Shown here one piece after another: positions 1 to 64,000 of a DNA stretch of 64,000 nucleotides (the stretch's first letter is position 1; each line of letters begins with the position of its first letter). Origin of the DNA: Hericium rajendrae (taxonomy: Eukaryota; Basidiomycota; Agaricomycetes; Russulales; Hericiaceae); the NCBI GenBank assembly GCA_033439255.1, contig CM065889.1, positions 1,054,001 to 1,118,000 of the forward strand, read 5' to 3'. The notes below the pieces were generated by a model, which saw nothing but the letters and a program-made list of their open reading frames with translations, was not told the origin of the DNA and made no database searches. The translations under genes were made by a program, and so were the position numbers.

Positions 1-1019
1 ATGGAAGAGAGGCGTGGCCATAGATGCATAATGGGGAAGAAAAGAAGAAAAGTAGACTGCCATGCCTAGGAACGTACGGAGTTCGGGTACCGACATCGGA
101 CGCGGCATGTCTAAGATTTTCTCGACTTTCGTTTTATGGGTGGACAGGCCGAGACGGGAGACTTTGTGACCGAGAAGGATAATAGAGGAGTAGAACATAT
201 GGCATTTGGAGGGTGAGAGTGTGATGCCGGCCTGTTCCACGGCGCCGAACACCTTGTCGAGGTGAGCGATGTGGTCTTCGTGAGTCTTAGAATATACAAT
301 GATATCGTCGATATATACCAGACAAAATAGCCAAAGGTAGGGAGCTAGAATGTGTTGCATAACCCGTTGGAAAATAGATGGGCTGTTGCGCAACCCGAAT
401 GGCATGCGTTTGAACTGCCAGTGACCGGTGTACATTCGAAAAGCTGTTTTCTCAATGTCATCGGGTGACATCTCGAGCTGGGTGAAGCCCGACAGAGCAT
501 CCAGAGAGGATAACACTTGCGCGCCCACGAGAGAACCCAGTATCTCGGATTGCCGAGGTATGGGAAACTCGTCGGGGATAGTGACAGCGTTAAGCTTGCG
601 ATAATCGATGCAGAAGCGGGGCTTGTTATTGCGATAAACAATTACGACGGGCGCACTCCAGGGGCTTTTCGATGGTTCAATGACGTCCTGCTCGAACCAG
701 GACTGGAGTTGCTCCTCGATGACTTCGCGCTTGGCGAGGGAAGCTCCGTACATGGGAACAGAGATAGGGACCTGGCCATCCACCATCCGAATGTGAACTT
801 TCGAAGGGTGGTGACCCAGTCGTCCATCAAATCCGAATGCGCGTTGCCATCGATGAAGCATGTCCCATGCTTGGTCGTGCAAATGGTCAGGAAGCTGTCC
901 TACATCCAATAATTCTTCCATTTGCGAAGAAGGATAAACCGTAGGGTCAGGAACTTCTGCCGTCTTGGGTCCCCAATCCTCGTCCTCTGCAGATACTGCG
1001 GAGGAAGGTGAGGTTGCGG
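1..1019 (-). pseudogene. Reverse transcriptase segment of element A (partial)
   Basis: Reading from 1019 down to 1 on the minus strand, one frame stays open to the window edge. It gives typical gypsy reverse transcriptase blocks: the substrate-binding block around KPRFCIDYRKLNAV, SSLDALSGFTQLEM, MPFGLRNSPSIFQR and the catalytic YIDD (about 306-317). The last residues at the window edge belong to the connection region before RNase H. The protein would copy element RNA into cDNA inside virus-like particles. It is separated from its protease half by the solo LTR at 1020-1506, so the copy cannot make a complete Pol. The domain is certain; whether it is expressed is unknown. Confidence 0.88.
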
Positions 1020-1506
1020 TGTAACGGATGGTTTATCAGTTACTACTATAGTCTTCTACTTTCTTACTCTTTTCTACCTGGCTTACTTTTCGAGTTTTGC
1101 AGAGTTTCCTTATTAGGATAGCTGAGTTTGAATCATGTACTTAGAGCGGATTTCCTTATTGGAAATAAGCATCTATCTTGCCAACTCACCACCATCTGTC
1201 TGCTTTTGTCTCAGTCTCTGCTTGTTCTCCTCATATCTGAAAGGTTCTCTTGGGATCCAACCCTCAAAGGAAGGTGTGTGGCCCCCAAAACCCTCATCAG
1301 GAGGTCTATATCTGTTGCTGGCCCTCAGAGGAGGTGCCAGATCATCACTCATCTGCTTGGCTGCAGGACTGAGGCATCCTCGGTTCTGTTAGCTCTAGCT
1401 CATGGACTCTCTCTAGGAGGTCTATGACACCTTTATACCCTCCTCACTTGCTCGCCTACCTTGGACTTCCTGGGCAGTAGCGGCTCGACCTCTATCGTCC
1501 GTTACA
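1020..1506 (+). mobile_element. Solo LTR of the element G family (487 bp)
   Basis: The block starts TGTAACGGA and ends TCCGTTACA, a 9-bp inverted terminus typical of an LTR. It is the same length as, and only about nine substitutions different from, the 5' LTR of element G at 62812-63298. It splits the pol frame of element A. The flanks in the A reading direction are CCGCG and CCGCA, a 5-bp target duplication with one mismatch. There is no internal region, so it is a solo LTR left by recombination between two LTRs. Several of the differences from the G copy are at CpG sites. Confidence 0.88.
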
Positions 1507-1898
1507 CGCGGCCGCGGTGGTGCTTTAGTGCAATTTGCGTGTTCCTGGAGGCTGCGAAGATGGTCTTCGTCTCGGGGCTTATCCAACGCGGAGTCCGCGG
1601 GGAGCATGTGGGCTATGGTGTCACCCTTGCACAGGTATCGAGGGTGCGACCTGCCATTAGACACCGGGACCGTAGTGGCCGATCCTTTAAGGAGCATATT
1701 GGGCACCATGAGATTGGGTTGTCGTTTCTTAGAGAGATCGGCGAAGGCACTTTCGATCATCCAAGTCGCATCTTCGCTTCCCTCGGGCAGTTTGACAGGA
1801 ACCATGCGCACTTGACCAGGCAGGATGCGTACGTCGGTGGCTACCCTTACTGCATTGGTGAGAGACTGTATTTGAAGGGCCCGGTGGCGAGCCTTTTC
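1507..1898 (-). pseudogene. Element A pol linker between protease and reverse transcriptase
   Basis: This stretch is in frame with the gag-protease frame but lies downstream of a TGA at 1899-1901. It aligns with the B segment that follows the protease, for example MVPNMLLKG against ATPNMLMTG and YLCKGDTIAHML against YLRKGDIVGQLV. In B the codon at the A stop position is CGA, so the stop is explained by a C-to-T change. No catalytic residue is expected here. The segment ends abruptly at the solo LTR. Confidence 0.8.
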
Positions 1899-4265
1899 TC
1901 ATTGATGAGATTTAGCCTTGAGGAAGCCCGTGAGCTTGAGGCCTTTCTTACGGACCACTAGGGCACTGTCCCGGGTTCGTGCGACTGAGCGTGCCTTGAC
2001 GCGGTGAGGCAAACCGCCAAAGGCAACTGTGGTCCCCTCGGGTGTAGAGCGGAGGACATCGATCTCGTAGGTAAGATGAAAGTCTTCGCCAAGGAGGAGA
2101 GGCACTGTCATGGAGGGTACTACGTAGGCTTCAGCTTCGAGGCAAAGAATTTTGCCGTTCGTGGATTCCACGAATATGGGCAAGGTCACGTAGCCACGAA
2201 TGGAAGCGTCTTTCGTTGTGAGCTGAAGTAGCTCTAGCTTCATGCCTTTCTTCAGTGATGGCGGATGACGAAGGGATCGATAGTATTCATCGGATAACAG
2301 GGTAAGGTCAGCGCCTGAATCCAGACATAAGTCCAGCGGGGCACCTTCACGGTGAAGTACGTGGCCGGTCATGGCTACGACAGAGATCCCTTTGGCGGAC
2401 TCGCCGGGGAGAAAGGATCGCTTCTTTGATAAGTGGACGATTGGAGGTTGAGGTGCAGATACCGCTTCCTCTAATAGTGTGCTAGATGACCAAGGGAGCT
2501 TAGGTTTTGAGGCAGCAGCAAGGTTGTCTTGATCGTCGACTTCCTCCAGAGCAGGGACACGGCGAGAAGCACAGACATGTTTAGCGGTGAGGCGTACTTC
2601 ACGGATCTTCTCCTCAAGCAGATCCTGGTCAACATAAGCGGAAGACTCGGATTTATTAAGGAGAGTTTTGTAGGCAGTAGAATACAGGTGTTCGTCGTCT
2701 AAGGGCCGTACCGTATCTGAGTGCTGTTCCAATCTATTAGCAGTCTTACGTGTTTCATACTTCGAGTAATGGGGACACTCTCTGTCCCAGTGAAGTGCGC
2801 TACCGCATGCATGGCAAGGAGACGGAGGGGAACAGAAGGTAGACTTGATGTGGTCGGCTTTCAGAAAAGGGTAACCGTTCTTGGGAGGCGGCCGCTGATG
2901 ACGATTCTTATTGAGGACGGCGTAGGCCTCGACGATTTCAGGTTCGTCGTACAACTGCTCGTCGTCCTGTATAGCATCAGGTTGCTGGAACTCCTCTTCG
3001 TCTCCCATTAGGTCAGGAGTTTCGGTACTGTCGATGACATTCGCTTCGACCCGCGGATACCGTGGATTTCGATAGGAGCGATAGGATTTGAGCTTATCGG
3101 AAACTGCACGTTCTACTAGCGCTTGGATGTCTCGTTCAGAGAACCAGGCAGACGAGACCTTGGTGGCTAGTAGTTGTTGTTCGTACAGCCGGAAACGGTT
3201 GATGAGTTCGTCGACAGAACGGACCTCGCCGATGGAGATGACATTTTGCCATTCAGGCGTAGTGTTATGCATGAGGATGCAGACTTCCTCGATTCCTCTG
3301 GGCCATACAGCGTTGAGCATGCGTGAATACATGATGTGTCGGAGGAGGTATTTGAGAGGCTTCTCGTGTTTATGTCCATCTTGTCGGAAGTGCTGGTGCG
3401 TAAACTCAACGCCGATGTCAAAGATCCATTGTCGACCGAGCCAGTAAGCTCGGATACCATTGATCCAGCAAGTATAGTCTTGTTTCATGTAGACCTTCAG
3501 CTTGTCTGAGATATTGGACCACCAATCTCTTATGCCGGATCCTTCCTTAAAATGCATCCAAAGCCACGTGGCCATTTCAACGGGGACCGCCCCCCCAAAC
3601 TTTGCGACTTCCTGGATATCCATGAAGTAGCGGATGGCGGTCTTGAAGGATCCGTCCCATCCTGGAAGGTTTTCGGACCTGATTTCTTGTTTGATCCGGG
3701 GACCGGTCGCGTTAGCAGGCTGGCGGATTCTGCCGGCTGGTGCCGTGCCTTGTGCCGGTTGTCCTGGGCTGGGAGGTTGGAACGGATTGTTAGGAGACCG
3801 ACGTGCATTTGTTGGAGCCAGATTGGGTGCAGGGCTGTGGACCTGGTAGAATATGGGTTGTTCTACAACTGGGGGAAGGCCCGCAGCCGCTTGAGCGACT
3901 GGATGCGTGGGCAGAGCCTGTACGGGAGGAGCGTATTGTTGGAATGTGGGCTGCACTTGCGTGGGCGCCGCTTGCCCCCCCTCGTTTTGTGGGACTTGCT
4001 CGTGAGGGTACCTATGGCCTTGTAAGATCGGCATAGGCATCCTTGCGGGCTGGAGCCCCTGATCTTGGACAGGTGGTACCTCAACTGGTCGCAGCTGGTC
4101 GGGCGGTAGCTCAGGAGGCAGTTGTCCCGCGGAATCTGCAGGGACAGAAGCGGCCGCTTCAACGGTCATATTGGCCATCGGGTAGGCATTCATGGTCAAC
4201 CACGGGTCATCGGTTAGGTTATGCAGGACGTTGTTTCCTGTGCCGGCCATGGAAGACCATGGCAT
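1899..4265 (-). pseudogene. Gag capsid, zinc knuckle and aspartic protease of element A
   Basis: A frame of 788 codons. Residues 1-190 are rich in Pro, Gln and Ala (disordered gag N-terminal side). Residues about 200-380 match the retrotransposon gag capsid of element B. The zinc knuckle CHACGSALHWDREC (CX2CX4HX4C) lies near residue 500. The aspartic protease motif LDSGADLTLL is near residue 660. Gag packages element RNA and the protease matures the polyprotein. Unlike B, the catalytic Asp-Ser-Gly is intact here. The frame closes with TGA (1899-1901) where B has CGA, so the stop is probably a mutation and gag-pol was one long frame. The ATG at 4265 is only the first in the open stretch; the true gag start is near 10113. 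Confidence 0.88.
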
Positions 4266-4539
4266 ATTGGCACGAATGTGCGGAGGTGTGTCTCGCCTAT
4301 AAGCTGCAGGAGTAAAGGAGATGTTGGCGGGACCCGGAGTAGCAGTGATGAGGTTCCGTCCCGGGGTCGTAGAGTAGACTTGATGAGACCTTCTCTCAGG
4401 ACGAGAAAGCCTTTGCGACTGATCCGCGATGGTGAACGCAGACGCATCCGCTTGCGCGTTTGAGTTGTCTTGTCTAACAGTCCCAGACTCGTGCTGGGCT
4501 GAGGAATCCTCGGCCCGCCAGCTCTGGTCCTGGTAATGG
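4266..4539 (-). pseudogene. Decayed gag segment of element A next to insertion I
   Basis: This segment joins the open gag-protease frame to the right end of the gag remnant across insertion I. An alternative frame is open for about 110 codons, which points to a small indel in the gag linker. The sequence is Ser/Thr/Pro/Arg-rich, as is the corresponding linker in B. The insertion boundary is the CATCAG at 4540. Confidence 0.6.
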
Positions 4540-4556
4540 CATCAGGAAGAGCCAAA

Positions 4557-5700
4557 TTTAATGGCTGGTCTGATGACCTGACTGGTCTGAAAATTTTTTA
4601 ATGTCTGATACTCAAATATGAATAAAACAATGAGTAGATACTTTTTTGACTTCAGATATACTTCAGATGCTATCAGAGCCATCAGATTTTGAAATCTTCT
4701 CAGAAATAAGTGATTTGTTCAGAAATTGAACATGTTTTCAGAAAAAAAATATAATATATCAGACATTATCATGTAGATCTCTATTTTTCAGACCAAATCA
4801 GGACTATCAGAATTAAAAGTTTTATCAGAAATTAGAATTGTTATCAGACATTCAACAAGTAGTCAGACAAATTACAAATGTCAGACATAATCATATAGGT
4901 CTTTATTTTTCAGACAAAATCAGACATAATCATGTAGGTCTCTATCTTTCAGATAAAGTCAGACCTTTCAGACTTTAACATGTCATTAGAAACTTGATCT
5001 GCTATCAGAAAAATAGAAATATCAGACATAATCATGTAAGTCTCTATTTTTCAGACAAAATCAGAATTATCAGAACTAAAAGTTTTGTTAGAGATACAAA
5101 TTGTTGTCAGATATTGTACTAATAATCAGAAAAAATAAAAATGTCAGACATAATCATGTAGGTCTTTATTTTTCAGATCAATACAGATCTTTCAGACTTT
5201 GACACCTTGTCAGATGCAAAGATATTATCAGATATTCTAAAGACCATCACAAATATCAGACATAATCATGTAAGTCTCTATCCCTTTACAAATATTAGGC
5301 ATAATCATATAGGTCTCTATCCTTAAAAAACAATTAGAGCTGTCAGAGTGACTTTAAGATTCTGTCAGACAAAAGCAATGTAGTCAGACATTGTTATTTA
5401 AATCTTTCTCTTCAGACATAATCAGACATAATCAGACATTTTAGACTTTGGCTTCTTGTCAGACACAAAGATTACGGTTAGACATGTTAGTCTTGATGTA
5501 TATGTTAGAAACCCACTAGAAAACTCAGACTCAGATTTTTATTTTTATTTTTATTTTTTTTTACAAAAAGTCAGAAATGCTACATTGCTCAGACATCATC
5601 AGACATGTCAGAAATTTTACATCATTCTCAGACAAATCACTCACTATTCAGATCTCATCAGACCAATCAGACATTATAGTATTATTTAGATGTTGAAGTC
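4557..5700. repeat. Left subterminal TCAGA-repeat domain of element I
   Basis: AT-rich sequence with dozens of TCAGA/TCAGACA pentamers and a longer recurring phrase, roughly ATCATGTAGGTCTCTAT, repeated at irregular spacing of about 80-130 bp. Such subterminal arrays are usually transposase-binding regions in DNA transposons (inference). No coding frame is convincing. Confidence 0.8.
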
Positions 5701-6384
5701 AAACTTGAACTTCGAGTCAAATTTGGAGTGAGACAGATTCAAACAAACAATACTATGCAAATACTGGATTGAGTCTTTATTTCACCATCACAGACTAAGG
5801 CACTAGGTGCATATATCAACGACAAGCAAGAATCCATGTGCTACTGACAGGCATTGGGATCATAAATATACTCTGGTGCAGAGGGCAACCGTGGGGATGC
5901 ACACATCATTGTAAGGCCGTGTTTGCCATGGTGAGGACATGCACAGGACTGCGGGGTCACATGGATGTTATGCATGTCCACGCACAAGCGTATACAAGAA
6001 GGCGAACGAGTTGTGGGATGGGCAATAGGTGTAAAGCGGAGTGCGCGAGGAAGACAGGACATTGCGCGGGAGATGGGACACGGGGAAGGCAACGAACGAG
6101 GCGTGGAGCACGGAAGAGGCGAGGAGGGAGGCTTAGCACGATAAGTCATCGAGGAAACCCGGCTTTACTTACTTACGACACGTCTGTGCCACGCAGAAGG
6201 CATGTACACTACTGGCTAGGCCGTGTGCCTAATAGCCGTGCGGAGACACGAGGGAGATGGCTGGGATGGGTGCTGGGCATGGGGCGGAGGGCACGGAAGA
6301 TGGGGCATGGCAAACACAGCGTGCGGGGTGCGGGTTGTGGGAGCAGTAAGGGGTGGATTGAGTCTTGAGATAGTACACAAAACA

Positions 6385-6460
6385 GGGAGTACTGCTCGAT
6401 ATCGAACAGTGCTCCCCAGTTAGCTCGATAAACAGAGAAATAACAGAGTTAGTAACTTAC
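6385..6460 (-). repeat. Intron-hairpin unit 1 (element I)
   Basis: On the minus strand: donor GTAAGT at 6460, branch-like GAGCTAAC, then the hairpin at 6385-6416 with arms around GGGAGTACTGCTCG. The implied 3' splice site is the AG at the hairpin base. One arm has a mismatch (AACAGTGCTC). Confidence 0.75.
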
Positions 6461-6827
6461 CTAGGAACACTCTCAACTTCCTTCCACTTTCGAACCTCCT
6501 CTCCGGCCTCCAAGTTGTGCGAAATTCGAGCACAAGAACGAGCCTTTACGGCTCGTTCTAGTTGGTGAACTGGACTCAGGGCTGCAACGTGGACTACGAG
6601 ATCGCGCCGATCGTGGCTCGTTCTCGCAGTCCTTGGGCTTGATCCGAAGTTGCTAGTGCGCCGGAATGTGCATGAGGCTCGAGGGCCGTGCCTGGCCTAC
6701 ATGCAACCCATAGGATGAGTGCGGGTCCGTGTGGGCCGTGTACGAAACGGCGGGGTGCGCGCGAGCAGGGCGGAGGGTGTGGTAGACACAGGGGATGGGG
6801 CGCGGGAGAGGCAATGGAGGGGAGAAT

Positions 6828-6909
6828 GGGGAGGATTGCTCATTAACGAGCAATGCTCCCCCAATTAGCATACATGATAGATAATAAGATGGACTTTATC
6901 TTCACTCAC
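6828..6909 (-). repeat. Intron-hairpin unit 2 (element I)
   Basis: Donor GTGAGTGAA at 6909 on the minus strand, branch-like ATGCTAAT, then a hairpin at 6828-6862 with arms near ATTGCTC and GAGCAAT. Confidence 0.75.
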
Positions 6910-6977
6910 CTTGGTATCTATCAAGCCCCTCCGCTTTTCGAAACGTCCATCCGGGCTTGTGTGTCGAGAGAGCCCAA

Positions 6978-7052
6978 GAGTACTGCTCGTTATCGAGCAG
7001 TACTTCCCGCGTTAGCACGATAAACACGAAAATACGAGTTATATTTACTTAC
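6978..7052 (-). repeat. Intron-hairpin unit 3 (element I)
   Basis: Donor GTAAGTAAA at 7052 on the minus strand, branch-like GTGCTAAC, hairpin 6978-7004 with perfect arms GTACTGCTCG / CGAGCAGTAC and a 4-nt loop. Confidence 0.8.
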
Positions 7053-7185
7053 CTTCGAGCCTTATCAGACCCCGGCCAGTGTCGAAACGTCCTTCAAGCC
7101 TTGAAATCGTCAGAAACGAGGAATGAAGGGGTAGGAAGAGATAACGAGCCTAGACGAGCACGACTTCAACGTACAAACGCGTTCG

Positions 7186-7255
7186 TTGGCAACCACCGGC
7201 CCGGTCGGCAATTCCCGACCGGCAATGTCCGGCAACGCGCGTCGACTTGTAACAT
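7186..7255. repeat. Central CCGGTCGGCAA palindromic block of element I
   Basis: The block holds CCACCGGCCCGGTCGG followed by an inverted copy CCCGACCGGCAA, forming a GC-rich stem-loop. Element J has the matching block at about 30200-30240 at the same position, between its minus- and plus-strand hairpin arrays. It may be the shared divergent promoter or an origin-like centre (inference). Confidence 0.6.
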
Positions 7256-7377
7256 GTCAATATGTTGAACTTCGTCCTCCCATTCTCTGTTGTCCCACTC
7301 GTCCTCCATGTCCTCTTCCTCTCTTTCTCTCAAAGCACGCCCCGAACGGACTCAGTGAGGCTTTCAGGGTATTAAGG

Positions 7378-7452
7378 GTGAGCAAAAACATATTCATTCT
7401 CATTACTGCATACTAACAAAGAGAGTATCGCTCGATATTGAGCGATACTCTC
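7378..7452 (+). repeat. Intron-hairpin unit 4 (element I)
   Basis: Plus strand: donor GTGAGC at 7378, branch site CATACTAAC near 7410, then AAAGAG and a hairpin at 7421-7452 with arms AGTATCGCTC / GAGCGATACT. The implied intron is about 46 nt. Confidence 0.8.
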
Positions 7453-7730
7453 TGCTCTCTGTTCTCTGCCCACCCACGCTACCCCCGGTCATCCTGTTTG
7501 CTGCCGCTGCCATCCCGTGCCCCCGCCGGTTCTCTCACATCTCCGCTGGCTCTCTCGCACCCTCACCAGTTCTCCCGCATCCCTGCCATGTCACCAGGGT
7601 ACCAACGTGGTGCGCGTGGCCTCGGCAGTTCCACCATGCATCTCAATGTCCCGCATCTGCATGCCAGCAAGGCCAGCATGTCTCATGCCTAATAACACGT
7701 TGCACAGAGGGCTTCTTAGGTATCTCAGAT

Positions 7731-7804
7731 GAGTGGACCTCGTTCAAGTTGGTTGTTCTCGCGTACTAACAAAGAGAACATCGCTCATGATACGAGCGAT
7801 GTCT
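7731..7804 (+). repeat. Intron-hairpin unit 5 (element I), donor decayed
   Basis: The branch site GTACTAAC and AAAGAG are followed by a hairpin at 7774-7804 with arms CATCGCTC / GAGCGATG. The expected donor reads ATGAGT near 7731, one base from GTGAGT. A further donor CAG/GTGAGT with a branch-like CACTAAG follows at 7870-7915 without a hairpin. Confidence 0.65.
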
Positions 7805-8479
7805 TCTATCTCCTTCCCTATGCTCTCCGTACCCTGTTACCTCACTTGGAATGGTGTGTAGTCTTGCAGGTGAGTAAAAAGAACTGTTTATTTGCTCCTT
7901 TCGTACACTAAGTGACGTTTCTCCACTTCTTCCTGTCCGATCTTCCGCGTCACCTTGATCCTGCGTGCTCACCCTGGACTCCGCTCAATGCCAGGCCCCT
8001 GTAAGCTGCAGTCGACACCATGCGCAGTGCCTTTCACATCACCCGACTAGCCTCTCAACTGCCTACATCTTCCCCTCTACCCGTGCATGCCATCGAGAGC
8101 ATGTGCATGTGCATGGGCTAGCAATAACAAATGAACAATTGTGGCAGTGTGTATAGCTGCGAAAGGTATGGTTCTCATCTTTTTAGTTCTTCTGACTGTG
8201 TGCAGGCTGTGGGGCATGAACTGCTTGGGTGTTACAAGTGTTTCGTGTCCCACAGCTACGTGTCTCGTGCCTCTTTGTAGCTATAGTGCCACATATACTT
8301 TAAGGCCCAAAATGCATGTGTTTCCGGTCCTGTAGAGGTACATACAGTTGTATTGATATTAATATCTTCTCTCTACCTGTGTTTCATGTGGTATATCTGG
8401 TGCTTTAGTTGTACTATGCTTTTGACTACAGTAGCTCTACTTTATTGACTGATATACTTCTAATGTCTTAATGTAATCT

Positions 8480-9270
8480 AGACCCAAATCTAAGGTTTTA
8501 TCTAACTTGATTTCATTGTGATCTGACTTGCATGGTGTGAGGCTGTATGAACTGGATGTGTCTGAAAAATAAGTCTGCTTCTGAAATTAGACATAATATC
8601 TGAAATATGAATGTTCGGCCTGATTTTGAGCTGAAAGCTCTTTTGAATATTCTGAAAGTAGAACTGAGTTTTTCTGATTGAAGTCTGATTGACTGATTTG
8701 TGTCTAAGTAAGAGATGCAATAAGACTTGAAGGGTTCTGATAAGTCTGATGTTGTCTGATATTTTTCTGATACTGTCTGATTTTTATCTTGTAAGACTCT
8801 GATATGTCTGATTGATCTGATGCACTTAAATCAAGTTAGATCCCAATGCAAACTCTGATTCTGATGACTTTTAGACATCAGAACAAAGTTTAGTCACTCC
8901 AAACATTCTCTTATAATGTCTAACAATGTCTGACAATATCAGAAAATGTCTGAAGGCATCAGACAATGGCTGAAGTCCTCAGATAATGTCTGAAGTTGTC
9001 AGGCAAAGTCTAATGTTATCAGATATTTTCTGATGCTGCTAGACAATGTCTGATAGTATCAGAGATTCTCTAATAATATCAGAAAATGTCTGTAGTTATC
9101 AGATTTTTTTCTGATATCAGACAATTTTTTTCTGAAGTGGTCTGAAGTGGTCTGAAAATTAAGGACCTACATGATTTGTCTGATTGTCTGATAGTAACAA
9201 TCAAGCAAAATTAGACAAAGTTAGACTATTCACAGACAATTTACAGACAAATCAGAAAATTTGAGGGTTA
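8480..9270. repeat. Right subterminal TCAGA/GTCTGA-repeat domain of element I
   Basis: The sequence is dominated by TCTGA, GTCTGAT and TCAGACAA words in both orientations, mirroring the left domain. It ends at the CTGATG terminus (9271-9276), after which gag of A resumes. Confidence 0.8.
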
Positions 9271-9276
9271 CTGATG

Positions 9277-10113
9277 CCGGGGAAGGGACATGTTGAGAGC
9301 GCATGACAGCCCTTCTTCTTCGAATTGAAGGAGATCGTTAGGAAGGGAAAACACTTGATGCACAGGTTCGCCAGCTTCGAGACGTTCTCGTTCGTTTGCT
9401 GTTAGGCTGGCATGGAACCTCGGGGTATTTACGTATTTTGAGATTCATTCTTGCGGGGTTAAACCCGTCCCAGCATCAGAAAGAAGTCCTGGGGCAGTAG
9501 ATACTGGCGACGAAGGGTACGTGCTTTCTTGAAAGGCGCGAATATATTTGAAGAAGAACTTCTCTGCATCGAGGAGACGAGATCCTAACACTCACCAGGC
9601 CCACGCGATGTTGTGTAGACTGGGTGAACCCCTCAGGGTTTGTACGAACAGGGCTTTGCGATCGATTATGAAAGGTTCATGTCCCTCGACTATGCCTTTG
9701 ACCGTTAAGACTTCAAAGGTGCGGTTAACCATGAGTTGCATCTCGAGAATGAGTAGTCGAACATTTTCCAAGAGATCAGGGTGAAGTTGATAACGAGGCC
9801 TCCCGCTCTCAATGCCATTGTCTATGATGCCATCGGGGCTCAGTGTAGTACCGGCGATGCTTCGCATTCGATCAGCCAAAGCGGCCAGTCCAGCGTGAGG
9901 TTGGTGATATTGCCTAGTGAGACTGGCTATCCTTTGCGATGGGGACGTATCGAGGGAGCGCGAGTTGTTGTTCCACTCATGTCGACTTGTGGATCGAGAG
10001 CTGCCAACAAGCTGAGGAGTGCTGGAGGCATTGGGCAGAACATCGAATCCCGATGATAAAGTGGATGAAGTAGGGTGCGATGAGGGCGTGACGTTCCTCG
10101 ATGTGGATGCCAT
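9277..10113 (-). pseudogene. Gag N-terminal region of element A
   Basis: An ATG at 10113 opens a frame of 173 codons down to 9592. The central part (GRPRYQLHPDLLENVRLLI) resembles the B gag N-terminus (GSPRFQLSFTEASVLHTLA) at 33.3 kb and the G gag at 63.5 kb. Beyond 9592 homology continues in another frame to 9277, so there is at least one frameshift or an unrecognised intron before element I cuts the gene. The start is 56 bp downstream of the LTR end, as in B (69 bp). Confidence 0.75.
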
Positions 10114-10168
10114 GTTGAGGACGTACTAGTCGGCCGAATGATAGTGGAGTTCTGGATGTATCCACCTC

Positions 10169-10737
10169 TGTAACGGATGATGGGAGTCATGCTACAACCG
10201 GAGGTTCACTATCGAGGGTCGGCGGGCGAGTACGGTGCAGAGGTGTCGAAGACCTCCTAGGGTGCAGGCTAGAGCGTCGTCGAGGATTCCTCGATGACAG
10301 AAACAAGGGTGGTCGACCTTCGAGAGGACCATGTGTGAGGATTCCTCGTACACGGTCGTCGAGAAAGTGAGAGGAAAGAGGAGGCGAGCGATACTCGCCA
10401 CGTCGAATCTGAAAGCTGGAGCTTACCTAAGTGGAACGTCAATTGCACCTTTGCGTCGCCGAAGGCGAGAAAGGCGGGGCGCTCGACTGATCGAGCTGTC
10501 GACATCACACGAGGGAGAGAGCAAGAAATAAAGAGAAAGCAAGAAACGAGATAATAGTCAAGAGTGAGTTAGATACATGAGAGCGCACAACTTATATACA
10601 TTTTCCTCCTCTCACTTATCCTGCTCGGGTACCTCCCAGCCCGAGCCTGCTGACTCGTGTGCATCATCTGATCTCGCCCCGGTCAGTCCGTGCTAGCGCA
10701 TCTTGAGGCTCCTTCCTTATATGGACCGTCCATCACA
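10169..10737 (-). mobile_element. 5' LTR of element A (569 bp)
   Basis: On the minus strand the block reads TGTGATGGA to TCCGTTACA, imperfect inverted ends of an LTR. Directly after it comes GAGGTGGATACATCCAG, the leader motif shared with B, G and H. The length matches the B LTR (575 bp). It is inserted into the gag leader of element H. The matching target duplication would be left of the window. Confidence 0.82.
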
Positions 10738-11176
10738 GTGTGCACGGCTTGAGATCGTAAAGATATATTTGCAGGCCCGGGGATCGTGAATTGTTCGTAA
10801 ATTATGTGAGATCATTCTATGGAGGAGTCTGAAGGAGAAAGGGCCTCAGAGGTATTCTGCGTGGCCGTCAACGAAGCAGCATTGGAACCCAAAGCTGCTT
10901 GCGAAGAGGATCGGGTGTCGGGCTGGACAATAATGGGGATAGGCTTCCTCGGTTGAGGAGAGCGAATGGTAGAGTCTTCCGCAGACTGTTGTGCTTTCGT
11001 GGGGAACGATTGTGAGGCAGAGGCTCGAGAGGCCAACATATCAGTAAGAGGGGATCCGAGGTTGGCGAGATCGAGCGAGGGACGAGCAGGTGAAATAAGG
11101 CCTGATGTCCTCAGCCGAGGAGCTAATCCTCTTCCTTCGCCAGCCAGGGTGAACTACTTTCTGGATGTATTCACTT
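10738..11176 (-). pseudogene. Leader and gag stub of element H
   Basis: On the minus strand the segment begins with AAGTGAATACATCCAG right after the H LTR, a variant of the leader motif. Short Ser/Ala/Pro-rich frames follow (11041-11235 partly within the LTR, 10812-11039) that look like the disordered N-terminal gag of this lineage. The segment is cut off by the LTR of A. Nothing catalytic is present. Confidence 0.6.
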
Positions 11177-11684
11177 TGTGACACTCCTACGGAGGCCACG
11201 AAACCGGTACGTAGTCTAAGGTAGCTGGCAGACAAGGAGAGGAAGGAAGTTGTAGGTCGGCCCTGGAAGGCACCTCAGAGAGCGAAGCTCAGCCTCTACG
11301 AGCGATGCGCAGGAGCGATCCTACCCGGCTCTTGGGGAACGGGGAGGGAGCAAACCTCCCTCCGGAAGATAAGAGCTGGGGAGGAGCATTGCATCTCGAA
11401 CCGTGACGCGAGTCGTTCCGTTCCTAGAGTCGATAGAAACTGTTAGTAGGCAAGAGAGAGAGAGAAATGTACAAGAGAGGAAACAGAGAAAGAGATGAGA
11501 GATAGAGAAAAAGAAAAGAGAAAAAGAGATGAAAGGAAACTTGATTGTAATGGTTAGACAAGAGGTACAAGACGAGTGCTGGCACTCGTTTCTAGTGTTT
11601 GTATGTTACGTAAGTACTTCCTATTTCAGCTTTCTTTGTCTTGAGGCTAAATCCCTCCTTCCCTCATTGTACAGGTGCGTCACA
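11177..11684 (-). mobile_element. LTR of element H (508 bp)
   Basis: The ends are TGTGAC and GTCACA in inverted orientation, and the leader motif lies on the left side, so this is the 5' LTR of a minus-strand gypsy element distinct from A. It contains an A/G-rich stretch near 11450-11530. The remainder of H is not in the window to the left of A as far as can be seen. Confidence 0.75.
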
Positions 11685-12789
11685 ATCATAGTCATATGCT
11701 CATTGCTTTCAGGCATGACAAGATTTTTAAATCTGAAAATTCTGAAAGAAAACTTTAAGCATACAAAAACATCTGAGAAAGTCCAAATTTATATAGCTAC
11801 CAGCCATAACTACCTAAGCTATATGAACTATATACAAGCCTTATACAGATATATAGATCTATAGTAGCTATATAGATTATATAGCCCTATATGCTATCTA
11901 TGTATGCTATAGAGCTACTCAGCAAAGCTATGGGAGCTATAAACATGTCTCTATGTGCTATAAAGCCTATGTAACCTATGTCAACTATATTACCTTGTAA
12001 GTGTAAGCTATATGCTATGACATCTGTGAGATATACAGCAACTATACACATTATGCAAAGTATACATACGATATAAATCACACTTAGATACAAGTCGAAT
12101 CCATTTGAATTATCTTCATCATAACTAAATACAAAGCTACAAAAAAATCTAACTAAAACTTGACGAGTGCCAGCGCTGGCATGGAATTAAGTGCCATCAA
12201 GCGCCGGCACCTGTGAGGTGCGCAGAGGGTGTGGAGATGGTGCATGAATGGCCGTGCATAGGCGTGTGCCACGTGCGGGGTGGGGCAGATCGCACGATGG
12301 CAGGGATCGTGCGCGAGGGTGGGGCGTGTCGCGCGTGTGCAGAGTGGCACGCGAGACCGGGGTGTTGGACATGGATACGGGGTGTTCGGCATGGACGCAG
12401 GGCGTTGAGCTGCGTGCGTGACACGTTGAGCGTGAGGGCGCATGTGGGGCGTGGCGCAGGCGGGTGACGTGTTTCGTGCACGGGAGTGTTAGGGGTGGAT
12501 GCAGAGCATCGCGCGCACGTTGCCATGAGAACGGGGCCGTGCGCGTGCGTGGACGGGCATCCAAGCGGGCACGCAATGTGTTGATTGGGCGTGCAGGGCA
12601 TTGTGCGGGTGCGAGGGCATCGAGGACCCTCGCGGGGCATTGGCCACGTGAAGGGGATGTTCTGCATGCGCGCAGGCCTTGAGCGAGCATGCAAGGTCCT
12701 CTACACGCGTGCAGGGCATCAAGCAGGCATGGGGGTGCTGTGCGCCCGTGGGCGGTGGTGAGGTATGTGGACAGCATGCTGGGCGTTGT

Positions 12790-12930
12790 CATGGTGCACA
12801 GGTTTTGAACAGGCGTGCGGGGCCTTGAACGGGCACGCGGGACCTGGAAGGGGCGTGTGGGGTGTTGAATGGGCGTGCGAGGTGTTGAACACGCACGCGG
12901 AATGTTGATCGAGCGCGCAGGGATGGGGCG
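12790..12930. repeat. Minisatellite in K1, about 20-bp unit
   Basis: Tandem imperfect units of the form TTGAACGGGCGTGCGGGG. The K2 copy keeps the same array at about 16140-16380 with the CpGs changed to TpG or CpA. Confidence 0.75.
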
Positions 12931-13210
12931 ATGACGTGGCCCCCGCGCACGTCGTTGACGGCACTCAGACGGTACGCAGACAGCGTGCGTGGGGTGCGAG
13001 TGTGTAATCTGTGACCTTGCGCACATTGGTGTGCGCAGAAGGCAAAGCGGGGGCGTGGCCGTCGTTCGGGGCTGCGGCCAGGTCTCGTGGTGTGCTGGAG
13101 TCCGCACGGGGTGTGGGAGCTGTGTGAGGCACGGACGTCGCATAGACGGAGCGCGGAAAGTGCGATGGAGATCCGGGGGGTCGTGAAGGGCTGAGGGAGG
13201 AAATACATCG

Positions 13211-13285
13211 AGAGTATCGCTCAAAAAATGAGCGATACTCTCTTTGTTAGTGCAGAAACTAAAAAGATAAGTTTGTTTTGCTTAC
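13211..13285 (-). repeat. Intron-hairpin unit 6 (element K1)
   Basis: Minus strand: donor GTAAGC at 13285, branch CTGCACTAAC, AAAGAG, then hairpin 13211-13242 with arms AGTATCGCTC / GAGCGATACT and an A-rich loop. Confidence 0.8.
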
Positions 13286-13677
13286 CTGATTCCTCTCTGC
13301 CTGCTACTTTAGCCTCTAGCCTTCAAGATTGAGGGCGACGGGGTGAACAAGGGAGGAGACAGGTGAGGGAGTGAAGGAGAGACAAAGAATCAGAGTGAGA
13401 GGGATAAATAATTATGGAAGTCAACGCGCGTTCAGTGCTTCAGCCACCGAACGAGCGACGTTGTGTTGTTCGAGCCTCAACAAACCAAATAAAATCGTAT
13501 AAATTCAGAAAAAAAGACAGAAATGATAGATTATACATTTAATTAGAATACATGAGAATACTTTGGATATACTGCACCGTGAATCTCTGAGCGACACCAT
13601 CAACTTACTCAGGTCTGCCAGCCAGTCCCTCTCGGCAGCGCCCGGCAGCCATGATTCTCGGCTTCGCCTGGGATTCA

Positions 13678-13686
13678 TATATAAGG
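13678..13686 (+). promoter_or_regulatory. TATA-type core promoter of K1 rightward transcript
   Basis: TATATAAGG is followed by CTCGCGCGACGCGCC and a pyrimidine-rich tract, and preceded by CCGGCAGCCAT. Equivalent modules occur in L (26108) and, inverted, in N (23107), so this block is conserved between elements. Confidence 0.65.
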
Positions 13687-13849
13687 CTCGCGCGACGCGC
13701 CTTCCCTCTTGCTCTTTAACCCCCACTATCCCATGCCACGTTGACGCCGTCGACGTCGTCGTTTGCTCGCTCATCGTCGTTTGCTTTGTCGTCGTCGTTC
13801 CTCCCTCTGTCGTCATCATTTCTTCCTCGTCGTTGTAATCTTTATAAGG

Positions 13850-14110
13850 TAAGCTTTTATTCTTTGTCTCTTATTTCTTATACTAATGTCTTCATATCTG
13901 TTATAGTACCTTTGTATACTTACTAGGTAAGCTGTGTTATGTCTTATACTGATGACTTCATGTTGTCTCTAGTAGATTTTCGCTTTTTTATTCTTTTGGT
14001 AAGCTATCTGTTATCTTTGGTATCTTCTGATATTACTATTGTCTTTTATTTTAATTAGATTTTCACTTTTTGTAGTCATTGTAAGTCTGTTTGTAGTCTT
14101 TTATATTAGT
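13850..14110 (+). repeat. Chain of short exon-intron units downstream of the K1 promoter
   Basis: Successive GTAAGC/GTAAGT donors and TAG acceptors bracket short, similar pieces such as ATTTTCGCTTTTT and ATTTTCACTTTTTG. L (26215-26400) and N (22920-23040, inverted) show the same organisation. There is no open reading frame, so any product would be a non-coding RNA (inference). Confidence 0.5.
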
Positions 14111-14730
14111 CTTAACTGATGCTTATATTTTTATAGAAGTTGTCTTCATGTCTATCTTACATAATGTAGTGTAGTAATGTATCATGATGTTGTAGTTAGT
14201 AAATAAAACTTTGATTTTGTGCTTAACTCTTGTTATGATGAATCTAATTGTGTTGTGCTATAATAAAGCTTTATGTCCTAGTTAAGCTACAAATTTATAT
14301 GATAAATGTATAATTTATAGATAGTACATAGTGAGCTAGTATAGTATAGACAAGGCAAGCTTTATAATTTACAGATAATACATAGTGAGTCAGCATAGTA
14401 TACCTAATATAGACTTTGTAGTCTTTGTAGTAGAATTAGACTACATAGCTCTCATAGCTAAGCCTATAGCTCTATAGCTATCATAGCTACCCTTGTAGCT
14501 CTATAGCTATCATAGCACTCTATAGCAGTCCTTAATAGCTATATAGCACTATATAGACTAGGGCTCTCTATGGCCAGATATATACAAAAGAGGATAGCTA
14601 TGGAGCTATGCAACTTATATAAGATATAAAGCTCTCTATAGCTACCCAAAATTTCTCAGATGAATAGGCTCACAGATCTCTTGTGATTTTTGGTTTGAGC
14701 TTACAATTGTAATAGTATAATATACTCCTT

Positions 14731-14875
<145 letters not shown>

Positions 14876-14879
14876 TTCT

Positions 14880-14975
14880 GATTGACCTGCAGTGTCTCAT
14901 TAGGAAGGTTGACAATTTTCTGATTGACCTGACAGTTTTTAACCCTACTGACAGCTCCTGATTGATCTGATCCAC
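14880..14975 (+). repeat. Single-arm fragment related to foldback element M
   Basis: The sequence repeats the left arm of M (18721-18800), including GAAGGTTGACAA, TTTCTGATTGACCTGACA and CTACTGACAGCTCCTGATTG. The terminus reads CATTAG instead of CATCAG. The opposite arm is missing. Confidence 0.75.
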
Positions 14976-15076
14976 TTGTAATGGGACATCAAAAGTCTGG
15001 ACCAGCTGAACCACAGGATACATCAACTATTTGAGGAAGGAGTCTTCACTAAGCATCTGGAAAGTCACAAGGCAGA

Positions 15077-16565
15077 CATCTGAGAAAGTTCAAATTTATA
15101 TAGCTATCAGCTACAACTATCTAAGCTTTATGAGCTATATACAAGTCTTATACAGATATATAGATCTATAGTAACTATACAGACTACATAGCCCTATATG
15201 TTATCTATGTATGCTATATAGCTACTCAGCATAGCTATAGGAGCTATAAACATGTCTCTATGTGCTATAGAGCCTATGTAACCTATGTCAACTATATCAC
15301 CTTGTAAGTGTAAGCCATATGCTATGACATCATTACAAAGTTACAAAAAAAATCTAATTATAACTATGAATGAGCACCAGTGCTGGCATGAAATTAAGCA
15401 CCATCAACATCAGGAAACTCCTCACTTTCCTGACTTCACTGTTTTGAGCCTGATGTCACTGTTTTGAACCTGATGTCACTGTTTTTGGACTGTTTTCAGG
15501 TCATTTTCAGACACATAGGTCTGAAATCAGTCTAAAAACAGTAACATCAGGTCCAAAACAGTGACATCAGGCTCAGAACAGTGAAGTCAGGAAAGTGAGG
15601 AGTTTCCTGATGAAGCATCAGTGCCTGTTGAGCATGCAAAGGGCATGAAGATGGCACATAAATGGCTGTGCATAGGCACATGCATGTGCAGAGTGGGGCA
15701 GATCATATGAGGATGGGGATTGTGTGTGAGAGTGGAACGTGTCATGTGCATGCAGGGTGACAGGCAAGACCAGGGTGATATGAGGCATTCTGCACAGATG
15801 GAGGACATTAAGCTGCATGCACGGGACATTGAGCTGCTTGCATGGGACATTGAGCTGCATGCATGGGATGTTAAGCACAAGGGCACTCGTGGGATGTGGT
15901 GCAGGCAAGCAAGGTGTTTCATGCACACAGGGGGTTAGGGTGTGATTGCAGGCCATTGTGCCACGTACATTGCCATGAGAATGAGGCCATGCATGTGCAT
16001 GAATGGACATCTGTGTGAGCATGTGAGGTGTTGATTGGGCATGTGGGGCATTGTGTGGGTGCTATGCTAGCATGCAGTGTTGAGGGCATGTGCAGGGCAG
16101 TAAGGGACATGGACATGCGTGCTGGACATTGTCGTGGCATGTGAGGTGTTGAGCAGGCATGTAAGGCCTTGGCTGGGCACGTGGAGTCTTGAACGGGTGC
16201 ACAGGGCATTGAATGGGCACACAAGGCATTGAATGGGTGCATGGAGCATTGAACAGGTGTATGGGGCATTGAATGGGCACGTGGGATGTTGAACGGGCAT
16301 GCAAGGCTTTGGATGGGTGGGTAAGGCCTTGAACAGGCACATAGGGTGTTGAATATGCACATGGTCGAGCACATGGGGATGGGGCAATGACATGGCCTGT
16401 GTATGCACATCATTGACAGCATGCAGACAGTACACAAATGACATGCATGGGGCAGCAGTGCATATTCTGTGATCCTGCACACATTGGTGTGTACAAAAGG
16501 CAGAGCAGGGGCAAGAGGGTCATTTAGGGCTGTGGCTGGGCATCATAGCATGTTGGAGCTACATG
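15077..16565 (+). mobile_element. Element K2: CpG-depleted, right-truncated copy of K1
   Basis: The left terminus CATCTGAGAAAG and the following 1.2 kb match K1 11770-13160 with insertion O (15408-15612) removed. Most differences are CpG in K1 and TpG or CpA in K2, for example near 15370 against 12165 and throughout the GC-rich block. The copy ends before the hairpin unit and promoter module, so those parts are lost. It is an older or more heavily mutated copy. Confidence 0.82.
15408..15612. mobile_element. Element O: 205-bp foldback MITE
   Basis: The two halves are nearly perfect reverse complements. The ends are CATCAGGAAACTCC and its complement, and the AA on both sides is single in the undisrupted K1 sequence, showing a 2-bp target duplication. 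Internally each arm carries a repeated phrase, TGATGTCACTGTTTT. The ends match those of the large CATCAG elements, so it may be moved by the same transposase (inference). Confidence 0.88.
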
Positions 16566-17400
16566 TGAGATATATAAACTGCAGAGCCATAGCTATTAAA
16601 TTTATAATGATACTACTATTGTAATAGGCCATACTATGTTACAGCAATAGTTATTAAGTACTAAGATCATCTATTAGCCTTTAGGCCTTTTGTAATAGGA
16701 TGACTAATCCTTCTCTTAGTATTTAATATATTGGTATATATACCCAGGCCAAAATCAGATATTGGGTGCTTCTATGAGCTTTTTTTTAGAATCTTTCTGA
16801 TCTGAATCGGCAGGGGTACTTCTGCCACCCCTGGGCACTTATTCATTATGGGCCTGGGCTGCGTACTTACTCATGCTAGGCCTGGGCTGTGCACCTATTT
16901 CTGTTTCTCCAGCATCATTCCTGGGTATTTCCTTGTGCACGCCTAATTCTGTACCCTTCGTATCATTCCTGGGCATTCCCATCATGTGTGCCTAGTTATG
17001 TAAGCTCTGTGGGCTGGGCAGCTTTGTCCATTCTGAATCGCCCCAGTCATTGTCTGAAACATTCTGCACCCATCAATCATCATTGTCGGTAAATCTTCAA
17101 TGCTATAAATTTCTTTGCATCAAGACTGTGCCTGCAGTTGTGTTTCAGTTTGTCCAGCAGGATAGTCAAATTGTCCCGATCGTTTCCAAAAATGTTCTGC
17201 AGTGATCAATTGACATCCACACAAATTTTCAATTCTGTAAATGTACTCTGTAACTTGAACTAGCAGATGCGAACTATACATGACAATCTAGCAACAGTAA
17301 TTGAGACCATTGCTACTTACGTGTGGATGCCATGTTGAACAGTGAGCCACACCAAGATCAGGCTTTCCACACCCCACGCTTACCACTTCCATGTTGATCA
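16566..17400. other. Non-coding spacer without recognised features
   Basis: AT-rich sequence to about 16790, then a stretch in which GCCTGGGCTG and CCTGGGCA recur loosely (16840-17040). I see no credible gene, LTR or terminal repeat. It contains TATATA near 16735. Confidence 0.5.
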
Positions 17401-17500
17401 GACTACCCCACATCAATCGTGCTTGCCAACTCTACATCGATCCCGTTAGTATCAGCTACTATAGCACGATTCGGATATCTTGTCTTATCATGCCATTCTC

Positions 17501-20500
17501 CTACTCTTCGATCTCTATGTGTATCATCTTCTGCGCAGCCCACAATGTGTCCTTCAGTGCATCGTTCATCTCCTCAATTTTGTTGTCCTCTTCAGCTGCA
17601 TGAAACCACCAGTCTAATGTCATCAATACCAAGACGAAGCCATTCTTCCTGCTCTTCTTCAGCTCACTCCAGTCCTCGTCTGCATCTACTTTAATCGAGG
17701 GTGGCCAGACCCATCCTCGCGAAGTGGGCTGCAAGCTGCACCACCACTTCTGCCACGCACTTGCATAGTTCTGCAAGTCGGCGATCTTGGGCATCTTCTT
17801 CAGGTTCCGACCATTCTTGTACCACTCTGGGACTTCAGCTGGGTGACCATCGCCAAGTAATTTACATTTGTTGGTCTGTATCTTTGTAAGTCCTGGTTCT
17901 GGCATCATTTCATACACCACTGACCTTATTGTCCACATAACCTAACTTCTTCTCCAATTGCAACCAAGTATCCATGAGTGCCATCCAATCCACATCGTCA
18001 CTTCGGCTTCAAAGGTATTTTGCTGTGGCTGCCATCCATGCAGGTAGCTCGTCGTAGCTACCTTCATCCTGTTCACTACTCATGCCTTCGGTCCCCTCAT
18101 CATTCAAAGCATCTGCCTCATCCTCCTCTTCATCTTCTCCCTGCAGTGTGCCCACGGCTCCGCTGCCTTTCCCAGTATCACTAGCAATCAAGGCAGTCAG
18201 GATTGGTGTGCCTCTGTAGAGGTTTGACTCACATCTCTTTACAAATCCTTGTCAACTTCTGGCTTGCTTCCTGCTTCTCCTTTCTTGTCCTCTTTCAATG
18301 CATCTTAGGGCTGAAGAGTTCGCTGGCTTTAGGTATGTTGAATGCCTTCATCATAGATTGGATGTTTGTCACGCATGCGTTGGGCTCTAATTCATATGCA
18401 GTCTTGTGGGCTTCAATGAGGCCTCCTCTTCTAGCCTTCTTTGGTGGTGGTGCCTCGTCTTCCTCTTCATGCTTGTCATCTTTTTCATGCTCTTCTTCTT
18501 CCTCTTGCTCAGGCAGCACTTTGTCCTCGTTTGTGTCAATATCACCATCACCTTCCAGTGGGTTTGTGGAGCTTTCTGCAGGTGCTCTGACAGACACCGC
18601 ACCAGCATCCATGGACATGTTTGTAGCCCCAATGCTGCTTTCAGGCTCTCCTTCTGGTGCTGATCTGTTCACTGACATCTCTGTCCCCTGTCTTGTGGCC
18701 TCAGATGCAGCCCCGTCCCTCATCAGGAAGGTTGACAACTTTCTGATTGACCTGACAATTTCTAACCCTACTGACAGCTCCTGATTGACCTGATCCACCT
18801 GAAAGCAATCTTAACAGGGAAATATCTGATCAAAATTTTACATTTAAGTAAAGACATTTATTGTCAGATATATAAGTTTGTAATCTCTAACAATAGATAT
18901 AACAAAATCTCTGATATCTGAAGTTTTCTAAATCTGAGAGTGTCTGATCTGAGAATTTTTTCAAATCTGGAGGTCAAATATCTGAAAATTATCTGCAACT
19001 GTCTGAGAGCATCTGATGGTGTCTGACACTGTCTGATCCATCTGACTGATATTTGACCTCCAGATTTGAAATCAGACACTCTCAGATTTTCAAAAATTTC
19101 AGATATCAAAGATTTTGATATATCTATTAGTTAGAGATTAAAAACTTATATATCTGACAATAAATGTCTTTTCTTGAATGTAAAAGTCTGATCAGATATT
19201 TGCTTCTCAAGATTGCTTTCAGGTGGATCAGGTCAATCAGAAGCTGTCAGTAGGGTTAGAAATTGTCAGGTCAATCAGAAAGTTGTCAACCTTCCTGATG
19301 CTGTCTTTGATCGATGACAGATCACGCTTGCAGCGCGTTTTGGCAGCTAATGCAATACAAGATCAATTGAGTGTTATGCTCATGTTGGATAGGTCAGTAA
19401 CTCACAGAAAAGACTGTTCATGTACTGAACGAATGGCTTCTCAATGCATTCATTGTAGTCTTTGTAGGCCGCACCAAATGTTCTCCCATCGTGCACTGTA
19501 GAATGGATTCTGTGGATATCACTATTATGCTGTGTCATCATGCGAAGGTAAATACTTATGAGTACACCATGATTTCTCCTTTGTTTGCAGGTTTTGGGGT
19601 GCCAAACAGAATGCTCACCGAACCACTGGTCTGTGCAGCAAGATCACATACAAGATTTGTAGCAGTGTGCAGGAAGGCATCAATTGCTCTTCACAACATT
19701 CATAAGTAAGCTATCATTTACCAGACACAAGTGATATTACTCACTCCTGATATTTCTCAACTTCAACCAGGTGCTGGACTTCTGCCTCGTCAAGCTTGCT
19801 GCTTTCCTCTATCTCGATCATAGTGTCATAATTTTTGTCCCTTGCCCTCTCCACCTCAGCCTTCACTTTGTCAGTCTCAGTTGCCAGTAGTGTTTTGGCA
19901 TATGCAGTACACCACAGGATGCTGTGCATGAGTTTGTCGCCTTCGGGAAGTGTTCTTTTATACTCCTCATATTTTGGCTTGATAATCACCCTGAGCTTCG
20001 AGTCCCAGTACAGATGTTGATAGGCTTGCACAGAAGACCTCCTGTGCATTCCCCTGAGTTTAATGGTCTTCTTTCTCCCCATCTGACCAGTGATTGTTTG
20101 AGCTGAGTGGTTGTCAAACTACTGCTTGAGATGCTGCACCACATCAGTTTTGAACATTGTGCCTTGATTTTTCAACAATTGCTCACCTCTCGTATGGGTG
20201 GTTCATTGCCGACTGGAGGCACATCCATCCCTAAAAAGTCATTGAACCAGCGGCTGTAGAGGTGCAGCCAGAAAGCAGCCAGTTTGTTGTTGGCTTGAGC
20301 CTCCCAGTGCATGGGGATGAGCTCGCGAAGCACCTTGGCCTGTGGCTTGGTCACTCAGGCCCTCTTTGAGTGCCCTCTGTGGTTGCCTTTTCCTGGGCCC
20401 TTGCCTGTCACCTTTCCGGAACATGCCATTAGAGAAGTAGTAGGGTTTTGGTAATGAAAGGGTTTTGGTAATGCAAGGTTTTGGTAATAAAAAGATGACA

Positions 20501-20580
20501 TGAATTTTGGTTGACATTCTCCTCTTCCAGTCATCGCTCGTGGGAGACTGGGCTGTCCAGACAATGCGAATCCAATGTGA
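17501..20580 (-). pseudogene. Agaric-type multi-copy hypothetical protein gene, interrupted by M
   Basis: Pieces read from right to left with short introns. About 20180-20560 is a Gly/Lys-rich start and a block ending PPVGNEPPIRE. 19745-20120 gives GRKKTIKLRG and a charged helical segment. 19310-19690 gives FGTPKPANKGEIM and HDGRTFGAAYKDYNEC. 18295-18720 is an acidic Glu-rich linker with PPPKKARRGG. 18010-18191 ends LPAWMAATAKYL. 17501-17938 carries EVPEWYKNGRNLKKMP, WQKWWCSLQP, DEDWSELKKS and NGFVLVLMTLDWW. The pattern, with a C-terminal block of Trp pairs, is one I associate with a very abundant agaricomycete family of unknown function. Element M sits in a coding exon at 18721-19300 and breaks the frame. 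Exon limits are approximate. It is head-to-head with the gene at 20721. Confidence 0.6.
18721..19300. mobile_element. Element M: 580-bp foldback element
   Basis: Arms of roughly 150-200 bp are inverted copies: CATCAGGAAGGTTGACAA at the left and the complement ending CTGATG at the right. CT flanks both ends, a 2-bp target duplication. Removing M plus one CT rejoins the reading frame of the surrounding hypothetical gene (IKDR followed by DGAASE), so it inserted into a coding exon. It has no coding capacity. A one-armed relative lies at 14880. Confidence 0.85.
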
Positions 20581-20720
20581 TGCAGTCCACATGGACATCA
20601 GAGCCTCACATCTTCAGATATGGCAGCAACTCTGCCTTTTTCAACCGATGTATGCCTATGCTTATAAGACCTGCTGGTGCACCCTCTTTCTTATCTCCCC
20701 TCTTATCCTCTGCACTCACC

Positions 20721-22052
20721 ATGGTCCAGCAAGTCCCTCCTGCCCAGAGCTCTGTGCAAGGCACTTCTGTTCATACTGCCACAGCTGGCAATGCTGCCGG
20801 TGCAGATCGCTTAGGACGGGTTGCAAGTGCAACCACAGTGTCCCGCCGTCCTCCTCCTCCAACTGTGGAGACCGTCAGTGAGTTGATTTGGACCATTGTT
20901 TGCCATTATGCACCACTTATTTGCAGTCACAGAGGATGAAGATGATGACATATACTTGGCATTCTATGACCCCAATTTTGATCTGTACGAGACCGACGAC
21001 GACAATGTACCTATCAACCCTCCAGCCCAGCACTCGGCTGCCCCTCTGCCTCCTTCACCTCTTCCGGGCTCTACTCCCATTCAGCAATGCATGCAGGTCC
21101 CCCAGTCCCACCAGCAGCCTGTGGATCCTTTGTCAATCGTGCCTGATCCTATCTCTGCTCTGGGCCAAGAGGAAGATGACAGAATTTATGTCGTTACTCA
21201 CGGTAGATGGATGGGACTCTTTAGAGGCTGGTAAGTACCTTTACTATGCCAATTATCACATTATATTCACACGTTTCTAGGCATCGCTGCACACCTCTCA
21301 TTAATTGCTTCTCTTGTGCTGTATTCCAGCATTACCCTACTGTCCAGCTGGTGGAGGATGCTTGGCAGGAACATCTCCGCATGCTTGACAAGGCTGAGTG
21401 CCTTGCCGCTGAGGAGGCTCATCACCAGAATGCACCTGACACACAGCTTGCAGACTTCTTGAGCAACCTCAGCATTGCTGACCTGCCTGTTGTTGCCAGT
21501 GGCACTCCTGCCTCCGTCTTGCCCATCTCCACACCACGTCTTTGTCGAGAGCCTCTGCCTCTGTATACACCCAGGCAGTCTGCTCGTAGTCACCCTCTGG
21601 GTAACCAAGGCTATGTGACCCCTTCCACCAGCTCGTCCTCCTCCTCTGGCATGTCTGTGAGCACGATGCCCCCCACGTCACCCTACGCTCCCTATCCTGG
21701 TGGTGGCTACAGCACCATCACCATGTTGGTCACCATCGCTGGGCCATCTGGCTCATCACATGCTACTGTCATAAGTCCACACCCTTCTCTTGTCATTTGG
21801 TCGAGTAATGGACAAACGAGCAGAACTACGACCAAAATGCCAGGTCTGAGGGCAAGCCTCGCAGGTGATACACCATGGCCAGAGGTAGGCACTGTGGGAT
21901 CTTCAGGTCCTGGGATGACGTTGTGCCTCTCGTCCACAGATACCTCAATGCCAGACAAAAGTCCTTCTGCACCCTTGCTGAGGCTCAGACTTGGCTCGAC
22001 ACCCACTGAACAATGGCTCCAGGGATGGGACTCATTGTTATCATGTATCTGA
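20721..22052 (+). CDS. Protein with viroplasmin/RNase H1 N-terminal-like domain, three exons
   Basis: The start is the ATG in CACCATGG at 20721. Exons are 20721-20877, 20927-21230 and 21281-22052; both introns (49 and 50 nt) have GTGAGT or GTAAGT donors and CAG/TAG acceptors, and phases agree, giving about 410 residues. Residues about 146-185 read RIYVVTHGRWMGLFRGW, then a PLINCFSCAVFQHYPT block and EDAW. This is the pattern of the viroplasmin domain found at the N-terminus of RNase H1, which binds RNA/DNA hybrids. No RNase H catalytic domain follows; the C-terminal 200 residues are Ser/Pro/Thr-rich. Agaric genomes hold many such single-domain proteins, often in repeats. The function is unknown. 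The far C-terminus may be frame-shifted. Confidence 0.6.
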
Positions 22053-22499
22053 AGGACTATCTGACCAGTTATATTGCATCCCTTGTCTGTTTTTCCCTGG
22101 TCACAGTGGCCAGTGATCTATGTGATCTTTCTTGTATGCTATACTTGTTACTTGTACTTGTCTGCATGTTCGTCCATAGTTGCCATGTCTGTGCTCATGC
22201 TCATGCTCATGCTAAACATTTGTTGTCTTGCTAAGTAATACTAGTTGCAAATAAAGTGTCTCACCTCCTGATCAACTTATTGTGTGTTTGACTCTCTCTG
22301 AACTAAAGCTGTATATTTGAGGAATAAATCATGTGACCATCTGTGAGACAATAGTGAAAGTTGACCGAAAACCCCACAGAATGCTCTGTATTGCAATGCA
22401 AAAACTTCTATAAAGTACAAGAATATTTGTGGATATTCTATACTGCTGCTCCCACTGTTCTACAAAGTTTTGTTGTGTCTAACACTGCCTTTTCATGTT
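22053..22499 (+). other. 3' flank of the viroplasmin-domain gene
   Basis: Includes a short GCTCATGCTCATGCTCATGC repeat (22194-22213) and an AATAAAG polyadenylation-like signal near 22250. There is no further gene before element N starts at 22500. Confidence 0.5.
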
Positions 22500-23100
22500 C
22501 ATCTGAGAAATTTAACAGTGGTATATAGCACTATGTAGCCTATATAGCTCTGATAGGGCCATAGCAGTCTCCTTTTCTACATAGCCCCTCATAGCAGCAA
22601 GGCAATCTATATAGGGCTATCATAAGCTATCATAGCTATCATAGGGTAAGGCAGTAACTATCATAGCTATCATAGTCATCTATTATAAAACAATAGCTAT
22701 CATAGCTGCTATAGTATATGGTGATTATCATAGCTATATTAGCTATGTGATTTATCTACAAAATAAAATAAAACTAAAAGATAAGATAAGATATAAACAT
22801 AAGATAAGAGATAAACATAAGAGATAAGATAAGACTGACTTCAAAGATAAGAAAAAAAGCGAAAATAATCTACAAGTCAACAAATGAGTATACAAGATAA
22901 AGATATAGATAAAAACATAAGACTTACCTAAGGATATAAAAGCGAAAATGCTAAGGCCACAAATAACATAAGGATAGAGACAATAAAACAATATACCAAC
23001 TTACCAAACATAAGAAAGTTAAAGCAAAAGAGGGAGAGATGACGAAAGACGAGAGATGGTAGTGGTAAGGAAGAGAGAGGGAAAGCGAGTCGTGCACACC

Positions 23101-23107
23101 TTATATA
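23101..23107 (-). promoter_or_regulatory. TATA-type core promoter of N
   Basis: TATATAA on the minus strand, followed by GGTGTGCACGACTCGC and a pyrimidine-rich tract, matching the K1 and L modules. CCGGCAGTGCCCGGGC lies about 50 bp upstream. Confidence 0.6.
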
Positions 23108-23701
23108 GATGTGGCGAGTGGAGCGCCAAATATGGGTGATGCAACTCGGCCCGGGCACTGCCGGATGCTGCATCAGAGGCTAAGGCGGCAGATTTTCTTA
23201 AGTTCGTATCACTGCCCGGTGACCTGTAGTACAGTAGCTAGGTATTTAGCTCATTCAGTCATATTGTATTGATGGATTGTATCTACTGTCGTTTTTCTAC
23301 ATTTTCTCCTATTTTATTTGATTTACTAACCTCGAAACATTCGAACTCGCATGCATTTGGTGGCTGAGCCACCGAAACGCGCGTCGAAGTTCCAATGTTC
23401 AACTCGTCTCCCACCACCACTCCCCTCCCTCTTCTCCCCTCCCTCCCTCCGTCCCCTCCCATCAATCCGAACACCGAACATCAGCAAACCTTTCCAGTTA
23501 CTTGTTGACCTTGTTTGCCTTTTTTTCATCTGGTCTGTCTGGTTTGTGTCTGGTTTGTCTGGTTTTAACAATTTCAGACAAAACCAGACAAAACCAGATG
23601 CAAACCAGACAAGCCAGATGAAAAAAAGGCAAACAAGGTCAACAAGTAACTGGAAAGGTTTGCTGATGAAGGAGGGTATTCAGGTGACGAGGGCCACTAA
23701 G

Positions 23702-23775
23702 GTGAGTAAAAAAAACCTCTCGTTCTGTCTATTCATGCTAACGTAGAGAGTACCGCTCGTTCGAGTGGTACTCTC
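23702..23775 (+). repeat. Intron-hairpin unit 7 (element N)
   Basis: Donor GTGAGTAAA at 23702, branch CATGCTAAC, AGAG, hairpin 23746-23775 with arms GAGAGTACCGCTCG / CGAGTGGTACTCTC. The second arm has a G:U-type difference. Confidence 0.8.
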
Positions 23776-25623
23776 GACCTCCTCTCTCCTGTGCCTCTCC
23801 CTGCCCCCTTCCGCCATCGCCTTGCCATCGCCTCCCACCTCCCCGTCTCCTCGCCGTCGCCTTCTGTCGCCTCCTCATCGCTCAGCGTCGCCGTCGCCTC
23901 CCCATCACTCAGCACCGCCGTCACGCCTGCAGTGGCTGGCGTACCGTCTCTCAATGCCCACGCCCACGTGCGCCAGTGCATGCAGCCCACCGGACAATGC
24001 CCACGCTCGCCCGTTGCCTCGCGCATGGGCTATACCGCTTGCATATGGCCTCGCGAACCCATGCACGGCGCTGCTGCATGGTGCGTGGGCCAGCATCAGA
24101 AAAATGTGAAATCTACATAGCCTGGTGTCAAATTATGTGGTCTATCATATGACTATGTGGTCTACATAGTCCCCTCCTCAGATATATAGAGCTATGATAG
24201 ACATCATACTTTCCATAGCAGTAGGCACAAGATATATAGCACTATGTAGTCATGAGGGGTAGCTATGGTTGCTATATAACCTCCTAAGCATGCTATGGAA
24301 GCTATGTGCCCTATGACTGGACAGATAGACACCCAAGACATCAAGCTTAAATTTATTATATAACAGACAAGAGCACAGGCCAAGTTGTTCAAGGTTACTT
24401 TATTGATAGTGTCAATGTAGCTACAGCAGTCACTAGCTATGGTAGATATAACCTAAGTCCCGGCCACCAATAATGCCGGCAAGGCAACGCGCGAGGAAGG
24501 CACTGCAGGCGCGAAAGGCACGGGAGGCGCCATTGACATAGGTGCGGCCGAGGTGTGCGGGATGGTACAGCGGTGCGGGTGTTGCTAGGGATGCACGCGC
24601 GTTGTCAGAGCGGGGCGCGGGACGTCAGGGCGGAGTGTGGGATGTCGAGGCTGGGCCTGGGATGTCAAGGCGGCAGGCGGACACCATTGCGCGGAGGCCG
24701 TGCGCAGGTCGCACACGAGGCCCATGGGCCTGTGCGAGACGGCGCAGCCGTGCGCAACCGCAAGGCCGTGCGCAAAGCCTGTGGGTCACAAACAATGCGC
24801 GCGGGCGGTGCGCGAGACGGCCGGACCACGGGCAGGCGTGTGCGGAAGGCCAGAGCCGTGCGCAAGGTGAAGAATCTTGTGCGAGGCGTACAGGGCGTGC
24901 ACGGGGTGTCGGAGGCGTGGACACGTGTGCTGCGGCCGTGGATACGTGCGCTGCGGCCGTACGTCGGCCGTTGGGTCCATGCGGGGCGGACTGGGACTCT
25001 ACACGCTGTACGCGCGCGTGTCTGGGGATGTACATGCATCCCATGGCCGTACGCTGGCGCTGCGGTGCGGGGAGGCGTGTGTTGGCTTGCGTGCGCAAGC
25101 AGCCGGTGTTGATGGGGCCGTGCGCGTGAGTTCGTGCGCTGGCACTGGCGTGCGCGTCGTCGAGTCTCGTTGCCACGGCAACGAGACTCGATGTTAATCT
25201 TGCTGGCCATCCACAAGGCGTCGGCAGGCTCTTGAGGCCGCGCGTGTGTCGCGTGTGTGTGCTGGGAGCGCCCACGCGTAGGTGTTGAGAGTGACCGGGC
25301 GTGATGTTGGCCGAGCGCGAGCCAGTGGGAAGCTCCCCACCCGTTGTCGCAGACATGTGCGCGGAATGGGGCCCATTGATACCGTGCGTGGGTGACGTGC
25401 CAGGATGCAAGCACCCACGGGCTGCGGCAAACGGGCAGGGGGTCATGGGGACGTCGTGGAGTGATGTGTCGGCGGCGCGGGAGTGGGCTGTCGAGTACGT
25501 GGCATGCGCTGTCGAAGGCGCGGGCGCGGGGAGGGAGACAGGCGCGGGCGGTGCGCGACAGGCGGAGTGGGCTGTCGAAGGGCGAGCAGGGGGGCGGGGA
25601 GTGTCGAAGAGCATGTAAGAACA

Positions 25624-25699
25624 AGAGTCTCGCTCGTTATCGAGCGAGACTCTCAAGATTAGTACGATATAAAAAGAATACAAGTGTTTTTTTACTCAC
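25624..25699 (-). repeat. Intron-hairpin unit 8 (element L)
   Basis: Minus strand: donor GTGAGTAAA at 25699, branch GTACTAAT, then hairpin 25624-25653 with perfect arms AGAGTCTCGCTCG / CGAGCGAGACTCT around a 4-nt loop. Confidence 0.85.
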
Positions 25700-26107
25700 C
25701 TAAGTCCCTCGACCTATGCCCAATCTATCCGGCCTTCATGTTGACGCGGGTGATGAGGAATAACGACAGAGACAAGCTGAGAGGAAGGGGAATGATGACT
25801 TGGAGTTCGAGACGAAGTCCGAGTCAAACGACGCGCCGTTCGGTGGTTCAGCCACCAAACGTGCGCGAGTTCGAATGTCTTCGAACTTACTAAAGCAGGT
25901 AAAATCGCAACAATTCCGGGAAAATGAGAGTAGATAGCGTTTGATAATATAATTCGATTGAATGAGGTACATCTCTAACTAAAGTACTGCAAGCTACTGG
26001 GCAGCGAAGCACACTTACTGAAATCTGGCACTTAGCCTCTGACGTGGTGCCCGGGCCGAGCACCGGCAGCCACATTTAGGGCTCCGCCGGGCAAACCCGC
26101 GCTCACC

Positions 26108-26114
26108 TATATAA
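26108..26114 (+). promoter_or_regulatory. TATA-type core promoter of L
   Basis: TATATAA followed by CCCTCGCACGATGCGC and CT-rich sequence, nearly the same as in K1. Confidence 0.65.
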
Positions 26115-28510
26115 CCCTCGCACGATGCGCGTTCTCTCTCTCTCTTCAACCACTACATTCTCCCTTCGCTCCGACTTTCCTCGGGTCTTTCCTCTCTACC
26201 TTCAGTAAGTCTTTCTTCTTTAGGTTTGCTGTCCTATGCTTATGTCATTCATATCTTAGGGTTGTTCATTTTCGCTTTTTAACATTTTCGCTTTTTAACA
26301 CTTCTAGTATGTCTTTATTCTTTTGTCACTGGGTTTGTTACTAATCAACCTTTTATTTTGTAGATTATTTTCGCTTTTTGTAATCTTTGTAAGTTTAGTA
26401 TACTTATCTTGTTTATCTTTTAGTAGTAAGTGTAGTGTCTTTATCTTTTTGTGATTAGTAGTAGTATGTTTGTTTGTAGTAGTATAATAATATGAATATA
26501 AATTTGATACATTAATCAAAGCTTATATTTGTGTGATCATTTTATTTGGACTTTGCTATATGAATTTGATTAAAATTTATAGTTTCAATAGGCTTTATTG
26601 CTTGAATAGATATGTCAGGTCTACATATTGAATATAGAATATGTAAGTGGCATAAGTCTCATAGCTTTGATAAATACTTATAGCTTTCATAGCTAGGCAT
26701 GCTATGGTAGCTGCATAGTCAGCTCTCATAGCTATGATAGCACTCCATAGCATCACCCTTGAGCTTCATAGCACTATATAGCATCCCCCTTTAGCTATGC
26801 TGGCTATAAAGAAAAGGGCAGTGCTATGGAACTATGAAATCTATGTAGACTTCATAGAGCTATGTAGCACTTGCAGATTTTTCTGATGAGGCGTGCCGCA
26901 CGTGGCCCGTCTCGCAGACGAGCCCACGGATTGCATGCAACCCGGCCGTGCTGCGTGCGGCCTCACCAACGGATGGCCGGAGCCTCGCGCGGGCATGCCA
27001 GCCAGCACACGCATGCACACACATCGTGCATGGCCATGCACAGGCCCGCCGCCTTGCCGTGTCCCGCTACTCCCCACCACACCTCGTGCATCAGGAAATG
27101 AGGAATCTTCTGACTAGTCTGATTGTCTGACTTTTGTCTGAGAGTTCTGAACAGGTCCATTTGTCTGACTCACATATGAATAAAATAGTGTGTAGATTAT
27201 TTTGTAAAATCAGAAGAATATCAGATATAAGCAGACCTATCAGATTCTTAAAAATCTGTCAGATGAAGGTAATTTTGTCAGACATTGAATAAAAGTCAGA
27301 TTATTGCTACTTTTCAGATAGAGTCAGGTAGGTCTCTATCATCCAGATGTTTTCAGACATGTCAGATTCTTGAACATCTGTCAGATGAAGGTTATCTTGT
27401 CAGACATTGAATAAAAGTCAGATCATTGCTACTTTTCAGATGAAGTCAGGTAGGTCTCTATCGTCCAGATGTTCTCAGACATGTCAGATTCTTGAACATC
27501 TGTCAGATGAAGGTCATCTTGTCAGACATTCAATAAAAGTCAGATCATTGCTACTTTTCAGATGGAGTCAGGTAGGTCTCTATTGTCCAGATATCTTCAG
27601 ACATATCAGATTCTTACACATCTATCAGACAATGATCATCTTGTCAGACATTCAATAAAAGTCAGATTATAGGTACTTTTCAGATGAAGTCAGGTAGATC
27701 TCTATTGTCCAGATGTTTTCAGACTTATCAGATTTTTACATATTTGTTAGAGAAAGGTAATTTTGTTAGATATCTATTAAAAGTCAGATCATTGGTACTT
27801 CTCAAATAAAGTCAGGTATGTCCCTATTGTCCAGATATTTTCAGACTTATCAGATTTTCAAACTTTTGTCAGATGTAGATAGGCCTATCAGATGCTGAAC
27901 AAAAATTAGACAATTGCTACTTTTTAGATAGAGTAAGATAGATCTCTATTATCCAAATAATTTAAGATGCATCAGACTTTCTGCACTTATTAGATATCAT
28001 TAATGTTGTTAGATAAGAAATGCTGCTCAGACACAATCAGATATGTCTCTATTATTCAGTGTACCTCAGACACTTCAGATGTTAATGTACTTATCAGACA
28101 TTAGTAATTTCATCAGATTCTAGATGCAAGTCAGACAAACACTATTTTTCAGATGAAGTCAGATAGATCTCCATTGAATCAAACTTAAACTTAGATTTAG
28201 GCCAAGGATTGGAATTAGATTGGACTTGATTTCAGACTAAGGGAGAGGTTCACAAGCTATAACCATCATGGCCACCACAAAACTTATACAAAACTCTAGA
28301 GCTAAATAATTACATAGGCACAGGGAGTCGTACAGGCCACACGCGAGGTGTGAACACTGCATCTGCCCGTGCGGGCCCATGCGAGTCTGTGTGCGAGATA
28401 GCGGAGGTCCGCGGGAGTTGGGCTGGGCATGAGGTGGAGGGAGATGCAGAGCATGGGGTGTGAGAGAGGCAGCATGCAGAGGTATGGGTGTTGAGGCAGA
28501 ATGAATAACG

Positions 28511-28586
28511 GGAAGTACTGCTCGTTATCGAGCAGTACTCCTGTCGTTAGTGCAGTGAACAGGAAAAATAACAGATCTTTACTTAC
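28511..28586 (-). repeat. Intron-hairpin unit 9 (element J)
   Basis: Donor GTAAGTAAA at 28586 (minus), branch GCACTAAC, hairpin 28511-28541 with perfect arms GTACTGCTCG / CGAGCAGTAC. Confidence 0.82.
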
Positions 28587-28830
28587 CTTTCTGTGCACGG
28601 CCTTGCAGTGCCCACGCGCGAAGTAACATGCGCAGCTACGGGCAAGTGTGGGTAGTGCGAGACCGTGCGGGGCCGTGTAGACAACAGCGAGGGCATGCGA
28701 GGCGTACGGGCATGGCGCAGAGGGCGCGGGAGAGGCGAGACATGCACGGGAGACGGGGCATGGGAGAAGCTGCATGCGATATGCAGAAGTCACGATGGAG
28801 AGGTGTGGTGGTTGATGCAGGACAGAAAAT

Positions 28831-28907
28831 GGGGAATACTGCTCGATTACGAGCAGTACTCCCCGAGTTAGTACCATAGGCAATATATAATCATTATCGT
28901 GACTCAC
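28831..28907 (-). repeat. Intron-hairpin unit 10 (element J)
   Basis: Donor GTGAGTCAC at 28907 (minus), branch GGTACTAAC, hairpin 28831-28864 with arms GGGGAGTACTGCTCG / CGAGCAGTATTCCCC. Confidence 0.82.
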
Positions 28908-29170
28908 CTTTGCCTCCAGCGAGCCCTTCGGGCTGTCCGTTCATTCCTTCAGCTTTCAATTTTGTGCAAAAGACGGCGGGGCCGTGCATGTCCGTTGCGC
29001 AGCCATCTGGTGTTGTGAGGGGTCATTCGCATCTGTGTTTGGTTGTGTGCGAGAAGGCGAAGGTGTGTGGGAGGTGTGGGGGTCGCGCTGGGCACGGGCG
29101 TGGAGGGAGAGGCAGAGGCGGAGCACACGCGGCATACAGGAGAGGGGTGCGGCAGATGAGGAAGGAACAG

Positions 29171-29248
29171 AGGGAGTACTGCTCGATCACGAGCAGTACT
29201 CCCTGAATTAGTACCATTGATAACATAATACTAGTCGGTTTGACTCAC
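29171..29248 (-). repeat. Intron-hairpin unit 11 (element J)
   Basis: Donor GTGAGTCAA at 29248 (minus), branch GGTACTAAT, hairpin 29171-29203 with perfect arms GGGAGTACTGCTCG / CGAGCAGTACTCCC. Confidence 0.82.
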
Positions 29249-29468
29249 CTTTGCCTCCAACAATCCCCATGAGCACTCCATTGGTCCTTTCGACTTTCAA
29301 TTCCATGCACAAAACGGCGGGGGCATCGGGCCATGCGGGATCGTGCGAGATCGTGCGGAGGGGCAAAGGCGGGGCATGCGTGGGGAATGGGGCACGGGAG
29401 AAGTGGTGTGCAGGCGCGGGGCACAAGAGTCGGGGTGGGGCTGTAGGTCTTGAGATAGAACACATAAT

Positions 29469-29545
29469 GGGGAGCACTGCTCAATAACGAGCAGTGCTCC
29501 CCCGAATTAGTATGATCAACAATAGAAGAATGAACGGATACTCAC
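29469..29545 (-). repeat. Intron-hairpin unit 12 (element J)
   Basis: Donor GTGAGTATC at 29545 (minus), branch CATACTAAT, hairpin 29469-29502 with arms GGAGCACTGCTC / GAGCAGTGCTCC. Both arms carry the same compensating C/G pair relative to other units. Confidence 0.82.
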
Positions 29546-29968
29546 CCGCGATTCCTCGAAGCCCCCTCCTCCCTTCAAACCCTCATCCCTCCCGATCTCC
29601 TCCGGCCTTCGAATCGATATAGAGTGGACGCGAAGTCGTACGTGCCGGTGCATCCGCGTGGGCTCGTGCCCATGCATGCAGGGTCTTGCGCGAGATGAGG
29701 AAGGCATGCGGGGTATGAGGCGGACCGTGCGGGGAGATGGGGTACGGGAGAGGCGGGGTGCAGGGCCATGCAGGCCATGCAGGTCGTGCGAGGTCGCGCA
29801 GGTCGTGCGAGGTCATGCGCGAGGCGACGGAGGCGTGCGGGGAGGAGATGGAGGCGTGCGGGAATCGAGGTGGAGGCGGAGCACGCACGGGGTACGGGGC
29901 AGCTTGCGGGGCATGGGGGCACGAGACACGCGACGGACGGGGTGGGGGGTTTGATGCAAACGAGAAAA

Positions 29969-30046
29969 GGAGAGTACTGCTCGTTATCGAGCAGTACTCC
30001 CCAAATTAGCACGATAGACAGAAGAATAACAAGAGATATTACTCAC
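29969..30046 (-). repeat. Intron-hairpin unit 13 (element J)
   Basis: Donor GTGAGTAAT at 30046 (minus), branch GTGCTAAT, hairpin 29969-30001 with arms AGTACTGCTCG / CGAGCAGTACT. Confidence 0.82.
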
Positions 30047-30416
30047 CTGATGCTGCTCTGGCCTCCATCAAGTCCCAACACTCTTTAAATCGTCCCTCCG
30101 GCCTTCAAATATCCAGAAACGAAGCGATATTGAGGTGAGCAGCAGCAAAATTCGACTTAGACGTGAATTCGACTTAGACGTGCAACACGCATCTGGCAGC
30201 CACCGGCCCGGTCGGCAATCTCCGACTGGCAATCTCCTCGGCGGCTCAAGCAATCAGCGCACATCGTTGTTTGTTTGCTCGTTCGTCTCCCTCTCTCCCT
30301 CTCTATCCGTCTCCCTTGCTCTCCGCCTCCTTTGCTCTCCGCCTCTCCGTCTTCCTATTCGTCAAACTGGAGGGAAGGACCGGTTCGAGCTTTTCTCCAG
30401 ACGTGGAGGTCTTTAG

Positions 30417-30498
30417 GTGAGTAAAGATATCTTTCTTCTATACTTCTTTGCTCTAACAAAATAACGAGAGTATCGCTCGATATCGAACGATACTCTCG
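30417..30498 (+). repeat. Intron-hairpin unit 14 (element J)
   Basis: Donor GTGAGTAAA at 30417, branch GCTCTAAC, hairpin 30465-30498 with arms CGAGAGTATCG / CGATACTCTCG. Confidence 0.8.
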
Positions 30499-30672
30499 AT
30501 GTTCATTTTCTTTCGACACCCTCATCTCACTTCCCCTCCTCGCACCCTGCCCGCACCCTCGACAGTGCTGCCCTAGCTCGTGTACATCCCCACTTCCGTG
30601 ACACGTCACCGCCGGGCTCCGCCAGCGCACGCATGCTGTATGATGCTGCCTGTGCCCGCGTGCGATCTTGCG

Positions 30673-30744
30673 GTGAGTAATACCTTCGTTCTTGTTGTTC
30701 ACATACTCAATATGAGAGTATCACTTGTTATCATCGAGTGATAC
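30673..30744 (+). repeat. Intron-hairpin unit 15 (element J)
   Basis: Donor GTGAGTAAT at 30673, a weaker branch (CATACTCAA), hairpin 30714-30744 with arms GTATCACT / AGTGATAC. The next donor at 30986 (branch ATACTAAC) has no hairpin. Confidence 0.72.
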
Positions 30745-31761
30745 CCCTCTTTTAGCTTCACTGACCCACTCATCCCCTTGCCCGCTGCCACATCCCTGCA
30801 CCCTCTGCTGTGTGCTCACTGCCACAGGTCCACCTAGCATTTGGCACCATTGTGGCAACAGGTATGTTTGTTTTCTTTTCAGCCCTGTGACTGCATCTGT
30901 AGGACACAGAACACTTACGTTTTGTGTCCTGCAGATGTGCGTATTGCATCTTTCGTTATGATGACAACGTGTAACGAAATATAAGGTGAGTAATAGCCGT
31001 TTTTTCTTGTCACTCTCATATACTAACAGAGTCTTTGCCCCCATTCTCTGACCCCTCACGTCACTGCTGCTCCCACTGCTGTTGACTGTCCCTCATCTGC
31101 TGCTGACTGTTTCGGCATGCATCTTATGACAAACTACATTTGTTGTTGGCATGCGGCATGTTTGGCTCAAAGCAGTCACTAATGTTGTGACACTGCCCCC
31201 TTTTTTTGTAAAGGATTATCTTTTGCTTGTGCTAGCACCCCTCCAGTGCCTGTAGCAATAGTGTACTCTTAGTCTAGCCTGTGCAGCTTCAGTGCTTGAC
31301 TTGTATGATATTGATGTCTGTTTTGAAATGAATGATCTGAACCCTGTTCTGATGCTGATTTAGTCTGACCTAATTTGAGCCTGAATTATAATCTGATTTA
31401 TGTCTGAAATAATATTATGTCTGATTGTCAGACTAAAGTCTGACTTCAGACAAATTTCAACTTTCAGAGAAATTCTGACTTCAGATACAAATAAGATAAA
31501 TATCAGACACAATCTGACTTCTAGATAGTATCTGACTTCTAGACTTTTGTCTGACACTCAGAGAATTGTCTGACACTCAGATGACTATCTGACACTCAGA
31601 CAATTATCTGACACTCAGATGACCGTCTAGAATCAGATGTTTTTATCTGAAAGACACTGGACGATAGAGACCTACCTGACTCATCTGACTGTCTGATTGT
31701 CTGAATCAGATCAAATCAGATATGATCAGATACCAATCAGAAATTTCCAGGTTTACTGATG

Positions 31762-32102
31762 ACATGTTCACTTCCTCACATGACCTGGGGCTATCCTTCA
31801 CCCATGCCCTTGTTCTCCTTTGGGACATCCTATTGTTCTCCCTCCCATTGTTCTCCTTTTGGCCACCATTGTTCTCACTCTATTGTTCGACCCATTATGG
31901 TGTCCATTGTTCTTTTCCCATTGTTGTCCCAGTACTTATAGGCTCCCTGTTGCTCACCTATTTCCCTAGATTGTCCATTTCGTCTGTACCGTACTGTACC
32001 TCCAATACAGGTCACTGCGCTGCTAGTCGCTCTCTGCTCTCTCGCTCTCATCATCACTGGTGACTTGGGTGGTTCTCTGCTGTCTACGACCGAGTCTTGA
32101 CA
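31762..32102 (+). mobile_element. 5' LTR remnant of element C2
   Basis: This matches bases from about position 80 to the end of the C1 LTR (50524-50946) with a handful of differences; the first 80 bp are missing at the junction with J. It ends in TTGACA like C1. The C2 leader (32103-32228) follows and is then interrupted by element B. Confidence 0.88.
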
Positions 32103-32228
32103 CCTGGACAATCTCTCATACACCCGCCTCACCTCCCTACTATCACCCATCATACCTCTCTTCTTTGAACCCTTCACCGCCGACATCTTCACCGTATCTC
32201 GACATCCATTCCATCAACCTCATCTCCC
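32103..32228 (+). mobile_element. Element C2 leader, left of insertion B
   Basis: The sequence aligns with the C1 leader 50947-51073. It ends with CTCCC (32224-32228), which is repeated at 57676-57680 on the other side of B, after which C2 continues. Confidence 0.9.
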
Positions 32229-32803
32229 TGTAACGGGTGCCACGTGACACGACGCGATGACGCGGACCTTCGAGGCAGCCGGGCCGGGAAGCGCCGCCTA
32301 CTCGATTAGGTAGTCAAGCCACACCGGTCGTACCTACTGCACAGTATCTTGCGGACTTCCAATCTTATTTAGTAGGTACTTAGAGTAGCCCCCGAGAGGG
32401 AGGAATCTTATCTTGTCTATTACCTTCTTTTGAATCTCATCTCCTTTCTTCTTGTTTCTCCCTCTCGAACGACGCCCGTGCGTGCGCTTCCATAGAGTGC
32501 CCGCACCTTGCTTCCGAACGAGGAAGTCGAAGCACGCCCACAAACACAAACTCGGCCAAAGGCCGACTTTGGTGAGTGAACCGCTTCGATCCCTCTTCCC
32601 TTCACGACCGTCGTCCGAGGTACAAGGCGAGTCTGCCTGCCTCGTCCTCCCTCTCCTAGGAGTCTTCGTCGAGCCGAACTGAGACTTCTCGTTCGACTTG
32701 ACTTGGGCGCCTCGCGTAGACCCGAGGGCCGCATACACCTCAGCTCCCCGACGTCCGCTAGCCATGGTGAGGATTCCCGGTACCTGCGACCGTCGCGTCA
32801 CAA
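32229..32803 (+). mobile_element. 5' LTR of element B (575 bp)
   Basis: Begins TGTAACGGGTGCC and ends GCGTCACA. The next bases, AAGGTGGACATATCCGG, are the leader motif shared with A, G and H and are the likely primer-binding region. TSD CTCCC lies at 32224-32228. Confidence 0.93.
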
Positions 32804-32872
32804 AGGTGGACATATCCGGAAATCCTTTACCCCTAGCCGACCATCTCTCATTCAAGTTTCAAGGCCTCCAGC

Positions 32873-34204
32873 ATGGCTCCCAAAACTCATAGCGCGAGAG
32901 CGGATCCGCCCATAGCTCCAACGCCGGCCCCGTCCCCAGTTGCCCTGGGCGGGGAAGGCGACACTGTAGATCCCTCACTCGTGCTGCCATCGCTGGATAC
33001 CGAAGAGGCAACTTCGCCTCAACGGGATCCTCCTCCTCACCTCGGACTGCCGCCTGCCGACGACACGTTATCAACTTCACGCGGATCAAATGAGGACCCC
33101 CTCGAGCTCGCCCTCCATGTCGCAACCGCGGCGGCCATCTACGAGGAATTTCAACAGACCCTCGTTGACCGCGTACTCCTGCCCGAATATATAGCTGATC
33201 GCGATTTCGCGAGCTATAACGAGGCAGTCATCGTTAACCGCGGAATCCAGTCGGATGGCTCCCCGCGTTTTCAATTGTCTTTCACCGAGGCTTCCGTGTT
33301 ACATACCCTCGCTGAACGCTTGCAAAGCTTCCTCGATCGCTTGTTCGATTTATTCCCTCTGGAAGTGCGAGCAAGGCAGGTAGCATACCAGATCGATCCC
33401 GACTTTCGACTGCAGAGCGTCCTGGAAGGCTGCGAATCTGCCATGCAAGTCTTTATGAACTGGCAAGCACTGGGGTACCGTCTTCAACGTGGCGCTTGAT
33501 TCGTGGAGAAGTATCGCCAGGAGTTCGCTACGGACCAGAGGCCGGCATCTCCCGCTTCATCCACTGCTTCAGGATTGCTAGCCCGTCGCCAGACCGCCGT
33601 CCACTCCGAATACCTTCGCCAACTTTACGCTTCCAAGTCCATCAAAACGAGACTTCCAGCACATCGCCAGGAGCTCTTCACGCAGGATCCTCCTGTCTCC
33701 TTACGGGCCATCATTCCCATTCCTAATGAGGTACGGAACTTGGATTGCCCTCCGTACCCGTCCGAACGAGACAAGTCCGTAGCGCCGCTGACTACTTCTG
33801 CACCCGCCGCTTCCGGACTGTCGTCCCTATCGCAAGCGGAAGTGTCGGCTGTCGACCAAGAATTGTCGGTAGCCGAAGGCGACTCGACGTATCGAGGCCC
33901 CGACTACTCGCAGCGTTACGATCCGCGCAACGACAGCGGGACCACCTTCGACAACGGCCTACGGGGTCGCCCCAGTTCCACTGCGCCTCCGCACGTCCCG
34001 GCCGCTCGACGACCCCGGCCGTCCAATGTCATTTACGGCTTAGCTCAACAGTCACGCATTCCCGGAGCGGGAGACCTTCCCTTAACTCCAGCCAGACTGT
34101 TCGGCGTGGCGGCGATTCCGCCGCCGTTTCCCGCTCCTGCTACCGCAGAACTGCCTCAAGGGGCTTGGTCGGCCCAAGATGCCTCAGCGCACTTCGCTAG
34201 GGTG
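32873..34204 (+). pseudogene. Gag N-terminal region of element B
   Basis: Starts at ATG 32873, 69 bp after the LTR. One frame is interrupted by TGA at 33497-33499 and closed by TGA at 34205-34207, then stays open in the same frame into the capsid part. The first 60 residues are Pro/Ser-rich; residues 75-200 form a helical domain matching A and G gag. The second half (33503-34204) is Ser/Pro/Arg-rich. Both stops fit CGA to TGA changes. The large N-terminal region before the capsid is unusual for short Ty3-type gags but is shared by A. Confidence 0.8.
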
Positions 34205-34207
34205 TGA

Positions 34208-37200
34208 CGGAATGCGTCGGATCCCAGTCAAATCCTCCTCAGTTCAGCTTCTACGGCTAGCATGCTCTCCAGAATGAAGAGCTCCCCTGCGCCCTCTCAG
34301 CATTCGTCCGCTCAGGGTGGAATGGGTCATGGAGGGCGTCCGCCTCCGGCGCCAGGGGGAGCTGGAGATCCCAGCGATCCCGGGAGTCCCGGTGGACCAA
34401 GGGGCCACGGCGGAAACGGGGGAGGACCACCTCCTCCGGGAAACCCTAATCATCCGGGCCCCCGACCCCAAGGTGTTCCATACCGCGGGGACCCTCCCGA
34501 CGGTACAGGCCCGCCTGCTCCGCCTCCGCCTCCGCCGGCCCCAGGAGTTGCAGCTCAGCCCGCTCCCTATTACCAGGATAATTGCGGCCCTCGACTCAAG
34601 GAAGTCCTCAACCCGAGCGATTTGCCGAGTTGGAACGGGAGCTCCTACACTGCGGTTCACTATTTCATGGAGATTCAGCAGTTCGCTTCGATGGGAGGTT
34701 CTCTGCCCGAGGTCATGGGCCGGTGGCTTTGGCGTCGCCTGGACGAAGGCTCGTCGATCCGTCGCTGGTACATGCTCCTCCACGACGAACTTAAGGATTA
34801 TATGTCCTCGCACTATCTCAATTGGTTGCAGGGCATCAAAACATACTGGCTCGGCGACAAATGGATGCTCGACCGGCAGATCGAGTTCTCCGAGATGCAC
34901 TATCGCCAGAAGCGTCACGAGAACGAGTCCCCCACGGATTTCATTACTCGCTGTCTTACTTATGCTCACATGATCATGGGCACTGGCCTCGACGGTGCGG
35001 AAGAAGTTCGCTTAGTGTTGCGCAACGCAAGCCCCGAGTGGCACAATATCTTATATGCCTCCTCGGTCAATAACATAGCTGAGCTCATGCAGCGAGTTCG
35101 CTTGCAGGAAGCACAGCTGCGCACTGCTCACCGCGGCAGGGGTTCAGACGTCGTCACTCGGGACGAGCTTAATACACTCCTTGATAGTCGCCTCCGCAGA
35201 CGAACTGAAGGCGGATCGGTGCGACGTCCCTTCTTTGGGAAACGACGAACGGCTAATACCGCTGCTGCCGAGAAGGACGACGAAGGATTCCCGATTTCTG
35301 TAGAAGAAGAAGAAGACGTTCTCGCGGAAGCTTCCCGACGGTCGTACGACAACGACGACTATGTCGATGGTACATCCGCCGAGGCTTTCGCGAACGAAGC
35401 AAAACGTCAACGACCGCCTCCTAAAGGGGGCTATCCCTTCCCTAAGGCGGACCAAGTCAAATCCTCGCGCAAGCCGCCTTCCCCGTGCAAAGTTTGTGGT
35501 AGCAGCAACCATTGGGACAAGGAGTGTCCTCATTGGTCGTACTACGATGCCAGAAAGACCGCTAATCGGTTGGAAGGATTTGAGGAGTCCCCTAGGACGA
35601 AAAAAGAAGAAGATGTATATACAAAAGCCTTTGAGGCTCTTCTTTCTGAATCTATCTCTTCAGCTTATGTGGATACGGCCGCGCTTGACGCGGACCTGCA
35701 TGACTCGCGTGAACTACCTCAACCAGCTCCAGCTAAATCCGCCTTTCTTTCGCGTGCTCCGTATGTGGAGGAAATCGAGGACGAGCATTTCGTCGACCTT
35801 CGGTCTCGTACGTCCCGACCAGATGGACCCCTCCTGGAAGAAATCCACCCAGCCAGCCGCCCCGTCGTTGACCTTCCCAAAAGGCGATTTGCCTTGCCGG
35901 GACACAACGCGGAAGGCATATCGGTACTCTCGATGCCTGGCTGGGTACTGAGCCATCACGGGACTCCCCTTGACCTTAGGCTCGACTCCAGAGCAGACAT
36001 CACTCTGCTGTCGGAATCCTTTTATAAGGCGCTACGCGATGCTCCGCCCCTCAAACGTGGTCTCAAGCTGCAGTTACTCCAATTGACAGCGAAGGACGCA
36101 CAGCTCCTGGGATACGTGAATTTGCCTATCTTTGTGGAAGCTGCCAACGGCGAGATCCTGCGTCTCGAAGCCGAAGCCTATGTCGTTTCGGGTATGATGG
36201 TCCCCATCCTGCTCGGCGAGGATTTCCATCAAACATACGAACTCACAGTCACTCGACCAAGCTCTGGCACTACTGTCACCTTCGGAGACAGCGGATACAG
36301 TATTCCCGCTAGTCCCTGCCAGCAGACCAAGGACCGTCACCTCGTCGCCCGCGCCAAGGGTTATCCCCTTGCCTGCTTCATCAAAGCCAAATCGCACCAA
36401 CGAGCCAAGGCATGCCGTCGCTCCACGAAGCGCAAGTTCGGTGGCGAATTGCGGCTCGTCCGCGTCACGAAAGATACCAAAGTCCCGGCTGGTACCGTGC
36501 ACAAAGTCGAGGTCGAGGCTCCCTTCCTGGATGATCGGACTTGGCTCGTGGAAAAAGCAATCGTCGCCAACTCTGAGGACCCAGTCTTCGCCACCCCTAA
36601 CATGCTCATGACGGGCTCGTTTCCTTTCGTTCCCATCGCCAATACCTCGTCACGACCGAAGTACCTTCGTAAAGGTGATATTGTGGGGCAACTTGTCGAT
36701 CCGGCGGAGTTCCTGGACACCCCGAAGGATCGCGCGCATCTCAGTGTCCTGCTCGATCATGCGCAGAAGACGGCCGTTATCGTGGAGGCTTGCATGGCTA
36801 CTGGCGATTCGCGTGCCATGCCCTCTGAAGATTCCGTTTCCGAGGAGCAATGGGGACCTAAAACCGCTGAAGTCCCTGACCCCACAGTCTACCCATCCTC
36901 CGAACTGGAGGACCTGTTAGATGTAGGCGAACTCCCTCCGCACTTGAGGGTCAAGGCTTGGGAGATGCTACGCCGGCGTGCTGGAGCGTTCGGGTTAGAC
37001 GGTCGTCTCGGTCAACACCCGGCCCGCGTGCACATCCGCACCCAGGATGGCCAAGTTCCCATCGCAGTACCTATGTACGGAACTTCCCCAGCGAAGCGGG
37101 AGGTGATCGATGAACAGCTTGATAAATGGTTCGAGCAGGGCGTCATCGAGCCTTCTCGCAGTCCATGGAGTGCTCCCGTCGTCATCGTCTATCGCAACAA

Positions 37201-37945
37201 TAAGCCACGTTTCTGCGTGGATTATCGACGCCTTAATGCGGTCACCATCCCGGATGAATTCCCCATTCCCCGTCAGTCCGAGATCCTTTCCTCCTTGTCA
37301 GGCGCGCAAGTCCTGTCCTCTCTGGATGCCCTCTCTGGCTTCACTCAGCTCGAGATGGCGCCCGAAGACGTCAAGAAGACCGCCTTTCGTACGCATAGAG
37401 GCCTGTTCCAATTTTTGCGGATGCCGTTCGGCCTACGAAACGGACCCTCCATCTTCCAACGTGTTATGCAGGGCATCCTCGCCCCATACTTGTGGCTCTT
37501 CTGTTTGGTTTATATTGATGATATCGTCATCTACTCCAAATCACATGAAGAACACATTGATCACTTGGATCAGGTTCTCGAAGCTATCGAGAAGGCCGGC
37601 CTTACTCTGAGTCCGTCCAAGTGCCACATGTTCTACAGCTCCATCATTCTCTTAGGTCATAAAGTCTCCCGTCTTGGGTTATCTACTCATCGCGCCAAAG
37701 TCGAGAAGATCTTGACCATGCCGCGTCCTACGAAAGTCAGCGATTTGCGGACTTTCCTGGGTTTGGCTGTCTATTTCTCCACTTTCTTACCCCACTATGC
37801 CAGCATAGCGACTCCCTTGTTTCAACTCACGTGCAAGGGTGTTCGTTGGTCGTGGGGCTCGGAGGAGGAACACGCCTTCCAGAGTATTAAGTCCTCTCTC
37901 GCCGATGCACCCGTTTTAGGCCACCCCGCGCAGGGTTCCCCGTAC
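34208..37945 (+). pseudogene. Gag capsid, zinc knuckle, protease and reverse transcriptase of element B
   Basis: An open stretch of about 1,245 codons (first ATG 34262). Residues numbered from that ATG: Pro/Gly-rich 20-100; capsid 115-290; zinc knuckle CKVCGSSNHWDKEC about 408-421; protease near 580, where the catalytic triad reads LDSRAD instead of DSG; reverse transcriptase about 940-1190, with FCVDYRRLNAV, LSSLDALSGFTQLEM and YIDD at 37511-37522. The Gly to Arg change in the protease probably inactivates it (A keeps DSG). The frame ends at TGA 37946-37948, where RNase H continues in the same frame. Gag and pol are fused, without a frameshift site. Confidence 0.9.
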
Positions 37946-37948
37946 TGA

Positions 37949-38881
37949 TTGTATACGGACGCATCTGCCGACGGCCTTGGATGTACGCTCCAACAGGTCC
38001 AGCGCATCCAAGTCAAGGACCTGCGCAGCACAAAAGCCTATGATCGCCTGAAACGTGCTTATGACAATGGCCTCGACGTCCCTAAATTCGTGACGTGTAT
38101 CTCTTCCTCCGACACACCGGCTTCTTTTGTCTCAGCGTGGGCTGACTCCTTGGATGACACCTTCGTTTTCGTTGAACGGGTCATTGCCTATTGGAGTCGC
38201 ACTTTCAAACCTGCCGAACGGAACTACTCCGCAACGGAGCGCGAAGCCCTTGCCGCAAAGGAAGCCCTTGTCAAATTCCAGCCCTTCATCGAGGGTGAAC
38301 GCATCGTTCTCGTCACCGACCACGCTGCCCTGCAGTGGGCTCGTACATACGAGAACAGCAACTGCCACTTAGCCGCATGGGGCACGGTCTTCTCTGCTTA
38401 TCTTCCATATTTAGAAATCGTCCACCGACCGGGACGGGTTCATTCCAATGTCGACCCTTTATCTCGCCTTCTCCAACACGTACCCTCGCACGTCTCCCCT
38501 CCGCCGGACGATGCCCCTGCAATTGTCACGAACGGCACCATCGCCGCGGCAGCGGAAGACCTAGCCCAGCGGGAGCCGGCTCTAAAGGTCGCTCAAGTGG
38601 TCATTACGGACATCCGCGATGCCCTCGCTGGCGGCTCTGCCTGTGCCCACGTCGCTCAAACGCGGCGTCGGTACCGCGAAGCCATCGCTCGTTCATCTGC
38701 CCCTCGTGCCCCCGGCGATGGGGGGGGCAGTCCTGCTCGGGAACCCACTGTGACTCCGCATGGTGGTTCTCGCCCTACAGCTCAGGAAGGATCAGGTGTT
38801 CCCCCCCAGCCGGTGACTCCGTCGGTGGAGGCGGGTCCCCGACATCCATCCGACCCTTTGGATTTGTACGAAAAACGTATC
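37949..38881 (+). pseudogene. RNase H domain of element B
   Basis: In frame with the preceding segment. It contains LYTDASADGLGC, FKPAERNYSATEREALAA and VTDHAALQW, the Asp, Glu, Asp signature of retroelement RNase H, which removes the RNA strand during cDNA synthesis. A Pro/Arg-rich tail follows after HRPGRVHSNVDPLSRL. It ends at TGA 38882-38884, again explained by CGA to TGA, and the integrase continues in the same frame. Confidence 0.88.
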
Positions 38882-38884
38882 TGA

Positions 38885-40398
38885 TGGGAAACGGACCACC
38901 CGCCTCCGACGATTCTTGTCCACCTGAGTGACGCCTACCTCCAACGATTCCTTGAGGGTTACAAGGTGGACCGTTCCTTCCAAGCCAAATGGGAAGCCCT
39001 TGATCCCAGCGCTGGATCCTGGCAGGCGGGCGAATGCTTCTTCAAGGATGATAAGGGCCTACTCTTCTTCCGCAACGCCGACTTCCAGCCGCGGCTTTGC
39101 ATTCCTACATCGGAAAGAGCTGCCCTCATGATTCAATGCCATGAGTCCCCCTTCGAATCCGCCCACGCGGGGCCTGAGAAGTTGTGGCAGATCATGAGCG
39201 GAAAATTCTACTGGCCCAGCATGCGCAAAGACGTCGTTGAGTTCTGTGCAACGTGTGACGTCTGCCAGAAGATCAAGTCGACGAACTTCTCCAAGTATGG
39301 GAAATTACTGCCCAATCCTATTCCTAGCCGCCCGTACGACTCCGTCTCCATGGACCTCATCACAGGGCTGCCATGGTCAGAGGACGCCAACTCGATCCTG
39401 GTGTTCGTCGACTGCCTTACCAAGCATGCGCAGTTCATGCCCACGACTACAGGGCTCACTTCCGACGGGTTTGCCCGGTTGTTTGTGAAGCACGTTGTTT
39501 GCCGATTTGGCATTCCGCGCTCCATAATCTCCGACCGTGACCCGCGCTGGACTTCGGCCTTCTGGAAGGGCGTTGCGAAGTACTTAAAGATGCGCATGTC
39601 CCTTTCCTCCTCGCACCATCCTCAACATGATGGCCAGACGGAAATTGTTAACCGCAAATTGGAGGTCATGCTCCGTGCCTACGTCGCCTCTGACAAGAGT
39701 TCATGGGCCTCCTGGCTCCACCTACTGGAGCATGCATACAATTCCACCCCGCATGCATTTACCGGCGCCTCACCTCATTTTGTGCTTTATGGGTTCGTTC
39801 CGACCAGCTCCCTGGACTTCTTTTCTTCGACGGCCGTCTCATCACCCCAAAGCAATTTGCTCCAGGGTGATGCGAAGGCGTTCGTCGCCAAACTCCATTT
39901 CTATCGCGACAGTGCCCGTACGGCGATCGCACGCGCGCAAGTGAAACAAGCAGACGGATTTAACCGTACTCGTCGTGAACTCGAACTGCGGGTCGGCGAC
40001 CTCGTGCTCATTAACCCACACTCCTTGGAATGGGTCGAGTCCAAGGGCGAATTCGCCAAGCTCTCCCAACGCGCGATTGGGCCCTTTGCCATCCAGGAGC
40101 GTGTCAATCCCAACGTCTACCGTCTCGACATGCCTGACAAATATCCTGGCTCCAATGTTTTCAACATCCAACACTTGCGGCGTTACCGCCAGGCAGAGGA
40201 TGGGGCCAACTGTGCCACTCTACCCGAAACGCGCCCTGATGTCATCGCTTCCGAGGAGTACCAGGTGGAGAAAATCATCGGGCACCGATACGACAAGCGC
40301 CTTCGCCAAATGCTCTATCTGGTCCGCTGGGAGGGTTACTCTCCGCAGTTTGACCTTTGGCTCATGGCACGTGACCTGCGTAATGCCCCTCGCTGCCG
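38885..40398 (+). pseudogene. Integrase and chromodomain of element B
   Basis: The HHCC zinc finger lies at about 39120-39270 (CHESPFESAHAG and CATCDVCQKI). The catalytic core has the Asp in SMDLITGLP, the Asp in IISDRDPRW and the Glu in DGQTEIVNRK. A GPF module (AIGPFAIQERVNPNVYRL) and a C-terminal chromodomain (EYQVEKIIGHRY, YLVRWEGYSPQFDLW) follow. Chromodomains direct integration to modified histones. Element F interrupts the last codons; the tail resumes at 42918 and stops at TGA 42949-42951, giving CRLFAYKQAHQL as the end. Confidence 0.9.
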
Positions 40399-40795
40399 AT
40401 CTGGAAAAACAGGAAGAGCTACAGTGGGCTACCATGAGCTACAGTAGTGATCAGAATCTTACCGTAGTGACCTGTAGCTCCCATAGCTCCTGTAGTACTC
40501 GTAGGACCCCCCCCCACTACCGTGGCTCCGATAGTGAGCCGTAGTGACCTGTAGTGAATATGTCTCTACTGTAGCAATGAATCTCTTTACAGTAGTTATA
40601 CAATTCAATGTATAAACAACTGTTGATATCCTTATATTTCACTCAATTGCAATATATCAGAAAATTCAAAAACTTTATTTAAGAATAACTACATAACATG
40701 AGCTAGCTAATTACTACTCCGTACTACATTAGGCCACTTGTGCTGTCATCTCACAGATATATAAACACCAGTCCCCTCTACTGTAGTACATACGT

Positions 40796-41115
40796 AGGTC
40801 AGACAGACATGCAAGTGAGCAGGTGGGCATGTGAGTGAGCAGGTGAGCATGTAGGCAAGCAGGTGAGTGGACGAGCATGCAAACAAGCAGGTGAGCAGAT
40901 GAGCATGTGAACAAGTGGAAAGGTACATAGGTGAGCAGGCAGGTGTGCAGATGAGCAGGCAGGCAAGCAGATTGTGGGCAAGCCATCGGGCAAGCAGACG
41001 AGCCATCAGGCAAGCGGGCAAGCCATCGGGCAAGCGGACAAGCCATCAGGCAAGTGAGCAGGCAAGCAGGCAGGCATGCATGTGGATGGTTGCATGGGTG
41101 AGCGGGCAGGTAGGA
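40796..41115. repeat. Minisatellite in F based on GAGCAGGTGAGCATG / GGGCAAGC
   Basis: Irregular tandem arrays of 8-16 bp units: first GTGAGCAGGTGAGCATG-like, then GCAAGCGGGCAAGCCATCGG-like (about 40970-41060). Confidence 0.8.
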
Positions 41116-42760
41116 GGCAGATGAGCAAGCATGTCAGTGCTGAAACAACCAATAAAATAAAAACAAACATACATACAATGTACCAGTATCACTCTTCTAG
41201 CCTTCTCTTACACCCTTCTAACCTGAAAAGAGATGAGAACAAAAGAATAACAGACTTACAATAAAACAAGAGAGAGAGAAGTAAGAGAGTGAGAGAGTGA
41301 GAGAGAAGAGACTTAGAAAGAGTGGCAAAGACGATGTGCTGCTGGCAAATCCTAAGGCCAAACAACACCAAAGGCAGAAACCAGATTGCCATATTTGGCA
41401 ATCTGGTTTCTGGCTCCTGCACGAAAAATAAAAACATTGCAAGTTACATTACTAACAAAATTTCCTTCAGTGTTTATAGATATGAACTCTACACTGACTT
41501 ACACTTGTCCAATGCTGGCAGAAATCAGATTGCCAGATATGGCCATCTGTGTTCTGCCCTGTTGTGCGTCTTAGCTGCAAGGAGTGTGGGAGAGTATCCG
41601 GGTCCCCTGGAGAGTTCTGCATTTCTCTGCTACAAACATCAGTTTTCATCTGATTAACACGTACCTAGTACTGGCCAAGCCAGACGAATCGTCGCTTTCG
41701 AATGATGCCTTGTACGCCATGATCTGTTGGATATTAAAGGCGCTATGGCCAGAATGCTGTAAGTGACATTTAGTAGATACAAAAAGTGATATAACTTTAT
41801 GAATATTGCACGCACCACATATCTTTTTGGCTCATCTGAATGTTCTTATTCGTAGCTTCCAAACAAGCCCTCATACGCTACGTTAGGTGCAGAACTCGTG
41901 CACTAGTGGCAAAATCTCTGAAAATGGAGGTCAAACAGCAGTTTTGGCATATCTTCACAACGAGAACACGCACCGCTGACGTTTCAGACATTCCTGAACG
42001 CGGTTGAGCATAGCTTTCGAACGGTGCCCTACACAACCTGATCCGAGAAGATTTAAAAATCGTCCCTTTGAGCGAAAATTGGATATATCATGACAAATAT
42101 TGGACATACCACGAAAATCTTTATCTCGTTAAAAGGAGCTCATCAAGAGCTTTCGAACGAGTTATCGTGCGCCCTGATGGGTGAAAAACTCGAGGCACTA
42201 CAACAGAATCTCTGAAACTGTCAGCAAGAACATGTTTTGAGGTTATCTTTACAACGAGTGAACGCACTGGCAACATTTCTGGTGTTCCAGAAAGCGGCAA
42301 TCAGTAGCTTTCGAACGCATGTACATACATGCAAATCGGTGCAGTGCTTGGTGCATAACATCAAAATCTATGGTGTCAAAGCGTCAGCCACACATACCTT
42401 TTGAAACTTGAAGTCGTCTATGCAAGGGTGTTATCCTAGACTTGTTGAAAAGTGTTAGTCAAGAGTATTTTAATACACTCACATTTGTTCTGAGTTATTT
42501 CCTGCTTGCCTTGGAACCGCAAAAAAATGCAGACACACAGTATGAGCAGGACTTGCTTAGAGGCACATATGTGTGCGTAACATGTTACTAGTGGTGATAG
42601 CACATTAGTAATCAAAACTGGCAGATCATATGATGAAATACAAGCCTCACATCACTTTTGAAAGACTTTTGAGCAATATAATGGATTAAAAAGACAGTGT
42701 CACTACAGAAAACTACAGGAGACTACGGTAGGACAAGACAAGCTATGGGACCTGAATGCA
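41116..42760. other. Interior of F without recognised genes
   Basis: AT-rich sequence with only short frames. The phrase AGCTTTCGAACG recurs (near 42009, 42150 and 42310), which suggests a degenerate tandem duplication of about 140-160 bp. No transposase motif was recognised. Confidence 0.5.
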
Positions 42761-43307
42761 GTCATACAGTATGTAATAGAAGAGCTACAGGATCAGCCGG
42801 AAAACACCGGTAGCTACCATCAGTGCTTCTATATCTACATCAGTGCTTCTATAGGCACATCAATGCTTCTATAGGCACATCATCTGATTTAGTGAAACTC
42901 CGGTTTTTCCTGATGCGCCTCTTCGCATACAAGCAGGCGCATCAGCTTTGATCGCCCGCCTTCCTCCCATGTTTTCTTTTTCATTTTGGTCTTTTTTATT
43001 TTTATTTTTATTTTATTTATCTTTATTATTCGCGCCCTCGGGCTTCCGCGCTCCCTTTGCCCGTTGGCCTCTTTTCCCGGCTGGCCGGCCCGTATTTCCC
43101 GGGATTGTCGCGACTCTGCGCTCTCAGCCGTACCCGGCGGCGCCTTAACTTTCGGGCTCCACCCGAACACATTTGACTTTCTTATTGCGATTCTTTTAAC
43201 TTCCCCGTCGCCGACTTTCATTGCTCCCTCACTCTCTTCGCCTTTCTCTTTCTTTCTTTCTCTTCCCGTCGCCTCTCGGTGCCTTGGCCCTGCGATTTCG
43301 TGCCGCC

Positions 43308-46300
43308 ATGGCGCCAGAGTTCGATGCCGCCTCTCCCGACGACCGCACCGAGCGGTCTCTCGCTGCTGCTCTCTCCCTCGCCCTTCAAGACTCGCTCCAC
43401 CCACTCTCCCTTCGTGTCTTGGAGCGCACAGCGGGCGGTAGCTACCATGAGGGGGCCTCCTTTCTTCCCCGCAACCGCGCCGGTCAGAACCTTCCCGCCT
43501 TCACTACGCCGTGTTTCACCGGGCTCTGGGTCACATTCGGCGACCGCTTTCCCGACCCCGCCTGTCACCTCGAGCCTCCGCCATCCGACCCTTCCGACGA
43601 GCTCGCGCTATCCGCCCCACCTCCGGTCACTTGGGTTGAGCCGCATGGTGTCTACCCCCGCTGGCAGGACCCTGCCCGTCCTTGGCTGGGGTATCGCCCC
43701 CTTCCCTCCGACTCGACGCGGCTGTCTTGGCTGTACGACGCCGAGGTCCACACCCATTGGCTGGTGACTTTTCACACGGGTGTCGCCCGGATTGACAGCG
43801 CCGGCATCCAGGCTATGGATCACGACCGCACCGAGGTCCTTACAGTCGCCACGCAGCTCTCCGAGTTCCTCGCCGTCGCTCCCGTGCCCCGCACGCCCCT
43901 GGATTGGTGGGCGTATCCCGTCCTTCGTGAGCCCGAGGCCCACTCTGACGTAATTCGCCATGCACGCGATGACCTCCTCGAGTGGTGGGGCTATGTTTTC
44001 TGGCTGCTGTTCCACGTTGGGGACGAGTGGCGGCACATCATCCTCCCTGACATGGCCTGGATCGCGGCCGTCGAAAGCTGGGGCTTCCCCTCCGCTGCCA
44101 CTGTGGGGACCCTTCTCGATCTCGCCGTGCCCGCGCGCAACCTCCCCGACGTGGAAGTCCTGCTCCGCCACGACGTCCCGGTCTGCTACTTCTGGGCTCA
44201 CCGGTTCGACAATGGCGGCTTTTCCCACCTCGCCCTTCTCCACCCTCGCCGCCGGCAGGCTCAGGACTGGCACGCGTTCACCGTGGCCCAGCACGACCAC
44301 AACCGCCGGCTGTGTCGCTCCGCCAAGTCGTCTCAACGCCTCGCAGTGCGGGCCTCCGGCGCCGTCTCCGCGCCACACTCTGCGAGTCCAGGGCTGTCGG
44401 CGTACAAATGGCGTGCGCGGGCTAACGAGGATGACCCTGACGAAAGCGTCGTCAGTCGCGCCCGGCTCGCCCACTTTAAGCGCACGTACCGCCTCGCCCT
44501 CAACTGGCCTTCGGACGGCTTCGCCACCTTCTTCACGGACGACATCCTCGACAGCGACGAGGAGGATTGGGAGGAGGCGCGCTTTGGTGGCCCTCACGTC
44601 ACTAACGTCGTGAGTCCGGTCACCCCGCCCGCCGCCTCCCGTTCCAGCCCTATGGCTGTCGACCCTGCCAGCCCGGTGCCGCCTCCGCGTGCGCCCTCTC
44701 CTGCCCTCCCAGCCTCGGCTAAGGGCAAGGCAAAAGCACCCGCCCCGGCTCGCCGCTCCCCCTCCCCGGACCCCGACGACACGGTCAGCCTTGGCAGCGA
44801 CCGGTCTGAGGAGTGGGATGGCGCTCTCGCCTCTGCTATTGTGGCCTCCCGCACCGAGCCCGCGTCACCCGATGGTGCGGGGCCCAGCACTCTGCCTGCG
44901 GCCCCCCGCCGTGTCATTCCACTGTCGCCCCCTCGCCCGGCCGTGTCCCGCCCTCGCAGCGATTCCGCGGCAGAGGACGGGCGCGCGTCACAGGCCAAAC
45001 GCCCGCAACGTCGTGCCAGTCCCCCATGCGGTCCACCCCCGCCCACTCGCGGCCGCGGCGGCCCTTCCAACTCTCGCGGCCGCTTCGTTTTGGGCTTCTC
45101 TCTGGAAGCCCGCATCACCACGCCGACTCTCGCGCAGCGTTTGGATCCCACCTTGTCCCCTGCCAACGACACGGTGCATGGCGACTCCGCCGCGCCCATG
45201 TTGTTGTCCCGGCTAGGCGCCTCCTCCTCTTCCCCGCCTCGCCTCCTGCTACGCATGCGCACCCCCGCAGTGCACTCGGCTCCCGTCGTGCCCGCCGCCG
45301 CTTCCCCTCCGGCCGCTGTCGCGCCCGCTGCCGCTACCCCTCCGGTTGCTCCCCCGCCCGCCGTCGCTCCCCCTCCAGCCGCTGTCGTGCCCGTGGCCGC
45401 CACATCCCCGGCCGTCCCCACGTCCTCGGCCACGTCCCTGGCCCCGGTCGCTCCCCCACCGCTGTCTGCACATCTTGCGCCTGTCCACCCCGAGGATCCC
45501 GTCCCTCTCGGTGTCGGCGACTCGGCCGCCCCACTGGTCGTCCCACCCGTGCCGGCCGCCGCGGCGCGCGGCACCCTGTACTTCATGGAGTGCTCCGTCC
45601 TGCGCGTCGTGGTTTGGCAGTCCGTCGCCCCCTCCGCTCCATTGGAGGACCTTTTGCGCCACCTCGTCCAGCGCGGCGTCGCGGTCACTTGGCATGTGCC
45701 TCACCCCATCGCCTCGTCCGCTCCGCCGCCGGAGCCCGCCCTCGCGGCCGACTTCTTGCTGACCGCGTGGTCCGCGTTGCCCGCCCCTTCCCTGCCCCAA
45801 TACCTCAGCATGCTGCACGACCTCCTTCATCGGCCCCATGCTCGGCAGTGGGTCTTGCGTGGCAGGTTGGCTTGGCGCCTGGCCCTCCATTACGGGCCGC
45901 CTTCCCTGCTCCCGGATGCCCTTTCCGGGCCCTCCTCCACTGCGCTGCTCTCGGGCCGCGGGAGCCCGTGGGATCTACCCGTGCCCAGCATCGGCGATTT
46001 GCACCAGTCCCAGCTATGAAACTATATTGTGCATCAGCAAATTGCCGGAGATGTATTACAAAAACCTTGGAAGTTGCTGGCCAGCAACTCGCACCACACA
46101 TTATAATTCACTCGTATTGTAATGTCGTCGGGGCCGCTTACCGGGCCGTGCACTACCTACTGCCACGCGCAGGGCACGCCTGCCGTCGGCACTATCTACC
46201 CGCCTGCCATCGGCACGGCACCCGCGCCCTTCTCGGCACTGCCCCGCCCCTCCTCGGCACCGCATCCTGCTCTCGGCTACGCGCCCGCCTCGGCTATGCG

Positions 46301-49300
46301 CCCGTGCGCCTCCCGCCCTTGGCTACACGCCTGCGCCCGCCTCCCGCCGCCGTCCCTCGCTCCCCGCCGCCGCCGCCGCTCGCTCCCCGCCGCCGCCACT
46401 GCTTGCTCCCCGCCGCCACTGTCGCTCGCTCCCTGCCGCCGCTCGCTCCCTGCCGCCGCTCGCTCCCCGCTGCCCCCGCTGCTCGCTCCCCGCTGCCCCC
46501 GCTGCTCGCTCCTGCTGCCCCCGCCGCCGCTTGCTTCCCGCCGCTGCTGTCGCTCGCTCCCTGGCACCGCCGCTCGCTCGTTGCCATGACGCACGTCACC
46601 AGTGCCGCAGGCGCTGCTGCGGTCGTCGTCGCTGCACTGCTAGCGTGGTGCTACGCACCGCGCCGCACCATCGGGTGCGCCGTTGTTAGGGCATTCTGCG
46701 TGAGCGCTGGGCATCACGTGCGGGTGCTAGCGTTCCACGGGGATGCTGGGGCCCGAGCGCGAGTGCATGAGGGTAGGGGGCGGTGCGCCATTGCTGTGCT
46801 GCGCGTGCCGGTGCCGGGGTACTGCACGTCGCGCGCGGGTGTTGCTGACCCGTCGCAAGCGTCGAACGACGCTTGGGGGTGTTGACGGCCACGGGCAGGC
46901 GACGTGCGATGCGTAGAGGCCGCGGCCACATGCGCTGGGTGTTGTCATGGGCATGGGTGCTGGCACTGCGAAAGCGCAGGTGTCGGGCGCGTGTCCACGT
47001 TGTTGTACGTGGGGGCACACGCATCTGGGGCATCTTGTACGCGCTTCTGCGTGTGTCCGGCGTGTGTGGAGGTGGGTGGATGGCTATGGTAGGCCGTGGA
47101 GGGCGTGGTCGAGAGGCATGGAGCGCGGCGGACGCGCAGTGGACATACCAGAGGGAGAGGGTGAGCGGAGAGTGAGGAGAGGCGTGCGAAGAGCGCGGAG
47201 GTGTGCGTGAATGCGAAGAGGGAGGAGGGTGGGCAGGAAAGGGAGGAGGGTGCAGAGGGAGAGGACGAGCTGCCCACCAGCTGTGGCGCGGCTTGGAAAT
47301 CGCCGAGCGGCGGTAGAAGCCTGAGAAGCCCAAGCGAGGAGGAGGAGTCGAGTTTTGGGCGGTTTCTGGACCGCATAAGACATAAATTGAATGATAGATA
47401 TGTACCTATAGCAGCATAGAATGCATCATAGAAAGGTTGAGCGATTCTCGGCCACATTAGAGTCAGGAGGGCAAACATACAGTATTATTCGGTAACCCTA
47501 ATGCATAGTTCAGGTTATGCAGGCTTCAGTCCTTCGAAATTGGAGAAACGAGTTGCTCAAAACGTTTATAAAAGCTATGTACCATATATTTCTGAAAGTA
47601 CAAATATTTTGATGAAAATTTGAGACCTCGAGACTCGAAAAACTTGAAAAACCTGGCCTGAAACGACCGAAAACCATCAACCCTACTCAGATCCTATAGA
47701 TCTGGGCTATCAAAAAATCTGAAAAAGTATGACTATATAGTTATGGTATGCCCCAATATATTTTAGCAGACCGATAGATGGTAGGAGGGAGTCGTGCTAA
47801 GAAATCGCGACTCGAATCGGATGTCCGGCGTGCCCGAGACGTCGATTCGAGCTCGACGCGTTTGGCAGTATTGACAAGCGCCGTTCATTTTAGACGTGCT
47901 TATCAGTGCTTCGAGCATCGGGCACTTTCAGTGCATTCTATTCATACCAAACTTCGTATATACACTATGTCATTGTATCTACAGCTACTATATTATTTGT
48001 AGAATTTAATAAAATTTCTACGCCTGGCAAATTGTGTTCGAATTTTGGCCAGCCTCGTTCGGTGCCCTGTTCGGCAATTGCCAGTCGGTGCCACAAGGCT
48101 CGTGGCCTCTCCTCTCCTCTTCCTCATCCTCCCATCAAGCGGGGATGCTGTAGGGCTCAATAGCCCATAAACTCGTAAGTTTTTTCTATTCTTTCTTGTA
48201 TCTGAGCAGTTTACTGACGAAATCTTCTTATTGCAGCCCGCCAACGTGCTGACGTGGCATCGCACGCAGCCCGAACAGCACCCGCCCCCGTCCGCACATC
48301 CCCCTCCCCCCGCGCTTGCAAATGCGTATCTAGCACCGCCTGAAGACCTGCGCACCCACGCAATGTGACCACCGCCCACCTGACAACGTCGCACGCGCCC
48401 TAGCAACCGCGTGCTCGCACCAGACCCCCCATCTCGACCCCATCCCCATCCCCATCTCCATCCCCGCCATGCCGCATTCATGCCGACACATTTGCATTTG
48501 CGTGTGCGTCGGCCCACCACCACGCACGCCCTATCGTGTAGCAACGCATGCAGACGCGAACGACGCCCTCAAGGCACCCTCTCCCGCCGGTTCCCGATGT
48601 CAGCTCCACGCCCGCGCTCCAGCGCGCGCATCCCAACGTGTGATTCCAGCCCCGTGCGCATGGATTCCAGCCCATGCGCGCATTTTCAAGCCCGTGCGCG
48701 TGTTTTCCAGCTCGTGCGCGCGGATTCCAGCCTCGCCCGCATGGGTCCCAGCCCGTTCCCCGCGCGCTCTCGCCATTCCCCGCGCGCTCCTGCCGTTCCT
48801 CACGCGTTCCCGCCATTCCTCGCGCGCCCCCGCCGTTCCCCGCGTGCACCTGTGCCATCCGCGCGTGCCCACGCCGTGGCCCGCGGTCCGCGGTCTGCGC
48901 CCGCGCGTCCAAGTGCCGTGGCCCGCGTGTCCCCGCGCTGTGTGCCATGGCTCGCGCGCTGTCCAGCCCCATGCCCACACCCGCAGCGGATGCGGCCCGT
49001 GCAGTGGACGGCGCAGGCACCCAGCGGCAAATGGGTGCGTAGTGCCGCGTTGACCGCACCGCGGCGCGCACGCTCTGCAGCGGGCGTGCGGCGAATAGCA
49101 CGCGCAACGAGCACGCAGCGCGTGCGTAGCCGTGGGGCGGGAGCGGGAACAACATGCGGAAGCGGCAGCGGGGCGGGACGGGAGGCGCCGGCGAGCGCGG
49201 GAGGAGGCGCTGGCGAGCGCGCGGGAGGAGGCGCCGGCGAGTGCAAGGGAAGCGCCGGCGAGCGCGGGTACGCGGGAGCGTCGGCAGGCCCGTAGCCGAG

Positions 49301-49975
49301 CGCAACGAGCGCGCGGCGGCGGTAATGAGCAGTAGCGACAGCGGCCGAGATCCTTATGATCTCGGCTGGTATGTTTTTTTATGCAATAATATATGTTTTG
49401 TCGTGGCCCCTGGGCTACCCCAGGTGCCGCTGCGCCGCATTATAATGCGGCTTAAGTGGACTGAATTATAATGTGCACGGTAAGGCCCCGGGCAGCAACT
49501 GCCGGGGTTTTTGTAATACGTTTTAGGCAAGTTGCCTTATATAATGTATTTCAGTGACTGGGACACCTCCGATTTGCCTACTGACGCGGAGACCGCGGCT
49601 CTTACTGGCCAGATGGCTTTGGGGGGCATTTGGCCACCACTCACCGTCTGGGAGCAATCCGCGGCCTGGACCGGCGAGTGGCATACTGCCAACGAGCACT
49701 GGTTTCAGCAGCGCCTCGCCCAGCTCGCTGCCGGTGACACTCTGTTCCGCCCCGAGTCGTCTTGGCACCGCCAGGTCCGCCGCGGCCTTCTTACTTCCAC
49801 TCGCCATCTCGGGGACAGCTTGGGCTCGCTACTGAGTGCGAACCAGATGGTTAATGCCTATCCGGAGGCAGCTGCCATTCCTTCCCTTTCGTTCACGCTG
49901 CCACAGCCGCCGTCCCCTCTTCTGCCTGCTCAGCCTGCGTCCGCCGCTCCTCCCACACCGAACCCACCTCCTTGA
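43308..49975 (+). pseudogene. Extra 3' ORF of element B (unknown protein), split by D2
   Basis: The start ATG lies in a strong context (GCCGCCATGG). The frame runs to 46001, is broken by D2 (46002-49569), and continues in frame from 49577 to TGA 49973-49975; with one TSD copy removed it is one frame of about 1,030 codons. Residues about 60-400 are globular, with motifs such as WWGYVFWLLFHVGDEW and RHDVPVCYFWAHRFDNGG. Residues 430-880 are Pro/Ala/Ser-rich and partly acidic. The C-terminal part again has Trp-rich segments. It lies between integrase and the polypurine tract, the place of env in retroviruses, but no signal peptide or membrane anchor is visible. The globular part resembles agaric hypothetical proteins of unknown role. 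It could equally be a captured gene or second gag-like protein. Confidence 0.75.
46002..49569 (+). mobile_element. Element D2: TIR element inserted in the B 3' ORF
   Basis: The ends are CACCAGTCCCAGC and GCTGGGAC-like complement (GACTGGGACACCTC), with CGATTTG at 45995-46001 and 49570-49576 (TSD 6-7 bp). About 110 bp at each end form an imperfect inverted repeat including GTATTACAAAAACC and AGTTGCTG. The interior has a CGCCGCTCGCTCCC minisatellite (46360-46590), an AT-rich middle (47380-48010), an intron-like GTAAGT to TTGCAG segment (48176-48238) and a GGCGAGCGCGGGAGGA minisatellite (49180-49270). No transposase is found. D1 at 58285 is a nearly identical inverted copy. Confidence 0.88.
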
Positions 49976-50009
49976 GTGTTTCACCGGTACGACTTGACTA
50001 GGGGGGCTT

Positions 50010-50523
50010 TGTAACGGGTGCCACGTGACACGACGCGACGACGCGGACCTTCGAGGCAGCCGTGCCGGGAAGCGCCGCCTACTCGATTAGGTAGTCAAGC
50101 CACACCGGTCGTACCTACTGTACAGTATCTTGCGGACTTCCAATCTTATTTAGTAGGTACTTAGAGTAGCCCCCGAGAGGGAGGAATCTTATCTTGTCTA
50201 TTACCTTCTTTTGAATCTCATCTCCTTTCTTCTTGTTTCTCCCTCTCGAACGACGCCCGCGCGTGCGCTTCCATAGAGCGCCCGCGCCTTGCTTCCGAAC
50301 GAGGAAGTCGAAGCGCGCCCACAAACACAAACTCGGCCAAAGGCCGACTTTGGTGAGTGAACCGCTTCGATCCCTCTTCCCTTCACGACCGTCGTCCGAG
50401 GTACAAGGCGAGTCCGCCTGCCTCGTCCTCCCTCTCCTAGGAGTCTTCGTCGAGCCGAACTGAGACTTCTCGTTCGACTTGACTTGGGCGCCTCGTGTAG
50501 ACCCGAGGGCCACATACACCTCA
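50010..50523 (+). mobile_element. 3' LTR of element B, left part
   Basis: Matches the first 514 bp of the 5' LTR. It ends at the CCTCA (50519-50523) that C1 duplicated; the last 60 bp are at 57616-57675. Confidence 0.93.
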
Positions 50524-50946
50524 TGTCACGGATTGCTCCATTTCTCTCCGCCTTCTTCTCTGCCATCAAGGCATCGCGTCGGTCATGTGCTCCAGCAGCC
50601 CCATCACATGTTCACTTCCTCACATGACCTGGGGCTATCCTTCACCCATGCCCTTGTTCCCCTTTGGGACATCCTATTGTTCTCCCTCCCATTGTTCTCC
50701 TTTTGGCCACCATTGTTCTCACTCTATTGTTCGACCCATTATGGTGTCCATTGTTCTTTTCCCATTGTCGTCCCAGTACTTATAGGCTCCCTGTCGCTCA
50801 CCTATTTCCCTAGATTGTCCATTTCGTCTGTACCGTACTGTACCTCCAATACAGGTCACTGCGCTGCTAGTTGCTCTCTGCTCTCTCGCTCCCATCATCG
50901 CTGGTGACTTGGGTGGTTCTCTGCTGTCTACGACCGAGTCTTGACA
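50524..50946 (+). mobile_element. 5' LTR of C1 (423 bp)
   Basis: TGTCACGGATTG to GTCTTGACA. The bases CCTGGACAATCTC follow directly and are a candidate primer-binding site containing TGG. Confidence 0.95.
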
Positions 50947-52171
50947 CCTGGACAATCTCTCATACACCCGCCTCACCTCCCTACTATCGCCCATCATACC
51001 TCTCTTCTTTGAACCCTTCACCGCTGACATCTTCACCGTATCTCGACATCCATTCCATCAACCTCATCTCCCCTTCCCCATCGCCAACACCATCGAGGGC
51101 AGTGCACTCATTCCCCTCCTCCGCTATTGTGCTGTGAAGCGTTGGGAAGCCGAAGGAGTCTGGTTTCGATTGAGATCGTGGAAACCACGTGCAGGTGCTA
51201 TCTCCATTGCCTTATACGTTCGAATTCGAGTTGCTTTTGACGTCGACTTGCAAGAATTCACGTTTGGTGCCTCGGACATCGCCTACCACTGTCGCCAACC
51301 CAACCGAGGATCCCCTGCGAGCATCCTGCCATCGACCTCATTCCCCTTTTGCACACTAGGTTTCTTCACCCCAGAACCCTCGCCTGAGCCTGTGTGGGCC
51401 AGAGAACGCCTCGGCCACCGATTCCTCAGAACCCCGTACTCCACCACCTTGTACCCTCGTGCCCTTGGACGTCGTCCAGTTGCGGCAGACTTCCTGTAGG
51501 TTGTCACCATTGATTCCACCGACCCCCGCTTCCAGACCACTGCACCCTTCCCACTCGGGATCTTCGAGTCCCTTGGGGACTACCACGTTTACACCCTTGC
51601 TGGCATCGCCCGGATCCACTTTTCTCACCAAGACCCTGCCATCCGCCAGTGGTACTTCGCTGAGCACGAAGACTTCCCCTACCTCGAACTCGTCGACTTC
51701 GACGTTGCCAGAGAAGAACACCACCGCCTACACCCAGCCACTCCACCGCTCCCCACCGTCGCCCCTCCTAGTATCGACTCCCCTCCTGCACGCACCGAAC
51801 CCCTCTTTGTACCAACAGGTATCATCTTCAACGCCGTTACCAGGAAGTACTACGCATACCGTTCCAACTCTCGATGCCTAGTCGTTGGCTGGAGACCAAA
51901 CCTAGTAGAAGGAAGAGATCAGTGGTTTTGGCAGGCCAGTAGCGTTTTCATCACTGAACCTGAACTCGCTCTCTCTCACCAAGTCCTAGAAGCCCGCGAG
52001 CAAGAGCGAGTTACCCGGCTCGCAGTCCTCCGCTCACCGCTACCTCCTCGCATCCCAACCCCAATACCAATCCCCTCACCCGCTCCACCTGTTACCACTG
52101 TTACATCCACATCCACCGTCAACGTCAAACCGATCATTGCCCCAGCTCCCCCTGTTCAGCCACCCGACGAC
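50945..52171 (+). other. Long open frame upstream of the C1 gag ATG
   Basis: In the gag frame, sequence is open from the LTR edge to the gag ATG except for one TAG at 51497-51499, and it contains no in-frame ATG. The conceptual protein looks genuine (VWFRLRSWKPRAGA, RKYYAYRSNSRCLVVGW) and is conserved in C2, which carries the same TAG. It may be translated by readthrough, from a non-AUG start or after splicing; otherwise it is a relic N-terminal gag domain like that of B. Confidence 0.6.
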
Positions 52172-53161
52172 ATGTCCAACCCCGAGATTGGCATCAAACC
52201 TGCTCCCTTTGAGGGAGATCGTTCCAAGTCCAAGGAGTTCCAGTTGCGTATTCGCTTATTCCTTCGCGCCAACTCTACCCGGTATAAAGATGATACCGCC
52301 CAGATCTCCCTCTTCCTCGACCTCTGCCAGGGCCCTATTGCCGGCCAGTGGGCCACCCAGCGTGTCGAGGAGATCCTTGAGGATGACGATCTTGTGGCTG
52401 CAAACACATCTCCAGCCCACGTCCCTCGCTACGCCAACCTCGCTGCCCTTCGAACTCGCTTCAATTTGGACTTCTCCCCCCTTGATGACTCCAAGGACGC
52501 CTCCCATGCCATCCAGACCCTCCAGATGGGTACGCGCCCGGTAGTCGACTACATCACCGAGTTCGAATCCTTCGCTCCTCGCACCGGCTACAACGATGTG
52601 GCCCTGATCGATTGGTTCCTGCATGGCCTCAACAGCGCCTTGCGGGATGATTGCCAGCGCAGCTACCCCACGCCCACCACCCTGGATGAGTGGAAGGCGA
52701 GGGCCCGTGACAGGAATGCCGCCTACCTCATGCGCACCCGGTTCCAGAGTCCCCGCCCTACAACTGGGCGCACCCCGGTGAGCACTCGCTCCCCTCAGTC
52801 CACATCTACTGGCCGATCCCGCACAGTTGCTGCTACAGGTGCCCCACTGCCCAAACTCTCGGAACCTGACCGTGAGCGTCTCAGGCGCGAGGGCGGTTGC
52901 TTCCGCTGCCGCCAGAAGGGCCATGGCTTCCGCGACTGCCCCCTCAATGCCGACTCCAACCCCCGTGCTCCAATCCCTCGTGTCCGAGCGCTAGAAACCG
53001 GCTCTACCCCGGGAGTAGCTCCAGAAGATGCAGCTGCCGCCCTCGCTGTCCCCGCCATCAACAGGTCCATCGCTGACTTATCGTCGCAGTTGAAGGACTT
53101 GAGCGAGGAAGAGAGGGAAGAGGCAAAGGCTGCATTAAAAGATATGGTTGAGGGTTTTTAA
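52172..53161 (+). CDS. gag: Gag of C1 (capsid and zinc knuckle)
   Basis: 329 codons from ATG 52172. Residues 1-190 are a Ty3-type retrotransposon gag capsid (PFEGDRSKSKEFQLRI, LRTRFNLDFS, WFLHGLNSALRDD). A basic Ser/Pro linker follows, then the zinc knuckle CFRCRQKGHGFRDC (about residues 244-257), which binds element RNA. The C-terminus is acidic and helical (SSQLKDLSEEEREEA). It stops at TAA 53159-53161, immediately after GGGTTTT, so a fraction of ribosomes can shift -1 into pol. Confidence 0.92.
   Translation: MSNPEIGIKPAPFEGDRSKSKEFQLRIRLFLRANSTRYKDDTAQISLFLDLCQGPIAGQWATQRVEEILEDDDLVAANTSPAHVPRYANLAALRTRFNLDFSPLDDSKDASHAIQTLQMGTRPVVDYITEFESFAPRTGYNDVALIDWFLHGLNSALRDDCQRSYPTPTTLDEWKARARDRNAAYLMRTRFQSPRPTTGRTPVSTRSPQSTSTGRSRTVAATGAPLPKLSEPDRERLRREGGCFRCRQKGHGFRDCPLNADSNPRAPIPRVRALETGSTPGVAPEDAAAALAVPAINRSIADLSSQLKDLSEEEREEAKAALKDMVEGF
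53152..53158 (+). promoter_or_regulatory. Programmed -1 frameshift site GGGTTTT
   Basis: In gag frame the codons read GAG GGT TTT TAA. The heptamer G GGT TTT fits the X XXY YYZ slippery rule, the gag stop follows at once, and the -1 frame (GGG TTT TTA AAG) opens directly into pol. The GC-rich region after it (CGCCCCCCGG) could form part of a stimulatory structure. Confidence 0.8.
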
Positions 53162-56100
53162 AGCGCCCCCCGGTCACGTCGTCCGTGGGTGGCAAGAAAC
53201 ATTTCTTTGATCCGTCGAATCGCTTCTCTGTACTATCCGACCCCTGTGAGCAATCGTATCCATCGTCTTTGCGCATGTCCGCTATCACGCCCAACCGTCA
53301 GACACCGTCCATTACACTCCAGGCCAAGATTATCACTGCCCCGATCAAGAAACAAATCGACGCTGAGGCACTTCTCGATAGTGGTGCAGAAGGCATCATT
53401 ATGCACCCCGAGTTTGCCAAGAAACACCAGTTCCCCCTCAAAAAACTCCCTAAACCCTTTCCCGTTCGCAATGTGGACAACTCCGAAAACATCATGGGCT
53501 GGGTTCGCTATTCAGTCAACCAGAACATCCGCATTTACGCCAAGGACTCGACGTCCTTCCATGAGGAGACAGCTGAGTTCTATCTCGTTGACATTGGCGA
53601 CTACGACATCATCCTTGGGACCGATTGGTTACAGGAACACAACCCTGAAATTGATTGGGTCTCTCGTCGTGTCGACATGACTCGCTGCCCTCCCTCTTGC
53701 ACTCTGAATAAACCCCCGGTCAAGAACCTGTCCACTCGCACTGAACGCCGCCACTCAGCCCCTCGTCCACCAGTCCTCAGTACTGCTGCTGTACTGCTCC
53801 CCCCACCTTGCCCCCCTCCATCGCTCCCACTGCCCCCGCCATTTGTCGCTGCCCCACTTCCCAAATACGTGATCCCTGCTCGCCGAGTCCAAGGTGTCCG
53901 CCTTCGCCGCATCCACCTGTCCAAAGTCCCTGCATGCCTATTCACCGAGGACGATGACCCCCGACCTAATGTCGATGACGACTGGGTTGAAGAGGGCCTT
54001 CGCCTAGCTGGTGTTCTCCCTGACTGGGACACGCCACCCCCACCAGACGACGACCCCGACTACCAACACACCATCCGTATCCGTCGCTCTTTCACCAATG
54101 CTCAGAAACTGGCTGAGCGTGTGGCCACTCGTGTTGCAGAAAAGTCCTTTGCTGAGATGGTTCCCCCTCAGTATCAGGATTTCCAACCTGTCTTCGACGA
54201 GGAATCCTCCCATCGCCTCCCCGAACGTCGCCCCTGGGATCACGCCATTGATCTGAAAGATGGTTTTGAACCCCGCTCCTGCAAGGTCTATCCCATGGCT
54301 CCCACGGAGCAGGAGGATCTCGATTCATTCCTTGATGACCAGGTCAAGAAAGGCTACATCCGTCCTTCCAAATCCCCTATGGCGAGTCCCTTCTTCTTTA
54401 TCAAGAAAAAAGATGGAAAACTACGCCCCGTCCAGGACTATCGCACCCTCAACAAAGGCACCATCAAGAATGAATATCCCCTGCCCCTCATCTCTGAACT
54501 CGTTGACAAGCTCAAGGGTGCCAAAGTCTTCTCCAAGATGGACGTTCGTTGGGGTTACAACAACGTTCGCATCAAGGAGGGCGATGAATGGAAAGCCGCC
54601 TTCAAAACCAACCGCGGTCTCTTTGAACCCCTGGTGATGTTTTTTGGTCTTACAAACTCTCCTGCCACGTTCCAAGGAATGATGAATGAACTTTTCAAGG
54701 ATCTCATCGACACGGGCAAAGTCGTCATCTACATGGACGATATCCTCATTTTCACCGAAACCCTCGAAGAACATCGCGACCTTGTGCGCAAGGTCCTCCA
54801 ACGCCTCCAGGACAATGACCTCTTCCTCAAGCCAGAGAAGTGCTCATTTGAGCAGCCCTCAGTTGAGTTCCTTGGTCTCATCGTCTCCCATAACACGCTC
54901 GCCATGGACCCCGTTAAGGTTGCAGGCATTGCTGAATGGCCTGCCCCTCGTAACGTCAAGGACGTCCAGTCCTTTGTTGGCTTTGGCAACTTCTATCGAC
55001 GCTTTATCCAGGACTTCTCCAAAGTCGCTCGCCCCATGTTTGACCTTACCAAGAAAGACCATCCTTGGGCCTGGTCTGCTGAATGTCAACATGCCTTTGA
55101 GGCTCTTAAAGCTGCGTTCACCTCCTCCCCAGTCCTTATCATGCCTGACCCGTCCAAACCCTACCTGGTTGAGGTCGATGCCTCAGACTATGCCACAGGA
55201 GGTATCCTATCCCAGCGCGGGGAGGACGAGCAATGGCACCCTGTTGCTTACATCTCCAAGGCCTTCACCGCCCCTGAACGCAACTACGACATCTATGACA
55301 AGGAACTCCTGGCCATCATCCGCGCCCTCGAAGCCTGGCGCCACTACCTGGAAGGTTCTCCCCATACTGTGGAGATCTGGACCGACCATAAGAACCTGGA
55401 ATACTTCAAGTCTGCCCAAAAGCTGAGTCGTCGTCAAGCTCGCTGGGCTCTCTTCCTCACTCGTTTCGACTTCACCCTGATCCACAAACCCGGTATTCAT
55501 CACCGGCCAGATGCCATGTCGAGACGACCTGACCATAGAGAGGGGGTGGACGACGACAACTCAGATCGTGTCCTCCTCGACCCCAAGTACTTCCAGATCC
55601 GTGCTACACGTCCAGCTGCTGTCAAGTCCATTGGCAATGCTGATCTTCGCCAACGCATTCGCAATGCCAAGACCAAGGACATTGAGGTCGTTCAAGCTCT
55701 TGATGTGATCCTGAACAACGGTCCTCGCTCCCTCGTCAAGAACCTTCAAGAATGGAACTACGAGGATGGCCTCATCCTCTTTCGTGGCAAGGTCTACATC
55801 CCTGCTGACAAGGACCTTCGTCGGGACATCGTCAAGCTGCACCATGACATGCCCATGGCTGGTCACCCAGGACGCTACAAGACCTATGAGCTCCTTAGTC
55901 GCAACTACTGGTGGCCCGGTATGTCTGTCTTTGTTCGTGATTATGTCGATGGCTGTGCTACCTGCCAGGCCACCAAGGTTCAAAATCACCGCCCTCATGT
56001 TGAAACAATTCCCAATGCCATCCCTACCCGTCCCTTCCAAGACATTACCTCAGACTTCATTGTCAAACTCCCAGAATGCCAAGGCTATGACTCCATCAAT

Positions 56101-57291
56101 GTGGTCGTCGACCGTTTTACAAAGCACGTCTCCTTCACTCTTTGTAAAGAAACCATTACCAGTGATGGCACAGTCGACATCCTTTTTGACAGGATTTATC
56201 GGAACTATGGCCTCTGGGAACGCCTCATCTCTGATCGTGGCCCACAATATGCAGGCAAAGTCATGCGTGGCGTCTTTGACAAACTTGGTATCAAGTCCTC
56301 CCTCAGCACCGCCTATCATCCACAGACCGACGGCGAGTCAGAACGCGTCAATCAAGAACTCGAGCAGTTCCTTCGTACCTTCTGCAACTATCGCCAGGAT
56401 GATTGGGTCCAATGGCTCCCTTACGCTGAGTTCTCGCACAACCACCGTATCCACAGCGCCACTAACCGAGCTCCATTTGAAATGCTCCTTGGCTATATTC
56501 CCACTGCCATCCCCACTGTCAACCCCACATCATCTACGCCCGCCGTCGAGGATCGTTTCCGTCACCTCGAACAACTTCGCACTGAGGTCCAGGCCAGCCT
56601 TCAAACAGCTGCTGATCTCATGAAGCGCAACAACCAGGACCATATGCACGACACCATCCACTTCCAGGTTGGTGACAAGGTCTGGCTCGATGGCAAGAAC
56701 ATCAAAACCACACGACCCAAAGCTAAGCTTGCTGATCGACGCCTGGGACCTTTCGAAATCACTGACGTCCTGGGCCCAGTCTCTTATCGACTGAAGCTAC
56801 CACCCACCTGGCATATTCACCCGGTGTTCCACACGTCCCTGTTGTCCCCTTACAAGGAAACCAATGCTCATGGTCCCAACTTCCCTGCACCACCACCTGA
56901 CCTTGTGGAGGGCGAGGAAGAGTACGAAGTTGAGTCTGTCCTCGATGCTCGTCTCACCCGGAACAAACGCGGCATTGAATATCTCGTCAAATGGGCAGGC
57001 TACCCTGATTCGGAAAATCAGTGGCTTTCACGTACCTCCCTTTCCAATGCCCATGGTGCAATCACCGACTTTTACACCCGCCATCCGCATGCACTCAAGG
57101 CTCCCAATCTTCGTGGACTCATCTACCTCGACCCCGTCCATGCTCATCACGCACTCCAGGCGAAAGTGCGTCTTAGAGAGGGGGTGATGTCACGGATTGC
57201 TCCATTTCTCTCCGCCTTCTTCTCTGCCATCAAGGCATCGCGTCGGTCATGTGCTCCAGCAGCCCCATCACATGTTCACTTCCTCACATGA
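53152..57291 (+). CDS. pol: Pol of C1: protease, RT, RNase H, integrase, chromodomain
   Basis: An uninterrupted frame of about 1,375 codons. Protease LLDSGAEGIIM (about 53372). Reverse transcriptase about 54200-54950 with FSKMDVRWGYNN and YMDD at 54730-54741. RNase H about 55165-55540 (VEVDASDYATGG, DKELLAIIRALE, IWTDHKNLEYF). Integrase: HHDMPMAGHPG with CATCQATK, then DFIVKLPE, ISDRGPQYAG and TDGESERVNQ for D, D and E. GPF module (RLGPFEITDVLGPVSY). Chromodomain about 56920-57090 (EYEVESVLDAR, YLVKWAGYPDSENQW). All catalytic residues are present. The frame runs through the polypurine tract and ends 34 codons inside the 3' LTR at 57289-57291. Confidence 0.94.
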   Translation, partial: GFLKRPPVTSSVGGKKHFFDPSNRFSVLSDPCEQSYPSSLRMSAITPNRQTPSITLQAKIITAPIKKQIDAEALLDSGAEGIIMHPEFAKKHQFPLKKLPKPFPVRNVDNSENIMGWVRYSVNQNIRIYAKDSTSFHEETAEFYLVDIGDYDIILGTDWLQEHNPEIDWVSRRVDMTRCPPSCTLNKPPVKNLSTRTERRHSAPRPPVLSTAAVLLPPPCPPPSLPLPPPFVAAPLPKYVIPARRVQGVRLRRIHLSKVPACLFTEDDDPRPNVDDDWVEEGLRLAGVLPDWDTPPPPDDDPDYQHTIRIRRSFTNAQKLAERVATRVAEKSFAEMVPPQYQDFQPVFDEESSHRLPERRPWDHAIDLKDGFEPRSCKVYPMAPTEQEDLDSFLDDQVKKGYIRPSKSPMASPFFFIKKKDGKLRPVQDYRTLNKGTIKNEYPLPLISELVDKLKGAKVFSKMDVRWGYNNVRIKEGDEWKAAFKTNRGLFEPLVMFFGLTNSPATFQGMMNELFKDLIDTGKVVIYMDDILIFTETLEEHRDLVRKVLQRLQDNDLFLKPEKCSFEQPSVEFLGLIVSHNTLAMDPVKVAGIAEWPAPRNVKDVQSFVGFGNFYRRFIQDFSKVARPMFDLTKKDHPWAWSAECQHAFEALKAAFTSSPVLIMPDPSKPYLVEVDASDYATGGILSQRGEDEQWHPVAYISKAFTAPERNYDIYDKELLAIIRALEAWRHYLEGSPHTVEIWTDHKNLEYFKSAQKLSRRQARWALFLTRFDFTLIHKPGIHHRPDAMSRRPDHREGVDDDNSDRVLLDPKYFQIRATRPAAVKSIGNADLRQRIRNAKTKDIEVVQALDVILNNGPRSLVKNLQEWNYEDGLILFRGKVYIPADKDLRRDIVKLHHDMPMAGHPGRYKTYELLSRNYWWPGMSVFVRDYVDGCATCQATKVQNHRPHVETIPNAIPTRPFQDITSDFIVKLPECQGYDSINVVVDRFTKHVSFTLCKETITSDGTVDILFDRIYRNYGLWERLISDRGPQYAGKVMRGVFDKLGIKSSLSTAYHPQTDGESERVNQELEQFLRTFCNYRQDDWVQWLPYAEFSHNHRIHSATNRAPFEMLLGYIPTAIPTVNPTSSTPAVEDRFRHLEQLRTEVQASLQTAADLMKRNNQDHMHDTIHFQVGDKVWLDGKNIKTTRPKAKLADRRLGPFEITDVLGPVSYRLKLPPTWHIHPVFHTSLLSPYKETNAHGPNFPAPPPDLVEGEEEYEVESVLDARLTRNKRGIEYLVKWAGYPDSENQWLSRTSLSNAHGAITDFYTRHPHALKAPNLRGLIYLDPVHAHHALQAKVRLREGVMSRIAPFLSAFFSAIKASRRSCAPAAPSHVHFLT

Positions 57292-57610
57292 CCTGGGGCT
57301 ATCCTTCACCCATGCCCTTGTTCCCCTTTGGGACATCCTATTGTTCTCCCTCCCATTGTTCTCCTTTTGGCCACCATTGTTCTCACTCTATTGTTCGACC
57401 CATTATGGTGTCCATTGTTCTTTTCCCATTGTCGTCCCAGTACTTATAGGCTCCCTGTCGCTCACCTATTTCCCTAGATTGTCCATTTCGTCTGTACCGT
57501 ACTGTACCTCCAATACAGGTCACTGCGCTGCTAGTCGCTCTCTGCTCTCTCGCTCCCATCATCGCTGGTGACTTGGGTGGTTCTCTGCTGTCTACGACCG
57601 AGTCTTGACA
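57188..57610 (+). mobile_element. 3' LTR of C1 (423 bp)
   Basis: Matches the 5' LTR apart from one C/T difference (AGTCGCTC here, AGTTGCTC at the 5' side). CCTCA at 57611-57615 is the target duplication. Confidence 0.95.
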
Positions 57611-57615
57611 CCTCA

Positions 57616-57675
57616 GCTCCCCGACGTCTGCTAGCCACGGTGAGGATTCCCGGTACCTGTGACTGTCGCGTCACA
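57616..57675 (+). mobile_element. 3' LTR of element B, right part
   Basis: Corresponds to the last 60 bp of the 5' LTR (GCTCCCCGACGTC to GCGTCACA) and is followed by the CTCCC duplication (57676-57680). Confidence 0.92.
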
Positions 57676-57680
57676 CTCCC

Positions 57681-58284
57681 CTTTCCCATCGCCAACACCA
57701 TCGAGGGCAGTGCACTCATTCCCCTCCTCCGCTATTGTGCTGTGAAGTGTTGGGAAGCCGAAGGAGTTTGGTTTCGATTGAGATCGTGGAAACCACGTGC
57801 AGGTGCTATCTCCATTGCCTTATACATTCGAATTCGAGTTGCTTTTGACGTCGACTTGCAAGAATTCACGTTTGGTGCCTCGGACATCGCCTACCACTGT
57901 CGCCAACCCAACCGAGGATCCCCTGTGAGCATCCTGCCATCGATCTCATTCCCCTTTTGCACACTAGGTTTCTTCACCCCAGAACCCTCGCCTGAGCCTG
58001 TGTGGGCCAGAGAACGCCTCGGCCACCGATTCCTCAGAACCCCGTACTCCACCACCTTGTACCCTCGTGCCCTTGGACGTCGTCCAGTTGTGGCAGACTT
58101 CCTGTAGGTTGTCACCATTGATTCCACCGACCCCCGCTTCTAGACCACTGCACCCTTCCCACTCGGGATCTTCGAGTCCCTTGGGGACTACCACGTTTAC
58201 ACCCTTGCTGGCATCACCCAGATCCACTTTTCTCACCAAGACGCTGCCACCCGCCAGTGGTACTTCGCTGAGCACGAAGACTTC
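57681..58284 (+). pseudogene. Element C2, upstream gag-frame segment
   Basis: Aligns with C1 51076-51680. It has the same in-frame TAG as C1 (58105-58107 region) and one more, where C1 has CAG (58141). It ends with GACTTC (58279-58284), duplicated after D1 at 62156-62161. Confidence 0.88.
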
Positions 58285-61200
58285 TGAGGTGTCCCAGTCA
58301 CTGAAATACATTATATAAGGCAACTTGCCTAAAACGTATTACAAAAACCCCGGCAGTTGCTGCCCGGGGCCTTACCATGCACATTATAATTCAGTCCACT
58401 TAAGCCGCATTATAATGCGGCGCAGCGGCACCTGGGGTAGCCCAGGGGCCACGACAAAACATATATTATTGCATAAAAAAACATACCAGCCGAGATCATA
58501 AGGATCTCGGCCACCGTCGCTACTGCTCATTACCGCCGCCGTGCGCTCGTTGCGCTCGGCTACGGGCCTGCCGACGCTCCCGCGTACCCGCGCTCGCCGG
58601 CGCTTCCCTCGCGCTCGCCGGCGCTTCCTCCCGCGCACTCGCCGGCACCTCCTCCCGCGCGCTCGCCGGCACCTCCTCCCGCGCGCTCACCGGCGCCTCC
58701 TCCCGCGCTCGCCGGTGCCTCCTCCTGCGCTCGCCGGCGCCTCCTTCCGCGCTCGCCGGCGCCTCCCGTCCCGCCCCGCCGCCGCTTCCGCGTGTTGTTC
58801 CCGCTCCCGCCCCATGGCTATGCACGCGCTGCGTGCTCGTTGCGCGCGCTATTCGCCGCACGCCCGCTGCAGAGCGTGCGCGCTGCGGTGCGGTCGACGC
58901 GGCGCTACGCACCCATTTGCCGCTGGGCACCTGCGCCGTCCACTGCACGGGCCGCATCCGCCGCGGGTGTGGGCACGGGGCTGGACAGCGCGCGAGCCAT
59001 GGCACACAGCGCGGGGATGCACGGGCCACGGCACTTGGACGCGCGGGCACAGACCGCGGACCGCGGGCCACGGCGTGGGCACGCGCGGATGGCACAGGTG
59101 CGCGCGGGGAACGGTGGGGGCGCGCGAGGAATGGTGGGAACGCGTGAGGAACGGCGGGAGCGCGCAGGGAACGGCGAGAGCGTGCGGGGAATGGGCTGGG
59201 ACCCATGCGGGCAAGGCTGGAATCCGCGCGCACGAGCTGGAAAACGTGCGCACGGGCTTGAAAACGCGCGCATGGGCTGGAATCCGCGCGCACGGGGCTG
59301 GAATCCGTGCGCACGGGGCTAGGATGCGTGTGCATGGGGCTGGGATGCACGCGCACACGTTGGGATGCGCGCGCTGGAGCGCGGGCGTGGAGCTGACATC
59401 GGGAACCGGCGGGGGAGGGTGCCTTGAGGGCGTCGTTCGCGTCTGCATGCGTTGCTACACGATAGGGCGTGCGTGGTGGTGGGCCGACGCACACGCAAAT
59501 GCAAACGTGTCGGCATGAATGCGGCGTGGCGGGGATGGAGATGGGGATGGGGATGGGGATGGGGTCGAGATGGGGGGTCTGGTGCGAGCACGCGGTTGCT
59601 AGGGCGCGTGCGACGTTGTCAGGTGGGCGGTGGTCACATTGCGTGGGTGCGCAGGTCTTCAGGCGGTGCTAGATACGCATTTGCAAGCGCGGGGGGAGGG
59701 GGATGTGCGGACGGGGGCGGGTGCTGTTCGGGCTGCGTGCGATGCCACGTCAGCACGTTGGCGGGCTGCAATAAGAAGATTTCGTCAGTAAACTGCTCAG
59801 ATACAAGAAAGAATAGAAAAAACTTACGAGTTTATGGGCTATTGAGCCCTACAGCATCCCCGCTTGATGGGAGGATGAGGAAGAGGAGAGGAGAGGCCAC
59901 GAGCCTTGTGGCACCGACTGGCAATTGCCGAACAGGGCACCGAACGAGGCTGGCCAAAATTCGAACACAATTTGCCAGGCGTAGAAATTTTATTAAATTC
60001 TACAAATAATATAGTAGCTGTAGATACAATGACATAGTGTATATACGAAGTTTGGTATGAATAGAATGCACTGAAAGTGCCCGATGCTCGAAGCACTGAT
60101 AAGCACGTCTAAAATGAACGGCGCTTGTCAATACTGCCAAACGCGTCGAGCTCGAATCGACGTCTCGGGCACGCCGGACATCCGATTCAAGTCGCGATTT
60201 CTTAGCACGACTCCCTCCTACCATCTATCGGTCTGCTAAAATATATTGGGGCATACCATAACTATATAGTCATACTTTTTCAGATTTTTTGATAGCCCAG
60301 ATCTATAGGATCTGAGTAGGGTTGATGGTTTTCGGTCGTTTCAGGCCAGGTTTTTCAAGTTTTTCGAGTCTCGAGGTCTCAAATTTTCATCAAAATATTT
60401 GTACTTTCAGAAATATATGGTACATAGCTTTTATAAACGTTTTGAGCAACTCGTTTCTCCAATTTCGAAGGACTGAAGCCTGCATAACCTGAACTATGCA
60501 TTAGGGTTACCGAATAATACTGTATGTTTGCCCTCCTGACTCTACTGTGGCCGAGAATCGCTCAACCTTTCTATGATGCATTCTATGCTGCTATAGGTAC
60601 ATATCTATCATTCAATTTATGTCTTATGCGGTCCAGAAACCGCCCAAAACTCGACTCCTCCTCCTCGCTCGGGCTTCTCGGGCTTCTACCGCCGCTCGGC
60701 GATTTCCAAGCCGCGCCACAGCTGGTGGGCAGCTCGTCCTCTCCCTCTGCACCCTCCTCCCTTTCCTGCCCACCCTTCTCCCTCTTCGCATTCACGCGCA
60801 CCTCCGCGCTCTTCGCACGCCTCTCCTCACTCTCCGCTCGCCCTCTCCCTCTGGTATGTCCGCTGCGCGTCCGCCGCGCTCCATGCCTCTCGACCATGCC
60901 CTCCATGGCCCACCATAGCCATCCACCCACCTCCACACACGCCGGACACGTGCAGAAGCGCGTACAAGACGCCCCAGACGCGTGTGCCCCCGCGTACAAC
61001 AACGTGGACATGCGCCCGACACCTGCGCTTTCGCGGTGCCAGCACCCATGCCCATGACAACACCCGGCGCATGTGGCCGCAGCCTCTACGCATCGCACGT
61101 CACCTGCCCGCGGCCGTCAACACCCCCAAGCGTCGTTCGACGCTTGCGACGGGTCAGCAACACCCGCGCGCGATGTGCAGTACCCCGGCACTGGCACGCG

Positions 61201-62155
61201 CAGCACAGCAACGGCGCACCGCCCCCTACCCTCATGCACTCGCGCTCGGGCCCCAGCATCCCCGTGGAACGCTAGCACCCGCGTGTGATGCCCAGCGCTC
61301 ACGCAGAATGCCCTAACAACGGCGCGCCCGACGGTGCGGCGCGGTGCGTAGCACCACGCTAGCAGTGCAGCGACGACGACCGCAGCAGCGCCTGCGGCGC
61401 TGGTGACGTGCGTCATGGCAACGAGCGAGCGGCGGTGCCAGGGAGCGAGCGACAGCAGCGGTGGGAAGCGAGCGGCGGCGGGGGCAGCAGGAGCGAGCAG
61501 CGGGGGCAGCGGGGAGCGAGCGGCGGGGGCAGCGGGGAGCGAGTGGCGGCAGGGAGTGAGTGGCGGCAGGGAGCAAGCGGCGGCGGCGGCGGGGAGCGAG
61601 CAGTGGCGGCGGCGGGGAGCGAGCGGCGGCGGCGGCGGGGAGCAAGCGGTGGCGGTGGCGGGGAGCAAGCGGCGGTGGTGGCGGGGAGCGAGCAGCGGCA
61701 GGGAGCGAGCGGCGGCGGCGGCGGGGAGCAAGTGGCGGCGGTGGCGGGGAGCGAGCAGCGGTGGTGGTGGGGAGCGAGCGGCGGTGGCGGCGGGGAGCGA
61801 GGGACGGCGGCGGGAGGCGGGCGCAGGCGTGTAGCCAAGGGCGGGAGGCGCACGGGCGCATAGCCGAGGCGGGCGCGTAGCCGAGAGCAGGATGCGGTGC
61901 CGAGGAGGGGCGGGGCAGTGCCGAGAAGGGCGCGGGTGCCGTGCCGACGGCAGGCGGGTAGATAGTGCCGACGGCAGGCGTGCCCTGCGCGCAGCAGTAG
62001 GTAGTGCACGGCCCAGTAAGTGGCCCCAACGACATTACAATACGAGTGAATTATAATGTGTGGTGCGAGTTGCTGGCCAGCAACTTTCGAGGTTTTTGTA
62101 ATACATCTCCGGCAATTTGCTGATGCACAATATAGTTTCATAGCTGGGACTGGTG
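58285..62155 (-). mobile_element. Element D1: TIR element inserted in C2 gag
   Basis: An inverted, nearly identical copy of D2 with ends GAGGTGTCCCAG and CTGGGACTGGTG and a GACTTC duplication. About 110-bp imperfect TIRs carry GTATTACAAAAACC. It is about 300 bp longer than D2 because both GC-rich minisatellites have more units: the GGCGAGCGCG type at 58600-58770 and the GGCGGGGAGCGAGC type at 61430-61810. Long open frames over the GC-rich parts exist on both strands and are low-complexity, so I do not call genes. No transposase. Confidence 0.88.
61430..61810. repeat. GGCGGCGGGGAGCGAGC minisatellite of D1
   Basis: About 18-24 bp units of the form GGCGGCGGCGGGGAGCGAGC in more than 15 copies. 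D2 has a shorter version at 46360-46590. Confidence 0.88.
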
Positions 62156-62161
62156 GACTTC

Positions 62162-62811
62162 CCCTACCTCGAACTCATTGACTTCGACGTTGCCAGAGAA
62201 GAACACCACTGCCTACACGCAGCCACTCCACCGCTCCCTACCGTTGCCCCTCCTAGTATCGACTCCCCTCCTGCACGCACCGAACCCCTCTTTGTACCAA
62301 CAGGTATCATCTTCAACGCCGTTACCAGGAAGTACTACGCATACCGTTCCAACTCTCGATGCCTAGTCGTTGGCTGGAGACCAAACCTAGTAGAAGGAAG
62401 AGATCAGTGGTTTTGGCAGGCCAGTAGCGTTTTCATCACTGAACCTGAACTCGCTCTCTCTCACCAAGTCCTAGAAGCACGCGAGCAAGAGCGAGTTGCC
62501 CGGCTTGCAGTCCTCCGCTCACCGCTACCCCCTCGCATCCCAACCCCGATACCAGTCCCCTCACCCGCTCCACCTGTCACCACTGTTACATCCACATCCA
62601 CCGTCAACGTCAAACCGACCATCGCCCCAGCTCCCCCTGTTCAGCCACCCGACGACATGTCCAACCCCGAGATCGGCGTCAAACCTGCTCCCTTTGAGGG
62701 AGATCGTTCCAAGTCCAAGGAGTTCCAGTTGCGTATTCGCTTATTCCTTCGTGCCAACTCTGTCTGGTATAAAGATGATACCGCCCAGATCTCCCTCTTC
62801 CTCGACCTCTG
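62162..62811 (+). pseudogene. Element C2 gag segment between D1 and G
   Basis: Continues the C2 frame (PYLELIDFDVAREEHH to AQISLFLDLC), matching C1 51687-52330, including the MSNPEIGVKP start of the capsid ORF. It is cut by the LTR of G. Confidence 0.9.
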
Positions 62812-63298
62812 TGTAACGGATGGTTTATCAGTTACTACTATAGTCTTCTACTTTCTTACTCTTTTCTACCTGGCTTACTTTTCGAGTTTTGCAGAGTTTC
62901 CTTATTAGGATAGCTGAGTTTGAATCATGTACTTAGAGCGGATTTCCTTATTGGGAATAAGGATCTATCTTGCCAACTCACCACCATCTGTCTGCTTTTG
63001 TCTCAGTCTCTGCTTGTTCTCCTCATATCTGAAAGGTTCTCTTGGGATCCAACCCTCAAAGGAAGGTGTGTGGCCCCCAATACCCTCATCAGGAGGTCTA
63101 TATCTGCTGCTGGCCCTCAGAGGAGGTGCCAGCTCATCACTCATCTGCTTGGCTGCAGGACTGAGGCATCCTCGGTTCTGTTAGCTCTAGCTCGTGGACT
63201 CTCTCTAGGAGGTCTACGACACCTTTATACCCTCCTCACTCGCTCGCCTACCTTGGACTTCCCGGGCAGTAGCGGCTCGACCTCTATCGTCCGTTACA
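62812..63298 (+). mobile_element. 5' LTR of element G (487 bp)
   Basis: TGTAACGGATGG to CGTCCGTTACA. It is followed by AAGGTGGATACATCCGG, the shared leader motif. About nine differences from the solo LTR at 1020-1506. Confidence 0.92.
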
Positions 63299-64000
63299 AA
63301 GGTGGATACATCCGGAAGTCCACTCATCTCTGGCTGGCTGGTGAGGACTTCACATGTCTCATTCAGTTCCCCTCTCCCTGGACGTGGCATCCATGTCCAG
63401 GTTCCTTATCTCAAGCGACGATGTCAAGTCGTCTTATCGCCATTCGCTGGAGAGCCGCGTTCTTGCTCTCCGGTCTCATTCCCTTGTCGACAGTGATCTT
63501 GTCGACAATGGGCTTGGTATCCGAGCCCATCAGTTTCGGATCAGGGAGCCCTTGCTCCACTTTGCCTTAGAGGTCATCGAGCAACTTCAATCGTTGCTCG
63601 ATCAAGTTGGGTTTTGCCTGCCATACCCCCGAGTTCTGTCTTTATGGTCGACAGGGATCTCGTTCTCTGTTCCTGTCTCCATGGGTCACCGTCTCCCTGG
63701 GACGTTCGTTGGGCCTGGCGCACTTTGCAGGCACGAGTCGCTGAAGGTGTCGATATCCTATTCCAGTATGCAGGTGCTCTTCCTCCTGCCATCAAGACTC
63801 CTCCTCCTCCTCGAGTTGAGGACCTCAGGGATGTGGAATCCATGTCCCTGGCAGTCCCAGGAGCTCTCTACCTTCGCACAGAACATGTCCCATGTGTTCT
63901 CCGGCCACTGTCTGTCGACGCAAGACTCGCTCAGTCATTCCAGGCCTCCTCCTCCTCTGGGCAGCTCCCTGCCTCCAGCTCCTCCTTCGGCCCAATTCTG
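63299..64000 (+). pseudogene. Leader and gag N-terminal region of G (partial)
   Basis: A frame around 63430-63620 gives DNGLGIRAHQFRIREPLLHF, resembling gag of A and B (GIESGRPRYQL in A). Around 63600-63640 the similarity moves to another frame (FMVDRDLVLCSCLHGSPSPW, like FIIDRKALFVQTLRGSPSLH of A), which stays open to the window end with Pro/Ser-rich sequence. The frame change means a frameshift mutation or an intron. The same region of A also changes frame. Confidence 0.65.

Follow-up and report, generated by a model that had tools for sequence, protein, structure and literature searches.

A covarying hairpin beside intron-like signals, repeated in apparent PlavakaB relatives of Hericium rajendrae

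Non-autonomous DNA transposons are usually seen as passive passengers that require their ends alone, and the introners, or introner-like elements, of fungi are repeated intron sequences on mobile DNA. We analysed a window of 64,000 nucleotides from Hericium rajendrae (the whole stretch of DNA studied, to which positions below refer), in which an intron-like unit with a hairpin recurs. Such units resemble introners as repeated intron sequences on mobile DNA but differ in lying, where ends were seen (a minority of about 475 places), inside larger noncoding elements with ends of their own. Helitrons end in CTRR; a Helitron 3' end was rejected for the unit, in which CTAAC precedes the hairpin and a CTRR end was not seen after it. 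Rfam returned no match at the gathering score in the window, and a known RNA family or tRNA was likewise rejected there.

In yeast, stems that form after the branch site and before the acceptor mask cryptic acceptors (PMC12350175). The 3' ends of some fungal telomerase RNAs are made by spliceosomal cleavage that stops at the first step, and the second-step blocks described for them are hyperstable U6 pairing, an AU donor, and a strong branch site that lies far from the acceptor (PMC4299874). Silencing from stalled spliceosomes also exists in fungi (PMC6643885). The units share with the yeast stems an AG-enclosing stem right after the branch site; the stems described in PMC12350175 lie in gene introns with a canonical acceptor, whereas the units are repeated, mobile and covarying, sit in noncoding elements and have no canonical near acceptor. 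With telomerase RNA they share a donor and branch site in a putative noncoding RNA and a second step that would be hindered, but the blocks described in PMC4299874 are features of sequence or distance and not a hairpin. Literature searches turned up no description of this module, in agreement with a preliminary description that had not recognised it.

Units in the window and the elements that carry them

All 15 hairpins of the type first described are present, between positions 6383 and 30750, and they occupy both the + and - strands as had been claimed. The expected donor (GTGAGT, GTAAGT, GTGAGC or GTAAGC) was found in 14 of the 15 units, as was CTAAC or CTAAT directly before the stem (14 of 15); unit 7727-7808 has ATGAGT where the donor is expected, and the nearest branch-like motif of unit 30671-30750 is CTCAA. 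Stems are 13-15 bp long and start about 5 nt past the branch A, and the loop varies in length among units. A covariance model trained on 14 of the 15 units scored these, as expected, at 51-85 bits and the left-out fifteenth at 35.6 bits. The features are as follows, with covariance-model scores in bits.

4540..9275, no single strand: module-bearing element A (CATCAGGAAG...TTACTGATG), with three leftward and two rightward units, divergent
6383..6462, - strand: unit (donor, T-rich stretch, CTAAC, hairpin) in element A, 70.8 bits
6827..6911, - strand: unit in element A, 71.2 bits
6974..7054, - strand: unit in element A, 74.1 bits
7376..7454, + strand: unit in element A, 76.8 bits
7727..7808, + strand: degenerate unit in element A, branch site and hairpin retained, ATGAGT for donor, 35.6 bits
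11770..14662, - strand: module-bearing element C (CATCTGAG...CTCAGATG), with AA duplicated at the target
13208..13287, - strand: unit in element C, 72.3 bits
22500..26891, no single strand: probable composite of two related elements joined at their tails, with a CATCTGAG terminus at 22500 and CTGATG near 26889
23700..23777, + strand: unit in the composite, 70 bits
25160..25191, - strand: second hairpin (TCGAGTCTCGTTG/CAACGAGACTCGA), downstream of the 25621..25701 unit
25621..25701, - strand: unit in the composite, 79.5 bits
27090..31761, no single strand: module-bearing element B (CATCAGGAAATG...TTTACTGATG), seven units in two divergent arms
28509..28588, - strand: unit in element B, 74.7 bits
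28830..28909, - strand: unit in element B, 79 bits
29170..29250, - strand: unit in element B, 80.2 bits
29468..29547, - strand: unit in element B, 71.9 bits
29968..30048, - strand: unit in element B, 85.3 bits
30415..30499, + strand: unit in element B, 71.8 bits
30671..30750, + strand: weaker unit in element B, CTCAA for branch site, 51.4 bits
30984..31035, + strand: donor and CTAAC without hairpin in element B, next on the same arm as the 30671 unit, 18.4 bits

The units examined sit in noncoding elements of 2.8-4.7 kb with CATCA/CATCT inverted termini. Families A and B end in CATCA..TGATG and family C instead in CATCTGAG..CTCAGATG; element A has a copy on contig C5 (L022:696-5433) with 99.7% identity. 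An identical 2-bp target duplication flanks 8 of 12 module-bearing copies (L005, L012, L013, L017, L021, L024, L022 and window 11770-14662), including 7 of the 8 family-C copies with both ends. None was found at window 4540, at window 27090 or at the composite at 22500, and L016 has one altered end. PlavakaB, of the CMCT group, is described with CATCA..TGATG termini and target-site duplications of 2 or 3 bp (PMC12730594). Subterminal repeats and ends are common to the module-bearing elements and to Plavaka-bearing stretches, and the genome holds at least 132 Plavaka profile matches. We recognised no transposase in the module-bearing elements. They look like non-autonomous DNA transposons related to PlavakaB. 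They differ from PlavakaB as described in PMC12730594 in this lack of a recognised transposase, in the CATCT for CATCA of family C and in central putative noncoding transcription units with hairpin introns.

The elements had been called unrelated-looking; they appear rather to be related families of one transposon type. Nor was the idea of a free mobile intron-exon cassette supported: wherever ends were seen, what moves is the entire element with its inverted termini, although inside some elements the unit has also multiplied in tandem at about 140-165 bp (L011, L015). The module was also considered, and rejected, as part of a transposase gene. A scan of the transposase-bearing 10.9-kb Plavaka copy C4j 1148-12081 (joined from L029 and L020), the only one with both ends seen, found no unit; the four units of C11j fall past a CTGATG terminus at 6064, the L031 unit lies outside a CATCAG terminus at C13j 3474, and single matches in the C13 and C4b stretches were judged by eye to be unrelated.

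Searching the whole genome for a branch site plus hairpin arm gave 394 places for one type (control 0) and 82 for another (control 1), and palindromes with at most three mismatches numbered 344 against 1 in a backward control. The 82 include at least two, starting CGAAAACGGGG, that look like the opposite-strand reading of a hairpin. The genomic units analysed below were drawn among the matches listed and are not a random sample. Near-duplicate rows were removed before counting, from 56 to 53 units for AG depletion and next donors, 132 to 88 for G·U pairs and donor spacing, 133 to 89 for branch-to-GAGTA spacing and 123 to 92 for post-stem YAG; unclear stems were left out (two units from the first-NAG set, one from the smaller G·U set), and the 141-row covariation alignment was cleared of identical rows.

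Covariation and apparent selection on the stem

The paired changes claimed for the arms withstood both tests in the 15 window units. There, sliding one arm lowers the share of paired cells from 94.3% to 35-50%; 8 of the 15 stem pairs show both-sided changes, and the covariation score of 0.398 (shuffled, 0.244 ± 0.022) was reached by none of 500 shuffles. Across 141 distinct genomic rows, in an alignment fitted to the model, 92.9% of cells are paired versus at most 58.8% when slid, with 211 double-changed cells versus 91.6 ± 23.0 in shuffles (0 of 500).

Recent transposon duplication alone, with a stem not under selection, would suit the copies that are 99.6-99.7% identical. Yet copies that diverge by about 17-28% retain the stem better than adjoining sequence (mean identity in 25-nt bins 0.90-0.95 versus 0.51-0.80), and double changes exceed both the shuffled and the slid controls, which makes this explanation scarcely credible. 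Another reading takes the palindrome as a DNA site, for example for a dimeric protein, that lies in introns by chance; the palindrome is indeed near-perfect at the DNA level too. Such a site would not predict G·U pairs outnumbering A·C by 30 to 10 in 88 nonredundant units (p 0.002, which like the other p value here overstates independence because units share descent) and by 21 to 9 in a smaller set, counts whose register was set by Watson-Crick pairs alone in place of a G·U-favouring scoring (45 versus 16). Loop length is not constant, moreover, and the register and orientation of the palindrome are locked to the branch site, so that we hold a DNA site to be very improbable. Given the excess of G·U over A·C, the apparent target of selection is the sense RNA and not a palindrome in the DNA. 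The proposal of a selected RNA structure that is tied to splicing signals and recurs in both orientations in mobile DNA is supported.

Spacing, acceptors and the sequence past the stem

The distance from donor to branch site is 33-38 nt in 77 of 82 tabulated units with a donor, and 35-39 nt in six of eight actin introns of the same genome. Of 89 nonredundant units, 79 have precisely 10 nt from the branch pentamer to GAGTA, and the sole AG that both main types have in common lies 9 nt from the branch A, within the stem. The preliminary description took the AG at the hairpin base, in the 5' arm, as the 3' splice site, with exons that each start with the stem-loop. This would fit an arm GAG that is near-invariant and mostly 9 nt from the branch A, and some tandem units whose next donor is as near as about 60-98 nt past the stem, a stretch that would make a short exon and could hardly hold one that began at a distal acceptor. 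A 9-nt distance is itself conceivable, since 2 of 14 further control introns have a candidate branch motif 7-8 nt from the acceptor (some of the 14 have weak flank support, and several of them, like two of the eight actin introns, lack a recognisable branch motif where one is expected). Against it, the distance is shorter than the 11-16 nt between motif and acceptor in the six actin introns whose branch site is usual (in the remaining two the only motif is 31 nt off), and the AG is base-paired in a stem whose surroundings fold with z of -2.1 to -9.0 in six windows. The first NAG past the branch site in 54 units is GAG in 27, AAG in 16, CAG in 9 and TAG in 2, whereas the acceptors of 22 control introns from three actin-family genes are YAG in 18, AAG in 4 and GAG in none (GAG 27/54 versus 0/22, Fisher p 9e-6; the control acceptors are those used, a slightly different measure from the first NAG). 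By these measures the hairpin AG is a poor acceptor, and we consider its use improbable.

Past the stem, a YAG occurs within 50 nt in 17 of 92 units, compared with 44.2 ± 4.7 expected under a first-order model, and within 20 nt in 5 of 92; the first 15 nt are 42% T in these 92 units. Relative to per-unit shuffles, AG is depleted to no more than a moderate degree (mean fraction 0.29 in 53 units, 30% of them below 0.1). The nine family-C rows of alignment A3 have their first YAG about 60-90 nt downstream, retained in seven, and all nine retain a CAG about 105 nt past the stem (L016 numbering); other short invariant runs adjoin this CAG, which therefore does not stand out as a conserved distal acceptor. 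Gaps of 7, 11, 10 and 4 nt between copies directly 3' of the hairpin mark this sequence as noncoding. Coding exons were rejected: open frames cross the hairpins in some copies, and frame-breaking gaps together with frames in several overlapping registers indicate base composition.

Possible splicing outcomes and a second hairpin

We tentatively read the units as hairpin-locked introns in noncoding RNAs of PlavakaB relatives, with a displaced acceptor and slow or regulated splicing, and give this reading a little under an even chance. The RNAs, we infer, would be transcribed outward from central, partly divergent promoters. Each intron would have a front normal for fungi (donor, about 36 nt, branch site), with the acceptor region replaced by the 13-15 bp stem, which would sequester the AGs closest to the branch site. 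The spliceosome could begin the reaction and would then have to seek a distal AG past the T-rich, AG-poor tract. That tract suggests a stem that masks adjacent AGs and either displaces the acceptor or disables it, and from this layout of signals we infer the splicing outcome. Several observations speak against this reading: a YAG follows the stem closely in some units, the first YAG is missing from two of the nine family-C rows, the next donor of tandem units can be near, and AG depletion is modest when measured with per-unit shuffles.

Alternatively, splicing may halt after the first step, with the stem blocking exon joining and exon 1 released as a short RNA, or with the stall feeding RNA interference. 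Donor and branch site are strong, no near acceptor seems usable, the stem encloses the AG that both main types have, and such processing and stalled-spliceosome silencing are described in fungi (PMC4299874, PMC6643885). However, no hairpin is among the blocks described in PMC4299874, a simple 3'-end signal would not need several successive units per element, and the AG-poor, T-rich tract past the stem resembles an intron that carries on; we regard a halt as unlikely, if a serious contender. It is also rather unlikely, in our estimate, that a DNA transposon lineage with hairpin-locked introns benefits from using the spliceosome to cut transcripts at donors into short RNAs or to hold them in stalled spliceosomes. 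Gains for the element might then include RNA stability, nuclear retention, and evasion or diversion of silencing, and such a use of the spliceosome would amount to a selected RNA device within protein-less transposons.

Returning to hairpin-locked introns, a covarying structure is retained in hundreds of copies and its distance from the branch site is fixed, so RNA processing seems relevant to their spread; this suggests that the mobile elements carry a selected RNA device acting on splicing. With these units, a connection of splicing and RNA structure to the fitness or silencing of fungal transposons becomes testable, and their naturally varied stems lend themselves to studying acceptor control by structure adjacent to the branch site.

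A hairpin similar to that at 25160..25191 lies about 300 nt past the unit in eight of the nine family-C rows of A3, L012 being without it. Consensus folding of 460 nt recovered the unit hairpin and one near +300, with other pairs little supported; double changes occur in 9 of 69 predicted pairs, and the covariation term is +0.87.

Units in the window and across the genome

All 15 hairpins of the preliminary description are present, between positions 6383 and 30750 of the window. The splice signals that it assigned to them hold for most units: a GTRAGT/C donor occurs in 14 of 15, and CTAAC/CTAAT lies immediately 5′ of the stem in 14 of 15, with one unit lacking each. In the alignment of 14 units the donor core does not vary; it is followed by T-rich sequence, the branch site and a stem that reaches 15 pairs at most. 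Folding of six windows around units gave z-scores of −2.1 to −9.0. Scans of the window returned 0 Rfam matches and no tRNA. A perfect 17-bp hairpin at window 41375–41412 (CAGAAACCAGATTGCCA/TGGCAATCTGGTTTCTG) is of another type than that of the module.

Across the genome (46.8 Mb, 19 contigs), exact matches to the AGTACTGCTCG palindrome number 37, with none for the control, and a relaxed palindrome search gives 344 matches against 1 for the control. Searching for the branch site plus 5′ arm with up to three mismatches located the AGTATCGCTC type at 394 places (control 0) and the AGTACTGCTC type at 82 (control 1); two or more of the latter appear to be read from the opposite strand. The module recurs as a complete unit: a covariance model run on 76 stretches from among the places listed (L100 and L107 left out) found donor and 3′ arm in 73 at E < 1e-6, these two parts alone being independent finds as the stretches were mostly picked by branch site and 5′ arm; the misses were L059, L084 and L090.

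Probable selection on the stem

The paired changes noticed in the preliminary description are borne out in the 14-unit alignment, where 94.3% of cells are paired, compared with 35–50% when one arm is slid; both-side changes affect 8 of 15 stem pairs, and the covariation score was matched by 0 of 500 shuffles. Among 141 distinct rows, both-side changes occur at 11 of 15 pairs, with 211 double-changed cells against 91.6 ± 23.0 in shuffles, although this alignment was fitted to the covariance model and leans towards it. A G·U pair read on the opposite strand is A·C. With the register fixed by Watson-Crick pairs only, non-Watson-Crick pairs comprised 30 G·U and 10 A·C in 88 units (p 0.002) and 21 and 9 in an earlier 52-unit set (p 0.04), p values that common ancestry of the units makes optimistic. 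Because strand reversal would exchange the two classes, the G·U excess suggests that the stem is selected as sense RNA.

Intron-like front and proposed displaced acceptor

Intron-like spacing and an atypical NAG indicate that the front of the unit is normal for introns of this fungus and that its acceptor region is abnormal. Controls were 22 introns of three actin-family genes of the same genome, obtained from spliced alignment of actin. In the actin gene, the branch motif lies 11–16 nt 5′ of the acceptor and 35–39 nt 3′ of the donor in 6 of 8 introns; branch assignment is less sure in the other two genes, with a candidate motif at 7–8 nt in two introns. Donor and branch site are 33–38 nt apart in 77 of 82 units, and the branch pentamer precedes the GAGTA of the stem by exactly 10 nt in 79 of 89 nonredundant units, across an interval that varies in sequence (AAAGA, CAAGA, TTGGG, TCGGG and others). 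Control acceptors are YAG (18) or AAG (4), whereas the first NAG 3′ of the branch site is GAG in 27 of 54 units (AAG 16, CAG 9, TAG 2), a trinucleotide used by 0 of 22 controls. Both main types have one AG in common, which lies within the stem, 9 nt from the branch A. These observations do not support the acceptor originally placed at the hairpin base.

Of 92 units, 5 have a YAG in the 20 nt 3′ of the stem, where 19.8 ± 4.0 would be expected, and 17 have one in the first 50 nt, where the expectation is 44.2 ± 4.7. This depletion is weaker against per-unit shuffles. The first 15 nt 3′ of the stem are 42% T. Inter-copy gaps directly 3′ of the stem measure 7, 11, 10 and 4 nt, which marks this region as noncoding. 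The intron looks as if it continues beyond the hairpin. The stem would hide near AGs and shift the acceptor downstream, a reading to which we give somewhat less than an even chance; in yeast, stems between branch site and acceptor are known, some occluding cryptic acceptors (PMC12350175, in excerpt). Its main rival, which we consider unlikely, is splicing that stops after the first step, as in the making of telomerase RNA ends in several fungi, but there this outcome is reached by means other than a hairpin (PMC4299874, in excerpt). In Cryptococcus, siRNA production can be set off by spliceosomes that stall (PMC6643885, in excerpt). The portions covered of the open-access literature on introners (comparison source PMC8476143, in excerpt), Plavaka, branch-point hairpins and transposon stem-loops describe no such module.

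Shortly 3′ of the hairpin, TTGCAG/TTCGCAG is immediately followed by GTGAGT near window 7868, L011:5490 and L014:7120; these junctions may represent zero-length exons or sites of recursive splicing.

Carrier elements

In one family, copy-to-copy similarity is bounded by CATCTGAG...CTCAGATG termini 2.8–3.2 kb apart, and 7 of 8 two-ended copies have 2-bp target duplications, the exception (L016) having one end changed. A second family ends in CATCAGGAA...TTACTGATG; its window copy (4540–9275) is 99.7% identical to L022, a copy outside the window with target duplication CA. No matching target duplication was found at window copies 4540 and 27090. PlavakaB transposons are characterised by CATCA..TGATG termini with duplications of 2 or 3 bp (PMC12730594, in excerpt). 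Such termini recur in families A and B, family C having CATCT in place of CATCA, and 2-bp target duplications flank 8 of 12 module-bearing copies. The genome holds at least 132 Plavaka profile matches. One lies in a 10.9-kb stretch with CATCAGCAAAA...TTTTGCTGATG ends and duplication TG, which splits a module-bearing element (uninterrupted copy, L019) and in which a unit scan found no unit. Given these termini and duplications and the abundance of Plavaka, module-bearing elements are best read as non-autonomous PlavakaB relatives, with putative mobilisation by Plavaka. Elements A and B carry 122-bp and related TCAGA-rich tandem repeats close to their ends (window 4750–5632 and 27100–28174); these resemble repeats in stretches adjoining Plavaka genes.

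Units in families A and B point outward from the middle, on both arms. We infer promoters and transcripts of the elements from sequence. Mean identity in 25-nt bins across seven family-C copies peaks at 0.90–0.98, against 0.5–0.8 across much of the remainder.

Identity peaks in family C (CATCT-type termini)
Peak 1: micro-exon-like block, leftward transcript (predicted)
Peak 2: central GC-rich block
Peak 3: hairpin and next 20 nt
Peak 4: single bin near the right end

Short blocks with ATTTTCGCTTTTT between TAG and GTAAGT (L016:4735–4905, in the predicted leftward transcript of element C; window 26200–26420), one 25-nt bin of which has 98% mean identity over seven copies, resemble conserved micro-exons belonging to a noncoding transcript that runs leftward. 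A further hairpin, around CGTTGCCGTGGCAACG (window 25160–25191; L016 near 3845–3870), is also conserved: 8 of the 9 family-C rows in alignment A3 have it about 300 nt 3′ of the unit. At L038:3000–4400, the stem is followed by C-rich tandem repeats (GCCTCCCGCGCGCTCGT-like) that extend over more than 1 kb, with an apparent mirror case in the left arm. A 2.1-kb inverted repeat (window 46344–48465 / 59537–61658) is 98% complementary and contains G- or C-rich tandem repeats.
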